From Cephalotus follicularis (Eukaryota; Streptophyta; Magnoliopsida; Oxalidales; Cephalotaceae): a DNA stretch of 64,000 bases. The stretch lies in NCBI GenBank assembly GCA_001972305.1, contig BDDD01005878.1, positions 1-64,000 of the forward strand. Direction: 5' to 3'. The translations under genes were made by a program, and so were the position numbers. The stretch's first letter is position 1. Every line of letters begins with the position of its first letter. Positions 1-64,000 of the stretch are shown here, one piece after another. The notes beneath the pieces are model-generated. The model was not told the origin of the DNA. It did not search any database and saw nothing but the letters and a program-made list of their open reading frames with translations.

Positions 1-1238
1 AATTTATAAAATCAGTATTATTCAACTTACTCAAAAGTAATAAAACAAACTTTGTTCAAATCATATCAAAATTAAGAATCTGTACGAAAAGATATCTGAA
101 TTTATTTCAATAAAATCAGAGAACATGAACGAAGTGTCTAGGATAAATAAGGAAGACGACCAAAGCGTCGACGGTAAGACAAAAGCGTCGACGCTTAATC
201 CTTTCCATGCAATACGCGTCGATGTTTACGAAATGCGTTGACGTGCTTACGCCATTACAAAACGATAAGACCACAACGCTAAGTCGTTGACACTTCGAAA
301 GAAGGCGTCGACGCTTAACGCCCAGAATTTGAAAATAAAGAGTTTTCAAAAACAAAAATTCAAATGGGCCAAAAACACATAACATAAATCATATCGCATC
401 TGAAAAAACGTAATAGATGATGTTAAATATATAGACAACGAGCTGGGTTATTACAGGAAACAAACAACCCTTTGCATGGAACATTTCATAATGGTGTTGC
501 TTGAACTCATTTCAATGAAATGATAGGTTCAACAAATAAAATGCTCACTAGCAAAGTAACATCTTCCTTAGATGTTATCCTTTCACTAAATGATAAGTCA
601 CTAGACACATCAACCTGTTCCAAAACCAGGCGGGACCAGAAAGCCTGGTTGGTTTCCGGTACAACCATATATTTCTTAGAAATCACATGATTCTGGTACT
701 GCCATCTTGATAGTCCTAGAGTATCTAAAGGCCCTAGTGTGATCTCCAAATCACCCCCGGATCCATGTACACCACGTCTATCAGTCGTTAGCCGTATTAA
801 CCAGGGCTTTATTCTTGTCATCAGCATATGTGTCATGTATCTCTCATCATCTTGGCTTCGGCCGTGGACTAGGGTTTGGATTAATGTCACCCCAGTTAAA
901 GCCGCGATAACTATAATTCTATGATCACATTGAGACTATCGGGAGACATCCCAGCAAACCTCGTTTCCAATCTCCCAAGTGCTTGGTGAAGACTTTACGT
1001 CTTCAACGGTCATAGATGTTATAGAGCCTATAACCTTCAACACATGTGTGATGATCCCATCTTACGCACTCACCCATACAACTCAATGCAACTCCCACAA
1101 GGCCCAAAGACAACCCTTTTAACAGCATGTGGCTAGTGCTGGGGAAGGGGGAAATCAAAGCCAAGCAGTTACTACTCAACGCATGCCAGCTGCTCAAGTT
1201 TAAAGGTACAACGTAGGCCAAGACCTACTGGTCACCAT
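1..1238 (-). mobile_element. J: copia LTR fragment, same broad family as the LTRs at 20691-27150 and 30851-33098
   Basis: This is non-coding sequence cut off by the window edge on the left and by another LTR on the right. Positions about 930-1238 resemble 26400-26640 and 32340-32600: the same order of a 'cgcactc' block, a 'gggaa..aaatcaaa' block and a 'gctcaagtttaaagg' block is seen in all three. A GTCGAC word island lies at about 150-315, as in the LTR at 30851-33098. The orientation (minus) is inferred from those relatives. It is a broken fossil, and its age cannot be estimated without its partner LTR. The short ORFs here look like noise. Confidence 0.5.
150..316. repeat. GTCGAC word island, dialect GCGTCGACGCTT
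   Basis: About six loosely spaced copies of a palindromic word are visible (for example AAAGCGTCGACGCTTA and GGCGTCGACGCTTA), with variants such as GCGTCGATGTTTA and GCGTTGACGTGCTTA. The spacer sequence between copies is not conserved, so this is an island of words and not an ordinary tandem repeat. Confidence 0.8.
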
Positions 1239-2144
1239 TGTAACATCCCCGAACTGTGGGATCCCTTAAAGGACATATAACATAACATAACGAAATATAA
1301 CAGCATAATAAAGCTCATCTTTATTGAAACATGATGGTCTGAAACATAATTGATATCTAAACATAGTTTGGAGGCTTAAACATAAACCAAATGTCATAAT
1401 ATGTAACTATCATATTATTCATAAAACTAGTCCCAACATGACCATAATACATCATAGCATAGTAGGATCAAACTCCTAGATGATCCTCAACTTAGGTGAA
1501 CACTCTCATCACACATTACCCCGGTGCTCCTGATAACCTGCCGCATGGAAAACAAAATCCGGTTGAGCAAACCTCAGCACGAATAAAGAAGGTAAAAACA
1601 TTAAACGATAATTAAAAGTAGTAAGATTTCAAAGTTACTTCAAAACAGAAATCTTAAGCAAAATAAGTTTAAACATACTTTATAAATTCCCTCAGCATTT
1701 TCGTAATAACCAACTCCATAACTTGCAAAAACATAAGCATACCTTTTCAAAACATAAGGTTCCATAACTGAGCATCATAACATATCACATATCAGAAACA
1801 CATATAGCAAGGGATTCATGACATCCACATGCCAATAGAATTGAAGTGTATGGCACTACACAAACAATTCCCATATCATAACATATCACATAAAATATAA
1901 CTAGGATCGATCCATACGCCTCTATCACAAATCCTATCCAAGGATATCAAAGAGAGACACCGTAAACTAATCACCCTGTTACAGAAAGTGTCATATCCCG
2001 GTGCCAGGCCTACGACATGCCTATGGTACGCCCCATTGGTGGGTACAAAAAGCTCAGTATTTCACCATTTCAAAACATTGATTTTATCACAATCAATTTA
2101 AACACATAGAAAGGTTTTGCCAACACATATTCATGAATCGTTCT
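1239..2144 (-). mobile_element. H: gypsy chromovirus LTR fragment
   Basis: The left edge is TGTAACATCCCC, a typical chromovirus LTR terminus. Two blocks match the LTRs at 44062-47604 and, inverted, 58887-61062. One reads on the minus strand as GTGTAGTGCC..CACTTCAATT (about 1810-1860) and the other as the 'gaggtttgctcaaccgg' region (about 1555-1580). The LTR is interrupted on the right by sirevirus A, and I could not find where it resumes. It is a broken fossil with no coding part. Confidence 0.65.
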
Positions 2145-2266
2145 TGTTGACATTTATGTCTCAATCCTAAGTTTTGATGATAACATATTTGTGTTTAACA
2201 AAGTTTCTTAATGTGCAAGAAAGCCATGAAGTGAGAAAAACAGCACAAGAATTATGCAGATACAGG

Positions 2267-2640
2267 TCAGACCGTCGACGCCCAAGGTTAAAGCGTCAGC
2301 GCTTTAGTAGGCAGTCAAGACAAGGGCCTAAGCGTCTACCGGTGGAGCGTTTGGAGAAGTGGAAGAGACACTCAAACCGTCGATGCCCAGATTCAAAGCG
2401 TCTGAGCTTTGGGTACTAAGAGTCTACTCTTTGTGCAAAGAGTCTACCGTCTAAACCAGTGAGCACAATAAGAATTAAAACTGGCCCAAACGTCGACGCC
2501 CAAGACTAAGCGTCAGCGCTTTGAGGTGCCGGTCGACTCCAACGCTTTGAACGCCTACGCTTTGAGCTGACAATTTGAATTCGAGATCCCTAACGGTCAC
2601 ATAAGCGTTGACGCTTTAAAGGTGACAGTCGACGCTTTGG
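2267..2640 (+). repeat. GTCGAC word island in the U3 of A, dialect CGTCGACGCCC / GCGTCAGCGCTTT
   Basis: Roughly ten words are spaced 20-50 bp apart, including ACCGTCGACGCCC, AAGCGTCAGCGCTTT (twice), AAACGTCGACGCCC, GGTCGACTCC, AAGCGTTGACGCTTT and AGTCGACGCTTTGG. The island ends about 95 bp before the TATA box at 2733. Confidence 0.8.
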
Positions 2641-2732
2641 TCAGCTGGAACAGTTTCTGACAGAGTTTTAGTGGACATTCTATTATGGAATCAATCCCAA
2701 TACATTCCCAACGGATCTATGAGGCAAGAAGA

Positions 2733-2740
2733 TATAAATA
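2733..2740 (+). promoter_or_regulatory. TATA box of LTR A
   Basis: TATAAATA lies in the LTR downstream of the word island, with A-rich sequence beyond. Its position fits a plant LTR promoter. The transcription start is not mapped. Confidence 0.55.
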
Positions 2741-3051
2741 CACGAATGTCTTGAAGAAAAAAAGGAAGAGCAACACAAGAGATATCAAATCATTCAAAGA
2801 AATCATACTCCAAGCTTCAAATCAAAAAGGCTTATTTAAAAGCTTTTATCTTGCATTTTAAGCCATTGTTGTTCTCACTTTGTTTAAGTGAATTTATCTT
2901 GTAAAATCCAACCTTGTGAGAGGTTTAGATCGAAACACAACTTCTACCTTCTTTGATTGTAATAGGGGAGTGAACCCAAGAGTGTTGTAAGTGATTGAGT
3001 TCAATCACAAAGGTATACCGAATAGCACCCGAAATTGTATTCGGAGAACTA

Positions 3052-3659
3052 TCTTGTTTAGTGTATGCTTGTGTGCTAGATTTCAAGCATGTCCAAAAGA
3101 ATCTCATTTGCATGCCGTAAAACGCATCTTTAAATATTTAGCATATACACTGTCCTTAGGATTATGGTATCCTAGAAAATCATCTTTTGACCTACACACT
3201 TACTCCGATGCCGATTTCAGAGGATATAAAGTGCATAGAAAGAGCACAAGTGGCACATGTCAATTTTTGGGCAATATGCTCATTTTTTGGTTTAGCAAGA
3301 AACAAAATTCGGTAGCTCTTTCGACTACCAAAGCTGAATATATTGCCGTAGGCAGCTGTTGCGCACAAATCACGTGGATGAAACAACAACTTCTTGACTA
3401 TGGGTTTAACTTTGTGAAAGTGACAATTAGGTGTGATAACACTAGTGCAATATGCTTAGGGAAAAACCCAGTTCATCACTGAAGAACTAAGCACATTGAC
3501 ATAAGATATCACTTTATAAAAGATCACATAGAAAAGGGTGATATCGTACTAGTTTTCGTCCCGACCCAAGAACAAGTCGTGGACATATTCACCAAACCAT
3601 TAGATGAAAAAACCTTTTCAAAATTTAGATTGGAATTAGGTTTGTGTGAAATTGGGTGA
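3052..3659 (+). pseudogene. Copia RT end and RNase H of element A
   Basis: The reading resembles the C-terminal part of copia pol. It has the FSVCLCARFQ block that follows the RT domain and then RNase H with SDADFRGYK, KSTSGTCQFLG, FSKKQNSVALSTTKAEY and CDNTSAICL. The end has the IFTKPLD block typical of sirevirus and Tork pol C-termini. RNase H would degrade the RNA strand of the RNA-DNA hybrid during reverse transcription in the virus-like particle. The same blocks occur at 21893-22642 and, on the minus strand, at 39634-40383. It is a broken fossil. Confidence 0.85.
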
Positions 3660-4034
3660 TTAACATGTTTCTATGATTGTTGTGAATATGTATGCTTGCT
3701 CAAAATGCTTATTTTCTCATTTTTGCATCATTTGCATTCATTCTCGTGCATTTACGGAAAATCTGCAGAAAAACAGAGCAAAGCGCCGACTATTGCTTTT
3801 AAAGCGTCAGCGCTTTAAAGCGAAATTAGGGTTCAAAATTGGGGAAATTGGTCTAAGCACCGATGCTTAACCCCAAACTGTCCACGCGTTAATAGCATTT
3901 TAAGATAGTAAGCGCCATCTGCCACGCGTTTTCGAACACAAATACAAACCCTAACTTCTAAACACTCCATCTTCGGCGATTTTTTGGGCGATTCTTGTCG
4001 AAAATCAAAGATTAACCTTCGTACAACATCAATC
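3660..4034 (+). promoter_or_regulatory. Spacer of A with GTCGAC-type words and a telo-box before the extra ORF
   Basis: Between the RNase H end and the downstream ORF lies a non-coding spacer. It has words of the A dialect (AAGCGTCAGCGCTTTAAAG near 3802, GCACCGATGCTTA near 3857, CCACGCGTT near 3880 and 3922), then AAACCCTAA (telo-box, 3946-3954) and a pyrimidine-rich leader. Telo-boxes are usual near plant transcription starts. That this drives the next ORF is inference. Confidence 0.4.
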
Positions 4035-5275
4035 ATGGCTAGAACTAAGGATTTTGAGGCAGGACAAGGCTCCAAGGCAAAGAAGAAATCAGCTGGGCAA
4101 AAAGGGAAGGGGAAAGCCACTCAATCTGCCACTCCTGAGGTTACTCCATCTCTTCCTAGGTATCCTGAGGCTTACTTCAATAGAAAAATACTTGTAGGAA
4201 AAGTCTTAGATTTTGATTTTTGCATTAGAGAAGAGTTTCCAATTATTGAATGGATTAGGGTTCAAGGTTTAGAACCATTTTTCTCAATAAATATGCCCAG
4301 TTGTCTCGAACTCATGAAAGAGTTCTATGTGCACATACGAGGTAGCTCTATGGATAGCTTGACCACTATGGTCAAAAATAAGACTATTGACTTGGACTTA
4401 CGTAGACTAAACATTATCTTGAATGTACCAAACGGTGGTGCTATGGGTTGGAATCAACGGTCTTGGGTGACTAGCCAAGATTTTGATAAATAAGACTGTG
4501 TGCGTGTGTTATTTGGTGAGAACGCTGATCATGTTCAGCGAATGTATACTAGGAATCTCCCTTTTCATTATCGATTCCTACACCGTGCGGTATGTACGCA
4601 CATTTTGCCAAAAGCCGGTGGGTTCGACGAGGTGACCCACATGGAAGCCTACACAATGTATCACTTGATTACTGGCCGTAGAATCAATGTTCTCTTCCTG
4701 ATGCTCAATCATATGCATTCTATTCACGACCGAGAGAACGCAAGACTAGGTTATAGCAATATTATAACCAAGATTCTCCACTTTTTCAATATCGACCTTA
4801 CTGGAGAAGTACACCATGATCTTCAAAGTGCTGACAAGCTTGGGAAAGGAACCCTTGGGAGAATGGGGTTCAAAAAGCACAAGAGGCTCGGTACGTGGAT
4901 TCCAAGAGATGAGGACTCCAATCGTGTAGTTGAAGAGGAAGGAGAAGCTGAGTTGGGAGAAGAAGCTGAAAATGTACCACTGTAAATCGAACCTCAAGCT
5001 CCGGATGTCCATCTTCTGAGGAGTAGGTTAGATGAGATCTTTGATGCTATCAAAGGACTACAGCGAAATGTTGAGGAAATGAAGATGAGTATGCAGTCCA
5101 TAAAGAGGCGACAAAAGAGAATTGCCAAAAAGTTTGCTGACATGGGCATTATCGAATATGGAGGACTTATCTCTTCATCTTCTAGCCACGATGACATTCC
5201 CCTGGATGATGTGGCAACCGACGACATGGAGGGAGAGGTCGGTGGTGACGATGAGGGAACCCACATGGATGAATG
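4035..5275 (+). pseudogene. Extra ORF downstream of pol in A (putative plant transposon protein type)
   Basis: The chosen ATG (AATCATGGC) is followed by a lysine-rich N-terminus (KAKKKSAGQKGKGK). A conserved middle follows, with blocks YFNRKILVGK, the HILPKAGGFDEVTHME region and GRMGFKKHKRLGTW. The C-terminus is acidic, then helical and charged (about 5029-5150; LDEIFDAIKGLQ.., QSIKRRQKRIAKK), and looks like a coiled coil. The middle blocks and the C-terminal helix are shared with 23232-24542 and with 38114-39225 (minus). No transmembrane segment is evident, so a classical envelope role is not supported. I believe this matches the domain annotated as 'putative plant transposon protein', but I cannot check it. 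The function is unknown. It is broken, with a few breaks. Confidence 0.65.
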
Positions 5276-5796
5276 AGCATATGCATCTCATTTTCATTTG
5301 CATTTTCTGTTAATTTCTGCTATGGACTTGTAGTTTGTTTTGCAGCTTGTAGAAATTGGAAGTGATATTTGTAACAAGTACTATTGTGTAATGACAATGC
5401 TTTGTTTTAATTTCAATGTGTACTGGTTTAAACATTGTGGATTTGGAATGCTTGGACTTGAAATTTGCTATTTGCAGCTTGTTATATGAAATGACGAAAG
5501 TTCTAGCTTTGAAATATTTGGTTTTGGTATGTTTGGATTAGTAGTTTGTTCAATTGTGGTTTAAAGATTATGGAGTTGGAATGATTGTTTTTACAGCATG
5601 TTTACCATTTTGTAATAAGAAGTGACAATGTTGTGTTTTAAGCTAAATGAGTAAAACATGTATGAAATGTGCATGTTTACCATTTTTATGTTTTCCGCTG
5701 TGTTTAAACTTTATGGATTTGCTTGCATGCTTGATTTTGTAATTGTTCGATTGAACATCAAACGGAGATCCTAGGCTTTTCTATTTGGTACTAAGA
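5276..5796 (+). other. T/G-rich 3-prime tail of element A
   Basis: There is no coding potential. It contains degenerate repeats of a 'tttaaa.attatgga.ttggaatg' type block (about 5430-5480 and 5560-5590) and resembles the T/G-rich tail after the homologous ORF at 24543. No clear polypurine tract is seen. The right border against the next LTR is approximate. Confidence 0.4.
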
Positions 5797-7159
5797 TGTA
5801 AGCGTGGACCATGACTTTCAGTCTTGGTGTTTTTTGAAAAATTAAAATTATGCACACTTGCGTCCTAGGACCAAATCGACCGGGAACCCTTGCCAGGTTT
5901 CCAACAGACAGAGCCTCCACCACCAACGGTAACCTCCCTTCCCTCTTCTTCTCTTTTCTTTCCTTTTCTCCCGTCACTGTCGCCATCACTGTCGTGCATT
6001 CCACCGCTGGAATCATCATGGTAGGAGGCCGGTCTTCGTCCCGAGGACCAGCTACGCCCATTTTGGTGTCTGTCAAGGCGTGGTTTAGCCGGAATCGACA
6101 GGAGTTAGTTGACTGAGTCAACTCAGTCGATCTAGCTTACTGTCGCCTGTGACACGGCGTTTGACACCGAGTCACAGCAAGTTACAGTCAACAGTGGGTT
6201 GACCGTAAGTTTTGGAGGCTGGATATGGTGTGATTAGAGCTAGACCAATTGGTCGGAGCTCAGGCGAAGCGAACCCATGCTGAGTCTTGGCGAGTTATGG
6301 GTGGAGACGCCTTCAGCCGACTGTTTTGTGATACTTTTGTGAAGTGACCGAAATTGTGGATGTTCGGCGAGTCAACTCAGTGAGTTGACTCACTGCTGGC
6401 TATGAACGTGCTATTCCACGGTGAGTCACGACGGTTCTTCGGCAACATTGTATAGATTGGCCAATTTGGAGCCTGTTTATGGCATGGTCGGAGTTTCGAT
6501 GTGTTGGCCGGAATTTGGACGGAACTCCAGTGACGATAATTTGTATTTGCTACCTATGAGTAGATCGTAACGGAATGTGATGGTTATTACAGTGATACAA
6601 GAGAAGGAGCATTTTGTTGACACAAAATGGAGCAGTGCTCGTAAAGACGAGTGAAGCTTAGAGGAGGTAGCAGTTCTTCGATTCTACTGCAAGCCCTCCC
6701 AACTCGCAAGCTTAATTGGTAACAGGTAGGTATACATGTGCTCTAATGGTATATGCCCAGATGACTATGGGCTTCATCCCCTTCGTATACGCCGACAAGG
6801 GACGGTAGTATACGAATGGTAGATCACTAGAGTACGGTTATACTACTTTACTTGCATTCATGTATTTTGAATGGATTGTATGGACATGATTATTCATTGA
6901 TGATTGTATGCTAAATTGATTGTTATGGTTATGCATGATTACTGATTACATGGTTTAATGAACTGTATACGGGTATAATGGACTAAATGGAGAATTGAGA
7001 GAAGTTGAGCTTCTGCCTTCTCTCAATTCAAGGGTTACGATATTGGAAATGGCTTATGGGTTATGGCTACTGTATGGATTGATCGATTGTATTGCATGAG
7101 ACTAAATGAGATAACCCATTCATGACCCTTATATCTGTCATGAAGGTCACGAATGTTAG

Positions 7160-7285
7160 ACCACATCATATAATGTTTATCCCACATCGTGGGAGGACCG
7201 ATATGGATAATGTTACCCCACATCGTGGGAGGATCGATATGGATAGTGCTTGCCCCATATCGTGGGAGGACCGATATGGACGGTA
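7160..7285 (+). repeat. Minisatellite, about 40-bp unit, 3 copies
   Basis: Three copies of a unit containing CACATCGTGGGAGGACCGAT (the third with CATATCGTGGG) are each followed by ATGGA and a variable tail. Confidence 0.85.
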
Positions 7286-7397
7286 TGGTATGTATATGGT
7301 ATGCATGGACCTAAGGTATGTACAGTGTGGTCAGTGCTATCTCGACCTATTCGTCTACAACACGGAGAGTGCGTAGATAATGGAATGGACCTTATGG

Positions 7398-7530
7398 ATC
7401 GTTATGGAATGTATCGTTATCGAATCATATCGTACGACATCGTTATCATATCGTTATGGATCGTATCAATATCGTATCGTTATCGAATCGTATCATATCG
7501 TCATCGTATCGCATCGTTATAGATCGTATC
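7398..7530 (+). repeat. ATCGT-rich simple repeat
   Basis: Repeated CGTATCGTTATCGAATCGTA-like pentamer/decamer runs (ATCGT, TATCG) show slippage-type variation. A similar patch recurs at about 8045-8150. Confidence 0.85.
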
Positions 7531-7543
7531 GATATCATATCGG

Positions 7544-8052
7544 ACTAGGACCTACGAGGGACTAGTATATTAGACCAGGACCTTCGAGGGACTGGGGTTG
7601 TATCATTATCGGACTAGGACCTATGAGGGTCTAGTATATCGGACCAGAACCTTCGAGGGACTGGTATTGTATCATTATTGGACTAGTCCCTATAAGGGGC
7701 TAGTATATCAGACCAGGACTTTCGAGGGACTGGGATTGTATCGTTATCGGACTAGGACCGATGAGGGACTAGTATACAAACTAGGACCTTCGGGAACTGG
7801 GTAATCGAATCGTTATCAGACCAGGACCTTTGGGAATTGGGTAATCGTATCGTTATCGGACTAGGACCTTCGGCAACTGGGTAATCGCATCATTATCGGA
7901 CCAGGACCTTCAGGAATTGCGTAATCGTATCGTTATCGAACCAGAACCTTCGGGAATTGGTTAATCGCATCGTTATCAGACCAGGACCTTCGGGAACTGG
8001 GTAATCGTATCATTATCGGACCAGGACCTTTGAGGAACTGGGAATCGTATCG
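7544..8052 (+). repeat. Minisatellite of a 'ggaccaggaccttcg' unit, 70-bp then 40-bp period
   Basis: The first part (7544 to about 7790) alternates GGACTAGGACCTACGAGGG with GACCAGGACCTTCGAGGG in units of about 70 bp. The second part (about 7785-8052) is a run of about seven units near 40 bp with GGACCAGGACCTTCGGGAA and CTGGGTAATCGTATCGTTATC. The change of period inside one array suggests that the shorter unit arose from the longer one. Confidence 0.85.
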
Positions 8053-8149
8053 AATTGTTATCGAATCGTATCGTATCATTATTGAATCGTGTTGTGTTGT
8101 TATAGATTGTATCGTATCGTTATCGAATCGTTATGAGTCGAATCGTCAT

Positions 8150-8300
8150 GGATTGTAAACGGGTATGGACCGTTATCGGATATGGACGCTAAACGGATAT
8201 GAATTGTAAACGGTTATGGACCGTTATCGGATATGGACCGTAAATGGATGTTAATTGTAAATGGATATGGACCGTAAACGGTTATGGTTATTGAGGGCAA
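8150..8300 (+). repeat. Short repeat of 'taaacgg(t/a)tatgga' units
   Basis: Several copies of TAAACGGATATG / TAAACGGTTATGGACCG at intervals of about 25-30 bp continue the minisatellite zone of K. Confidence 0.7.
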
Positions 8301-9984
8301 TGGTTATGGCTATGGATGGATACGATATTGTTATGGACCGTATCGCTATGGATCTTGATGGTCCTGATTGTTATGGTATGGCTATGATAGGATTACGGTA
8401 GGACCATGGTATGTATCCCTAAATGGTTGTTGTTGATCCCATTCTTATACGCCGGTATGGGACGGTAGTATACGAATGGTAGATCACCAGCATATGTGAA
8501 TCTAGGGGAATGGTTGTAATGGGCTAGAACCTTTGGGGTCTGCCATTGGCCTGGTAAAGTGTGATGATTGATTTTGATCCCATTCCTATACGCCGGTATG
8601 GGACGGTCGTATACGAATGGTAGATCGCATGTTCTATTGGCCTCTAGCTTATGATGCATGACCTTTATATTATGACCTACATTGCTATGAATTGGCATTC
8701 ATACATCTCTTTTCATGCATATATCTCTCATATTGTACACATATCTGCTGCACTTCTATATGTTCATTGCATATGTATATCCTACACAACCTTCGGGTTG
8801 CTGACCCATTGCATTGTATTGTAATGTAATGGGTCAGGTTCAGGTCTAGGTGGCGTGCAGCAATGATCAGCCGGGCTAAATCGCAGAGTAAGGATCTACA
8901 TTTACTCTGACTTGTCTTATATAAATGTGATTAATGTAAATGTACAAATGTTATATAAGAGACATGTTTTCCTTCTGTATTGACCTGTCGGCATGTGGCA
9001 GTGCTTGATTTATGTGTTGATGTATTGAATATAGACAGGCCCATCATGTTGAGGAGTTGAGTAATTATCCTCCGTATGTGAATGATATAATTATGAGTTA
9101 AGTTGTGGTTCTGAGGGCTGAGCCCATATATGTATATAAACTGTTGATTCCTCCTTCGTGAGTGTGGAGATATAAATTGAGTTTTTCTTTACAGGGGGTT
9201 TAGTCCGATAAACGAATACTTCACGCCGAAATTTCGGGAGATTTTAATAGTTAGTTTTTATTTGATTTGATTATTCCGCTGATGTCATATAATGATTCTT
9301 CCACTTATATGACTTTGATTTAAAGTTTTATATGTATAGCACTTTGGAATATGATTGATAAATGATATGGAGTATGATTTATATTTGATTGCACGGACTG
9401 AAACGATGGTATCTCACACATCGGATCGTGGGGAATCGCCTTCGCGGTTCGGGGCATGACACCCCAAACCACGGGATGGGTATAATCATCATCATCATCA
9501 ATAAATAAAAATTTAAAACTTAAATAAATCATAAACATAATCCTTTATTTAATGTGTGGATGTAAAGACCTAGTTCGATACAATTAAAATACACTGCTAC
9601 AACCAACAGATAAAATAAAATAAATACATAATTATTTCTTGAGAATCCGATCATAAAACGCATCGTTGAGGAGGAGGAACTCACTATAACTTTATCCTTG
9701 ATGTTGCTGCGATGTGTCACCACTACCTGTTCCTGTACCTGACCCATTCAAAGGAATGGGTCAGTAACCCTGGGAATTGTGTAGGTTACAACATGCACGG
9801 TCACATACCAGAGGAACAACCAAAAGATAGCAGAGGAGAAAATATCATAAAATACAATACATGAGTCCAAAATCCATAAAATAACCTTTATCATCCTTCG
9901 TCCTCGGTCTACTCTACTCAAACCATACATATCACATACAGAGGCGTCTAGTCCGGTCATCCTATGGTCTGGTCAGTGTACAAG

Positions 9985-10215
9985 GTTCACCTTTAGGCTC
10001 ACCAGCCCACGGTATTCTCCTCCAGGTTCACCTGCTGAACGGAATTCGCCCTTTGCTCACCTGCTCTGCGGTTCACCCTTTGGATCACCAGCTCTGGCGG
10101 AATTCACCCTTAGGTTCACCATTGGCGGATTCGCCTGAGATCACCAGCCTCACGGAGTTCACCCCTTGGGCTCACCTGCTCGGCAGAATTCTCCCCTGTT
10201 GGGCTCACCAGCCTA
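9985..10215 (-). repeat. Degenerate 'ggttcacc..gctcacc' array in L
   Basis: About eight units of roughly 25-30 bp contain GTTCACC or GCTCACC followed by TGCTC/AGC and GGAATTCGCC-like tails. The variation suggests an old array. Confidence 0.7.
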
Positions 10216-10924
10216 GGACCATCTATCTAAGTCTTTTCCTTTTTCATTCCATTTTCTAATTCTATTTCCTTCCCTTAATTATTTCCCTTTTATTCCTTTA
10301 GCATTCTAAATCCATTTCTTTATCCAGACCAGGGCTCACCATTGTGCATGGCACTTTCCATGCGCAAGGTTCACCTCAAAGTGTGCATGGCGCATGCATA
10401 GCAATTTCCTTTACTCATTACTAGCCAGGGGACACATGCATGCTTCTCTCCCCGGCCAATGCATGCATACACTATAACTTCTCATATAGAACTGGCCATT
10501 TATCATGCGTGCACATGCCAGGATGCTTTCATACTGTACCATCACCTTCTTCACGGCGCATGTGAGGAGTGCACACCAGGGGACGAAGCTTGCTTGGGTG
10601 CATGCATAACTCACGGCATGGAAAGCTCCTATGCCATGGCAACCACGGTGCACTGCTTGTGCGACCTCGAAGGCATGGGAGAAAGGGACCGGAGAGCTTG
10701 TATTGCAGGGGAGAACCTTGGACGGCTCCCCTGGTGCCAGGCATGGCATCCCCGGGGTGTGGCTCCCTGGGCGTCACCACCTCAGCTTCTTGTCTTCCCA
10801 GGCGTCATCACCTCGGTCGTCTCTGGTATGGTAGCACGGCTCCCCTGGTAACACCACCTCAGGCAGGTGGCTCCCCAGGCATTGACAGAGGAGCTCGGGC
10901 ATGTCTGCCCTGGAATCACATCTC

Positions 10925-11075
10925 CTCGGGGGCATGTCACCCCAGGCATCGTCTCCTCGGTCATGTCACCCCGAGCATCGTCTCCTAGGGCATGTCACCA
11001 CGGGCTTTGTCTCCTTGGGCATGTTACCCCGGGCATCGTCTCATCAGGCATGTCACCCCGGGCATTGTCCTCACT
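10925..11075 (-). repeat. About 30-bp tandem array 'catgtcaccccgggcatcgtctcctcgg' in L
   Basis: Five units of GCATGTCACCCC..GCATCGTCTCCT lie head to tail, with few changes between units. ORFs that cross it translate as repeats and are not taken as genes. Confidence 0.85.
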
Positions 11076-12006
11076 TATACTTGATTTCCTGGTAGCCCAG
11101 GCATTAGCAGAGAAGCTCCTCGCAGGCCTGGCATGGACGCACAGGCATTATCTAGCATGCTTAAGGACATGCATAGAGTACACCGGCAAAGGGGAACTGC
11201 TCGGAGCTTGCCGGTGAGGAGCTCGGGCATTGTCCATCTCCTCTGGCACTTCATCTGCTCGGCACAGCTGTTTGGCACCCCTGGCATTTCTTTCCCGGTT
11301 CTATACCTGGTTCATCACAGTACCCTGGCGTCATGGTTTCATGCCTTGGATGCATTTTTGGCGCTTGATGGCGACGAAGAGAGCTCAGGCATCCACCGGT
11401 ACGGAGCTCGGTGCGTCACCATGTCCAGAGGCATGGCCAGGAGAGCTCATCCTTCATCTCGGCGTCTCTGTAGGTAATGCTAGCAGGCATGACGAGTAGC
11501 AAGGTGCAGGGATGATGTTGCCAGGCACGTAGGCCACTTACCAAATGTACAATGGCGCACTTGTTTCAACAGCGTCCTCAAAACAATTAATCATAATCTA
11601 CTTTCTAATGAAACAATCAACAATAGCAATTGTACACAGGCAATAAACATTAAATTCACACAATAGACAGACAAACAATAACACACAAACATGCTGGTAG
11701 GCACTCGGACATGGAGCAACCTACCCGGGGTAAAGGTAGAAAACGGAGATTGCTTCCTTCCTCTTGAATTCTGGACTTCCTTCCAACAGGGGTCTGCTAC
11801 ACACCTTTAGCTTTGCCAATTTCTCCTTCCTTGCACAAAGCCTTGCTCCCAGGGAATGGTATTTATACTGTCAGAGTGCATGGGACAAGGGGGCTCCATG
11901 GACAGCACCCACTTTGTCTCCTTCTTCCCACTCTCTCTTCTCCCAAATTCTCTTGAACAAAATGTGTAAGATAATGTTCAAAAGTGTGTCTGCAGGCCAC
12001 CACCCA

Positions 12007-12021
12007 CCTTTTATACACGTG
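12007..12021 (-). promoter_or_regulatory. G-box and TATA box of LTR L
   Basis: The minus strand reads CACGTGTATAAAAGG: a CACGTG G-box directly abuts a TATAAAA box. This is a strong plant core promoter layout and fits LTR transcription leftwards. A second TATA-like GTATAAATA is at 11860-11868. Confidence 0.6.
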
Positions 12022-12318
12022 AGAGGAAGGATCTAGAATTTTTGAGACAATTATCAACGGTTCAGGGCCTTCCCCATGCCTTGGGCCAGCCTCCTCCACT
12101 TGGGCCAAATTAGACTTTCCATATACAAGCCCAAAATATCCAATTACTACATTAAATCCATCTCAAGGAGAATAGCACAGTCTCTTTATCCCAAAATCAC
12201 AAATTATATTCCATTAAGGCCCAAATAAATACATCATAAAATTTAGGCCTAGTCCAAAAGGTGGGAAAATCAATACAAAACCCAATAATAATATTTTATA
12301 ATATATAGGGCTCTTACA

Positions 12319-13247
12319 TCTTTTGTACAAGTCTGATATTTTTCAGACCAAGTTGACTAAACTTTTTATCCCTCATAGGGCACTTGTATCAAAGCCCTTA
12401 GCCAACGAGACTTGATCTTTACGAGTTCTTATGTTTTTGCAGATCAAGATTTTAGGTTTGGTCTGACAAGTTCTTATAGATTTGCATACCAAGATCTCGT
12501 TCTGGTATGATATTTTTTAGACCAGGTTGTCTGAGCTTTCTAGCCCCTGTGGGGGGACCTTGTATCAAAGCGCTAAGTCCAACAAACTGGATCGTTGTGA
12601 GTCTTATGTGTTTGTCTCTGAATATACGATGTAGGTCTAGTCTGACAAGTTCTTATGGGTTTGTAGATCATTATTTGCTCCCTTGGGAGTCTTTAAATAA
12701 GCCTGTGTTAAAGCTTTAGTCTGCTCGAGCTTTGCTCGTATTGCTCCCAGGGGAGTCTTGTACTGATTGCTCCCTTAGGAGTCTTCTATGATTGCTCCCT
12801 TAGGAGTCTTCTATGATTGCTCCCTTATGAGTCTTTTATGATTGCTCCCTTAGGAGTCTTTTATTGCCAAAGTGTTGAACGGTGTTCATTGAACATTCTT
12901 GTCTGATTGCTCTCGTGGGAGTCTTCTCTAATGGCTCCCTTAGGAGTTTACTCTAACTGGACACTTTAGTCTGCTGGAGCCTTTAGTCTGTTTGAGACTT
13001 TAGTCTGCTCGAGACTAAGTCTTCTCGAGACCTTCGTCTGGTCAAGATTGGGAGAGCTATGGTCCTGTATCAAGGCCTTGCTTTGATAAGCTTGTATCAA
13101 AGCTTTTATTGAGGGAATTATTTAAGGTTGTTCAGAGGTTTCAACATTGGACCTTCTATCCCTTGCAAACTTGGAACTAACTCTTGAGTCTAAAAGAAAA
13201 ACCATCTTTATTGATATGTATTGAACACTTGTTCATTTTTTCAAACT
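12319..13247 (-). other. 3-prime non-coding region of E with tandem repeats
   Basis: This lies beyond the integrase end. It carries two copies of a block with 'gatattttt(t/c)agacca' and 'cttgtatcaaag' (about 12335-12400 and 12510-12575) and the 25-bp array at 12741-12868. It also has further TCTGCTCGAG-type short repeats (about 12970-13050). Non-coding regions rich in tandem repeats between pol and the 3-prime LTR are characteristic of TAT/Ogre-type elements. No coding part was found. Confidence 0.6.
12741..12868 (-). repeat. 25-bp tandem array in the 3-prime region of E, 5 units
   Basis: The unit TTGCTCCCTTAGGAGTCTT plus a 6-bp tail is repeated five times. Each unit contains a CTCC(C)TTAGGAG inverted repeat. 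Two more diverged units are at about 12905-12950. Confidence 0.9.
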
Positions 13248-13835
13248 TCATTGATAATACTTCCTAAAGTGCTCGGAATTCCAAGCCCTAGGGATCTCTC
13301 TGCCCACCAAAGTTTTAAGTTTGAATGTTCCTGGTTGGAGCACCTTCTTCACCTTGTAGGGTCCCTCCGAATTAGGAGCTAACTTCCCTCTAGTGCCAGT
13401 CGGATCAGCAATCACTGTGTTTGTGAGGATTAAGTCTCCCTCTCTTAGTGGTCTGGGGTTTACTCTTTTGTTATGATAGTGGCTCACCCTTTGTTGGTAG
13501 GCTACTACTCTGATAGTTGCATTATCTTTGAGCTCTTCCACTAAGTCGAGGAGTACCCTTAAGCCTTATTCATTATTAGTTTGATTGAAATGTACAACTC
13601 TAGGAGAATGCACTCCAATCTCAATTGGTATCATGGCTTCTGATCCAAAACAAAGGCTAAATGGTGACTCCCCAGTTGTGGTCCGAGGAGTAACTCTATA
13701 AGCCCACAATACACTGGGGATTTCCTTTGTTCATCTTCCTTTGCTAGCTTCGAGGTGTTTCTTCAACCCTCAAATGATTTCTCTGTTGATGACCTCCGCT
13801 TGACCATTGATTTGCAGGTAGGCTACGGAGGAAAG
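13248..13835 (-). pseudogene. Integrase C-terminal part of E
   Basis: The last segment has NPRPLREGDLIL, GKLAPNSEGPYKVKKV and PRAWNSEHFRKYYQ. These are the integrase C-terminal beta-barrel blocks found at the end of pol in TAT/Athila-type gypsy elements, just before the stop. Integrase joins the cDNA ends to host DNA. The part near 13740-13835 has the NGQAEV block of the catalytic core end. The solo LTR I lies between this segment and the rest of the integrase core. It is a broken fossil. Confidence 0.8.
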
Positions 13836-14670
13836 TGTTCATTGATGTAGAAAGAATGTTTTAAAATTTATAGCCGCAAGTGCACGGATCATGCAGTATC
13901 GGGTCGAACGCAGGGAAACGATAAACTAATTATAAGTTATGCAACCTAGGCGAAGTATTCAAAAAACAAAGATTTAATTATCAAAAACTACTCCTAATTA
14001 TGCAAAATAAATTAAATAATCAAAACAGGCAATGAAGGCGTCGATGATCAAGAACACTGAATTTAAAACACCAAGAAATAAAGTACGCAATTTTAAAACT
14101 AATCAAAACAATGACTAAAAGTGAAGGAAATATATAATTAAAAAGCGGTTTTAGGGTGTAGAAACTCACCATATTTTGTTTTGACCAATTCCATTTAATT
14201 GAACGATCATACCTCGATAACCAGCGGCAGCTAGGTCTATACGGAGTGCGACGGTGATGACAAGACGTATGAGTAGTCATGCCAGGTCGATACGAAGTAC
14301 GGCAACGGCAGCAAGACATATGAGTAGACATGCTAGGTCTATACGAAGTGTGTTCGTTGTGACAAACCGTATGAGTAGACTCCATTGATTTAATTAAGCA
14401 TCATTTATTCACCAACTTTCAAGTTCACCGACAAGATGTTTATGGATTTTAATCAGATAGACAAAGTGTGTGCGAAGGCAGAAAAATTGAAGAACAAATC
14501 AAATATTCAAGGATTTTTATTGATGAAATTGAAACAATAATAATCTAGGCTTTGTTCTTCCCTAAAACCTTGAAGAGTTTAGCTACTAAGCATTGTAATA
14601 AAAACCAAAATCGATAAAGAAGAAAATAGGGTTTCTACCAGCCTCTCCACGATTTTGGCCGGCCTTTATG

Positions 14671-14680
14671 TATTTATACA
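14671..14680 (-). promoter_or_regulatory. TATA box of LTR I
   Basis: TGTATAAATA on the minus strand, about 95 bp downstream of the nearest GTCGAC word. Confidence 0.5.
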
Positions 14681-14769
14681 TGTAAGATTGATTAAAAACG
14701 GAAATAACACAACCCTATCTACAAAAATCCAAAAAAAAAATCCAACTTTCTATTTCTGCTGCAAAAGAA

Positions 14770-15000
14770 GAGGTCGACGCTTTTGCTTGAATACATCGAC
14801 GCGTTTTGGTCCCAAAATCTACAGGTCGAATTTGCACAAAGACATCGATCCTTTTGATGAAAGACATCGATGTCTTTCTCATAGAATTTGAAGGTAGGCT
14901 GCAATCCCAGAAAGGACATCGATCCGCAACAAAAGACATCGATGCGTTCACTAGAAACCCAGAAAAGAGATCGATCCCTATGAAAGACATCGACGCTTTT
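14770..15000 (-). repeat. GTCGAC/ATCGAT word island in LTR I
   Basis: About eight words are seen, including AGGTCGACGCTTTT, ACATCGACGCGTTTT, ACATCGATCCTTTTGATG, ACATCGATGTCTTTC, ACATCGATGCG, AGATCGATCCC and ACATCGACGCTTTTT. The ACATCGAC(G/T)C dialect is the one used by sirevirus B. Confidence 0.85.
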
Positions 15001-15227
15001 TACTCTGTTTCTGCAGAATTTGGCAATTCTTGAATCGTTACACTTTCAAGATCCAATTTGCACAACTTTGGGTAGTATTCATGCACTTTGGCTCTTTTGC
15101 TCTTGTACCTGAAAATCAACATAACACAACCAAAGTAGTTTATTCCAAACACAACCAAAGTAGTTTATTCCAAGCATAAAAATATCACAAATAAACCATT
15201 AAAAACAAAACATTTTTATGCTAAACA

Positions 15228-16081
15228 GCAAGCCTATGTTCGATTCTCCATTCTCTGTAAAAATTATGAAAGGCTTCACAATCAAACTGCTTCCCATTAT
15301 CAAAGACAATTACTCTGGGGATCCCAAATCTGTAGATGATTGATTTGCAGACAAAGATCTCAGCCTTTTTCTCCGTTATTGTGGCCAAGGGCTCTGCTTC
15401 CACCCATTTGGTAAAGTAATCCACTGCCACGATTAGAAACTTTCTTTGCCCTAGTGCCATAGGTAATGGTCCCGCGAAGTCCATTCCCCACTGCGCGAAG
15501 GGCCAAGGGGCAGTGATGGATGTCAGAGGTTTTGATGGTCTTCTGCTTATATTGGCATTCCTCTGACACTTATCAAACTTCCGCACAAAGTTGATAGCGT
15601 ATTGGTGCATGGTAGGCCAGAAATAGCCTTGCCTCAACAATTTATTAGACAAAGTTCTGCCCCCTCGTGTGATTTCCACAAACTCTTTCATCGACCTCCC
15701 TTAGAGCATAGTCAGCCTCCGAGGGAGTTAGACATCTTAATAGAGTAAAAGAGAAAGACCTTTTGTACAAAATCCCTTTTCTTAATTGGTAGCGGTTGGA
15801 CCTACATACCAACTTTCTCTCCTCCTCGGGTCTTCTGGCAAAACACAATCTCTTAGCCAACTAATGAATGGGGTCATCCAATTTGGCTCCTGTTCAATGT
15901 CGATGTCCATCACTTCTGCCTCAGAGATAGCAGGCCTGTTTAGATAGTCTATTAGCACAGTTTGATTTTTCTCTAATTCTCCTGCTGTAGCTAGTTTCGA
16001 CAACAGGTTTGCTCTGACACTTTCTGCTCTGGGAACTTTCAAAATTTGGCAGACTTGGAAAGCAGACTTCAGACTTTGCAC
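15228..16081 (-). pseudogene. Integrase zinc-binding and catalytic core of E
   Basis: The minus strand encodes a linker (about 15860-16081, with WMTPFISWLRD) and an HHCC-type region (GYFWPTMHQYA..KCQRN). The catalytic core follows, with PWPFAQWGMDFAGPLP, VAVDYFTKWVEAEPLATIT, IYRFGIPRVIVFDNGKQF and FCKEW-like residues. The D of GMDFAGPLP and the D of FDNG match the first two acidic residues of the DDE triad. This is the standard TAT-clade integrase. It is a broken fossil. Confidence 0.85.
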
Positions 16082-16089
16082 ATGGGCTT

Positions 16090-16904
16090 AGTATTTAGGC
16101 ATAGTATCTTCTCTAGCTTTATACTCTCCACTGATTAGACCAACCACCAGCTGAGAATCACTAGAGGCTTCTAGTTTTTGAACCTCTAAGTGCTACACTA
16201 TTATCAATCTGGAAATCAACGCTTACCATTCTGCCTCATTTTTTGTTGCTTTGAATCCAAATCTCAGAGCATACTCTAAGGTCCACCCATCTAGACTAGT
16301 CAACACCAATCCTGCTCCACTTTTAGAAAAGCAGGATGACCCATTAACTGACAGCTTCCACACGCCGTTCTCATTTTCAGATGAGTCCTCTTCCATACAC
16401 TCCGTTGTTGTATTGTCTCCCACAAAGTCAACCATGACTCGAGACTTTATTACTGGTCTGGCTTCATACCTCACATCGTATTTGCCCAATTCGACAGACC
16501 ACTTGACTAACCTTCCTGAAGTATCCGGCTTTGCTAACACCTGTCTAAGTGGTTTAGCGGTTAATACTTTGACGGTGTGGGCTTGAAAATACGGCCTGGA
16601 TTTTCTCACCGTAATGATCATAGCATATGCATACTTCTCCACCTCTAGATACCTTCCCTCTACATCGTTCAAGGCCTTGCTTACATAATACATTGGCCTC
16701 TAAATCTTGTCTTTTTCTCTTACTAGCACGCCACTCACTATGCCTTGTGTCGCTGCTAAGTACAAATACAAGTCTTCCCCATTTTTTTGGTTTTAACATC
16801 ATAGGAGGGGAAGCCAAATATTCCTTCAATTCTCCGAAGGCTGCTTGACATTCTTCAGTCCAGAGCCCTTGGGGTCCCTTAATATTTTGAAGAAAAGAAG
16901 ACAT
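16090..16904 (-). pseudogene. RNase H plus second (archaeal-type) RNase H of E
   Basis: The first part has LWTEECQAAFGELKEYLASPP (the RT/RNase H connection) and YYVSKALNDVEGRYLEVEK, typical of gypsy RNase H. The second part has WKLSVNGSSCFSKSGAGLVL and LRFGFKATKNEAEW, which fit the extra RNase H domain acquired by TAT-clade elements. The order RT, RNase H, second RNase H, integrase identifies the clade. The domain would remove the RNA strand during cDNA synthesis. It is a broken fossil. Confidence 0.8.
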
Positions 16905-17611
16905 TTCTCTATTGACTTAGAGACAAATCATCTCACAGCTGCAATCTTGTCGTTTAGCCTCTGCACATCCTCGATAGACTATGGATGCTTCATGCTCTGT
17001 ATAGCAGAGATCTTCTCTAGGTTGGCCTTTATTCCTCTAATGGAGACCATAAACCCGAGAAATTTTCCAGAGGTAACTCCAAAAGTGCACTTGGAAGGAT
17101 TGAGGCGCATCTTGTATTTTCTCAACACCCCAAAAGCCTCCTCCAAATCCTTGATATGCGGACTCCTCGCTGGTATTTTGACAAGTACATCGTAAATATA
17201 GACCTCCATATTTCTCCCGATTTAAGGCTGGAATATTTTATTGACCAACCTTTGGTAGGTCGCTCCAACATTTTTTAAACCGAAAGACATGACTTTATAA
17301 CAATTAATACCCTTGTCTGTGATGAAAGCTGTCTTATTCTCATCTAGTCCATACATAGGAATTTGATTGTAGCCAAAGTAAACATCCAAGAAGCTCAAAT
17401 CCTATAGCCGGAGGTTAAGGTCCACTAACTAATCAATCTTCGGGAGAGTAAAGTGATCTTTTGGGCAAGCCTTGTTGAGATATGTAAAGTCTATAGACAT
17501 CCTCCACATGCCACTTGCCTTCTTGACTAGTATCAGGTTTGCCAGCCAGTCAGAGTAGTGCACTTCCCTTATGAACCCCACTTGTAGAAGCTTATTCACC
17601 TCTACTTCTAT
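16905..17611 (-). pseudogene. Reverse transcriptase of E (larger part)
   Basis: Blocks read on the minus strand are LLQVGFIREVHYSDWLANLI, VKKASGMWRMSIDFTYLNKA, PKDHFTLPKID and, further on, VYIYDVLVK where the catalytic YxDD box sits, then MRLNPSKCTFGV and GKFLGFMVS. This order is that of gypsy RT. The remaining N-terminal part of RT lies at 52804-52985, on the other side of chromovirus D. It is a broken fossil. Confidence 0.85.
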
Positions 17612-20466
17612 TAACCGGACCCGTTCTCGTTCCACCCGGGATAGGAGCCATGCCGGGGAAGGCACACCTGCCAACAACCCTCCAAACCATAAACTACCCG
17701 ACCTGACCAACCCAGATAACGCCAGGGGTCTATTACGCAAGGGACCAACGAGGAAGCCAGTGCTGGGAATGCGTAATACCCCAAGGGATATAAAAGAAAA
17801 GGGCGTAGGACTTAAAGAAAACTACCGAGGAACAAAAACTCACCGTTTCACTTAAGCCCAAGGAAACCCCACTCGTGTTCCACCCACGCTCACCAAAAAC
17901 GCTAAGGTCGGCTACAAGCCCGAGGAACCAAACACTACGTTCCTCACCTCGGTAAAACAACTCTAAGGCACTTGGGCTTCAACACGGACTAGGCATTCGC
18001 GAAACCCATGCACACCCAAAATGCCTGAGGACTCGCCAAAGCCCAGGGACACGCCTAAAGTCTGAGGACTCACCAACGACCAAAAACACACGTGCCAACA
18101 AAGATCCATGCACCCCTCACATCCGAGGACTGCCAACTAACCTAGTGTCCTGACATCTACTTCCCTAGGACCAAGAACATGCCTGGACAATGACCGTGAT
18201 GGTCTGATTTCCTGCCAAGGAAGCCCACCGCGCACCAAGGCCTAACCTAAGGTCGATTCAACGCCCGACCTTTAACCTCAGCAGCAACACTCACCCTTAC
18301 CTCAGCTCAGGAGCTCGGATCTATACCACCTAGAAGCTCAATAATATAACCAAGGATACAAAGCCGAGAAGAAATATTATCCATAACCATAAAAAGAACA
18401 TACACCAATATTCTCAAGAGGAATATACATCAAATGTTTACAAAAACAATTACAAACTACCCAAAAGAATGTCCCCAATGCATGAAGGGGGAAACTAGCC
18501 CAGAAGGCTAGGGGAGGTGCCTGCTCCGTGCTCTACCTAGCAAAAGTCCTTGAATGTGGTTTGACGAGAAGGAAACTTCACTTGCTTCCTCAACTACAAA
18601 ACAACTTGGGAGGGGGTTAGTCCAAGGACTACTGAGAGGGGAAAGATCCTTAGGCGCTAGACGAACACTAGACGCCGAGAACAAAAGACTATGCCCCAAC
18701 TGGGACATCAAATAACCACGGCTCATCACCTGAGGATACTCAACAAGAATCGACAGACTACTTGGAGTATAATTATAGCAAAAGATATATGTACAACATC
18801 AATAATGCTGAAAATAAGAACAAGAGAGACGAAATAAAGCAAGGTGTCCAAACCAAATTTCCCGAGGAACCAACAAAGGATCTTAGACTCCAGGGATCAA
18901 TTGATCAGAGGAATACTGGTACCTGTCATGTTACCCAAACCACCTCGGCCAAATCACTTCGGCCATATCCAATACATCTGCTCATGCCGGATTTCACGGC
19001 AACAATCTCACAGAGTCCACCAACTGGAGATGAAGATCATAGGCTTACATGAGGTGCCCCACCTATCATATACCGGTACAGAGAGCCACATGTCTTGGTC
19101 TTCCATCAGAGGTACCGATGGATCAGTGTCGAACCCAGCCCCTAAGAGACAAGCAGATCATGAACATCGATTGAGGGGCCAGCGAATCACCTCTAAGGCA
19201 CCACCCTCTTCGGCAATCGCGTATAAGAACATCGACTGATAGGTCGGCGAATCACCGCATGAACCAACCATCATCGGGAATCTCATCGTAGAGCATCCTA
19301 GAAGGCCTATTGGGAAGAGGAGCGGATCCTCAGTTGCACTCACACTCACACCCCATCATAGACAATGAGAATGTGCATATCCACGTTGAGGAACCTGAGG
19401 GCAGTCACACTTACAGCGCACCATAGACAATGCAATTGTAGATATGAGTAGGGAATCCACGCTTTCTCGCCCTCACCAAGTCGTGCTCGCTCATCACCAT
19501 TTCCTAGTACCTAGTATCCAGAATCCACAACACATGGTATCACAAGAGTTATGACATATGTATATAACAGGATAAATCAAAGAAAAACACATCCCAAAAC
19601 ATCGAGCACATCAGCTCAGAAATCAATATCAACTTAAACATGTCAAAACCAAAGAAAGGAATAACTCCCAGAAATAAGACACCATGAAAGAGAATATATT
19701 TAGAGGACACAAAATAAGCTTAGGACTCTCGATTGTTCAAGGTAAAAGAAAGGAATGTCCCACTCACCACTTAACTGCACACCTCCACACAGCTCCTATA
19801 GCTCTGGATCCATGCTCGACTCCTCGGCTACAAGAACAGCAACAAACACAGGCTTAGCACAGTCTGTATGAAAACAGAGCGAACATGCATGAAGCCTAGA
19901 TGAATGATCGTCTCCTCGGATAGTCATCCTGACCATCCACATCGCTCAAGAATCCACCACGGATCACCCCACGATCACCATCCTCATATCTCTATCTCCA
20001 CCGCGAACGGGAGGTTTAGCACGCACATTGCCAAACTAAGAGAGGGAAAAAGACAAAGAAAGAAGAGCTCACATCGACGATCTCAAGGTCCAAGATCTTC
20101 AAGCAAAACTCACCTTCGCAAAAGGAAACTTCAAAAGGAAAGAAGAAGAAGCACAGAGAACTCACACACACCTCTCTCAACTAACGCTTCTGTCACAAAC
20201 AACTGATACAACGGGTCCTTGACTGCTTAAACTGCATTGACGCGAAGTGGTTGTGTGCTTGACAAGATGGGACACTGAAATCCCTTACACAACGTGGCAC
20301 ACTCACATGCACACTTCCTCAACGCCAACGCGCCAAAAAAGGAAGAAGCCAAAACAAAACAAAAACCAACCAGCCTAAACCACTAAGGCCCAACTCTTCA
20401 CAAAGAAAATTTTTTCATGGCCCAAAACAACAAGTCCAATGCCCAAAATGGACTTGGGTCGTCATA
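17612..20466 (-). repeat. 3-prime LTR of D
   Basis: About 2.85 kb. The left end TAACCGGACCC borders the TCTAT duplication and the right end is GGGTCGTCATA next to the polypurine tract. It matches 49965-52803 along its whole length, with small differences. The ORFs in it (for example 18844-19239 and 19904-20206) recur only as LTR sequence and are not taken as genes. Confidence 0.9.
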
Positions 20467-20478
20467 TCCTCCCCACCT
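20467..20478 (-). other. Polypurine tract of D
   Basis: AGGTGGGGAGGA on the minus strand directly precedes the 3-prime LTR. This is the expected primer site for plus-strand synthesis. Confidence 0.6.
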
Positions 20479-20685
20479 TAGGAAATTTCATCCTCAGAAT
20501 TTCCCGTTGAAACACAAAAGAGGTCAGGGTAACGACTCCTCATCTCCTCTTCACGCTCCCAAGTAGCTTCCTCTGCTACTTGGTTTCTCCATAGGACCTT
20601 CACCAAAGGGATGGTCTTGCTCCTCAAGACCTGATCCCGAAAATCCAAAATCTTCACTGGTGCTTCTTCATAAGCTAAGGTCAGT
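20479..20685 (-). pseudogene. Chromodomain at the integrase C-terminus of D
   Basis: The reading has LAYEEAPVKILDFRDQVLR, TIPLVKVLWRNQ, EEATWEREEEM and YPDLF. This is the chromodomain-like tail of chromovirus integrases (the VKVLWRN..EEATWE core with its aromatic residues). In living relatives it guides integration to chromatin marked by histone methylation. It is separated from the rest of integrase by the copia LTR G. It is a fossil. Confidence 0.85.
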
Positions 20686-20847
20686 AACTCTGAAAGAATA
20701 AAACTTCGTTTACAGTCATTTAAGGCTGTTGACGATTAAGTCCCAATCCTTGTTTTGATGATAACATATTTGCATCTAACTAAGTTACTTGATGTGCAAG
20801 GAATTACAAGTTGAATATCAAAGTCTAAAACCATCTGCAGAAAAAGA

Positions 20848-21465
20848 AGTCGACTCCTTTCCAATAGCATCGACTCCTTTTGTAACAGAATTAACTGCAA
20901 GGAAAACATCTACCTCCCAGTTATAGCATCGACGTCCGTACCAAAAGAAGTCGACCACTTCCAGAAGACGTCGACTACATTCAAGAAGAAGTCGACTACT
21001 TCAGTAAAAACATCGACGGGATTAGTCATTTTTGGAACAGAAGCTACTGTCTGAAAAATGCACTCAAAGACATCGATCCTCAAAGAAAGACATCGATGTC
21101 CAAGATAAAGACATCGACGCCTTTTTATAGAGATCGACGACATTTTCATCATTCCCAGAAAAAGCATCGACACCAAGTAAAGAGATCGATGCGACATTCA
21201 ACCTGGAGTTTCCCAGAAAAGACATCGACGCCTTTCAGAAAGAAGTCGACGCCTTTTCAAATAGACAACACCCGGGAAAGCTTGAACGGCTAGGTCAACC
21301 ACTTCCAACGGCTACCAAGTAAAAGACATCGACTCCTTTAGAAAAGAAGTCGACGCCTTTTCAAGAGAACAAGAACCGGGAAAGCTGGAACGGCTAGTTT
21401 AACCACCATAACGACTATCAACCAAAAGACATCGACGCCTTTCAGAAAGAAGTCGACGTCTTTGT
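20848..21465 (+). repeat. GTCGAC word island in the U3 of B, dialect ACATCGACGCCTTT / AAGTCGACTCCTTT
   Basis: About 19 words lie in about 620 bp. They alternate between an ATCGA(C/T) form and an AAGTCGAC form: AAGTCGACTCCTTT, GCATCGACTCCTTT, ACGTCGACTAC, ACATCGACGCCTTT, AAGTCGACGCCTTT and others. This is the densest island in the window. Confidence 0.9.
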
Positions 21466-21554
21466 GCCAGCAGAGATAAATTCAACAATTGCAACTCACA
21501 TTCTTTAATCAAAAGCTTCCACAATTTAAGCAACGGCCATAAATCTTTTCTGGC

Positions 21555-21564
21555 TATAAAAGGA
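21555..21564 (+). promoter_or_regulatory. TATA box of LTR B
   Basis: CTATAAAAGG is a near-consensus plant TATA box about 90 bp after the last GTCGAC word. Confidence 0.65.
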
Positions 21565-21892
21565 AGTTTGGAACCTCAGATTATACACTGGAACAACAAC
21601 CAAGAACTACTACAATTCAGATTCAACTACATCAATCACACAATATCAAGAGAAATCCAAATTCAAGCTATCTAGTGTGCAAAAGCTCAAAGTGCCCTAC
21701 ATTGTTCAACAAGCTTCTAAAGCTTCTTTCTTTGAGTGTATCTGAGTGTTTCTTGTTGTGAGCTTTAGTTATTCATATCAACCTACTTAAGAGGTTATTG
21801 TAAACACTTTTCACATTACTTGTAAAAGAGGAGATTCCTCTAAGGCTTTGAGGTCAAAGTCTTGTGATTGAGGTCAATCACGAAGTTGTAAG

Positions 21893-22642
21893 GTGGAGAA
21901 TGCTAAAACAAGTAAGACACCAATGAGTACCTCTACAAAGCTTGACAAAGATGAACAAGGTAAATGTATCGATCAAAAGCTTTATAGAAGTATGATAGGT
22001 TCTTTGTTATATTTAACAGCTAGTAGACCCGACATTTTATTTAGTGTGTGCTTGTGTGCACGTTTTCAATCTAATCCCAAAGAATCTCATTTGTTTGCTG
22101 TAAAAAGAATTTTTAAATATCTTGCATACACACCTACTTTAGGCTTATGGTATTCCCGAGACTCTAGTTTTGATTTACATTCTTACTCGGATGCCGATTT
22201 TGGTGGTTATAAAGTAGACCGCAAGAGTACTAGTGGTTCATGCCAATTCCTAGGAAGTATGCTAGTATCTTGGTTTAGTAAGAAGCAAAATTCAGTTGCT
22301 TTATCCACCACCGAGGCTGAATATATAGCTGATGGTAGTTGTTGTGCGCAAATTCTTTGGCAAAAGCAACAATTAGTTGAATATGGTGTTAATGTTAAGA
22401 ATGTATCAATTAAGTGTGATAATACTAGTAGTATTTGCCTAGCTAAGAACCCCGTACATCACTCTAGGACAAAACACATTGACATTAGATATCATTTCCT
22501 AAGAGAGCATGTAGAATCTGGTGACATTATGTTAGAGTATGTCCCCACCGAAAAACAAGTGGCGGATATCTTCACCAAACCATTAGATGAGAATTCTTTT
22601 TCTAAGTTTAGAAGAGAATTAGGCTTATGTGAACTTGAATGA
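21893..22642 (+). CDS. Copia RT end and RNase H of element B
   Basis: An open frame of about 249 codons covers the end of copia pol. It has SKTPMSTSTKLDKDEQGK, the RT-RNase H linker YRSMIGSLLYLTASRPDI, then RNase H with SDADFGGYK, RKSTSGSCQFLGS, FSKKQNSVALSTTEAEYIA and CDNTSSICLAKNPVHHSRTK, and the ending KQVADIFTKPLDE. The acidic residues of the RNase H site (D of SDAD, E of TEAEY, D of CDNTS) are visible. It is a remnant of a longer polyprotein and carries no start signal of its own, so the first ATG is arbitrary. It is a fossil part of a reduced element. Confidence 0.85.
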   Translation: MENAKTSKTPMSTSTKLDKDEQGKCIDQKLYRSMIGSLLYLTASRPDILFSVCLCARFQSNPKESHLFAVKRIFKYLAYTPTLGLWYSRDSSFDLHSYSDADFGGYKVDRKSTSGSCQFLGSMLVSWFSKKQNSVALSTTEAEYIADGSCCAQILWQKQQLVEYGVNVKNVSIKCDNTSSICLAKNPVHHSRTKHIDIRYHFLREHVESGDIMLEYVPTEKQVADIFTKPLDENSFSKFRRELGLCELE

Positions 22643-23231
22643 TATATTTTATGCTTATATGACATGATTGATCGAATGATGTTTTGATATGATGTTTGTT
22701 GCTGTTTATTGTGCTGTTTTTGGCTTGATTTTTGTGTGCTGCATTGAAAAACGTCGACTCCTTTTCTGGAATTTTTTGTGCTTTGCAAAATAGAGTCGAC
22801 TCCTTTTCTGGAAAAACTGCATCTTATGAAAATGCCATCGACTCCTTTTGAAAGATGTCGATCCCTTTGTGTTTTTCCAAAACACATCGACTTCTTTTCA
22901 AAATACGTCGATCCTTTTTAAAACGCACCATTTTAATAGCAAAATTTTAAAATCGCGTCGACTCCTTCTCTAAAGACGTCGACCTCTTTTCATCAGACAC
23001 TCGACTTCTCCTTAAAAAGTCGACATTTTCTTCATTTCTCATTTTCCCTCTCTCTCCTGGTTTTTCAAAAATTTTCAATCTCTCTGTTTTTAGTCAAAAA
23101 TCGTTTTATTTTGCTCGAAAACTATTCTCTCATCTCTTCTCTTCCACAAACAACGTTTTTCGTCTGTCAAAATCCACTGAATCATTTCTCTCTTTGATCT
23201 TTCCCCTTGTGCACACCACCTGCTTGTCAAA
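22643..23231 (+). promoter_or_regulatory. Spacer of B with GTCGAC words and a pyrimidine-rich leader
   Basis: About ten words of the B dialect (ACGTCGACTCCTTTTC, GAGTCGACTCCTTTTC, GCCATCGACTCCTTTT, GATGTCGATCCCTTT, ACGTCGACCTC and others) lie between about 22750 and 23025. They are followed by a CT-rich leader (23035-23230, with CCCTCTCTCTCCTGG and CTCTCATCTCTTCTCTTCC), like a plant Y-patch and 5-prime UTR. The following ATG is in the context AAAATGCCA. A promoter role for the next ORF is inferred and untested. Confidence 0.4.
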
Positions 23232-24542
23232 ATGCCAAGAACAAAACGTGCCACCAAAAAGAAGGCTGTCTCACCCTCCCAACCAAAGAAATCTGCTAAG
23301 AAGCAGAGATTAGAGGTTAGGGAATCATCTTCTACATCTTCCCACTCCAATTCCTCTTCTGAACAGCCTGTCCCAATCCAAACCCTAAGTTTTGTTGAGA
23401 AAAGGGTAATGGGAGGCAGAAATATTGATTATGATTTCTGTTCCTCCAAATTTTCGTTTGTGTCATGGTTGGATAACCTACATTTACTCCCCTTAGTCCA
23501 AATCTCTAACCCTTTTTATATAAAATTGGTTAAAGATTTTTACTCAAATATAAAAATGGTTTCCGATCAAAACCAAGAATTCGCTGTAACTTCTGTGGTT
23601 AAAGGTCAGCGTATGTATCTCGATACTAGAATTTTAGCTTCGATTCTTCATATTCCACATCACGGCATTTATGTTTTCGAACATAAAAAATGGCCGGAGG
23701 TTGAGGGTTTTCACCCTAATCAAATTCTTTCCATTTTGTATCCCAATGATCCAAACGTCCATCCGAATATGTCTCTCACAACCAACCGTTTGTCTGTCGA
23801 TCATAGGCTCCTCCACCACCTTATTGTGCACCAAATTTTACCCACCGGTGGAGGGTACGCCAAATTATCTCGGATGCAAGTATTTATCATGTGGTGCATC
23901 ATTTCAAAAGTCGAATTTTGTTTCCCCCTCTTGATTCTTAAGACTATGGTGCGAGCATATTCCCAGAAAAAATCTGTCCTACCTTATGGTTCTCTTCTCA
24001 CTCTTATCTTCCTACACTATCACATTCCTCTTGAAGGAGAGACCCCCACAAAGCTGAAAAAGGAAGACACGTACAATAAGAGTACGTTAAATAGAATGGG
24101 ATGGAAGAAGGAGGAAGGAATATGGACATATCACCCTAGAGCGGATCAAGCTCCTAGGCTTGCAAGGGAGGAACAAGAAGACAACCCCCCTTGGGAACAT
24201 GATGCCACTGCACCAGCAGCACCTGCCCCTGCACACACAGATCCCTCATCATCCACTGCTGATTACGATCGCATGATGGAGTTCATGGAAGCAAAATTTG
24301 CTGCCATGGAAGGCTCACTCAAAGAAGTCCACTCACGGCTCAATCGTTTGGAAGGTGATATCAAGACTATTCATAAGGACTCCCAACTCACTGATGACAA
24401 CATCTTTTACGACTTAAAGGTCACAAAAAGAAGATTAAAGAGGATGGAGAGGAAGCTCGCCGAATCAAAGACAATTGATCAAGTTGAAGAAACTTCGGGC
24501 GACGAATCCAGATCAGTTTCTTCCACTCCTGCTGAGCCTTGA
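23232..24542 (+). CDS. Extra ORF downstream of pol in B, 436 aa, uninterrupted
   Basis: This is the longest open frame of its kind here. The N-terminus (1-30) is basic (MPRTKRATKKK..KKSAKKQR, a likely nuclear-targeting stretch) and is followed by a serine-rich linker. Residues about 60-300 form a conserved middle (RNIDYDFC near 63, ILPTGGGYAKLS near 204, LNRMGWKK near 286) shared with 4035-5275 and 38114-39225. An acidic/alanine-proline linker follows, and residues about 343-415 look like a coiled coil (heptad-like MMEFMEAKFAAMEGSLKEV and RLKRMERKL). No signal peptide or membrane segment is seen. It resembles proteins labelled 'putative plant transposon protein', and its function is unknown. 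Alternatives are a DNA- or chromatin-binding accessory factor or a particle component. Confidence 0.75.
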   Translation: MPRTKRATKKKAVSPSQPKKSAKKQRLEVRESSSTSSHSNSSSEQPVPIQTLSFVEKRVMGGRNIDYDFCSSKFSFVSWLDNLHLLPLVQISNPFYIKLVKDFYSNIKMVSDQNQEFAVTSVVKGQRMYLDTRILASILHIPHHGIYVFEHKKWPEVEGFHPNQILSILYPNDPNVHPNMSLTTNRLSVDHRLLHHLIVHQILPTGGGYAKLSRMQVFIMWCIISKVEFCFPLLILKTMVRAYSQKKSVLPYGSLLTLIFLHYHIPLEGETPTKLKKEDTYNKSTLNRMGWKKEEGIWTYHPRADQAPRLAREEQEDNPPWEHDATAPAAPAPAHTDPSSSTADYDRMMEFMEAKFAAMEGSLKEVHSRLNRLEGDIKTIHKDSQLTDDNIFYDLKVTKRRLKRMERKLAESKTIDQVEETSGDESRSVSSTPAEP

Positions 24543-25110
24543 TGATGTTGTGTTGTTGTTTGTTTTGCTGATTTTGTTGTTGTTTTGTTGCTATGAACCC
24601 TTGTGTTCATTGTTTTTGTTTTGGTTGTAATGAACAAAAGTTTGATTTTTAATGATATCGATGAGATGTTTATGTTAATTGTGTTTATAATTGTGTTTAT
24701 GATTGAGTGTTTACAATTATATGAATGAATTTGTGATTAAAATTGCATTAAATGATTATTGTGTTTCAAATTTTTCTCTTCCGATATTTTGAGCCTTTAT
24801 ATTTTTTTTAACCCCTGCTGTAATTTAGGGGGAGCTAATGTTTTTCTACCCTTGTAGGATCTTTTTGATGATATACAAAAAAGGGGGAGAATAGTTATAA
24901 GTGTTAAATGGCTCAAAGAAAAGAAATTTATGTTAAAGTTTCATAATTGCGGAGAAAATTGATAAGTTATGCATTATGGAAAAATTGCATTGCAAATGGG
25001 ATATATGTCACTTATGCAGGCTCAAATTCTTAGCTTCTGCATTTTTATGTTATTGCAACTTATGTACAATGCACATTTTCTCTTGTATATTGCAAGAGTG
25101 TTTTATTTCA
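24543..25110 (+). other. 3-prime tail of B with polypurine-like tracts
   Basis: This is T/G-rich non-coding sequence after the ORF. TTTAGGGGGAGCT (about 24826) and ACAAAAAAGGGGGAGAA (about 24875-24891) look like polypurine tracts. About 220 bp of AT-rich sequence follow up to the candidate end at 25110. Element C has two such tracts about 235 bp apart before its LTR. Confidence 0.5.
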
Positions 25111-27155
25111 AAGGCATTAGTTGCATGGACTGCTCAACTTTAATTTTCATTAAAGTGGCTCAAAAACAAAGAACATCCATTATCTAACACCATAAACAAG
25201 TACAAACAACCTAGGATCGCTAATCAACAATTTAGTTAAACAAACAGTTACATACATATAGAGAAGGATAGAGTTTTATACCAAGCAACCAACTCTTTCC
25301 TTCAAGTATCCGTTATGAGACTTGAAGTTTTCACTCATGAATAAACAGCAGCGGAATAACAAACAAACCAAAACCTATATTTCTAATCCTAAACTAGGAT
25401 CAACATAGGGAATGTAATGCTCAATGAAAGCAGTACACCACCTATAGAAATCAAGTTGTGGTGTGTTTTGGTATATTTTCTCTTCTCTTTATTTTTGTTC
25501 TCTAAGAAGCAAAAATACCAGACTCACACTCTCTGTAAAAAGTGTCTAGGTTTTCCTACTTAACAACCCGACCTCTCCTCACACGTTTTAACTTCCCTCT
25601 CCTTATCCCCAGAGTTTGTTCCCCAATTATAGGATGATAATAACAGCCAAATGTGTTATCAGGATTTCATTCCATTTGAATGCAAATCCCTTTTCCATTT
25701 GTCACCATGACATATGGAATGGATAAGAGAAGACATATGTTTAACGTGTCATATTTATTTTGACTGCTACTTACCATATTGGTTATCTAACAACCAACAC
25801 GTTGATCACATGCAGCAGACAATGAGGAGAGAAATAAATAATAATCCAATTATTATTTATTACTTAATAAGAGAATTAATAATCTAATTATTAATTAATA
25901 CCAAAAAGATATTAGTATATTATCTCAACTAATCAGTCACGTAATATCACTAATACACCACAATAAAACATGTGCCATCACACGTTATAAAACAATACGA
26001 TATAAGTATCTAATACATATACTCGTGAGGCCATACCCGAAAGTCCGGAATTAATCGGTAACGATGGTGTGTTACTAAGACACCTTGCTCTTAAGTAAAC
26101 TTACCATAAATAGTCATTCACTACTTTTAAGACCCTGAACCTATGACTATCATATTCCAGGTGTGTAAATTAATCCCTTGATTAATTTCCACAATTAAGT
26201 CTGTTTCTGATACATCTGATACTTTATCCTGACAACAGTTACCGTGTACTATAATCCCTCGTCATCCTCAGCTCTGATCACGGCTTAGGGTAAGGATACG
26301 TGTCAACCCTAGATATGTCAGTATCTATAAACCCGTATTTTACTATCATGACTATCGACAAGCCTTTCCAGAAACCCTAGGTTCTAGCTTGCCATAACCT
26401 GGCCAGGTATTTCAAAGTCCATAATGAATACAGATACTATAGAGCCAATCACCCTCACATCGGTGTGACGATTCCTTGTTGCGCACTCACTTACATTCAT
26501 ATAAATCCTGCAAGACTCAAAAGCTGACTGTTTGCCAATCCCGCGAAAGAACTGGGTAGGGCAGAAATCAAAGTCAGACAGTCTCTATGCAATGCACAGT
26601 AGCCGCTTAGGTCAAAGGATCAAACAAGTCCATCAAGAACTTGCTAGACTCGTAGAGTCTATACACTACTGTCTCATATGGGGCACTCTACTGACACAGG
26701 ATATGTGACCATCCAAACAGAATTCCCATGGTGGGTCAAGTTCAGTGTACATGCTCCCAGCACGCACCCCGCATTAGCTTTAATTTTCAACCCAAGTAGT
26801 AATGAGATACTCCAGCCTCTCATTCACGAGAGCAAGCACAATACGGAAAGTCTGTCCGGTTCATGAATGCCCAAAATAGGTGAACCTATGACTTGGAACA
26901 GTTCAGTCACAGGGAATAAGGAAGTCGCTCTCATAGCCCTTGGCTCGACAACCAACCCTTTGATGTGACAGAGCACCATTTATGTAAGCAGTGTCATGCT
27001 TCGATTATGTGATAAAACATATACAGTTATGCCAAATATAAATACAATTTGCACAATGTAACATGACTAGAACAAGACTGTATGTATAATGAGCAGAGTA
27101 CAAGTACATCGAACCACCTAGTGGCTTGACGGGTCACACTCTCTCTAACAAACTC

Positions 27156-28245
27156 TTCCTCGGAAAGCTCCACCAAAGATTACAAAACATGAGAAGGGTC
27201 AGCCACATACTTCCTCAGCATAGAAACGTGGAAGACGTGGTGAACACGAGCGAACTCCGGAGGTAAAGCCAGATGATAGGCCACTGGCCCAATCCTCTTC
27301 AAAACCTCAAAAGGACCTGTATACCTCGGACTAAGCTTGCCACGCTTACCAAAATGAATCACTCCAGTGTATGGCAATACATGGAGGAAAACCTTATCAC
27401 CAACTAAGAACTCTAAATCCTTGCGGCGCTGGTGGGCATAACTCTTCTACCTGCTCTGCGCTGCTCACAAACGTCCTCGGATAAGCTTAACCTTCTCTGT
27501 CGTGTCTTGAACCATCTCTAGACCTAACAACTTATGATCCCCGACTTCATCCCAACACAATGGAGTCTTGCAACGCCTGCCATACAGAGCTTCATATAGT
27601 GACATACCAAGGCTGATCTGTTAGCTGTTGTTGTAGGCAAATTCGATCAAGGTCAGCCGAGAATCCCGACTCACCTTGAAATCCATCACACAGGCTCTCA
27701 ACATATCTTCAAGAATCTGGATCATGCGCTTGGACTATCCATCAGTCTGAGGATGATATGCTGTACTGAGTCGCAACTCTGTACCCAGCGCTGCTTGCAA
27801 GCTCTGCCAAAATATTGAAGTGAAACTGGGATCTCTGTCTGATACAACACTGCTGGGGACTCCATGCAACCTAACGATCTTGTCCAGGTACAACAACGCT
27901 AACCTTTCCAGACTATACACCATCCATATCGGCAAGAAGTGACCCGACTTGGTCAGTCGATCCACTGTAACCCATATAGCATAGTGTTTCCGCAGTGTCA
28001 AGGGAAACCTGTATGAGCCCACTTCCATTCAGGAATAGGAAGAGACTCTAGAAGACTTGACAACTTTTGTCTTTCCGCCTTCACCTGTTGACAAGTCAGG
28101 TATCTTGCCACGAACCTGGCAATCTCCCTCTCCATTCCACGCCTCCATTAGTGTGACTTAAGGTTGCGATACATCTTTGTACTTCCAGGATGCATGGACT
28201 AAGCAGAACAATACGCTTCGTCCAAAATCTTCTTTTTGAGCTCTA
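27156..28245 (-). pseudogene. Integrase of D
   Basis: Minus-strand blocks in order are MHPGSTKMYRNLK, FVARYLTCQQVKAE (zinc-binding part), [44 protein letters not shown] and [13 protein letters not shown]. Then come the C-terminal [40 protein letters not shown] and [13 protein letters not shown]. These are the HHCC, DDE core and C-terminal blocks of a chromovirus integrase. Copia element F abuts it on the right and LTR G separates it from the chromodomain. It is a broken fossil. Confidence 0.88.
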
Positions 28246-29124
28246 CTAGACTCCAGCAACAGCAACACGACAATCCTTTTTCCAGTGCCCGGTCTTCCAG
28301 CACTGGAAATAAGCACCTTCAGCAGCTAACTTCTTCATTCGATCTTTGGAAACATTTCCACTAGCTCCAAGCTTACCCTTGTTCTTCTTCTGCTTCTTCT
28401 TACCCTTTCCTTTTGTGTTGACAGGCATGAGCATGCCCTTCCCTTTAGAGGAAGACGAGGCACTGCCCTTTCCTTGGGTAGAACTAGAAGAAGAAGGAAG
28501 AAGCAGGGACTGGGTCTTTGACTTCACAAAGTCAAAATTGGCCTCAGCCGTCCTCAGCATGGCAATCAGCTCAGATAGAGTCACCTCTATCTTGTTCATG
28601 TGAAAATTCACCAAGAACTGTGAGAACGGCCTAGGAAGGGACGTCAAAATAACATCCACATACAGATCATGGTCCATGACAAACCCTAATTGAGCCAACT
28701 GCTCAATCATGTCTATCATCTTCAATCCATGCTTATGGACTGAAGCTCCCTCTTGCATCTGCGCCTTGAAGAGTTTGTGTGAGAGATTGAACCTTTGAAT
28801 CCTAGACTCAGCCCCATTCATCTCCTGAAGGTGGTGTAGTATAGCAGATAAAGTCTCAATCTTCTCATTTTGACGCTGAAGCTCAGGTGTCATCCCAAGG
28901 AGGGCAAGACATCTACCCTGCTCGTCATCCTCTAGCCACTTGGCTAGTCATTCACTCTCTGTGGGCGTAGGATCTTCACCCAGTGAAGGAGGCCCCCCAG
29001 TCATCACATAGGCCATTTTATTGGCCATAAGGACTATTTTGAGGTCTCGATGCCAATCGTTGAAGTTAGGCCCTTCAAGTTTGTTTGTCTCAAGTATATG
29101 GGACATTGCATTTGATAAAGCCAT
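28246..29124 (-). pseudogene. Copia gag of F (UBN2-type) with zinc knuckle
   Basis: The minus strand begins MALSNAMSHILETNKLEG and FNDWHRDLKIVL, the usual copia gag N-terminus. It continues with QLAQLGFVMDHDLYVDVILT, LPRPFSQFLVNFHMNK, a serine/lysine-rich linker (GKGKKKQKKNKGKLG) and a CCHC-like knuckle FQCWKTGHWKKDC near the C-terminus. Gag would form the virus-like particle and bind RNA. It is a broken fossil (one or two breaks). Confidence 0.82.
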
Positions 29125-30836
29125 TCTTGCAACCTAGATAAGGAAATATAAACATGAGTTAGCATTTATTCCAATTTTAATATATGACGACCATAACACT
29201 TGGTCTTTAGTGCTTATGGTTCCTCCCACTATTCTAATCGTATCCCACATCCCCATATGGAACTCGAGAAGTCCAACTTCCTATTGGGGATTGGAATCCA
29301 TCACAATCATATTATGGCCTCAGCTAGGGCATGACAAACCATAATATATCCAATGGGTAGGCTATCTTGCCAATTTGTATCTAATACAAGATCCAATCAT
29401 AAAATTCGGCCATATATTCAATATGGTCTCAGCTAGGGCATGACAAACCATCAGAATCTCGATAAGTCAAACACCCACAATTTTCATTGTAATGCACTAG
29501 TTTTAACACCCACACGTAGGCATGTCCAAGTGCTAAAACATATCCACCCTTTGTAGTGCCCAACACTGACGTTGACATAGTATCCCAAAGTTATCAGCCT
29601 CAACTAGGGCATGACAAACCAGAAACTCAGGAACACTACTCAACGAAAATTATGGAAGGCCACGGGGAACCACTCAATGGGTTCCTACGTTCAGACTTAT
29701 TATTCAATTTGAGGGAATTTGCGATCTCACATTTTAATTACCGAGCCATTAATTAATTCATTGGTTGTATTAGCCAATTCCAATTAATTACGGCTTAGCA
29801 TACATGACATGTATCTTATGCACCTTGGACGTATTTCTAAAATATATCAATAGATTGACAAGGACATTATAAGTAGTGACTTGAGCCCAAAGTCACTACT
29901 AGGTCTTCCTAGGTGTAAAGAATAAATTGATCTATTGCAACAATCACCATGCATTCATGGCCTTCAATGGTCTTGTACTCCATTTTTCCTTTCCTCCATC
30001 TCTTATTGCATCTTCATTTACAAAGGTGTACTTTACATTTTGAAAATAAAAATTACAAGGAGAAATAACAAAAGAAAGAAAAATAAATGGTGCACACAGG
30101 CACCTTATTACAGACCATTAAAGATAATAAATAAATAAATCCATCAACACAAGAAAAAACATAAACTAGGTCAATGTCCTTTCTAGGACATCCATTGTGC
30201 ATAAGACTTAAAATTATATCCAATATAATTTAACACAAAAAGACAAAAGTCATGAATAATAACCAATGATAAAATTTAATTAGAGGATTGCTAATTGGTC
30301 AAACTCCCACTCAATCAAGTAATGATTTTAATTTTCTAAACACAAAATAATGCATAAAATACAATTTTATAAAAAAATATATATTTTTTTATAAAATAGA
30401 CTAAAACATCAACGCTTTTCTAGAAGGCGTCGACGCTTACATCTATGGCGCAAAAACATAATATTCAAATAAGCGTCGACGCTATGCCAAGGCGTCGACG
30501 CAATATGAATCCAGTGAGACAAGCGTCAACTCTTATAACCATAGCGTCGACGCTTAAGTCCCCTGGACGGTTTCTGCAGTTTGCAAAATTGCAAAAATCA
30601 ATGGTTTAGACTTTGGCATTCCATTTTGGCAATGCAAACTGCACTATGCATGTTCTTAACATAATTCTAAACACATTGAATCAAAATCCCCAGGACATAA
30701 ACACAATGAAATCGAATTTCATTCAATTTTCAATAAGGCACTTTGAAAACCAAGTTTAACCATAAACACATCCTTTAATTAAAAATCATATCAGTTCATC
30801 ATTCAAGGTAAAAATTCAACTAGAGATGATGTGGGA
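29125..30836 (-). other. Long leader of F with a triplicated motif and a word island
   Basis: This is a non-coding stretch between the PBS-like site and gag. It contains CTAGGGCATGACAAACCA three times (about 29323, 29437, 29606) and a GTCGAC word island at 30398-30560. AT-rich sequence and no reading frame of note make up the remainder. A leader of about 1.7 kb is unusually long for copia, so an unrecognised insertion inside it is possible. Confidence 0.5.
30398..30560 (-). repeat. GTCGAC word island in the leader of F, dialect GCGTCGACGCTT
   Basis: About six words: ACATCAACGCTTTTCTAG, AAGGCGTCGACGCTTAC, AAGCGTCGACGCTATG, AGGCGTCGACGCAAT, AAGCGTCAACTCTTA and AGCGTCGACGCTTAAG. Confidence 0.88.
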
Positions 30837-30849
30837 GGCTCTGATACAA
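30837..30849 (-). other. Primer-binding site of F
   Basis: The minus strand reads TTGTATCAGAGCC, close to the TGGTATCAGAGC complement of initiator tRNA-Met. It lies two bases inside the LTR end at 30851. Confidence 0.6.
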
Positions 30850-30850
30850 C

Positions 30851-33098
30851 TGATGGAAACGGTAAAACGTTCCCGAAGCCAAAAACGGACTAAGGTGTAT
30901 AGGGTGTAGAGCAAAAATTTAATAACATATAAAGCATAATCATGGCAGCGCTAAAACACCCTAAACAAACAATACCAGTCCTTAATGGCATGAACACAAG
31001 CCACAAGGATCACCACATCATCACAATAGTTGAAATGGTGACTCACAAGCATGGAAAAAACATGTCAATAGCAGAAATTAGGAGATTATACCAGCGGGTG
31101 TAGGCTCCTTCAATCTCTGCCGCTACAAGCTTGAGAAGACAGCCTTAATGATGCTCCTCCATTGTACTCCAAGTCGTTACGCTTATGCTCCAGGCAAGAA
31201 CAGCTACTGCCCAGCAAGGATGAAGTAAACACACAAAGCTCACACACTCTCTCTCTAAGATTAGGAAGAGTAAATCGAGATTGACAAGTGAAGTCAAAAT
31301 AAATCCACCCTAGATAAGCACTTTGCTTGGTGTATCAGTAAGGGAACATATAGAATCTACAGAGAGGTCACTCACAATTTATTCAGCAATTAAATCCCTT
31401 TTACATCCTTTTCAACCCTTTTTCTGCAGATAAAGCTTCTCACCAGCCACCTTTCCCTCTCTCCCACTCTCCCATACACTAGGCATCATGATGCTAACTC
31501 CCCAGGGGTTCAAAACCATGATCCCCACGTGTACATATCATGCATGGACGTGAGAAACTGGCAGGGGATGAGAAAAAGAACGTGCCCACGATGTGTGATC
31601 GTGCACAGGTTGCACAACTCGAACAAAGCGTCGACGCTCTCAACAAAAACATCGACGCTTATATAACATGGCACTAAACATCGACGTCTTTCTAAAAGAC
31701 ATTGATGCCTATACAAGCGTTCAGCGTCGATGCTTCCTAGAAGCTGTCGGCGCTTTATCCAAAGTAATGCGTCGACGCTTTCCCAGAAGGCGTCGACGTT
31801 TTGACTGGCAGGTGAAGCAAATTGAGTATAACTCTTTTAGTGATTCCATGAACCCTTCGAATATTGATTAAGATCAAACAAATATGTTTCCATAAAATGT
31901 AAAATCCACTTAACCGATATTTAAAATATCACCAAGACTTAATATGTCCACATATTAAAGAACTAATCATTATTGGGCAGGGACCCTTTAAAATCTTGGT
32001 TAGAAATGATGGCGTACATAAATTACCGAAATACCCCTAAGGTTTGGTTTAGCCATTCTAAATGGTAAATGGTCCTAGACCATTTTCAATGCTCTCGGAA
32101 TAATATCTAATATTATCCATATGGAAAATTAATCTAATTATTTTCCCATAATTTATTACACACCACCTTAATGCAAGACTTTCTACGTCATCGGTTCACA
32201 TATACTATAATCCCTTGTCATACTTGGCCCCGATTGAGGTCTAGGGTAATGATACATGTCAGTCCTAGAGAAAACCCCAATATCTAAAATATATGATTAT
32301 TACTAGGAACTTTGGCATAACTCCGGAAATCTAATTTCCAATCTACCTCAACCTTGGCCAAGGATTTCATAAATCCAAAGTACAATCAGACCATAATAGG
32401 GTTGATCACATTTGCTCAGGTGTGACAATCCCTTATTGCGCACTCGCTTATATTCGTATAGATTCGATCATATACAAAGACCACCCGATTGCCAGTCTTG
32501 CGCAAGAACTGGGTAAGGTGGATATCAAAACATAACTGTCTCAATACAATATAGAGCAGTCGCTCATGTTTAAGGATCAGACGAGTTTGAGCACTAGCTA
32601 AGTGACTAACACTTATAAACAACCGCAACAAGTAGGAGTCAGTACTGACATGAGAATAGCAACTATCCAAACAGTGTCTCCTACGCGGGTCTAGTTTAGT
32701 GTACACTCTCCCAGCGCGCACCCCGTATTTTCCCTAGTGTCCAACACAGATGGTAGTGAGAGAATCCATCCTCCAATTCCATGAGCAAGCAACATACGCG
32801 AAAGTCTATCCGGTTCACTAATGCCCACAAAGTGAACCTATGACTTGGAACTAATTCGACATAAGGAAAAAGGTAACCAATCTCACAGCCTCCTTGCTAG
32901 GCATCCAACCTTATGTCAGGGCATCACAAGGGTAAGCAGGTAAATTATAAACTACTTCAATTAATTGATGAAACACAAATGATATTACCATAACAAATTA
33001 GCACATGTCATATATAAAGAGAATAAGATTGTTTATTTATAAGGATAGATATAATACGACAGCTCATCCAATGGCTTGTTGAGTCACTACATCTAACA
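30851..33098 (-). repeat. 5-prime LTR of F
   Basis: 2248 bp, ends TGTTAGATG and CCATCA on the minus strand. It shares blocks with LTR G (26000-27150) and J (930-1238). A word island lies at 31625-31805. ORFs within it (for example 31668-31871) run across the word island and are not genes. Confidence 0.75.
31625..31805 (-). repeat. GTCGAC word island in LTR F, dialect GCGTCGACGCTT / ACATCGACGCTT
   Basis: About eight words, among them AAGCGTCGACGCTCTC, AACATCGACGCTTAT, AACATCGACGTCTTTC, AGCGTCGATGCTTCC, ATGCGTCGACGCTTTCC and AGGCGTCGACGTTTTG. Confidence 0.88.
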
Positions 33099-34758
33099 TG
33101 TGGCACACATATCCTTGGCCCAAACATCAAAGAACCATCCTCTCTAATGTGGAAATCAGTCTGTGCACCTTCTCAGACTTGCCTTATGAGCTTAACCAAT
33201 CTCCAATCCCTCTCTTGGGCCTCACGGATCTGGTCTACCAAAACTGACCTCACACAATGAGAAGCTACAACTGCACCACTATCCTCGGCAGACAACTCCA
33301 AGCCCAAAGATTTTAACTGCTCCAACAACGGCAGATAGATCGTCCGAACATGCATAAGGGGAAGGGAAGACTTCCTGCTCAGCGCATCGGCTACCACGCT
33401 AGCCTTGCCTAGGTGATACTTGACGGTGCAATCATAATGCTTGATCAACTCGATCCATCTTCTTTGCCTCGGGTTGAGATGTTGCTGGGAAAACAGATAC
33501 TTCAAACTCTGGTGGTCGATAAAGATCTGACAGACCTCTCCGTACAGGTAATGGCCCCAAATCTTCAATGAAAAGACCATTGCCGCTAATTCCAAGTCAT
33601 GAGTTGGATAGTTATGCTCGCGGGCCTTCAACTTCCATGTCGTATAAGCTATCACCGTCTCTTCTTGCATCAGTACGCAACCTAGCCCTTGCTTGGAAGC
33701 GTCACTATAAACCACAAAACCAACTCCTGGGGAAGGAAGAACCAACACTGGAGCTGACGTCAACTTGTGCTTCAACTCTAGGAAACTCTTTTCACAAGCG
33801 TCTGACCAAGCGAACTTCACTACCTTCTTCGTCAAATTTGACAGAGGAGCGGTTATCAAGGAGAACCCTTCGATAAACCTCCTATAGTATCCAGCCTGAC
33901 CAAGAAAACTGCGAACGTCGGACACGTTCCTCGGCCGCTCCCAAGATAAAACAAACTCCACTTTCCTCAGATCAACTTCTATCCCCTGGCCCGAGATCAC
34001 ATGGCCCAAAAACACTACCTTGTCCAACCAAAACTCACACTTACTGAGCTTGGCATACAACCTATGGTCCCTCAATGTCTGCAACACAATCCTGAAGTGC
34101 TCTCCATGCTCAGTTATATCCCGAGAATACACCATCACGTCATCTATGAACACCACCACAAAGGTGTCAAGATAAGGCTGCAACACTCGATTAATCAACT
34201 CTATGAAAGCTGCTTGCACGTTGGTCAGACCAAACGACATAACCGAAAACTCAAAATGGCCATAACGGGATCTAAAAGTTGTCTTAGGAATATCCTGCTC
34301 CCTTATCCTCAACTGTTGATAACCCGAGCAAAGGTCATTCTTCCAAAACACACTGGCATCCTTCAACTGGTCAAACAAGTCATCAATATGAGGCAACAGA
34401 TACTTGTTTCTCACCATGACCTTGTTGAGCTGTCTATAATCGATGCACAACCGTAAGGCACCATCCTTCTTCTTCACGAACAAAACTGGAGCACCCCAAC
34501 GAACCCTTTCTTCAACAGATCCTCTAACTGTGCCTTCAACTCCTTCAGCTCTATCGGTGCCATCCGATAAGGAGCAAGGGATACTGGCGACGTACCAGGG
34601 ATAAACTCAATGATAAAATCTGTTGCCCTGACAGGCGACAACCCCGGTAACTCTTCTGGAAAAACGTCCAAGAAATCCTGGACCACTTGAGTACCCTCAG
34701 CCTCTTGCTCGGGCACCCTCGTGTCTACCACATGAGCCAAGAAACCTTGTCCGCCCAT
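33099..34758 (-). pseudogene. Reverse transcriptase and RNase H of D
   Basis: The minus strand runs from EELPGLSPVR and [19 protein letters not shown] into [73 protein letters not shown] (catalytic FIDD) and [19 protein letters not shown]. RNase H has [43 protein letters not shown] and [14 protein letters not shown] 436-codon open frame covers most of it (33173-34483). The family is chromovirus. Copia F abuts the downstream edge. It is a broken fossil with few breaks. Confidence 0.9.
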
Positions 34759-35217
34759 CTACAAGATCTTCCTTGCGGACATAGCCGAGATCATCTTGAT
34801 CGGCACCAAGCGCTGTTCACATGCAAACTCCATAACGAATCCATCCATCAAAAGGAAAGAAACAACTCTCCGAGAATAATCCACCACTTCCTTGAGGGCT
34901 GCGAGCCAATCCATACCCAGGATGGCATCAAAATCTTCGATGGGGAAAGGAATAAGATCGGCTAGAAAGCTCTGTCCACCAATCAAAACATCACAAGCCT
35001 TAAGCACCTGACCTACCCGATAGGTCTGCCCTGTTGGAACTGAGACCACCACCTCTGCTTCCAACGGACACAACTCCTTATCCATATGAATGCAAAATGC
35101 ATGAGCAATAAAAGACAGAGCGGCTCCAGTATCAAACAAAACTGTGGAATCTCTGCCAAGGATAACAGCCATACCTATAGCCACGTCTAGAGCTGTAAGG
35201 GCGTCATCTATATTCAT
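34759..35217 (-). pseudogene. Protease region of D
   Basis: The frame has STVLFDTGAALSFIAHAFC, where the DTGA triad is that of an aspartic protease. It continues with VVVSVPTGQTYRV, GGQSFLADLIPFPIEDFDAI and LGMDWLAALKEVVDYSRRVV, the blocks that follow the protease site in gypsy elements. It would cut the Gag-Pol polyprotein. It lies between the gag zinc knuckle and RT, as expected. It is a fossil segment of a longer pol. Confidence 0.88.
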
Positions 35218-36278
35218 GGCGTCAACTCTTGCGGTTGCAGTAGGCCTACCTAGCGGCCTGCTGCTACCCTCTCTGGAGGTAACTGCTTGCGAAGCTGTTG
35301 ACCCTGTCCTCGGTCCTGTTGATTACTGTCTGGGTTGTCTTGATCCTCTGCCTGCCAGTTGCCTAGCTGGAGCAACTGGTCCAGGCGCTGTTGACAACTG
35401 CTTAACTTGAGGACAATTCCTCACAAAGTGTCTAGGTTGACAACTGGGTTGTCTTGATCCTCTGCCTCCCAAAATGAGGCTGCCCACACCACTGGCATCT
35501 CCGTGGTTGAGAGGAAGCTGCGCACCACTGGCTGCTAGAGAGAACGCAGGCTACAGGGAAAACATTCCCTGACCATCCGACCTGGTATGCAAACGATATC
35601 CTCTGCCACCAGACCTTCCAGAGGATCTACTCCTCCATCTTCCATGACCCTTGGAAGCACTTTCACCTTGCTCGACCTGAGAAGCAACTTGCTTCTGGAC
35701 TTTGTCTTGCCTAGCTCTCTGGTCTGAAAGACTCTGTTCGACATGTTTGGCTACCACTACCAAGTTGCCAAAGACTGTCCACGTGATGAGAGCAGCCGAA
35801 TGCCTCACCTCGGGTCTTAAACCTTCCATAAACTTCTAACACCGTTCTTCCTGGTCTGCAACAAGCACTGGAGCAAAATGAGGTAACTCCGTGAAACCAT
35901 AATCATACTGCGCTACTGACATGTTGCCTTACGTAGATGGAGGAGTTCCCTCCTCTTCTCCTGAACATAAGTTGGAGGATAGAAGTACTATCAGAAATCT
36001 CGTCGAAAGATATCCCAAGAGATCGCTGCTACGTCGGCATGCCTCGCCTTGAGAGCATCCCACCAACGACGAGAATTCCTCTGTATCAAGAAAGACGCAA
36101 GTCAGACGTATGAATCGTTCGTGATCTCGATATGTTCAAAGATCTCCTCAACTCGGCTCAACCACTAGCTCTTGGAGAAAATGTAGGCTATGGGGAAAAT
36201 GCTCCCTGATCGTCCGTCCTACTCTACAAATGGTATCCTCTGCCACCAGACCTTCCAGAGGATCTATTCCTTCGCCTT
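35218..36278 (-). pseudogene. Gag of D, left segment, with a second gag-like copy
   Basis: The minus strand has gag blocks ALITWTVFGNLVVVAKHVEQ, DKVQKQVASQVEQGESASKG and, near 35400-35440, a reduced zinc-knuckle-like stretch (CQPRHFVRNCP) before the protease. The same gag blocks are present at 48890-49330, so part of gag is represented twice in D, on the two sides of sirevirus C. Gag would build the particle. It is a broken fossil. Confidence 0.75.
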
Positions 36279-36825
36279 TGTAGGAAGTCTAGAGGGGGGG
36301 TGAATAGACTTATAAAAATAATCTAGCAAATATCCTAGAAAAAAAATAAACACAATCAATCAAAAACAAAAATTAAAGAGTGTAGGGTTAAGAAAGTTGT
36401 AAACAAATATATAGTGGTTCGGCAAACTGCCTACATCCACTCCCCAAGGCCTCCCCTTGAGTGTTTCACTAGTTTTCCCCAATCCGGGCTTGACGTTCCA
36501 ACCGAGCTTCAACAACTTTCGCTTCAACCAAGCGAATACAAGATAGCTCCCTCCGAGCTATACAAGAGACAACCTCTCTTGTTTACAAGTAAATTGAAAG
36601 TGTTTTAATGATTCACAAATTCTCAATGAATTTGTTTACAATTTAGCTCAAATCTATCAAAGCTTCTAGTGATTGAGAATGTAAAAAGGGAAGGCTTTGT
36701 AATGTGTGAAATTGCTTCAATATAATCTCTTTTGGTGTTGAGAGTGTTTAGAATGATGCTTGAGTTGCCTTGAATGAATATCCAACTTGATTGCGTGAAG
36801 TTATTTTAAGAATGCTCCACTTTGG

Positions 36826-36833
36826 CTTATAAA
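36826..36833 (-). promoter_or_regulatory. TATA box of the 3-prime LTR of C
   Basis: TTTATAAG on the minus strand, about 43 bp downstream of the nearest GTCGGC word at 36876. The counterpart in the other LTR is at 48169-48176. Confidence 0.5.
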
Positions 36834-36875
36834 CATGTGCTCCAACGGATCTATTTTTCAATGTCTGGCACAATC

Positions 36876-37394
36876 CAGTCGGCTGGATTTCCTGGGCAGT
36901 CAGCTGGAGTTGATGGCACATTTTTTAAATATAGCCATTGGTGAAGGCAGTCGGCTGCTTCCTCTGGACAGTCGGTTGTATCTCCTGGGCAGTCGGCTGG
37001 TGCTCTGTTCCAGTCGGCTGCTTGAGGTGGATAGGACTTCCAAAAAGCTACTGCCTCATTTTGACACACTTGACAGCCGACTGGAGATGTTGATAGTCAA
37101 CTGGTGACCCTTGGCAGTCGACTGGTGTCCTGCTTCAGTCGACTGGTTGAGGTGGTGTAGAGTTCAAAAACCTACTACCTCATTTTGACACACTTGACAG
37201 TCGACTGGACCCCCTTGGCAGTCGGTTGTTTTGTCCTGGCAGTCGGCTGCTCCCCTGACGCAGTCGGCTGCTCCCCTGACGCAGTAGGCTGGTGTGGAGT
37301 GTACCTACATTGCTGGGATTCCTTCAAGAACCAGTCGGCTATTTGATCCAAACAGTCGGTTGCTCAACCAAGACAGTCGGCTATTTTTGCCTGT
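36876..37394 (-). repeat. GTCGAC/GTCGGC word island in the 3-prime LTR of C, dialect CAGTCGGCTGG
   Basis: About 18 words lie in about 520 bp: CAGTCGGCTGG, CAGTCAGCTGG, CAGCCGACTGG, CAGTCGACTGG (several), CAGTCGGTTG and CAGTCGGCTGCTCC (repeated). The word itself is palindromic (CAGTCGACTG). It is copied in the 5-prime LTR at 48219-48735. Confidence 0.93.
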
Positions 37395-37547
37395 ATCTAC
37401 AGAAATAGCCTCTGCACAACTTTGGACATTAAATCAAGTGAGTATATGAGTTGATGGTTCAGAGAATTATGCATATAGGTATTACATATTTGTCAATCAG
37501 CGAAATAACACATGTCAAGACAATTAACGGGGTGGCAAGGGCCAACA

Positions 37548-37561
37548 ATCTCCCCCTTTTT
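37548..37561 (-). other. Polypurine tract of C next to the 3-prime LTR
   Basis: CAAAAAGGGGGAGAT on the minus strand ends exactly where the LTR starts (TGTTGG). Confidence 0.8.
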
Positions 37562-37780
37562 GATGATTGACAAAACATACAATTTTTACATATCTTTTTG
37601 ACAAACTACACACTTTTAACTCCCAAAGTTCAATATAATCAGTTCTGTTATAAACATTGCATTTCATAGCATAAGGCATAACAAATTACACTTGCACAAC
37701 ACAAAAATTCATAAAATTCATAAAGTTTCATACTTTTTCTCAACGAACATCATTTACACAAAATACAACTTCTCAAACAT

Positions 37781-37796
37781 TTCTCCCCCTTTTTGT
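37781..37796 (-). other. Second, upstream polypurine tract of C
   Basis: ACAAAAAGGGGGAGAA lies about 235 bp upstream of the LTR-adjacent tract. Between the two is AT-rich non-coding sequence (37562-37780). A similar tract lies about 220-230 bp before the end of B. Confidence 0.65.
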
Positions 37797-38113
37797 CAAA
37801 CAACAAAAAGATTGTAGGCTCCCCCTCAACCCAAGCATGTGATTTAAAAACTCCCCTTCAACATTTGCATACTGAACATATATATCAAGAGAGATTGAAA
37901 GGTAAGAATGGATAAGCATTGAAACATAAATGATAAGGAAATGAATAACTAACCATACTTTCATTAAACCAAAAGAGGCAAGTACATAATCTAACTTCAA
38001 ATGTCATTACAATAGAAACATCACATAAACAAACTAAGAATTGCATTACAAGTTTAACCTTCAACATTTTTTAATTCAAAAAAACAAGAAAACATGTAAT
38101 GCAATAGTGTAGC

Positions 38114-39225
38114 TCATGACGATCCGGGAGGAGGGTTTTGTGGAAAAGCATTTTGGAACATCTGGATGAGAGTGGCTTGGCCTTCATAGATTTGATCCAT
38201 TCTCCCTCTAAGGTATTCAATGTCCACTTGTGCCAAGTCCATCCTTGCCTGAAGGGACTCAAGAGTGGGCCTGCTGCCACTGCTGCTGCTCGCACCAACG
38301 TTTGCCCTCACTTCAAACTGTTGAGCATCATCTTCCTCTTCCTCTTCATCCACATCTCCTCCGGCTCTCATAGGTGGTTCCCTCACAGGTTCTCTGCCTC
38401 CAACCACTTGTTTTACCCACACACCATCCTCAAACTTAATATTGCAGTTTCTAAGCCCGGCTTTGTTAATGAGTTGCTTATGGGATGGTTTAACCTTGTG
38501 CTTATCATTAGGTATATCAAGGTTAAGGGATGCTAGGATCCTACTTATAAGCATTGGGTAAGGAATGTGTTTTGGTCTAGACAACATATGGTTAACAATA
38601 AGGTAGGGAAGGTTCACAAGAGTGCCATTTTTTATGCAAGCCATAAGTTTAAGGTCTCGCTCGGATGGGAGTGTGTGCGAGCCTTCTCTAGGTAAAAGAG
38701 TGTTTGTGATAATTAAAAGGAGAATGCGGATGGCTATGGGAAGATGGCTACTAGTCACGGTCATGATAGGGTTAAAGTCAGGGCGTTCTAAGAAAATACC
38801 TATTGCTTCCAATTTCTCAACGTCATTAAAGTGAGTAATGCCGGATTAGGTATTTCTAAGGTTTCGGCAATGAGATCCAGGGTTATGGACACCGGATTAC
38901 CTAAGATAAAGGAATTTGCTACACAGGTTGTAGAATTATCAAGATTGGCCTAAAAAAGTTTCACAAGTCTAGGGTTAATGGTGTGTGATGAGCACAAATA
39001 TTCAAGCCATCCCATTTGCTCTAGCCAATACTTAATAACAGCAATATTACTAACTAGAATATCACTAGCAAACCATTTTTCATTGTGCAATTTAATAAAA
39101 TTAAGGACGGAGAGATACCTAGTTTCTTTCTCCTTGGAGAGAAAAAGTTCATTATCATAGTCAATCACACCTTGAGATGTCCGTGGTTGCCTTGTTGCTA
39201 CGCTCTTTCTTCTCTTGGATGCCAT
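38114..39225 (-). pseudogene. Extra ORF downstream of pol in C
   Basis: The minus-strand start has MASKRRKSVATRQPRTS, a basic N-terminus as in A and B. The middle has LNFIKLHNEKWFASDILVS, LLLIITNTLLPREGSH, PYPMLISRILASLNLDIP and LRNCNIKFEDGVWV, which align in order with the middles of 4035-5275 and 23232-24542. An acidic linker (GGDVDEEEEEDDAQQ) and a C-terminal coiled-coil-like helix follow (TLESLQARMDLAQVDIEYLR, near 38180-38270). No membrane segment was recognised. The function is unknown. It may be an accessory protein of the sirevirus lineage. It is broken, with a few breaks. Confidence 0.7.
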
Positions 39226-39633
39226 TTGGATTGATTGTAGGTCGTTTGTAGAGAGAGTTAGGGTTTTGGGTAGGTTTTTAGAGAGAAGGGTTAAGAGAAA
39301 AGAGGGGAAATCGGGTTTTTAAAACCTGATTCCCGAGCTTCCAGTCGACTGGGCTATTTTGGCCAGTCGATTGGATGTTTAGGCAGTCGACTGGAAAATG
39401 AGTTCAGTCGGCTGGTTTCTGCAGAATTTGGAAAATACAGAAAATTGCCTATCCCTTTGATTCGCAAACCTTTAGTCAACTATTATGGACTAATAGTAAC
39501 TTAGGTATATGAGCAATTTGATGTAATTGAGTTAAAAATTCAATGTTGAATGCATGATAAATTTTGAAAAGCATTTTTCATACTAATTCACACAACTTTT
39601 AGCCAAACATTGCAAATGTGCATATAATGAGAT
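39226..39633 (-). promoter_or_regulatory. Spacer of C with GTCGAC words, pyrimidine-rich leader and telo-box
   Basis: On the minus strand the RNase H end is followed by an AT-rich stretch. Four words of the C dialect come next (39338-39415: AGCCGACTGA, CAGTCGACTGCC, CAATCGACTGG, CAGTCGACTGG). The sequence continues with TTTTAAAAACCC, a CT-rich run (CCCCTCTTTTCTCTTAACCC) and AAACCCTAA (39258-39266), about 33 bp before the ATG. It looks like a small plant promoter and leader. Function is inferred. Confidence 0.4.
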
Positions 39634-40383
39634 TTAAGAGGGATTTTGCATATCTAGCTCCCTTCGCAACGTGCAGAACCTCTCATTGTCCAAAGGCTTG
39701 GTAAAAATATCTGGAACTTGATTCAAAGTGTCAATATATTCAAGAAAAATATCTCCTTTTTCAACATGATCTCTAAGGAAGTGATGTCTAATTTCAATGT
39801 GTTTTGACTTAGAGTGTTGAACAGGATTCTTACTCAAATTGATTGCACTAGTATTATCACATTTTATGCACACATTGTCAATGTGAATGCCAAAATCACA
39901 AAGTTGTTGTTTTAACCCCAATGCTTGTGCACAACAACTTCCCACCGCTACATATTCGGCTTCGGTGGTGGAAAGAGCAACACTATTTTGTTTCTTAGAA
40001 AACCATGACGTTAAAGAGTTGCTAAGAATTTGGCAAGTGCCACTAGTGCTCTTTCTATCTAGTTTACACCCACCATAATCGGCATCGGAAAAAGTATGCA
40101 AGTTAAACAAGGAATCATTTGAGTAAAACAAACCTAGTAAAGGAGTATATGCAAGATATCTAAAGATACGCTTAACCGCGATTAAGTGAGTTTCTTTAGG
40201 TGAAGATTGGAACCTAGCATAAAGGCACACACTAAACATAATATCCGGTCTACTAGCGGTAAGATAAAGGAGATATCCTATCATGCTTCTATAGAGTTTT
40301 TGATCTACCTCTTTACCATCTTCATCTTTGTCGAGTTTGGTAGTAGTGCTCACCGGAGTCTTGCAAGGCTTTGAGTTTTCCAT
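39634..40383 (-). pseudogene. RNase H and RT end of C
   Basis: This is a 249-codon frame with KTPVSTTTKLDKDEDGK, YLLYLTASRPDIMFSVCLYA, FSDADYGGCKLDRKSTSGTC, FSKKQNSVALSTTEAEYVAV, KCDNTSAINLSKNPVQHSK and DIFTKPLDNERF. It matches 21893-22642 along its whole length. It is the end of copia pol, just before the spacer and extra ORF. This frame itself is open, but it is part of a broken polyprotein. Confidence 0.9.
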
Positions 40384-41080
40384 TCCAAATCATTTGAGTA
40401 GATCTTTTGTGTATTTGGATTGGTTGATGAAGGTGCCTTCATTTCCTTGTGATATTTGAAATCCAAGGAAGTACTTGAGTTCACCAATCATACTCATCTC
40501 GAATTCACCTTGCATAATGTTAGCAAACTCAACACAAAGAGAGTCATTAGTAGAACCGAAAATGATATCATCAACATAGATTTGTACAATTAAAATGTCA
40601 TTAAGTTTGGTTTTTACAAAAATATTTTTGTCAACTAAACCTCTTTTAAAATCATTTTCCAAGAGAACTTTAGAAAGCCTTTCATACCAAGCTCTTGGTG
40701 CTTGCTTTAAACCATAAAGTGCTTTTGACAATTTAAAAACATGATCAGGAAAGTGTACGTTTTCAAACCCCGGAGGTTGTTCAACATAAACTTCTTCATT
40801 TATAACGCCATTTAAAAATGCACTTTTGACATCCATTTGATGCAATTTAAAACCTTTAAAACATTCAAAGGCCATTAGTAATCTAATAGCTTCTAACCTA
40901 GCTACGGGAGCAAAGGTCTCATCATAGTCAATGCCTTCTTCTTGACTATAACCTTGTGCAACTAATCTAGCTTTATTTCTAATAACCAACCCATTTTCAT
41001 CCATTTTGTTACGAAAAACCCATTTTGTTCCAATGGTGGATTGATTTTAAGGCCTCAGAACTAAGGACCAAACATTACTT
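40384..41080 (-). pseudogene. Reverse transcriptase of C
   Basis: The minus strand has KARLVAQGYSQEEGIDYDET, FAPVARLEAIRLLMAF, FKLHQMDVKSAFLNGVINE (catalytic D of MDVKSAFLNG), EVYVEQPPGFE, SKALYGLKQAPRAWYERLS and VQIYVDDIIFGSTN (catalytic YVDD). This is canonical copia RT and copies the RNA genome into DNA. A 204-codon frame covers most of it. It is a broken fossil. Confidence 0.92.
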
Positions 41081-42689
41081 TTGTCAAATTGGTTTAGTTC
41101 CTCTTGCATTGCCATAATCCAAAAATCATCTTTTAAAGCATCGAAAATATTTTTGGGTTCGATATTTCAAATAAAAGCAACATTGTCACAATACTCCCTA
41201 AGAGAGGAACGAGTTCTTACCCCTTCGGTAGGATTACCGATTACCTTGTTGTCCTTGACATACTTTCTTTCTCTTATTGCTACGGGCTCCTTGGTGACTT
41301 GAATTTGTTGGAGTTCTTCTTCATGTACATCTTCTTTTTCAATTTTGTCAACTTCAACATCATCTTTGGAGATGTCCAAGCCTTCCATTTGGTCCAATAT
41401 ACCTACATCATCAACAATATCTCCCTTTCTCGGAGCACTATTAGTCTCTTCAAATAATACATGAATAGATTCTTCAATAATTAAAGTCCTCTTATTGAAT
41501 ACTCTATAGGCTTTAGAATTTAAAGAGTAACCTAAAAATATTCCTTCATCACTCTTGGCATCGAATTTACCAAGATTATCTTTCCCATTGTTCAAAATAA
41601 AAACCTTGCAACCAAAAGGTCTCAAATGACTAACATTTGGTTTTCTATCATTAAAAAGTTCATATGGGGTTTTCTTTAAAATGGACCGAATCATTACCCT
41701 ATTTATAATATAGCAAGCGGTGTTCACGGCTTCGGCCGAAAGATATTTTGGCAAATTATTTTCACAAAGCATGGTTCTCCCCATTTCTTTTAGAGTTCTA
41801 TTCATCCTTTCAACAACACCATTTTGTTGAGGAGTTCTAGGAGCCGAGAAGTTATGGTGAATACCAAGTTAATCACAAAAAATTTCAAAACCAAGGTTTT
41901 CAAATTCTTTTCCGTGATCACTACGTATGCTTACAATAGATAGACTCTTTTCATTTTGAATACGTCTACCGAATTTAATGAAGGAATCTAAAGCATCACT
42001 CTTTAAAGCTAGGAAAATGACCCAAGTAAATCTAGAGTAATCATCTACTATAACTAGGCCATATTGTTACCACTAATGCTTAGAGTTCTAGTTGGTCCAA
42101 ACAAGTCAATGTGCAATAGTTGTAAAATCCTAGTAGTTGAAATAATATTTTTGGCTTTAAAAGAAGTTCTAGTTTGTTTCTCTTGTGCACAAGCATCACA
42201 AAGTTTGTCATTTTCAAATTTCATTTTAGGCAAGCCAATGACTAAATCTTTTCTAGAAAGTTTAGCGAGCATATCCATGCTAGCATGGCCCAACCATCTA
42301 TGCCAAAGCCATATATCATTTGTATTAGCATTGAAGCAAACATTTTTGGAAAACATTTCTTTTAAATACTCAACATACACATTCCCTTGTCTATGACCAA
42401 CAAACTTTACATCAATGGTGCTAGTATCAATAATGTGACAAAGTGAGGATTCAAAATTAACTTTATATCCTTTATCACATAATTGGCTAACACTAAGCAA
42501 ATTATGCTTGAGCCCTACAACATAAGAAACATTTTCGATTAAGATATTGAATTCGTTACCTATCGAACCAATGCCAACAATCTTGGCTTTGTTGTTATCT
42601 CCGAAGGTGACCTTTCCTCCATCAACTTCTTTAAGATCAGAGAAGAGGCTTTTGTCACCGGTCATGTGCTTTGAGCAACCGCTATACAC
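41081..42689 (-). pseudogene. Protease and integrase of C
   Basis: The 5-prime end has GCSKHMTGDKSLFSDL, the copia protease block, and ENVSYVVGLKHNLLSVSQLC. The GAG-pre-integrase part follows (LWHRWLGHASMDMLAKLSR, CDACAQEKQTRTSF with the HHCC pattern), then the core start LLHIDLFGPTRT. Further on come NRTLKEMGRTMLCENNLPKY, KKTPYELFNDRKPNVSHLRP and FGCKVFILN, the integrase C-terminal blocks. The order is that of copia pol. It is a broken fossil with several breaks. Confidence 0.88.
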
Positions 42690-44015
42690 GTACCATGGTT
42701 ATTCCTCCTTGTGATTTGCTCGCAAACATCTTTCCACCTACAAAGGTGTTAAATAATTTTGATCTTGGTACCCATTGTTTATTGGGTGCATTAATGTTAC
42801 AGTTTTGTCTTATTGTTCCTTTAGGAACCCAAATTTGTCTAAATGTGATAGTATTTTGATTTGGAGAAGGTCTAGTGTGTGAATGAAAATGAGCAATCTT
42901 TTTAAAGCATTTATCAACAACATGTCCTACCTTATGACAATATGTGCAATGAGGTCTTGTTTTTGTGTTCTTTAATTTTGCCTTAACCTCTAAAGGAGTA
43001 TAACCTATACCAGTTTTATCTAGGTAAGGTCTTTGGATAGCAAGCATTTCTTCTAGTTTCATGCTTCCTAGTGTGAATTTGCTAAAGGACTTCTCTAGGT
43101 TCACATTTTTCTTTTTAAGGGATTATACTTCCTTTTATAGATTTACATTGTCACAAGAAGTAGTCTTAACTACACAATCAACCTTTTTAGCAAGTTCATG
43201 TTCCAAGATACCAATATCGTTTTTCAAATGCTCATTTTCAATAACTAGCAAGTCCTTTTCTTTTTCAATACTAGCCATATTTTTCTTAGTGATTAGTATT
43301 GAGAGCATTTCTTTTTAAATTCTACAAGCAATTCATCAAAAGCAAATTGTAATTCACCAAAGGTATAGGAATCATCTACCTCATTATCGCTTTCCTCGTT
43401 GTCACTCGATGCCATGAAGCAAAGGTTGGCAACTTGTTCGGTGACTTCATCATCGAAAGATTCATCATCACTTAAGTGCCATGCTTTGAGGGCTTTCTTC
43501 TTGAAGAGCTTCTTCTTCTTCAATTGAGGACAATCCACCTTGATGTGTCCCGGTTTGTTGCACTCCAAGCAAGTGGGAGGATCCATCTTGCTTCCTTCTC
43601 CTTTGTTGGGATTTTTCTTTTGAAAACATCTAGCTTTATTCATCTTTGCGAATTTTGTGAATCGTTTCGCAAAGAGAACGTAGTCTTCTTCTTCTAACTC
43701 CTCATCACTCGAGATTTCTTCTTTGTGAGTGCTTTTGAGGGCAATGTCCTTCCTCCTTTCTTCTTGAGGCTTTTTCTCCACAAGGTTATCTCATTCGTCT
43801 TCCGTTTTAGCAACGCATTCATTTTTATCATTTATTTTCATGGGAATGTGAGGACCATTTTTGACACTAAGCCAATTCTTGAAGTCTCTGGACTTAAGGT
43901 AAATCTCCATACGACTTTTCCAATAGGGAAGATCGTCACCACTAAAAAATGGTACCTTAAATTCGGAGACATCGTCATGGTTTCTAGTTTGGTTATTTAT
44001 GCTAGTGGATGCCAT
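42690..44015 (-). pseudogene. Gag of C (sirevirus type) with two CCHC knuckles
   Basis: It starts MASTSINNQTRNHDDVSEF and PFFSGDDLPYWKSRMEIYLK, typical of the SIRE/Maximus gag N-terminus. A charged segment holds the first zinc knuckle CLECNKPGHIKVDC (near 43530). An acidic stretch and a coiled part follow (43290-43450), and a second knuckle CTYCHKVGHVVDKC lies near 42920. A long Gag with a late second knuckle is usual for sireviruses. It would form the particle and bind genomic RNA. It is a broken fossil. Confidence 0.85.
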
Positions 44016-45564
44016 GATCTTTGACTCAAGATGTTAATCTTCAAAAAATGAGCACACAAGCTGTAACACCCCAGATTCGAAACAAGGATCACTCCCGATT
44101 CAGGATCGGTGTGTCACACAAAACAGAGATAAAAACATATCAAAGATCTTAATCTTAATCAATAAGTGGTGGTTCAAAAAAAATAAAATCTGAAAACATG
44201 TATAATCATGGAACATAAACTGAATTTGAAACATAATCTGAAAACTTTATCATAAACCAAGATGTCATGATCCAAAAATCACAATACTGTTTAGATAACT
44301 GGCCTATACACGACCATAACACTACTAAAAACATAACCAGATCAAACTCCTGGATGATCCTCTGACATAGGGTAACTCTCTCATCACACTTGCCCATGCT
44401 GTCCCTGAAAACCTGCAGCATGGAAACAAAAACGCGGCTGAGCAAACCTCAGTACGGATATAGAATCATAAAACAGTTTAAGAACAGTTTTTGAAACAAA
44501 TCAATTACGAAACAACATAAATACGAATCAAAATAGATACGAATCAAAACAGAATGGTTTACGAAACAAAATAGAACAGTTATGAATCACAACAAAACGA
44601 AACAAAACTGTATCCGAAATAAAACAGTTTACCAAAATGAAACAGTATCTAAAACAAAACAATATCATGCTCAATACAGTATCTGAAACAAACACAAAAC
44701 GATACAAAACATTTTACGAAATTAAACACTTTACGAAACAGGAAAGAACAGTTTACGGAACAAAAGAAAACAGTTTCTGAACAGTACGAAACAACATATT
44801 ACGGAACAAAACAAAACAGTAAACCATAAATGATAATTTTAAAGCAATAAGATTTCAAAGTTAACTCCAAACAGAAATCTTAAGCAATATATCAGTTTAA
44901 ACATTCTTTGAAATCACATATGAACTTTCATAAAAACCAAATCCATAACTTTCAAAACGTATGACAAACCTTTCAAAACATAAGTTCCATACTGAGCCAC
45001 ATAACATATCACATATCAGAACATATATAGCAAGGGAGTAGCTAATTCCACATGCCAAGTGGAATTGAAGTGTACAGCACTACACAAGTCAATTCTCACA
45101 TATCATTTCATATCACATATCATATACTAGAATCGATTCATACGCCTCTATCACATAGCGGATCCATAAATCCACCTCATAGGATTTATTCATAACACTC
45201 AGAGAAGTCGTAGACTAATCACACCGCTACGGAAGTGTCATGTCCCCATGCCAGGCCTAGGACATGCCTATGGTACGCCCCATAGGTGGGTACAATACTC
45301 AGTATTAAATCATTTTGAAAACATTGATTTATCAAAATCACTTTAAAAACACATATAAACATATTTTTTCGAAACGTATTCAAAAATCGTTAACAAACGA
45401 TATCATAACGTACATTTCATAATCGGAAATCAACTCATTTATTTCCACCATAAAAGAGATGATCATAACATATTTCATAACATATCATAGCATAAGAATA
45501 ATAAAGTCGAGAACATTCAAATTTCATAAAATGTCAAAAACCGACTTTATTTTCAAAACATATC

Positions 45565-46060
45565 GAAACCATAAAACATTACCAATTTCATAAACGAAGA
45601 GGCATAGCATAAAACAAAACTGATTTCAGTTTGAAAATCAGATAGCCAAAGAACGATAGAAATCCGTACATATCCATTATTGAATAAAACGGGTTTTATT
45701 CAATCAAAAACCGATCGATAATAACCAAGAAATGAGATCCATACCAAATACAGAATCTGAAATTATCTCAAATAAAATCAGAAAGATAGCAAAGAAAGAA
45801 GGACATCCGTACAAAACCATAAAACATTACCAATTTCATAAACGAAGAGGCATAGCATAAAACAAAACTGATTTCAGTTTGAAAATCAGATAGCCAAAGA
45901 ACGATAGAAATCCGTACATATCCATTATTGAATAAAACGGGTTTTATTCAATCAAAAACCGATCGATAATAACCAAGAAATGAGATCCATACCAAATACA
46001 GAATCTGAAATTATCTCAAATAAAATCAGAAAGATAGCAAAGAAAGAAGGACATCCGTAC
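45565..46060 (-). repeat. Perfect tandem duplication, 2 x 248 bp, in O
   Basis: The block from AAACCATAAAACATTACC to AGGACATCCGTAC is present twice with an offset of 248 bp. I found no difference between copies by eye, so the duplication is very recent or under homogenisation. Confidence 0.92.
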
Positions 46061-47269
46061 TTCATTTACTAAAACAAAACCGAATTTATCTCAACAATAC
46101 CGAAGGAGATATCAAGGAAAGAGAATCCGTGCTTTATTCATAAAAGTAAAATTAACTTTTTACTCTAATAAAAACAATATGAGGGTATCAAGGAACGAAA
46201 AATCCGTACAAAAACATAGCCAACTTTATTCAAACAAAATCGAACGGAGTATCCAAGAACAAAAGAATAATCCGTACATTAATCATAAAAGTGAAACTGG
46301 ATTGTTTCAATAAAATCAAATAGCCAAAGAATAGAAAATACGTACCTCATGCGATCACAAAAACAACCTCAAGAATATAAATCGAGACTTCTCTAGACCG
46401 CTCCTCAGTTGTTGCAAATATCTAAAAGAAATAAAATCGTTCTCATAAGGACTTGAAATAAAATCAGACCTCGACTCGTGGGTCATTGTACACTAATCAT
46501 GACCATATAAGATAACAATAGGTTTAATACATCCAATTCGCAGAAGTCTCATCTAAACATATTTTCGAATTCGCTAAGGTAAGTCCAATTTGTCCAATTC
46601 ATCCAATTTCGAATCATAATACTAGTTCAGCTCATAATATTGTACAATGATTACATAAATACATAATTCAACCAAAAACATAATTTAACGGAGTAGGGTT
46701 CAGAGTTTACCGAAAGCAGACGGAACAAATAACAGAGCTATAATCACACCGCAGAATCGGAGCGGATCACACATATGCGGAGAACGGAGTCGGAAACTGT
46801 CAAAAACGTGACGCCGGAGACTGTCGCGTGTGGGCTCACGCGCTACAGCTGGCCGGCGCGTGTCTGTCACGCGTTGCCGGTCAGACGGTAAAAAGGGCCG
46901 ATCTGAAGCGTTGGAGGTCGGGGATCACATAACCGGGGTGCATTTTCCACAACGCCGCCGCATTTCGCCGGAACGAAGACATTTGACCGCGGTTGACTTT
47001 GTGCCGATCTGCTTTTTCGGCGTCGCCAAGGGTCGGGGCTGGTCGAGTTCGCTTCATCTCGACGCTAGGATGCCGAATATGACCTTGGCTTATCGTGCCG
47101 ATCATCGGAGCGGGAGAATCGACACCAAACAGATGAAGGAGAGAGAAGACGTCACGCACGCCGAAGGGGCCGTTGTCCGGCGCGGGGGTTGGCTCCGATG
47201 GACTCAGGAGGCTGTGGGGGTTCGACCGGTGCCTTCGCCGGTGCCATCGGTACCGACGCCGGTGACAGC

Positions 47270-47346
47270 GGCTGGAGGAGAGAGAGAGAGAGTGGGAGAG
47301 ACGGCGGGAGAGAGAGAATGAGAGAGAGAGAGAGAGAGAGAGAGAA
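47270..47346. repeat. (GA)n microsatellite, interrupted, in O
   Basis: Runs of GAGAGAGA are broken by GTGGGAGAGACGGCGG and AATGAG. A GA-rich zone is also present at 58579-58629 in P. Confidence 0.9.
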
Positions 47347-47607
47347 AATAAATATAAAATAGGGTTTTTGATATTTAAAAATGCTGAAAATGGTTTTAAC
47401 AAGTAAATAAAAGCCAAAAATTTGATTTATTTATTCATGGACTTAATATCAAAACCCACTAGGCTAAGGCCAAAACCCGCTTAGCCTAGCCAAAAGCAAA
47501 ACAAACCGAAAAACGGGCAGTCTACAAACCGAAAAAAAATCGACAGCCCACATGAAACAGATCGAAAAGCCCGAAAATTCTATACAGAAAAACGGGATAT
47601 TACACAA

Positions 47608-47619
47608 GCTCTGATACCA
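47608..47619 (-). other. Primer-binding site of C
   Basis: The minus strand reads TGGTATCAGAGC, the exact complement of the initiator tRNA-Met 3-prime end, two bases inside the LTR. The target duplication of O overlaps its inner edge. Confidence 0.9.
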
Positions 47620-48168
47620 ATTGTAGGAAGTCTAGAGGGGGGGTGAATAGACTTATAAAAATAATCTAGCAAATATCCTAGAAACAAAATAATCACAATC
47701 AATCAAAAACGGAAATTAAAGAGTGTAGGGTTGAGAGAGTTGCAAACAAATATATAGTGGTTCGGCAAACCGCCTACGTCCACTCCCCAAGGCCTCCCCT
47801 TGAGTGTTTCACTAGTTTGCCCCAATCCGGGCTTGAAGTTCCAACCGAGTTTCAACGACTTTCGCGTCAACCAAGCGAATACAAGATAGCTCCCTCCGAG
47901 CTATACAAGAGACAACCTCTCTTGTTTACAAGTAAATTGAAAGTGTTTTAATGATTCACAAATTCTCAATGAATTTGTTTACAATTTAGCTCAAATCTAA
48001 CAAAGCTTCTAGTGATTGAGAATGTAAAAAGGGAAGGCTTTGTAATGTGTGAAATTGCTTCAATATAATCTCTTTTGGTGTTGAGAGTGTTTAGAATGAT
48101 GCTTGAGTTGCCTTGAATGAATATCCAACTTGATTGCTTAAAGTTATTTTAAGAATGATCCACTTTGG

Positions 48169-48176
48169 CTTATAAA
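48169..48176 (-). promoter_or_regulatory. TATA box of the 5-prime LTR of C
   Basis: TTTATAAG on the minus strand, about 43 bp downstream of the first word at 48219. This is the copy that would have driven the element. Confidence 0.55.
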
Positions 48177-48218
48177 CATGTGCTCCAACGGATCTATTTT
48201 TGAATGTCTGGCACAATC

Positions 48219-48735
48219 CAGTCGGCTAGATTTCCTGGGCAGTCAGCTGGAGTTGATGGCGCGTTTTCAAATATAGCCATTGGTGAAGGCAGTCGGCTGC
48301 TTCCTCTGGACAGTCGGCTATTTCTCCTGGGCAGTCAGGTGGTGCTCTGTTCCAGTCGGCTGCTTGAGGTGGATTGGACTTCCAAAAAGCTACTGTCTCA
48401 TTTTGACACACTTGACAGCCGGCTGGAGATGTTGACAGTCGACTGGTGACCCTTGGCAGTCGACTGGTGTCCTGCTTCAGTCGACTAGTTGAGGTTGTGT
48501 GGAGTTCAAAAACCTACTGCCTCATTTTGACACACTTGACAGTCGACTGCACCCCCTTGGCAGTCGGTTGTTTTGTCCTGGCAGTCGGCTGCTCCCCTGA
48601 CGCAGTCGGCTGGTGTGGAGTGTACCTGCATTGCTGGGATTCCTTCAAGAACCAGTTGGCTATTTAATCCAAAGAGTCGGCTGCTCAACCAAGACAGTCG
48701 GTTGCCCAACCTGGGCAGTCGGCTGTTTTTGCCTG
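48219..48735 (-). repeat. GTCGAC/GTCGGC word island in the 5-prime LTR of C
   Basis: This is the same island as 36876-37394 with point differences. About 18 words such as CAGTCGGCTGC, CAGTCGACTGG and CAGTCGGTTG are present. Confidence 0.93.
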
Positions 48736-48889
48736 TATCTGTAGAAATAGCCTTTGCACAACTTTCGACATTAAATCAAGTGAGTATATGAATTGATGGT
48801 TCAGAGAATTATGCACATAGGTATTACATATTTGTCAATCATCGAAATAACACATGTCAAGACAATTAACGGGGTGGCAAGGGCCAACA

Positions 48890-49770
48890 GCCTTCCATGA
48901 CTCTTAGGAGCACTCTCACCTTGCTCGGCCTGAGAAGCAACTTGCTTCTGACCTTTGTCTTTCCTAGCTCTCTGGTCCACAAGACTCTGCTCAACACGCT
49001 TGGCTGCCACCACCAAGTCACCAAAAACTATCCATGTGATGAGAGCAGCTGAAAGCCTCACCACTGGTCTTAACCCTTCCATGAACTTGTAACATCATTC
49101 TTCCTGGTCTGCAACAAGCGCTGGAGCAAAATAAGACGACTCCATAAAAAGATACTCATACTCCGCCACCAACATGTTGCCTTGACGTAGATGGAGGAAC
49201 TCCCTCCTCTTCTCCTGAACATACGTAGAAGGATAGAAATACTGTTGAAACTCTCGTCGAAAGATATCCCAAGAGATCGCTGCTACGTCGGCATGCCTCA
49301 CCTTGAGAGCATCCCATCAACGACGAGCATTCCTCTGCAACAAGAAAGAAGAAATCCGGACGTGCGAATCATCTGTGATCCTGATCTGTTCAAAGATCTC
49401 TTCCACTAGGCTCAACCATGCTTTTGCATCTGCCGGGTCAATCGTTCCTTCAAGGGTCAAAGGGCCCAAATGCTGCATACGTTCAACTAGTAAGGCCTGA
49501 GGCCTAGCAACTCCCAATGCTTGAGCCATCATCAGAAAAGTCTGCATCATATCCGACTAACTGTCCGTACCAACTGAAGGAGGAACATGCACAGCAGACT
49601 GCGCTTCCAGAACGTCTTCTGCCATGGTCGGTTGTGCTTCCTACCCTTCAACTCCAAGCACGGCATGAACTTAAGGATCCACGCGTGGTGGAGAGGCCAC
49701 TCTACCCCTGCCACAACCACGCCTTCCAACAAGACCACGTCCACTCGGTTGACCACGAGGCACCATATCC
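48890..49770 (-). pseudogene. Gag of D, right (N-terminal) segment
   Basis: The minus strand starts MVPRGQPSGRGLVGRRGCGR, the arginine/glycine-rich N-terminus common in chromovirus gag. It continues with MMAQALGVARPQALLVERMQ, DPADAKAWLSLVEEIFEQI, WDIFRREFQQYFYPSTYVQE, KRREFLHLRQGNMLVAEYEY and then ALITWIVFGDLVVAAKRVEQ. These are retrotransposon gag blocks (WF..EFQQ.Y..). Sirevirus C is inserted on its left. It is a broken fossil with several breaks. Confidence 0.82.
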
Positions 49771-49950
49771 TTCACATGCAAAGCTAGGGGATTACGAAGC
49801 AATATAGTCTATATGAAATGCATGCAATGCACAACCCATGAAACCCAAGAATGCCAAGGAATCACAATCTTCCTAGGATTCTCGCAAACAACAAAGCCAT
49901 CATCTTGGCATGGGCTTCGCCCACTGCTTAAACATCAACCAAACCATGCT

Positions 49951-49961
49951 CTCTGATACCA
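49951..49961 (-). other. Primer-binding site of D
   Basis: TGGTATCAGAG on the minus strand, next to the LTR end at 49965. It is complementary to initiator tRNA-Met. Confidence 0.75.
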
Positions 49962-49964
49962 AGC

Positions 49965-52803
49965 TAACAGGACCCGTTCCCATTCCACCTGGGAGATGAG
50001 CCCTACCGGGGAAGGCGCACCTGCCAACAACCCTCCAAACCATAAACTACCCGACCTAACCAACCCAGATAACACCAGGGGTCTATTACGCAAGGGCCCG
50101 ACGAGGAAGCCAGGGCTGGGAAAGCGTAATACCCCAAGGGATATAAACGAAAAGGGCGTAGGACTTAAAGAAAACTACCGGGGAACCAAAACTCACCTTT
50201 TCACTTAAGCCCGAGGAAACCACACACGTGATCCACCCACCTCACCAAAAACTCTAAGGTCAGCTACAAGCTCAAGGAACCACACACAACATTCCTCACC
50301 TCGGTAAAACAACTATTAGGCGCTTGGGCTTCAACACGGACTAGTCGTCCGTGGAACCCATGCACATCCAAAATACCCGAGGACTCGCCAAAGCCCGGGG
50401 ACACGCCTAAAGTCTGAGGACTCACCAACGTCCAAAGACCCACGTGCCAACAAAGATCCATGCACCCCTCACATCCGAGGACTGCCAACTAACCTAGTGG
50501 TCTGACATCTACTTCCTTAGGACCAAGAACATGCCTGGACAATGATCGTGATGGTCTGACTTCCTGCCGAAGAAGCCCACGGCGCACCAAGGCCTAACCT
50601 AAGGTCGATTCAACACCCGACCACTAACCTCAGCAGTAACACTCACCCTTACCTCAGCTCAAGAGCTCGGAACTAAGGTCTATGCCACCCAAAACCTCAA
50701 GAATACCACCAAGGACACAAAGCCGAGAAGAAATATTATCCATAACCATAAAAAGAACATTCACCGATATTCTCCAAAGGATTATACATCAAATGTTTAC
50801 AAAAACAATTAATACTACCCAAAAGAATGTCCCCGATGCATGAAGGGGTAAACTAACCCAGAAGGGCAGGGGAGGTGCCTGCTCCGTGGTCTACCTCGCA
50901 AAAGTCCTTGAATGTTGTCCGACGAGAAAGAAACTTCACCTGCTTCCTCAACTGCAAAACAACCTAGGAGGGGGCCAGTGAGAGGGGAAAGAAAGCATTC
51001 CTTAGGCGCCAGATGAACGCTAGATGCCGATAACAAAAGGCTATGCCACAACTGGGCCATCAAATATCCACGACTCATCACTCGAGGATACTCAACAAGA
51101 ATCGACAGACTACTTGGAGTACAATTATAGCAAAAGATATATGTACGACATCAATAATGCTGAAAATAAGAACAAGAGAGTTGAAATAAAGCAATATGTC
51201 CAAACCAAATTTCCCGAGGACCCAACAAAGGATCTTAGACTCTAGGGATCAACTGATCAGAGGAATACTGGTACCTGTCATGTTACCCAAGCCACCTCGG
51301 CCAAATCACCTTGGCCATATCCAATACATCGGCTGGCACCGGATTTCTCGGCAATAATCTCACACAGTCCACCAACTGGAGATGAAGATCATAGGTTTAC
51401 AGGAAGTGCCCCACCTGTCATATACCGGTACAAAGAGCCACATGTCTTGGTCTTCCATCAGAGGTGCTGATGGATCTGTGTCGAACCAAGCCCCTGAGAG
51501 ACAAGCAGATCATGAACATCTACTTAGGGGCAAGCAAATCACCTCTAAGGCACCACCCTCGTCGGCAATCCCGTATAAGAATATCGATTGATAGGTCGGT
51601 GAATCACCGCACGAACCAACCATCGTCGGGAATCTCATAGTAGAGCATCCTACAAGGCCTATTGGGAAGATGAGCGGATCCTCGGTTGCATTCACACCCC
51701 ATCATAGACAATGAGAATGTGCATATCCACGTTGAGGAACCCTAGGGCTATCACACTTACAGCGCACCATAGACAATGCCACTGTAGTTATGAGAGGGGA
51801 ATCCACGCTTTCTCGCCCTCACCAAGTCGTGCTTGGTCATCACCATTTCCCAGTACCCAGTATCCAGAATCCACAACACATGGTATCACAAGAGTTATGA
51901 CATATACATATAACAGGATAAATCAAAGGAAAACATATCCCAGAACATCGAGCACACCAGCTCGGAAATCAATATCAACTGAAACATGTCAAAACCAAAT
52001 AAAGGAATAACTCCTAGAAATAAGACACCATGAAAGAGAATATATTTATAGGACACAAAATAAGCTTAGAACTCACGATTGTTCAAGGTAAAAGAAAGGA
52101 ATGTCCCAGTCACCACTTAACTGCACAACTCCTACAGCTCTGGATCCACGCTCGGCTCCTCGGCTACAAGAACAACAACAAACACAGACTTAGCACAATC
52201 TGTATGAAAACAGAGCAAAACATGCATGAAGCCTAGATACATGATCGTCTCCTCAGATAGTCGTCCTGACCATCCACATCGCTCAAGAATCCACCACGGA
52301 TCACCGCACGATCACCATCGTCATATCTCTGTCTCCACCGCGAACGGGAGGTTTAGCATGCACATTGCCAAACTAACAGAGGGAAGAAGATGAAGAAAGA
52401 AGAGCTCACCTCGACAATCTCAAGGTCTAAGATCTTCAAGCAAAACACACCTTCGCCAAAGGAAACTTCAGAAGTAAAGAAGAATAAGCACAGAGAACTC
52501 ACACACACCTCTCAAAACTAACGCTTTTGTCACAAACAACCGATATAACGGCTCCTTGACTGCTTAAACTGCCTTGACGTGAAGTGGTTGTGTGCTTGAC
52601 AAGATGGGACTCTGAAATCCCTTACACAGCCTAAAACACCCACATGCACACTTCCCCAATGCCAACGTGCCAAAAAAGGAAGAGGCCAAAACAAAACCAA
52701 AACCAACCAGCGCAAACCACTAAGGCCCAACTCTTCACAAAGAAAAAAATTTCATGGCCCAAAACAACAAGTCCAATTCCCAAAATGGACTTGGGTTGTC
52801 ACA
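49965..52803 (-). repeat. 5-prime LTR of D
   Basis: 2839 bp, from TGTGACAACCC (52803) to GTCCTGTTA (49965) on the minus strand. It is collinear with 17612-20466. The TCTAT duplication follows at 52804. No gene was seen within; the ORFs are shared with the other LTR. Confidence 0.9.
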
Positions 52804-52985
52804 TCTATTGCTTGTTGCCTCTCGGGGGTGAAGTTTCTCTTCTTCCTCCTGGTCGGGGGCCGTATTGGATCAACACTTAGTTTTTGAACAATTATCTCTG
52901 AGCTGATCTTCGGGACCTCCTCTGGCGACCAGGCAAATACATCTCTATTATTCTTGAGGAATGTAATTAGTTCCTCTTTCTCCAC
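52804..52985 (-). pseudogene. Reverse transcriptase of E, N-terminal part
   Basis: The reading has ELITFLKNNRDVFAWSPEEV, the usual entry to gypsy RT in TAT elements, then PTRRKKRNFTPERQQAI. Chromovirus D is inserted just after. The rest of RT is at 16905-17611. It is a fossil. Confidence 0.85.
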
Positions 52986-53030
52986 CTCTCCCAGCTGGGA
53001 ACCGACCTGGAAGACCTTCTCTACATTGCC

Positions 53031-53837
53031 TTATTCTAAAGGCACCTGTACCACATCCTCTACTGGCTGTGGACACTCGTGCTCTACCTCTCTTCTTAGC
53101 TCCACATTTGCTATGGGAAGGGCTTTTCCCTTCCCCTTATCCTTTATGGCAGTTTGGTCGCACTTCCTTTGAACTTGTTGATCTCCTCTGAATTGTCCCA
53201 CACCAAACCTAGTCAGAAACTTTACGAGTAAGTGCCTTGTTGACACTATCGTCTCCATCATGTTCAATCCTAGATACCCAATTATTGTATTGTATGGGCT
53301 TGGTGTATCAACCACCAGGAAAGTCATCTGCACCTGGGTCTGGCAGGGGGTCGTACCTGCAATGACAGACAAGTCGATGGATCCTAAAGAATGGACCATC
53401 TCTACCACAAAGCCTAGCAGAGGAGTCTTTACCGGATTTAACTTGCCCTCTTGAATTCTCAACTGATCAAAAGCCAGATTGTAGAGGATGTTTGTCGAGC
53501 TTCCACTGTCGAGGAGGATTCTCTTCATGGTGAATAATTCCACCTGAAGAGTGACCACCATTGGATCATCATGAGGGAGACGTACTCCCTCCAAGTCCAC
53601 ATCTGAGAAGGATATTACCTCTTCTTCTCCACCAATCTTCAACCTTTTTCCATGTGTATGTTGTTGTTGTACAGAAAAGGTTTGTCTAGCATAGGCTTTT
53701 CTAGCCCGATTATGATCGCCACCAGATACGACCCCTCTAGAGATGGTGTGCATCACCCCTCTGGGTTGTTGCTCTACTTCTTGCTCTTGAGCTTCTTCTC
53801 TGAGCTCCCTTCTTCCCTGGGGAGCATCCCTGTCCAT
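53031..53837 (-). pseudogene. Protease region of E
   Basis: This is a frame of 268 codons. An arginine/glutamine-rich part (HTISRGVVSGGDHNRARKAY) is the TAT gag-protease linker, and ISFSDVDLEGVRLPHDDPMV is typical. The aspartic protease block MKRILLDSGSSTNILY (DSGSS catalytic triad) follows, with LLGFVVEMVHSLGSIDL, TFLVVDTPSPYNTIIGYLGL and a charged tail. It cuts the polyprotein. This segment is open, but the element is broken. Confidence 0.87.
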
Positions 53838-53849
53838 ATATTTCCTTAG

Positions 53850-55373
53850 ATGACCTTTGCAGATCAGATCCTCTATTTCATTCTTAAATACCTATACTCC
53901 TCCATATAATGCCCATGATCACGGTGGTATCGGTAATATTTGTTTGAGTTCCTCTTGTCTGTTGGGGATCTCAATGGACCTGGCCACTGGATTAGAACTC
54001 TATCCTTCTCCACCGCCAGTATTATGGTCTGCGTCTCCAAGAGAGAGGCAAAATTTTTGTAGTTGGGGATTGGTGATCACCTTTTGGTGACTCCTCCCTA
54101 ATGGAGAGCTTATACCTCAGGTCATCCTTTGTCAACTGAACCACCATTTCTCTTCTGATTTTTCCCTGGAGCACTTCATGAGTGCTCCTCTTTCTCCTGA
54201 TGATCAGACCAAGAAGTCTTCTGCTTCCTAGCCGCCAATCCCTCCTCTGCATTCAAATATTTCTCTACTCTTCTGAGGAGGTCTGCAATATCATGGGCTG
54301 GCTTCTTCATCAGTGAGGAGGTGAAAGCTGAGTTGTCTCTCAACCTGCTGTTCAAGGCTACCAGAGTAAAGGAAGGCTCCAGGTCCTTTACCATAAGAGA
54401 CTCCTTATTAAACCGAGTTAGTTAGTCTCTGAGGGATTCATTCTTCCCCGGTACCATGTTGATCGGATGATTTGAATTCTTTCTCTATGTGGTGCTATTT
54501 AGGAATTTTGTGATGAACATCTCACTGAACTCCTTGGAGTTCACCACTGACTTTGTGGGTAACGTGGCGTACCATGTATGAGCTGCTCCTATCAATGTCG
54601 CCAGAAATCCAGGATAGATAACCGCATCCGAGGCTTGATGTACCAACATAATTTAAGTGTAATTCCTCACATGTTTTATGGGATCAAAGGACCTGTCATT
54701 TTCTTTGAATGTGGGATGTCTGAACCCTCTCGGCATGGGCTCCCTTAGTATCTCTGGAGCGAAGGGAGTGCAGTTTAGATTCCCTACCTCTGATAGATAC
54801 CCCTTCGCTTGCTCGACTCCTCTGAGCCTCATCTCCATCTCTGCAAACCTCTTATTCATGGTTTGCTCAATATCCTCCAGGTGCCTAGTCTTGATAGAGA
54901 CCTGAAATGGCCCTCGTCTGACCGAGTAGTCTGACCTGCTCCTCAACCGTGACTCAGTCCTATGAGAGGCGTAGGAACATGTAGGGGGCTCCTCTACTTC
55001 TGATGAGTAGTCCTCCTCCATTGGATCTTGCTCGGGTAGGTCCTACCAGGGATCATAATTGTAGTCCCTAGCGTTAGAAGACTCTGCTCGCAGAGATGTA
55101 TCAATCTCTAACCATCTTGAAGGGCGTGTGGCCCTCCTTTTGAGGGTTCCATCTAGCCTCTTGAGGGTGTTGTAGTTATGGGGCTAGTCTGCTTGGTCCA
55201 GCCTGATCCTGAGGGGTTGGTCGGCTTGGTCAAACCTGATTTTGGCTAGCCAGGTTGTTTGCCAGCAGGGTTGTGAGCCTCCCCATCTCTTGGAGGAGAT
55301 GGTTAAACTGCTCTGTAGTGAGAGGAGCTTGACCGGGACCGACTGTAGGGTTGGTGATTCTTCTAGGAGGCAT
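53850..55373 (-). pseudogene. Gag of E
   Basis: The chosen ATG at 55373 gives MPPRRITNPTVGPGQ, then TTEQFNHLLQEMGRLTTLLA. Further blocks are IEQTMNKRFAEMEMRLRGVE (coiled-coil-like), PFAPEILREPMPRGFRHPTF, then FSEMFITKF-like and KDLEPSFTLVALNSRLRDNS, and LMKKPAHDIADLLRRVEKYL. The order agrees with TAT/Retand gag (retrotrans_gag domain in the middle). The first 45 bp after the LTR hold the PBS. It is a broken fossil with several breaks. Confidence 0.82.
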
Positions 55374-55405
55374 CATTGAATTAATTGCAAAAACTCACGT
55401 CGTGT

Positions 55406-55421
55406 CCTACAGACGGCGCCA
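55406..55421 (-). other. Primer-binding site of E
   Basis: TGGCGCCGTCTGTAGG on the minus strand, just inside the LTR. The TGGCGCCGTC start is usual in TAT/Athila-type gypsy elements and differs from the Met-tRNA type sites of C and D. Confidence 0.75.
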
Positions 55422-55423
55422 AC

Positions 55424-55844
55424 TGTTGATGCGTAAATCAACTACAGAACAGTCCTCCACGTGTAAAGGTTTGATTTGTTGGAGGAAACACGTTAGTGGA
55501 TTGGTGTTCTTTAGTCTTCCCTGCACACAAAGAAAGCAAGTAATCGAAAGTCCAGGAGTTTTTACTCCTGAGAACCCTTCGATGCTTAAGTCAGTTGAGT
55601 GCAAAGAAGATAAACAGTGTGTATAGCAAATTGCTCGACCCTTGCATAGTTTTTCTTGGGGGTATGTATAGCCTTACCTGGTCGTAATTCCCTCCAAACT
55701 TCTAGCATCGTGGAGGAGGTTAATGCTCCATAGAAAACCGCCGAATCTGTTAGGCGTTTCCTTCTTTTTCAATGAATGCGTTATCTCCCCATTATCACCG
55801 TGATATTAGGCATTTTATTTGTGGGATCTGTTGGATACGTGTCA
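55424..55844 (-). repeat. 5-prime LTR of E
   Basis: The left edge TGTTGATGCG (minus: CGCATCAACA) abuts the PBS. The right edge is placed at 55844 (minus: TGACACGTATCC) by the TG..CA rule, with an uncertainty of some tens of bases. No second copy was found in the window. It is short (about 420 bp) compared with the LTRs of D. Confidence 0.6.
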
Positions 55845-57487
55845 GTGCTTTAATAATGCATAATTTGTTCCCATATCAAAAGGCTTGTTACACATGCTAA
55901 GTGCAACCGTGATTCCTACGAACGTGAGTTAAGTTTTTTTATTATTTCTTTTATATTTTCTTTTTGTTTACTCGAGACGAGCAAAGTTTATGTGTGGGGG
56001 AATTTGATGAGCACATTTATGTGTGAATTTTAGGAACATAAAGCATGCATTTTTACATTTAGATAGAGCTACTCAAGTATGTTTTACTGTATTTTCAGGT
56101 ATTATGTTTATCATTGTGGAATAAGAGAAAATGGAGCCAAAAAGTTACTTTTCGAATTAAAGTGGTTTAAAGTCAAACATCGGTTAAAGAATGTACATAT
56201 TTAAGTAAGAGAAATCAAACCCCGAAAAATATTGAATATTGGATTGATTTTGTTCGTAAAATTATTTGGAACACTTTTTATTCTTGAGCTGACTCATTCT
56301 GAAACTCTAATGAAGAGATATCACAATAAAAAAAATATTGAAACATGTGAACCTATTGCTTACATCAGCATGACATCAACTCATCCACTTTTCAAATTCG
56401 TCAAGTCCATTCGTGCCATGCAACCATAAGCTCCCATGCAACACTCCAGCAAACCATTCTTTAGCCATTCAACATGTGAGCCGCTCTATAAAACGCACGG
56501 AACCCGCCATCATTAGGCTTGCAAATTAGCTAACTTTCAACACTCCAACCCATGCATACAACCAGCCCAGCTTCCTATACACCAATATTCATGCGTGGGA
56601 CCCGCGCTAATTCAATGAATACATTGGTAAATAGGAATGTTGGTTTTAATCGATTGTAAGGAGTATAAATATAAGAGAGCAATCACAAGGAATGGGGGAC
56701 GGATGCAAAAACGAGCAGAGGTGAATAAGTGTATTTTTTTTTGTTCTTTTTCCTCGTTTTCATATAACAGTTTTATAGGTTTAGATAATTATTTTTCTTC
56801 TTCTTCCATCGTACTTTGACCTTTACACTTATGTAATTTTATCTAGTAAAATATTTTTTCTCTTTATTTATTTTCAGTTTAATTATTTATCATGTCTAAT
56901 TTTTTTTTTATTATTTATACTTTAATTTTGTTTATGGGTAACTAATTCTCTAACTTAGGGATTTGACGAAACCATGAAAGTATGAAAAATTGATAACCTT
57001 TAATAACTTATATGCTTGATTCTATTAAATCATATATTGAAATATTTATTTGCATTGTCTAAATTGTTCATATTATCTTTTGTGTTCATATACATAATTG
57101 TTGACGTTGTGATAAATTGATACTTTGTTTGCTTAATGCAATACTCATAGGAAATACTTGTCTATTGACCTTATCTCCTATTGACTTAATTCATTACACA
57201 TGCAATTTAAAAGTTATTCCAATTAATAATTTGGATTGATTTCATGGTGGATTCCATCCCTAAGTTCTTTTCATAATTTTAATTTATTTTTATCTCTCAT
57301 AAAACTGTTAATTTTAATATTTTATTTTATTATTTCGTCTCTTATTATTTTTTAGCGATAATTCTGGTTAATTAGTACACCCTCCCTAAATTAATAATTG
57401 GGATTTTTAATCAACACACCTCCTTGAGTTCGACCCACATCTACACACGATCCGTGTACTTATGGTATTATTTTGTTCTACACACCA
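55845..57487 (+). mobile_element. M: 3-prime end of another LTR element (polypurine tract and LTR)
   Basis: The sequence CGAGACGAGCAAAGTTTATG is followed by TGTGTGGGGGAATT (55991-56004), the characteristic 3-prime end and polypurine tract of a common plant LTR family. The LTR TGATGAGCAC starts at 56005. It ends near 57487 after GATCCGTGTACTTATGG, a block also present inverted in LTR I (near 13880). No coding part was seen; the ORFs are short. Element E has its LTR edge on the left, so E may have inserted into M. The gypsy/copia assignment is uncertain. Confidence 0.55.
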
Positions 57488-57899
57488 GTCAAACAGTCAT
57501 TTGAAAATATATTGCAAACGGTTTAAAACAAGCAACCGGGTACTAAGTGGTAACCCAAAGTGGAAATGATTAAAGTCCAATAATCAGCGCGTAGCTCAGT
57601 GAACTGAGTAAGGTGTCGATCTTAGGTTAACAATCAACTTTAACCAAAAGACTCTTCGGATAAAGCATCATCGCTTAGCAAACCAATAACTTTGATGTTT
57701 TGTGAAGACAAACACTAAGCGACGACGCCTTGGCTTAAGCCATGACGCTTAGCCAAGCGTGGGTGCATAGTGTTTTCGGTCAATATACATATAGAAATAT
57801 GTTAAAATATGTTTACGATAGTGTTATTTGAGCCTTGTAAGACTCTCATTGAAAATCGTTTAATAAATAAGTAAAAACAACACTTTTTGAGTGAAAATC

Positions 57900-58045
57900 A
57901 TCAAACCAATCCACTGGTATGTGGTCATTAGTCGATTGGTAAGTACTGGTTGACTAGTAAGGCTCACCATTCGACTGGTTTGTGGTTATTAGTCGATTGG
58001 TAAGTACCAGTTGAATAGTAAGGCTCGCCAGTTGACTATTAGTCA
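57900..58045. repeat. GTCGAC-like word island, dialect TAGTCGATTGGT
   Basis: About eight words (CACTGGTATGTGG, AGTCGATTGGTAAGTAC, GTTGACTAGTAAGGCTC, TTCGACTGGTTTGTGG, AGTTGACTATTAGTC) lie in a repeated frame of about 65 bp. They look like decayed forms of the CAGTCGACTGG dialect. Confidence 0.75.
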
Positions 58046-58575
58046 ATTAGGGGCCTGATTTTGTAGAAAAATAGCAGGCTGTCATCAAACTCTATATGAG
58101 GTAACTTAGGGTTTTGACCACCTTTCTCAAATTCATTTGAAACGAAACATTGGTTACATAATCTAGACATGTCTAAAGATGACATATCAAGATATAAAAT
58201 CATTTGGATTTCCCAAAGGTCCTCAAATCAGAAAGGGGATATAGTTGGTTTAAAAACCCATTTTTCACTGATTTTCTATTTTAATCCATTTCTATCAACT
58301 TCAATCAATGTAATAAATCAATAATAGTTTATATGTGCATAATATTAAGTATTTTAGGTATATATTATCTACCTATCCATTGGAAGCTTCAATGGAGGAA
58401 ATCTCTCAAAAATCGAATATTGGACTCAAGTCCAAAGATTCTCAAGCTAAGCTCCTACCATGAATGATGTAGATGCAAGAGATGGAGTTCAATCTTCTTC
58501 TTGATGCTACTGATTTATAGCGGTAGTACGTAGGGGAGAAGAATATGTGTGCAGAAATGGAGAAGAAAAAGATAG

Positions 58576-58578
<3 letters not shown>

Positions 58579-58629
<51 letters not shown>
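58579..58629. repeat. (AG)n microsatellite
   Basis: An uninterrupted AG run of about 25 units. The frame across it encodes an Arg-Glu repeat and is not a gene. Confidence 0.97.
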
Positions 58630-58634
<5 letters not shown>

Positions 58635-58886
58635 TGTTTTGTGAGTTATTGTGATGTGTTTGTGTGGTGCAGTATAGAGATATGGAGAGTGAGACAGAGG
58701 GGGAGAAGGGTACAGGTGAGATGGGCAGTGATGGAGAGTGAGTGTTACTTGTGTAAGAGGGTTGACCTTTTATGAAGAAATGAGTGGCTCACATTGATTC
58801 AATTCATATGGTTATGATTAATAGCGGTCCAATCCTCCAAAACTCGATTTAAATGTACTCGAACAGTAATAGAAATAGGTATGCAT

Positions 58887-61062
58887 TGTAATACCCTGCT
58901 CGTCCGTGAATGTGTTTTACGGACTTTTATGTGTTTGTGTTCGGGCTTTTTAATTGTGTTTAATTTTAAAGTCCGGTTGCCCTATGTTTTGGGCTTATGT
59001 GAATTGGGCTGACTGATACCAGTCCGAATATTTGGGTATGATATGCTATGTTGGGTTTTGGGTTTTATTTTAATTAAGAAAATTTTATTTTATTAAAACA
59101 ATTTTTCTTATTTTAAAAAGAAAATCCTTTTATTTCATTATTTTAATTAATTTTCTTTTTCCTTTTATTGTTCTTTTCCTTTATTCCTTTTCTTCCTATT
59201 TTCTTCTCTTCTTTCCTTTTCTCCTTCTTTCTCACCCGAAGTCACTCCTCCTTCTTTACTTCCACACGTTTGTAATCTTTTCTTTCCTTTCTAATTCCCC
59301 ACAAATCCACCTTTCTTCCCTTTATAGCAGATTTTGTCTCCTCTTTTCCCTTTGAAGAATGACATTGCCGTTTATATGTTACCTCCTCTTTTCTACAAAA
59401 TATCACTGTCGAATTCTCTTTGTGGTGTCTGTGTAGCTGCTGTGTAAACGTTTTCCTCAAGTCTGAAGAGGTAAATTCGATCCTTTAGTTGTTCTTTTGA
59501 GTTGAATTCATTGGGTTTGCTAAGCTTCTCTTTGTTTTGGTTTCCCTTGGTTTCCTTCTGGTCTCTATTTTGTCACAGCCATTTGTGAGTGTGTGCTAGT
59601 GTTCCTTCTACCGTATTCGTGTTCTGGGAAATCATTACAGGTCAGTTAATTCGTTTTCCCTAGTGATGGTTTTGTTTGAATGTCATAATTTGAGTTTTAT
59701 GCTCTTAATGTCTTTTGGTTTCAATTCCTGCCTAATGTGTTGTCATTGTGTTAATAGGATTGTCAACACATTTTATACACATAGTTATGTCATAAACTGG
59801 GTTTATAACATCTGTAATTGATAAAGGACAGAATCTGGACATATATATGCATTATCTTCTTGCTACATTTTGAAAGATAAGTCACCGTCAGGTTGTTTTC
59901 TTGTCAAATATGTGTTTTTATTTCACCTAAAAGTCATACATGATCATATGTTTATGTCTATATATCTTTGGTTTAATGTAGAAACCATTTGAACCATTTT
60001 CAGTATTGAATTGTCGAATTTCCAACTGTTCTATCGTCCAGAACAGTCGGCTGTCTCTGTGGACAGTCAGCTGGATTAGATGAACAGCCGACTGCCTTAG
60101 GTTGAGTAGTCGACTGGAGGCATGAACCAGTCGACTGCCTGCATTTTAGTTTGAGTAGTGGACTGGACCTTATGAATAGTCAACTGTCTTGCTTCCCCAG
60201 TCGACTGGTGCCCTGTATTAGTCGACTGTTTTGCCCAAAAATGTACTGTTTTCAACTGTTTTAATCCGTTTGATCCTCGAATCGATCCGAGTCTTCACCA
60301 AACACTGTTATGAGTCTGTTTAACATTTATGGTGTGTTTTAGACTCTTATACGTATGATTTGAATAGGTGTGATCGGATATGTGTATGTGAGAATTGACT
60401 TGTGTAGTGCCGTACACTTCAATTCTAGTGGGCATGTGGAATTAGCGCCTCCCTTGCCAAATTTATGTTATGTGATATGTATATGGCTCAGTATGATTTG
60501 TGATTTATGACTTATGATTCACAAATAATTTTATGAAATGCATCGTAAATGTTTCGAAAGTTATCTGGATTTATGAAAGTCCAAATATGATTTTACAATT
60601 ATGTATCTGTTTTAATTACTTACAATTTTTGTTATGTTATTATTGAAATATTAATGTTTTTAAATTATGGTTTACTGTTTTATTTCCCTTTATCCGTACT
60701 GAGGTTTGCTCAGTCGCGTTTTTGTTTCCATGCGGCAGGTTCTCAGGAGCAGTGGGGGAAAGTGTGACGAGTGATGACCACCTTTTGTGATAGGATCCCT
60801 AGGAGTGTGATCCCTTGTTTTATGCCTAATGGTCTGAACACTTTTGAGATACATATGTTTATGTTTTAATTTCAAAACCGGGTTATGTTTTAAGTTTAAG
60901 TTTATTTTCCGCAACTGTTAAAATTGTTAAGTTTTGAACAGTTTGTTTAAGTTTCAGATATGATATGACCACCAGGTTTTCAGCTGTTAAGTTATGTTAT
61001 GATAAGTTATGTTATGCTATGATATGACCCTGTGACGACTCCCGCCGTCCGGGGGTGGTACA
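58887..61062 (+). repeat. 5-prime LTR of N
   Basis: 2176 bp from TGTAATACCC to GGGGTGGTACA. It carries a pyrimidine-rich block (59160-59310) and a word island (60030-60235). It also has blocks shared with O and H (GTGTAGTGCCGTACACTTCA near 60404 and CCGTACTGAGGTTTGCTCAG near 60696). A possible intron is discussed under findings. Confidence 0.88.
60030..60235 (+). repeat. GTCGAC word island in gypsy LTR N, dialect CAGTCGACTGG
   Basis: About nine words: ACAGTCGGCTGTC, ACAGTCAGCTGG, ACAGCCGACTGCC, AGTCGACTGGAGG, CAGTCGACTGCC, AGTGGACTGG, AGTCAACTGTC, CAGTCGACTGGTG and AGTCGACTG. It is the same dialect as copia C. Confidence 0.92.
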
Positions 61063-61067
61063 GTTTA

Positions 61068-61078
61068 TGGTATCAGAG
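61068..61078 (+). other. Primer-binding site of N
   Basis: TGGTATCAGAG lies five bases after the LTR end. It is complementary to initiator tRNA-Met. Confidence 0.85.
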
Positions 61079-61233
61079 AATTAGGTTTTGTTTCCTTAGA
61101 AGACCTAACTAGCTTTGACCTGGGAGATTGGGTAGACACCGGGTTAGGCTGTTTCGATTTTGATTTTATGATAAGTTTTCTGTTTCTGTTTTTGTTCCTT
61201 GTGATGTTATATGTTTTGGGTACCTTTTCGTAG

Positions 61234-62270
61234 ATGGCACGTACAAGGAACGCTGCTCGGAAGACTGCACCCACTGAGGCTCATGATCTTAGAAATGAGC
61301 CTACTATGGAGGAGCTTGTACGTCAGGTTGTCGCTCAGGAGGTACGGTGCGCGTTGAGTGAGCAGAATCAGAATCAGGGCCATAGGGAGCCGGTTGTTGC
61401 TAACGATGCTTCAGCTGATGTTCAGTTGGGAAGAGAAGCTGGGGACAAGACTGATACACCCACTTATGTCTGGCTAGAGCGGTTCCAGAAGCAGAGACCG
61501 CAGTCTTTCAGCTCAGCCGTGATTCCTGTTGAGGCTGAGCACTGGATTGCTCATATGGATAAGATCTTTGATGTGCTTGGCTGTAGTGATGAACAGAAGA
61601 TTAAGTTAGCTGTGTACAAGCTTGAGGGTGATGCTCCGAAATGGTGGAAAGCTGTGGATTTGGCTAAGGGTGGTAATTATGAGGAGACTTTGACCTGGTC
61701 TAAGTTTTGCGAGGTCTTTTATCAGCAGTACGTTCCCACTACTGATAAGGAGGCTTACGCCAGAGACTTTATCAATACCAGACAAAAGGATCGGGAGTCG
61801 GTGATAGAATTTCTGACTAGTTGCACTAGGCTTGCTGGTTTTGCTGGTTCCGCGGCAGGGACAGCGTTGGAGCAGGCAGAAAAGTTTAAGTGGAAATTGC
61901 ATTATCAGCTTCGGGGTAAATTGATCAACACCAGGTTTGCTGATGTGTCTGAGGTGGCAAATGCAGCTAAGAACATTGAGCTGGAAAGGTTAGATTTCCA
62001 GGCAGCTCGTCAAGAAAGTGACAGAAAGAGAAACAGAGGAGATTCTCAAGGACAAGGTTCTGGACATAACAAGAATAAGAATGGCAAGCGAGGGAAGAGA
62101 AATGATAACCGGGGACAGCAACAGCCCGGTAATGACCAGAGGTAGACACAGGGAGCTGCGGATATCCAGATCGCCAAATGTGATGTGTATGGTAGACAGC
62201 ATCCGGTGGAGTGTGCTACAAGGCTATCGGGGCCTGTTTTGTGTGTGGACAGAAAGGGCATTTCGTGAAA
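61234..62270 (+). pseudogene. Gag of N with zinc knuckle
   Basis: The ATG at 61234 gives MARTRNAARKTAPTEA, then TMEELVRQVVAQEVRCALSE. The retrotrans_gag core follows: VEAEHWIAHMDKIFDVLGCS, YKLEGDAPKWWKAVD and WSKFCEVFYQQYVP. Then come RDFINTRQKDRESVIEF, a basic tail (KNGKRGKRND) and the CCHC knuckle CFVCGQKGHFVKDC (near 62230). A 303-codon frame covers most of it. It forms the particle and binds RNA. The start is 170 bp after the LTR, as expected. It is a broken fossil. Confidence 0.9.
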
Positions 62271-62900
62271 GATTGTCCAGACCCTCATGCAAAGGAAAGG
62301 AATGGAAACAATGCAGATCATGGACAGCGCAATGCGGGAGGTCGTGTCTTTGCTATCACGACTCAGCAGGCAGCTAATGCACCAGGTACTGTTTCAGGCT
62401 TTATTTATGTTGGTAACCGTAGTGCTTATGATTTGTATGATACTGGATCGACCCACTCGGTTGTAGCGAGGTCTATTGTTCGACATCTTGGGATGTCTTC
62501 TCAGTTGCTTGATCCGGCTTTGGTTCTTTCGACCCCTACGGGTTCTTCTGTTGTGATATCTGAGTGCTTTTATGCTTCTCCTCCTGTTTTCGATGATCGG
62601 GTTCGTGATGCGGATCTTTTGCCTATCGATATGTATGACTTCGATATGATTCTGGGAATGAACTGGTTGGATCGTCATCGGGCTACGATAGATTGCTATG
62701 CTCGGAGGGTTCTGTTTGGGGATGTGAATAGTCCTGAGTTTGTTTATCAGGGTTCACAGCCGAGAAAAGAAGTGAAAGTTATATCTGCTCTGAAGGCTAG
62801 GAAGTTGGTAGCTAAGGGCACTGAAGTTTTCTTAGCTGTTGTGAAGGATGTCTCAAAGGTTGAGCCTCGCCTTGAAGACTATCTTGTGGTACGAGAATTT
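62271..62900 (+). pseudogene. Protease region of N
   Basis: Blocks in order are GTVSGFIYVGNRSAYDLYDT, then GSTHSVVARSIVRHLG (the DTGS aspartic site near 62440), LVLSTPTGSSVVISE, LLPIDMYDFDMILGMNWLDR, ATIDCYARRVLFGD and VISALKARKLVAKG. It is the same block order as 34759-35217. The frame is open over 279 codons and leads towards RT (DVFPEELPGLPPQREVEF). It is part of a broken element. Confidence 0.88.
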
Positions 62901-63680
62901 TCGGATGTGTTTCCGGAGGAGTTACCGGGTTTGCCACCGCAACGGGAAGTGGAGTTTACCATCGAACTCATTCCCGGAGCGGCACCTTTATCTAAGGCAC
63001 CTTACAGAATGGCACCGTTGGAACTGCCAGAGTTAAAGGAACAATTGTAAGAGCTGTTGGATCGGGGTTTCATTCGGCCGAGTGTTTCACCGTGGGGTGC
63101 TCCGGTTCTTTTTGTGAAGAAGAAAGACGGGTCTATGAGGCTATGCATAGACTACAGAGAGCTGAACCGAATCACTGTTCAGAATAAATACCCGCTACCG
63201 AGGATTGATGACTTGTTTGATCAACTCCAAGGTGCTCGGTTTTTTTCGAAGATCGATTTGAGATCGGTATATCATCAGCTTCGGATAAAGGATCAAGTTG
63301 TGCCTAAAACTGCTTTCCGTACTCGGTATGGGCATTATGAGTTTTTGGTGATGCCTTTCGGACTCAGTAATGCACCGACAGTTTTCATGGATTTGATGAA
63401 TAGGGTGTTCCATGAGTACTTGGATCAGTTTGTTATTGTGTTTATAGATGACATTCTCGTGTATTCCAAGTCGAAGGAAGAGCATGAAGAACAGCTGCGC
63501 ATTGTGTTGAGTATTCTGAGGAAGAATCAGCTTTACGCGAAGTTCCCAAAGTGTGAGTTTTGGTTGGAACAGGTGGCATTTTTGGGTCATGTGGTTACAG
63601 CTGAAGGTATCTGTGTAGATCCTGCTAAAGTTGAGGCTATTACTAAATGGCCGAGACCTACCAGGTCATGTGATAGCTTA
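62901..63680 (+). pseudogene. Reverse transcriptase of N
   Basis: The region has [113 protein letters not shown] and [18 protein letters not shown] (catalytic FIDD), then [20 protein letters not shown]. It is chromovirus RT, close to that of D. It is a broken fossil. Confidence 0.9.
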
Positions 63681-64000
63681 TGCTTCAAGACAATTGAAGC
63701 CTTATGAAGTGAACTATCCTACGCATGATCTCGAGTTGGCAGCGGTAGTGTTTGCATTGAAGATTTGGAGGCACTACTTGTACGGAGAAACTTGTGACGT
63801 CTTTACCGATCATAAGAGTCTCAAGTACATCTTTACGCAGAAAGAGTTGAATATGCATCAGAGAAGGTGGTTAGAACTTCTGAATGACTATGATCTGAAC
63901 ATTCAGTACCATCCTGGTAAAGCAAATGTGGTAGCTGATGCTCTTAGTCAGAAAAGTTCTGGGAGTGTTGCGGCTTTGCTTACTCAGCCGCAGTTGATAG
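63681..64000 (+). pseudogene. RNase H of N, cut by the window end
   Basis: The reading has [60 protein letters not shown] and [17 protein letters not shown], the RNase H C-terminal half of gypsy pol. Integrase would follow outside the window. It is a fossil. Confidence 0.88.

Follow-up and report, generated by a model that had tools for sequence, protein, structure and literature searches.

The window analysed here is a 64,000-nucleotide stretch of the Cephalotus follicularis genome (contig BDDD01005878.1), and it holds several LTR retrotransposons that carry islands of short palindromic words. Three of these elements, which we term A, B, and C, are Sirevirus-type. Below, a strict cluster means at least three matches to [AG]TCGA[CT] with gaps of at most 160 bp. 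On the forward strand, the LTR of element A (2143..2980, 3' boundary approximate) matches positions 9095-9910 of locus L017, within which 9095-9881 is an LTR with a 97% partner (the pair is C1:589095-589881/595872-596658). This LTR contains a strict cluster of dialect II words (AAGCGTCGACGCTT; 2267..2640). Degenerate dialect II words, none of them strict and not forming a strict cluster, lie directly 5' of ORF3-A (3780..3930). ORF3-A is the "env-like" gene (PF20167, Transposase_32) and is split into two ORF pieces (3912..4985), of which the first was scanned (E = 3.8e-4, below the curated cut-off). Element B, also on the forward strand, has an LTR at 20727..21860 (3' boundary approximate) whose start is in common with A (20727-20803). 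Its LTR has a strict cluster of 19 strict dialect III words (20848..21465), and a second dialect III strict cluster lies between RNase H and ORF3-B (22750..23025). ORF3-B (23181..24539) is an open frame with a basic N-terminus, the PF20167 domain (E = 3.3e-21), and a long C-terminal helix that is likely a coiled coil.

Element C is on the reverse strand. Its 5' LTR (47621..48889) and its 3' LTR (36278..37547) are 93% identical, and the primer binding site (PBS) is at 47608 (TGGTATCAGAGC). Strict clusters of dialect I words (CAGTCGACTG) are found in the 5' LTR (48219..48735), in the 3' LTR (36876..37394), and directly 5' of ORF3-C (39338..39415). The gag-PR-INT-RT-RH genes are in Ty1/copia order (39634..43790) and the env-like ORF3-C follows RNase H, in two ORF pieces (38114..39318; E = 4.4e-10 for the C-terminal piece, below the curated cut-off). 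The PBS is of the Sirevirus type (TATCAGAGC at 47608). Element C, which the earlier note treated as a plain copia element, is also Sirevirus-type, a label that rests on architecture. In all three elements the islands comprise many palindromic boxes per LTR, and words lie directly upstream of ORF3 in 7/7 copies, one of which has degenerate words only.

The other islands belong to different elements or stand alone. Gypsy N (forward strand) has a 5' LTR at 58886..61064, with ends inferred from TG...CA and a PBS at 61068, and a dialect I strict cluster inside it (60030..60235); its gag (Retrotrans_gag), protease, and RT (61234..63999) are cut at RT by the window end, and its 3' LTR lies beyond the window. 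Copia F (reverse strand) has its gag (Retrotran_gag_2) at 28246..28947 and two dialect II strict clusters, one upstream of gag (30398..30560) and another at 31625..31805, each in the LTR or leader. A dialect II island in copia J (150..316, reverse strand) has a neighbour, 530-1238, that matches DNA which in L020 follows the RNase H of a copia element. Finally, there is a dialect III strict cluster at 14770..15000 (reverse strand), and at 57900..58045 (forward strand) there are two 72-bp copies set 61 bp apart, with mostly degenerate dialect I words.

The islands are real. The window has 11 strict clusters, which coincide with 11 of the 13 islands that were originally listed; the others are 57900-58045, with two strict words, and 3780-3930, with zero. 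In the window together with a further 200 kb from this genome, we counted 349 strict words and 37 clusters, as compared to 145 ± 9 words and 0.95 ± 0.80 clusters in first-order Markov sequence. GTCGAC is the most common of all NNCGNN words in the 200 kb (73 occurrences versus a median of 19). In the whole genome, CAGTCGACTGG occurs 59,682 times on the forward strand and 59,194 times on the reverse strand (227 and 204 for its reversed control), and GCGTCGACGCTT occurs 36,692 and 36,599 times (reversed control, 38 and 40); these two words stand for dialects I and II. The reversed controls are conservative because they contain fewer CpGs than the words and should be more common in CpG-poor DNA (CpG in the window is at 0.64 of expectation). 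The idea that the words reflect chance or the composition of CG-rich low-complexity DNA has only their CpG content in its favour, and given these counts and the depletion of words in Sirevirus coding DNA, we consider it refuted, with a negligible probability. Words at chance frequency, which the earlier note had named as fatal to its claim, are not what we see.

The words form three dialects, with consensus cores of GTCGAC or ATCGAC and flanks of CAG..CTG, GCG..CGC, or ACR..YGY. Each island uses one dialect, as had been claimed: the mean distance between words inside an island is 4.28, versus 5.64 ± 0.11 if words are permuted (0/1000 permutations were as low). Clustering of 21 islands, which were picked by hand from the cluster lists, gives dialects I, II, and III if it is cut at three groups, and a cut at four groups separates the LTR islands of element A. 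The dialect represented by ACATCGACGCCTTT was recovered, but this word is a portion of an 18-bp palindrome, AAAGRCRTCGAYGYCTTT. The description of the islands as not being tandem repeats holds in part, as the islands of B and C include diverged duplications at offsets of 104 and 125 bp.

Each of the three dialects is found in one Sirevirus group and in at least one Ty3/gypsy LTR family. This confirms the sharing of a dialect between copia and gypsy and extends it to all three dialects. Gypsy 1 and gypsy 2 carry islands inside LTRs that form pairs, and islands also lie within the LTRs of gypsy N, gypsy 3, and gypsy 4 (the boundaries are partial for gypsy 3, for which 198 bp of the second LTR was found, and for gypsy 4). 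The LTR of gypsy P, which the earlier note had mentioned alongside that of N, has no island by the strict cluster test. In an RT tree (14 rows; pieces under 110 residues, including L009, were dropped), one tight gypsy clade contains two dialects. The spacers between lineages have no clear homology, and the words alone are common to the lineages. The objection that gypsy N might be a chimera that carries part of the LTR of C does not apply: its island is inside its own LTR and has its own spacers.

Could blocks of LTR have moved between co-packaged or co-resident elements, by template switching or gene conversion? Sirevirus C has some similarity to gypsy N and gypsy 1 in the spacer-shuffle test (p = 0.025-0.035, within a range of 0.025-0.045 for dialect I; these values, of which 0.025 is the best for Sirevirus-gypsy pairs, are uncorrected over many pairs). 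Also, copia F resembles copia J (p = 0.005), and two islands that are not assigned to an element go somewhat beyond words in their resemblance to Sireviruses: 14770-15000 resembles B (p = 0 to 0.025), whereas the L016 island resembles B2 (p = 0.010 by block permutation, 0.32 by spacer shuffling). In L035, the LTR of Sirevirus C adjoins gypsy N sequence, but we read this as a nested insertion. In the same test, z is 9.5-28 for true copies from a single family, whereas the dialect II Sirevirus-gypsy pair has no spacer homology (p = 0.23) and, for dialect III, the pairs of Sireviruses with gypsy 3 have no excess similarity after masking of the 18-20 bp word. Spacer shuffling and block permutation thus lend no support to block exchange between Sireviruses and gypsy elements in these dialect II and III pairs, and overall we think it very improbable. 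Of the three options that the earlier note offered, template switching gains no support from the spacers; as for homogenisation, local duplication inside one island does occur but is unable to carry words between lineages; and convergence accounts best for the data, with a trans-acting factor as its target.

The words are also spaced in a regular way. Across 35 islands, 91 of 171 spacings between word centres are 21 bp and just two are under 19 bp, and this 21-bp doublet is the firm part of the pattern. So, the earlier picture of conserved words in free spacers is right in that words alone are common to lineages, but spacer lengths are constrained. A weaker and modest rhythm of 10.3-10.5 bp is apparent at larger distances (Rayleigh p = 5e-4, n = 68, best period 10.5, 30 islands). 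We rejected a strict helical ladder, as a random-placement control gives p = 0.0105, or p = 0.064 with the period chosen from 8-14, and the rhythm is not significant for gypsy spacings alone (p = 0.38). (The first spacing set used 21 of the 37 clusters. It omitted eight second family copies, namely W 48441, L012 3520, L013 6898, L013 8040, L014 1599, L015 4637, L017 9074, and L018 6001, and eight loose or coding clusters, namely two in L010, L011 5266, L014 4851, L015 1108, L016 9207, and two in L020; the spacings of the latter eight are included in the 35-island set. The 30-island set omitted L001, L006, and the second L007 island; L001 and L006 are apparently one family, with spacings of 9 and 12 bp, and L001 and the second L007 island were restored in the 35-island set.)

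Another possibility is that the words act in RNA, with adjacent palindromes pairing as hairpins for regulation, packaging, or small RNAs. The words of a doublet could indeed pair, as complementarity between them equals that inside a word, and the palindrome clusters of maize Sireviruses are described as attracting small RNAs (PMC10760457, citing Bousios 2016). This would not explain the optimum at 21 bp, the rhythm (modest as it is), or the same letters across unrelated lineages, and we regard it as improbable.

Words are conserved between diverged copies of an element (48/50 versus 576/753 bases). This conservation is absent when the LTRs of a single insertion are compared with each other, and we saw no selection after insertion in that comparison. 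Together, these results imply that selection acts during the propagation of the elements.

PF20167 matches 35/35 ORF3 proteins in a scan at E up to 10. That scan matched 28 families; DUF1985 is not one of the 25 that were listed, and HMMER filters drop most weak matches. An initial structure prediction, based on a narrow alignment, was of no use (pLDDT 37), but a model from 35 sequences was usable (pLDDT 65.8; 2/5 models above 60), and the best PDB match of its predicted core is VANC21, with a weak resemblance. ORF3 profiles had no match to PDB sequences below E = 0.14, and ORF3 had no match in BFVD at E = 0.001 or better. Searches gave 353 homologues for ORF3-B (the best 120 are all from Cephalotus, bar the window's own entry) and 108 for ORF3-A (again only Cephalotus among the matches listed, bar the window's own entry). 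With regard to the secretion signal and membrane anchor that a retroviral-type envelope would have, the ORF3 proteins of A, B, and B2 have a basic N-terminus. The strongest hydrophobic stretch scores 0.97 in ORF3-A and 2.03 in ORF3-B, and 47 of the 69 long homologues score at least 1.6. A connection between the words and ORF3 was not part of the earlier note.

We infer that the Sirevirus ORF3 protein, the product of the so-called envelope gene, binds the words. Specifically, we propose, with a probability of roughly one half, that the words are cis-acting ORF3 binding sites that unrelated LTR-retrotransposon lineages gained independently, and that ORF3 lifts silencing, also in trans. ORF3 would act in the nucleus as a dimer and recognise a palindrome centred on TCGA, with each ORF3 clade reading one dialect, and it would lift silencing much as VANC proteins do on VANDAL transposons. 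Gypsy elements and other copia elements without ORF3 may retain matching words so that Sirevirus-made ORF3 reopens their LTRs too. The main competitor is that a family of host transcription factors binds the words and that the lineages converged on it for transcription. This would account for words in elements without ORF3 and for the selection on words, and there is a precedent in the heat-shock-factor sites that Brassicaceae COPIA elements are described as having gained repeatedly (PMC5059998). Several host paralogues would be needed, though, for three distinct dialects that each go with a separate ORF3 clade of Sireviruses, and a host factor would not explain why words directly precede ORF3, so we consider it rather unlikely. 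A broader version of the ORF3 proposal is more tentative: the "envelope" gene may encode, rather than an envelope, a VANC-like sequence-specific anti-silencing factor with the repeated-motif (RM) boxes described in 2010 as its sites, and gypsy and other copia elements may have repeatedly gained, kept, and switched among three ORF3/word channels, exploiting Sireviruses in trans.

Two questions meet here: the role of the Sirevirus env-like gene and the purpose of the palindromic boxes in LTRs. If ORF3 binds the boxes, then anti-silencing extends from Mutator-like transposons to LTR retrotransposons, as a shared resource that is exploited across unrelated classes of elements. The dialects offer a test of specificity, with three proteins against three words. 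In the titles and abstract openings of the top-ranked matches from the open-licence literature, there is no mention of RM-like boxes in gypsy, of arrays of GTCGAC in Cephalotus, or of a Sirevirus ORF3 that resembles VANC.

The earlier note was correct that sireviruses have repeated motifs: RM boxes are described as many short palindromes in the LTR and, in elements that have an env-like gene, also upstream of that gene (Bousios et al. 2010, PMC2829016). Our islands have the same two locations, and the Vitis RM box (CGGTCGACCG) includes GTCGAC. Unlike RM boxes as described there, the islands have a TCGA core, occur in gypsy and other copia elements rather than just in Sireviruses, and have 21-bp doublets and three dialects common to lineages. 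We call them RM-like because the CGG-CCG core signature is absent, as it also is in Tnd-1 (PMC2829016). The clustered LTR palindromes of Bousios 2016 are similar, but as cited in PMC10760457 they are read through RNA structure and small RNAs. The CpG islands of Del gypsy elements are likewise CpG-rich, fast-changing segments of gypsy LTRs, but they are reported from monocots and as lacking in those Del elements of eudicots that were analysed, and that account describes no palindromic word and none in common with Sireviruses (PMC4029996). The heat-responsive elements of COPIA are also a site gained independently by several LTR families, but as described they involve a known host factor, one type of site, and no link to an element-encoded protein (PMC5059998). 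The closest parallel to our proposal is VANC/VANDAL (PMC5735166, PMC10398659). There, as described, an element-encoded protein is paired with short motifs that are massed in the non-coding DNA of that same element. The motifs differ between related elements, and a motif also occurs in an unrelated element. Similarly, ORF3's own element has arrays of short motifs in its non-coding DNA. ORF3, in contrast, lies between pol and the LTR of a copia retrotransposon rather than in a VANDAL Mutator-like element, and its putative site is a palindromic word that contains CpG.

The window contains all 13 of the islands (clusters of short TCGA-centred palindromes, or words) that were claimed in the earlier note, and 11 of these pass a strict cluster test (at least three [AG]TCGA[CT] words, with gaps of up to 160 bp) while two fall short. 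In the window plus 200 kb of added sequence from the same genome, we observed 37 word clusters versus 0.95 expected. Across the 1.58 Gb assembly, the words of the two dialects (word types) that we counted were ~260 and ~960 times commoner than their reversed controls, which are conservative because they contain fewer CpGs than the words, in CpG-poor DNA. Chance-level word frequency, which the earlier note had raised against itself, is not borne out, as clusters and genome-wide counts are both massively above expectation.

As had been claimed for copia and gypsy, the dialects cross superfamilies: each is found in a Sirevirus and in gypsy. Dialect I (CAGTCGACTG) is used by Sirevirus C, gypsy N, and gypsy 1; dialect II (AAGCGTCGACGCTT) by Sirevirus A, gypsy 2, and copia F and J; and dialect III (AAAGRCRTCGAYGYCTTT) by Sireviruses B and B2, gypsy 3 and 4, and islands without an assigned owner. 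(Gypsy 1-4 lie outside the window.) Label-free clustering of 21 islands (162 words), cut at three, gave these dialects; a cut at four only set apart the LTR islands of A, the least uniform of the 21. In a small RT tree with poor support at deeper nodes, gypsy 2, 3, and 4 fall together in a single clade (support 0.987) with dialects II, III, and III, and gypsy 1 and gypsy N share dialect I yet are not sisters. So, dialects do not track gypsy descent.

The gypsy islands belong to gypsy LTRs. The island of gypsy N sits within its own 2.2-kb LTR (the end is set by the PBS at 61068 and the start is inferred). Gypsy 1 (C1:526089-528638/533373-535955) and gypsy 2 (C1:556016-558563/563280-565831) each have LTR pairs that are 95% identical and enclose gypsy gag and RT. 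The cluster test detects the gypsy 2 island and the first of two gypsy 1 islands in each LTR of the pair; it detects the second gypsy 1 island in the 5' LTR only. Word enrichment was absent from gypsy LTRs P and Eb, two other copia LTRs, and one LTR that we take to be Tat/Athila-like. (Such lineage names, or Del, are our presumptive labels; classification was checked at the superfamily level, by Pfam and gene order.) Tandem repeats also occur: big satellite arrays with a period of ~163 bp (L029-L032, C400:20001-25190 and 44322-52925) and, in the window, minisatellites with periods of 69, 40, 17, and 25 bp (7526-8300 and 12738-12966).

Element C (LTRs 36278-37547/47621-48889, 93% identical) has the Ty1/copia gene order plus an extra ORF after RNase H, which is the Sirevirus layout. 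Elements A and B retain RNase H and the same kind of ORF3 ('env-like', PF20167), and ORF3-B shares 93% identity with a protein of Cephalotus follicularis, from which we take the host to be this pitcher plant or something very closely related. Elements A (over 2143-3650) and B (over 20727-22640) each pass directly from an LTR to RNase H, and matches to gag, protease, integrase, and RT are absent in between; A and B are possibly deletion derivatives that retain ORF3. Words are placed in the LTRs (48 in 4.84 kb) and the RNase H-ORF3 linker (24 in 2.15 kb) and are almost absent from coding DNA (1 in 11.5 kb). Ahead of the words, the linkers of L017 (an A copy) and window C have a stretch with a GCAG end (TTTTTGCAG, TTCTGCAG), which might serve as the ORF3 splice acceptor; L018 and the copy of A in the window have GCAG but lack a clear pyrimidine tract. 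A Sirevirus-type element with LTRs of ~230 bp (L019 341-5943) has no word island, and no ORF3 could be detected in it. Comparison with L034 places a ~3.56 kb insert in element C exactly at the PBS (44048-47607); within this insert are a stretch resembling a gypsy LTR (44194-45391) and, at 45566-46060, a perfect tandem duplication of 247 bp. Two copies of one gypsy gag segment (85% identical) flank element C (35639-36164 and 48892-49418), which is not a simple target-site duplication.

In diverged copies, taken from a single family each of Sirevirus and gypsy, conservation was 96% in words versus 76% in spacers for Sirevirus A and 96% versus 86% for gypsy 1, and CpGs survived at 18/19 sites within words versus 33/51 elsewhere. 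In contrast, the LTR pairs of four single insertions showed no such difference (309/326 versus 6551/6815). These comparisons indicate that words are kept in propagating lineages, while fossil copies are free to decay.

Word spacing is also constrained. Among 35 islands, 91 of 171 adjacent centre distances are 19-23 bp and two are shorter, both from L001; in a 30-island set, it was 79 of 148, versus 15% under random placement. (L001 1548-1570 and L006 1354-1376, apparently one family, break the rule with words 9 and 12 bp apart.) Distances of 26-110 bp favour a period of 10.3-10.5 bp (R 0.32-0.33, Rayleigh p about 4e-4 to 5e-4; against random placement p = 0.01, or 0.064 with the period free; gypsy islands alone, p = 0.38). 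Palindrome pairs two helical turns apart suggest that dimers bind on one face of the DNA.

How did the words spread? Across lineages they are the only clearly common sequence. True copies score above spacer-shuffled controls (z of 9.5-28), and after whole-word masking the tested Sirevirus-gypsy pairs of dialects II and III show no excess. The excesses for dialect I are small and uncorrected, and two islands without an assigned owner have slightly more than words in common with Sireviruses. Template switching, an option in the earlier note, thus finds little support. Therefore, either the words were gained in place or all else has since been lost. (In L035, at 1600-1630, the gypsy N leader adjoins a Sirevirus C LTR ~22 bp past the start of the gypsy N PBS, which we read as a nested insertion.)

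In 2010, Bousios et al. described such boxes as specific to Sireviruses among the Ty1/copia elements that they studied, and they were unable to name a binding factor common to them (PMC2829016). As far as literature searches show, the boxes in gypsy and non-Sirevirus copia, the dialects matching across superfamilies, the doublet spacing, and the contrast in selection between diverged copies and LTR pairs are new.

We propose, at a probability of about 0.5 and by analogy, that the ORF3 protein binds the words and that gypsy and copia F and J would exploit it through the same words. The main rival, that a host factor binds them, seems less probable to us. We favour ORF3 because the pattern in Cephalotus parallels that of the VANC system, a link that is also new as far as our searches show. 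According to one report (PMC5735166), the VANC anti-silencing proteins of Arabidopsis VANDAL transposons bind short motifs massed in their own transposon's non-coding DNA and strip methylation. Related VANCs differ in the motifs that they use, and VANC6 additionally acts on AT9TSD1, which is unrelated but has that motif as well. Similarly, Cephalotus Sireviruses have an element-encoded protein and motif arrays in their own LTRs and directly before its gene, the words come in distinct dialects, and the same words are found on unrelated elements, much as AT9TSD1 carries the VANC6 motif.
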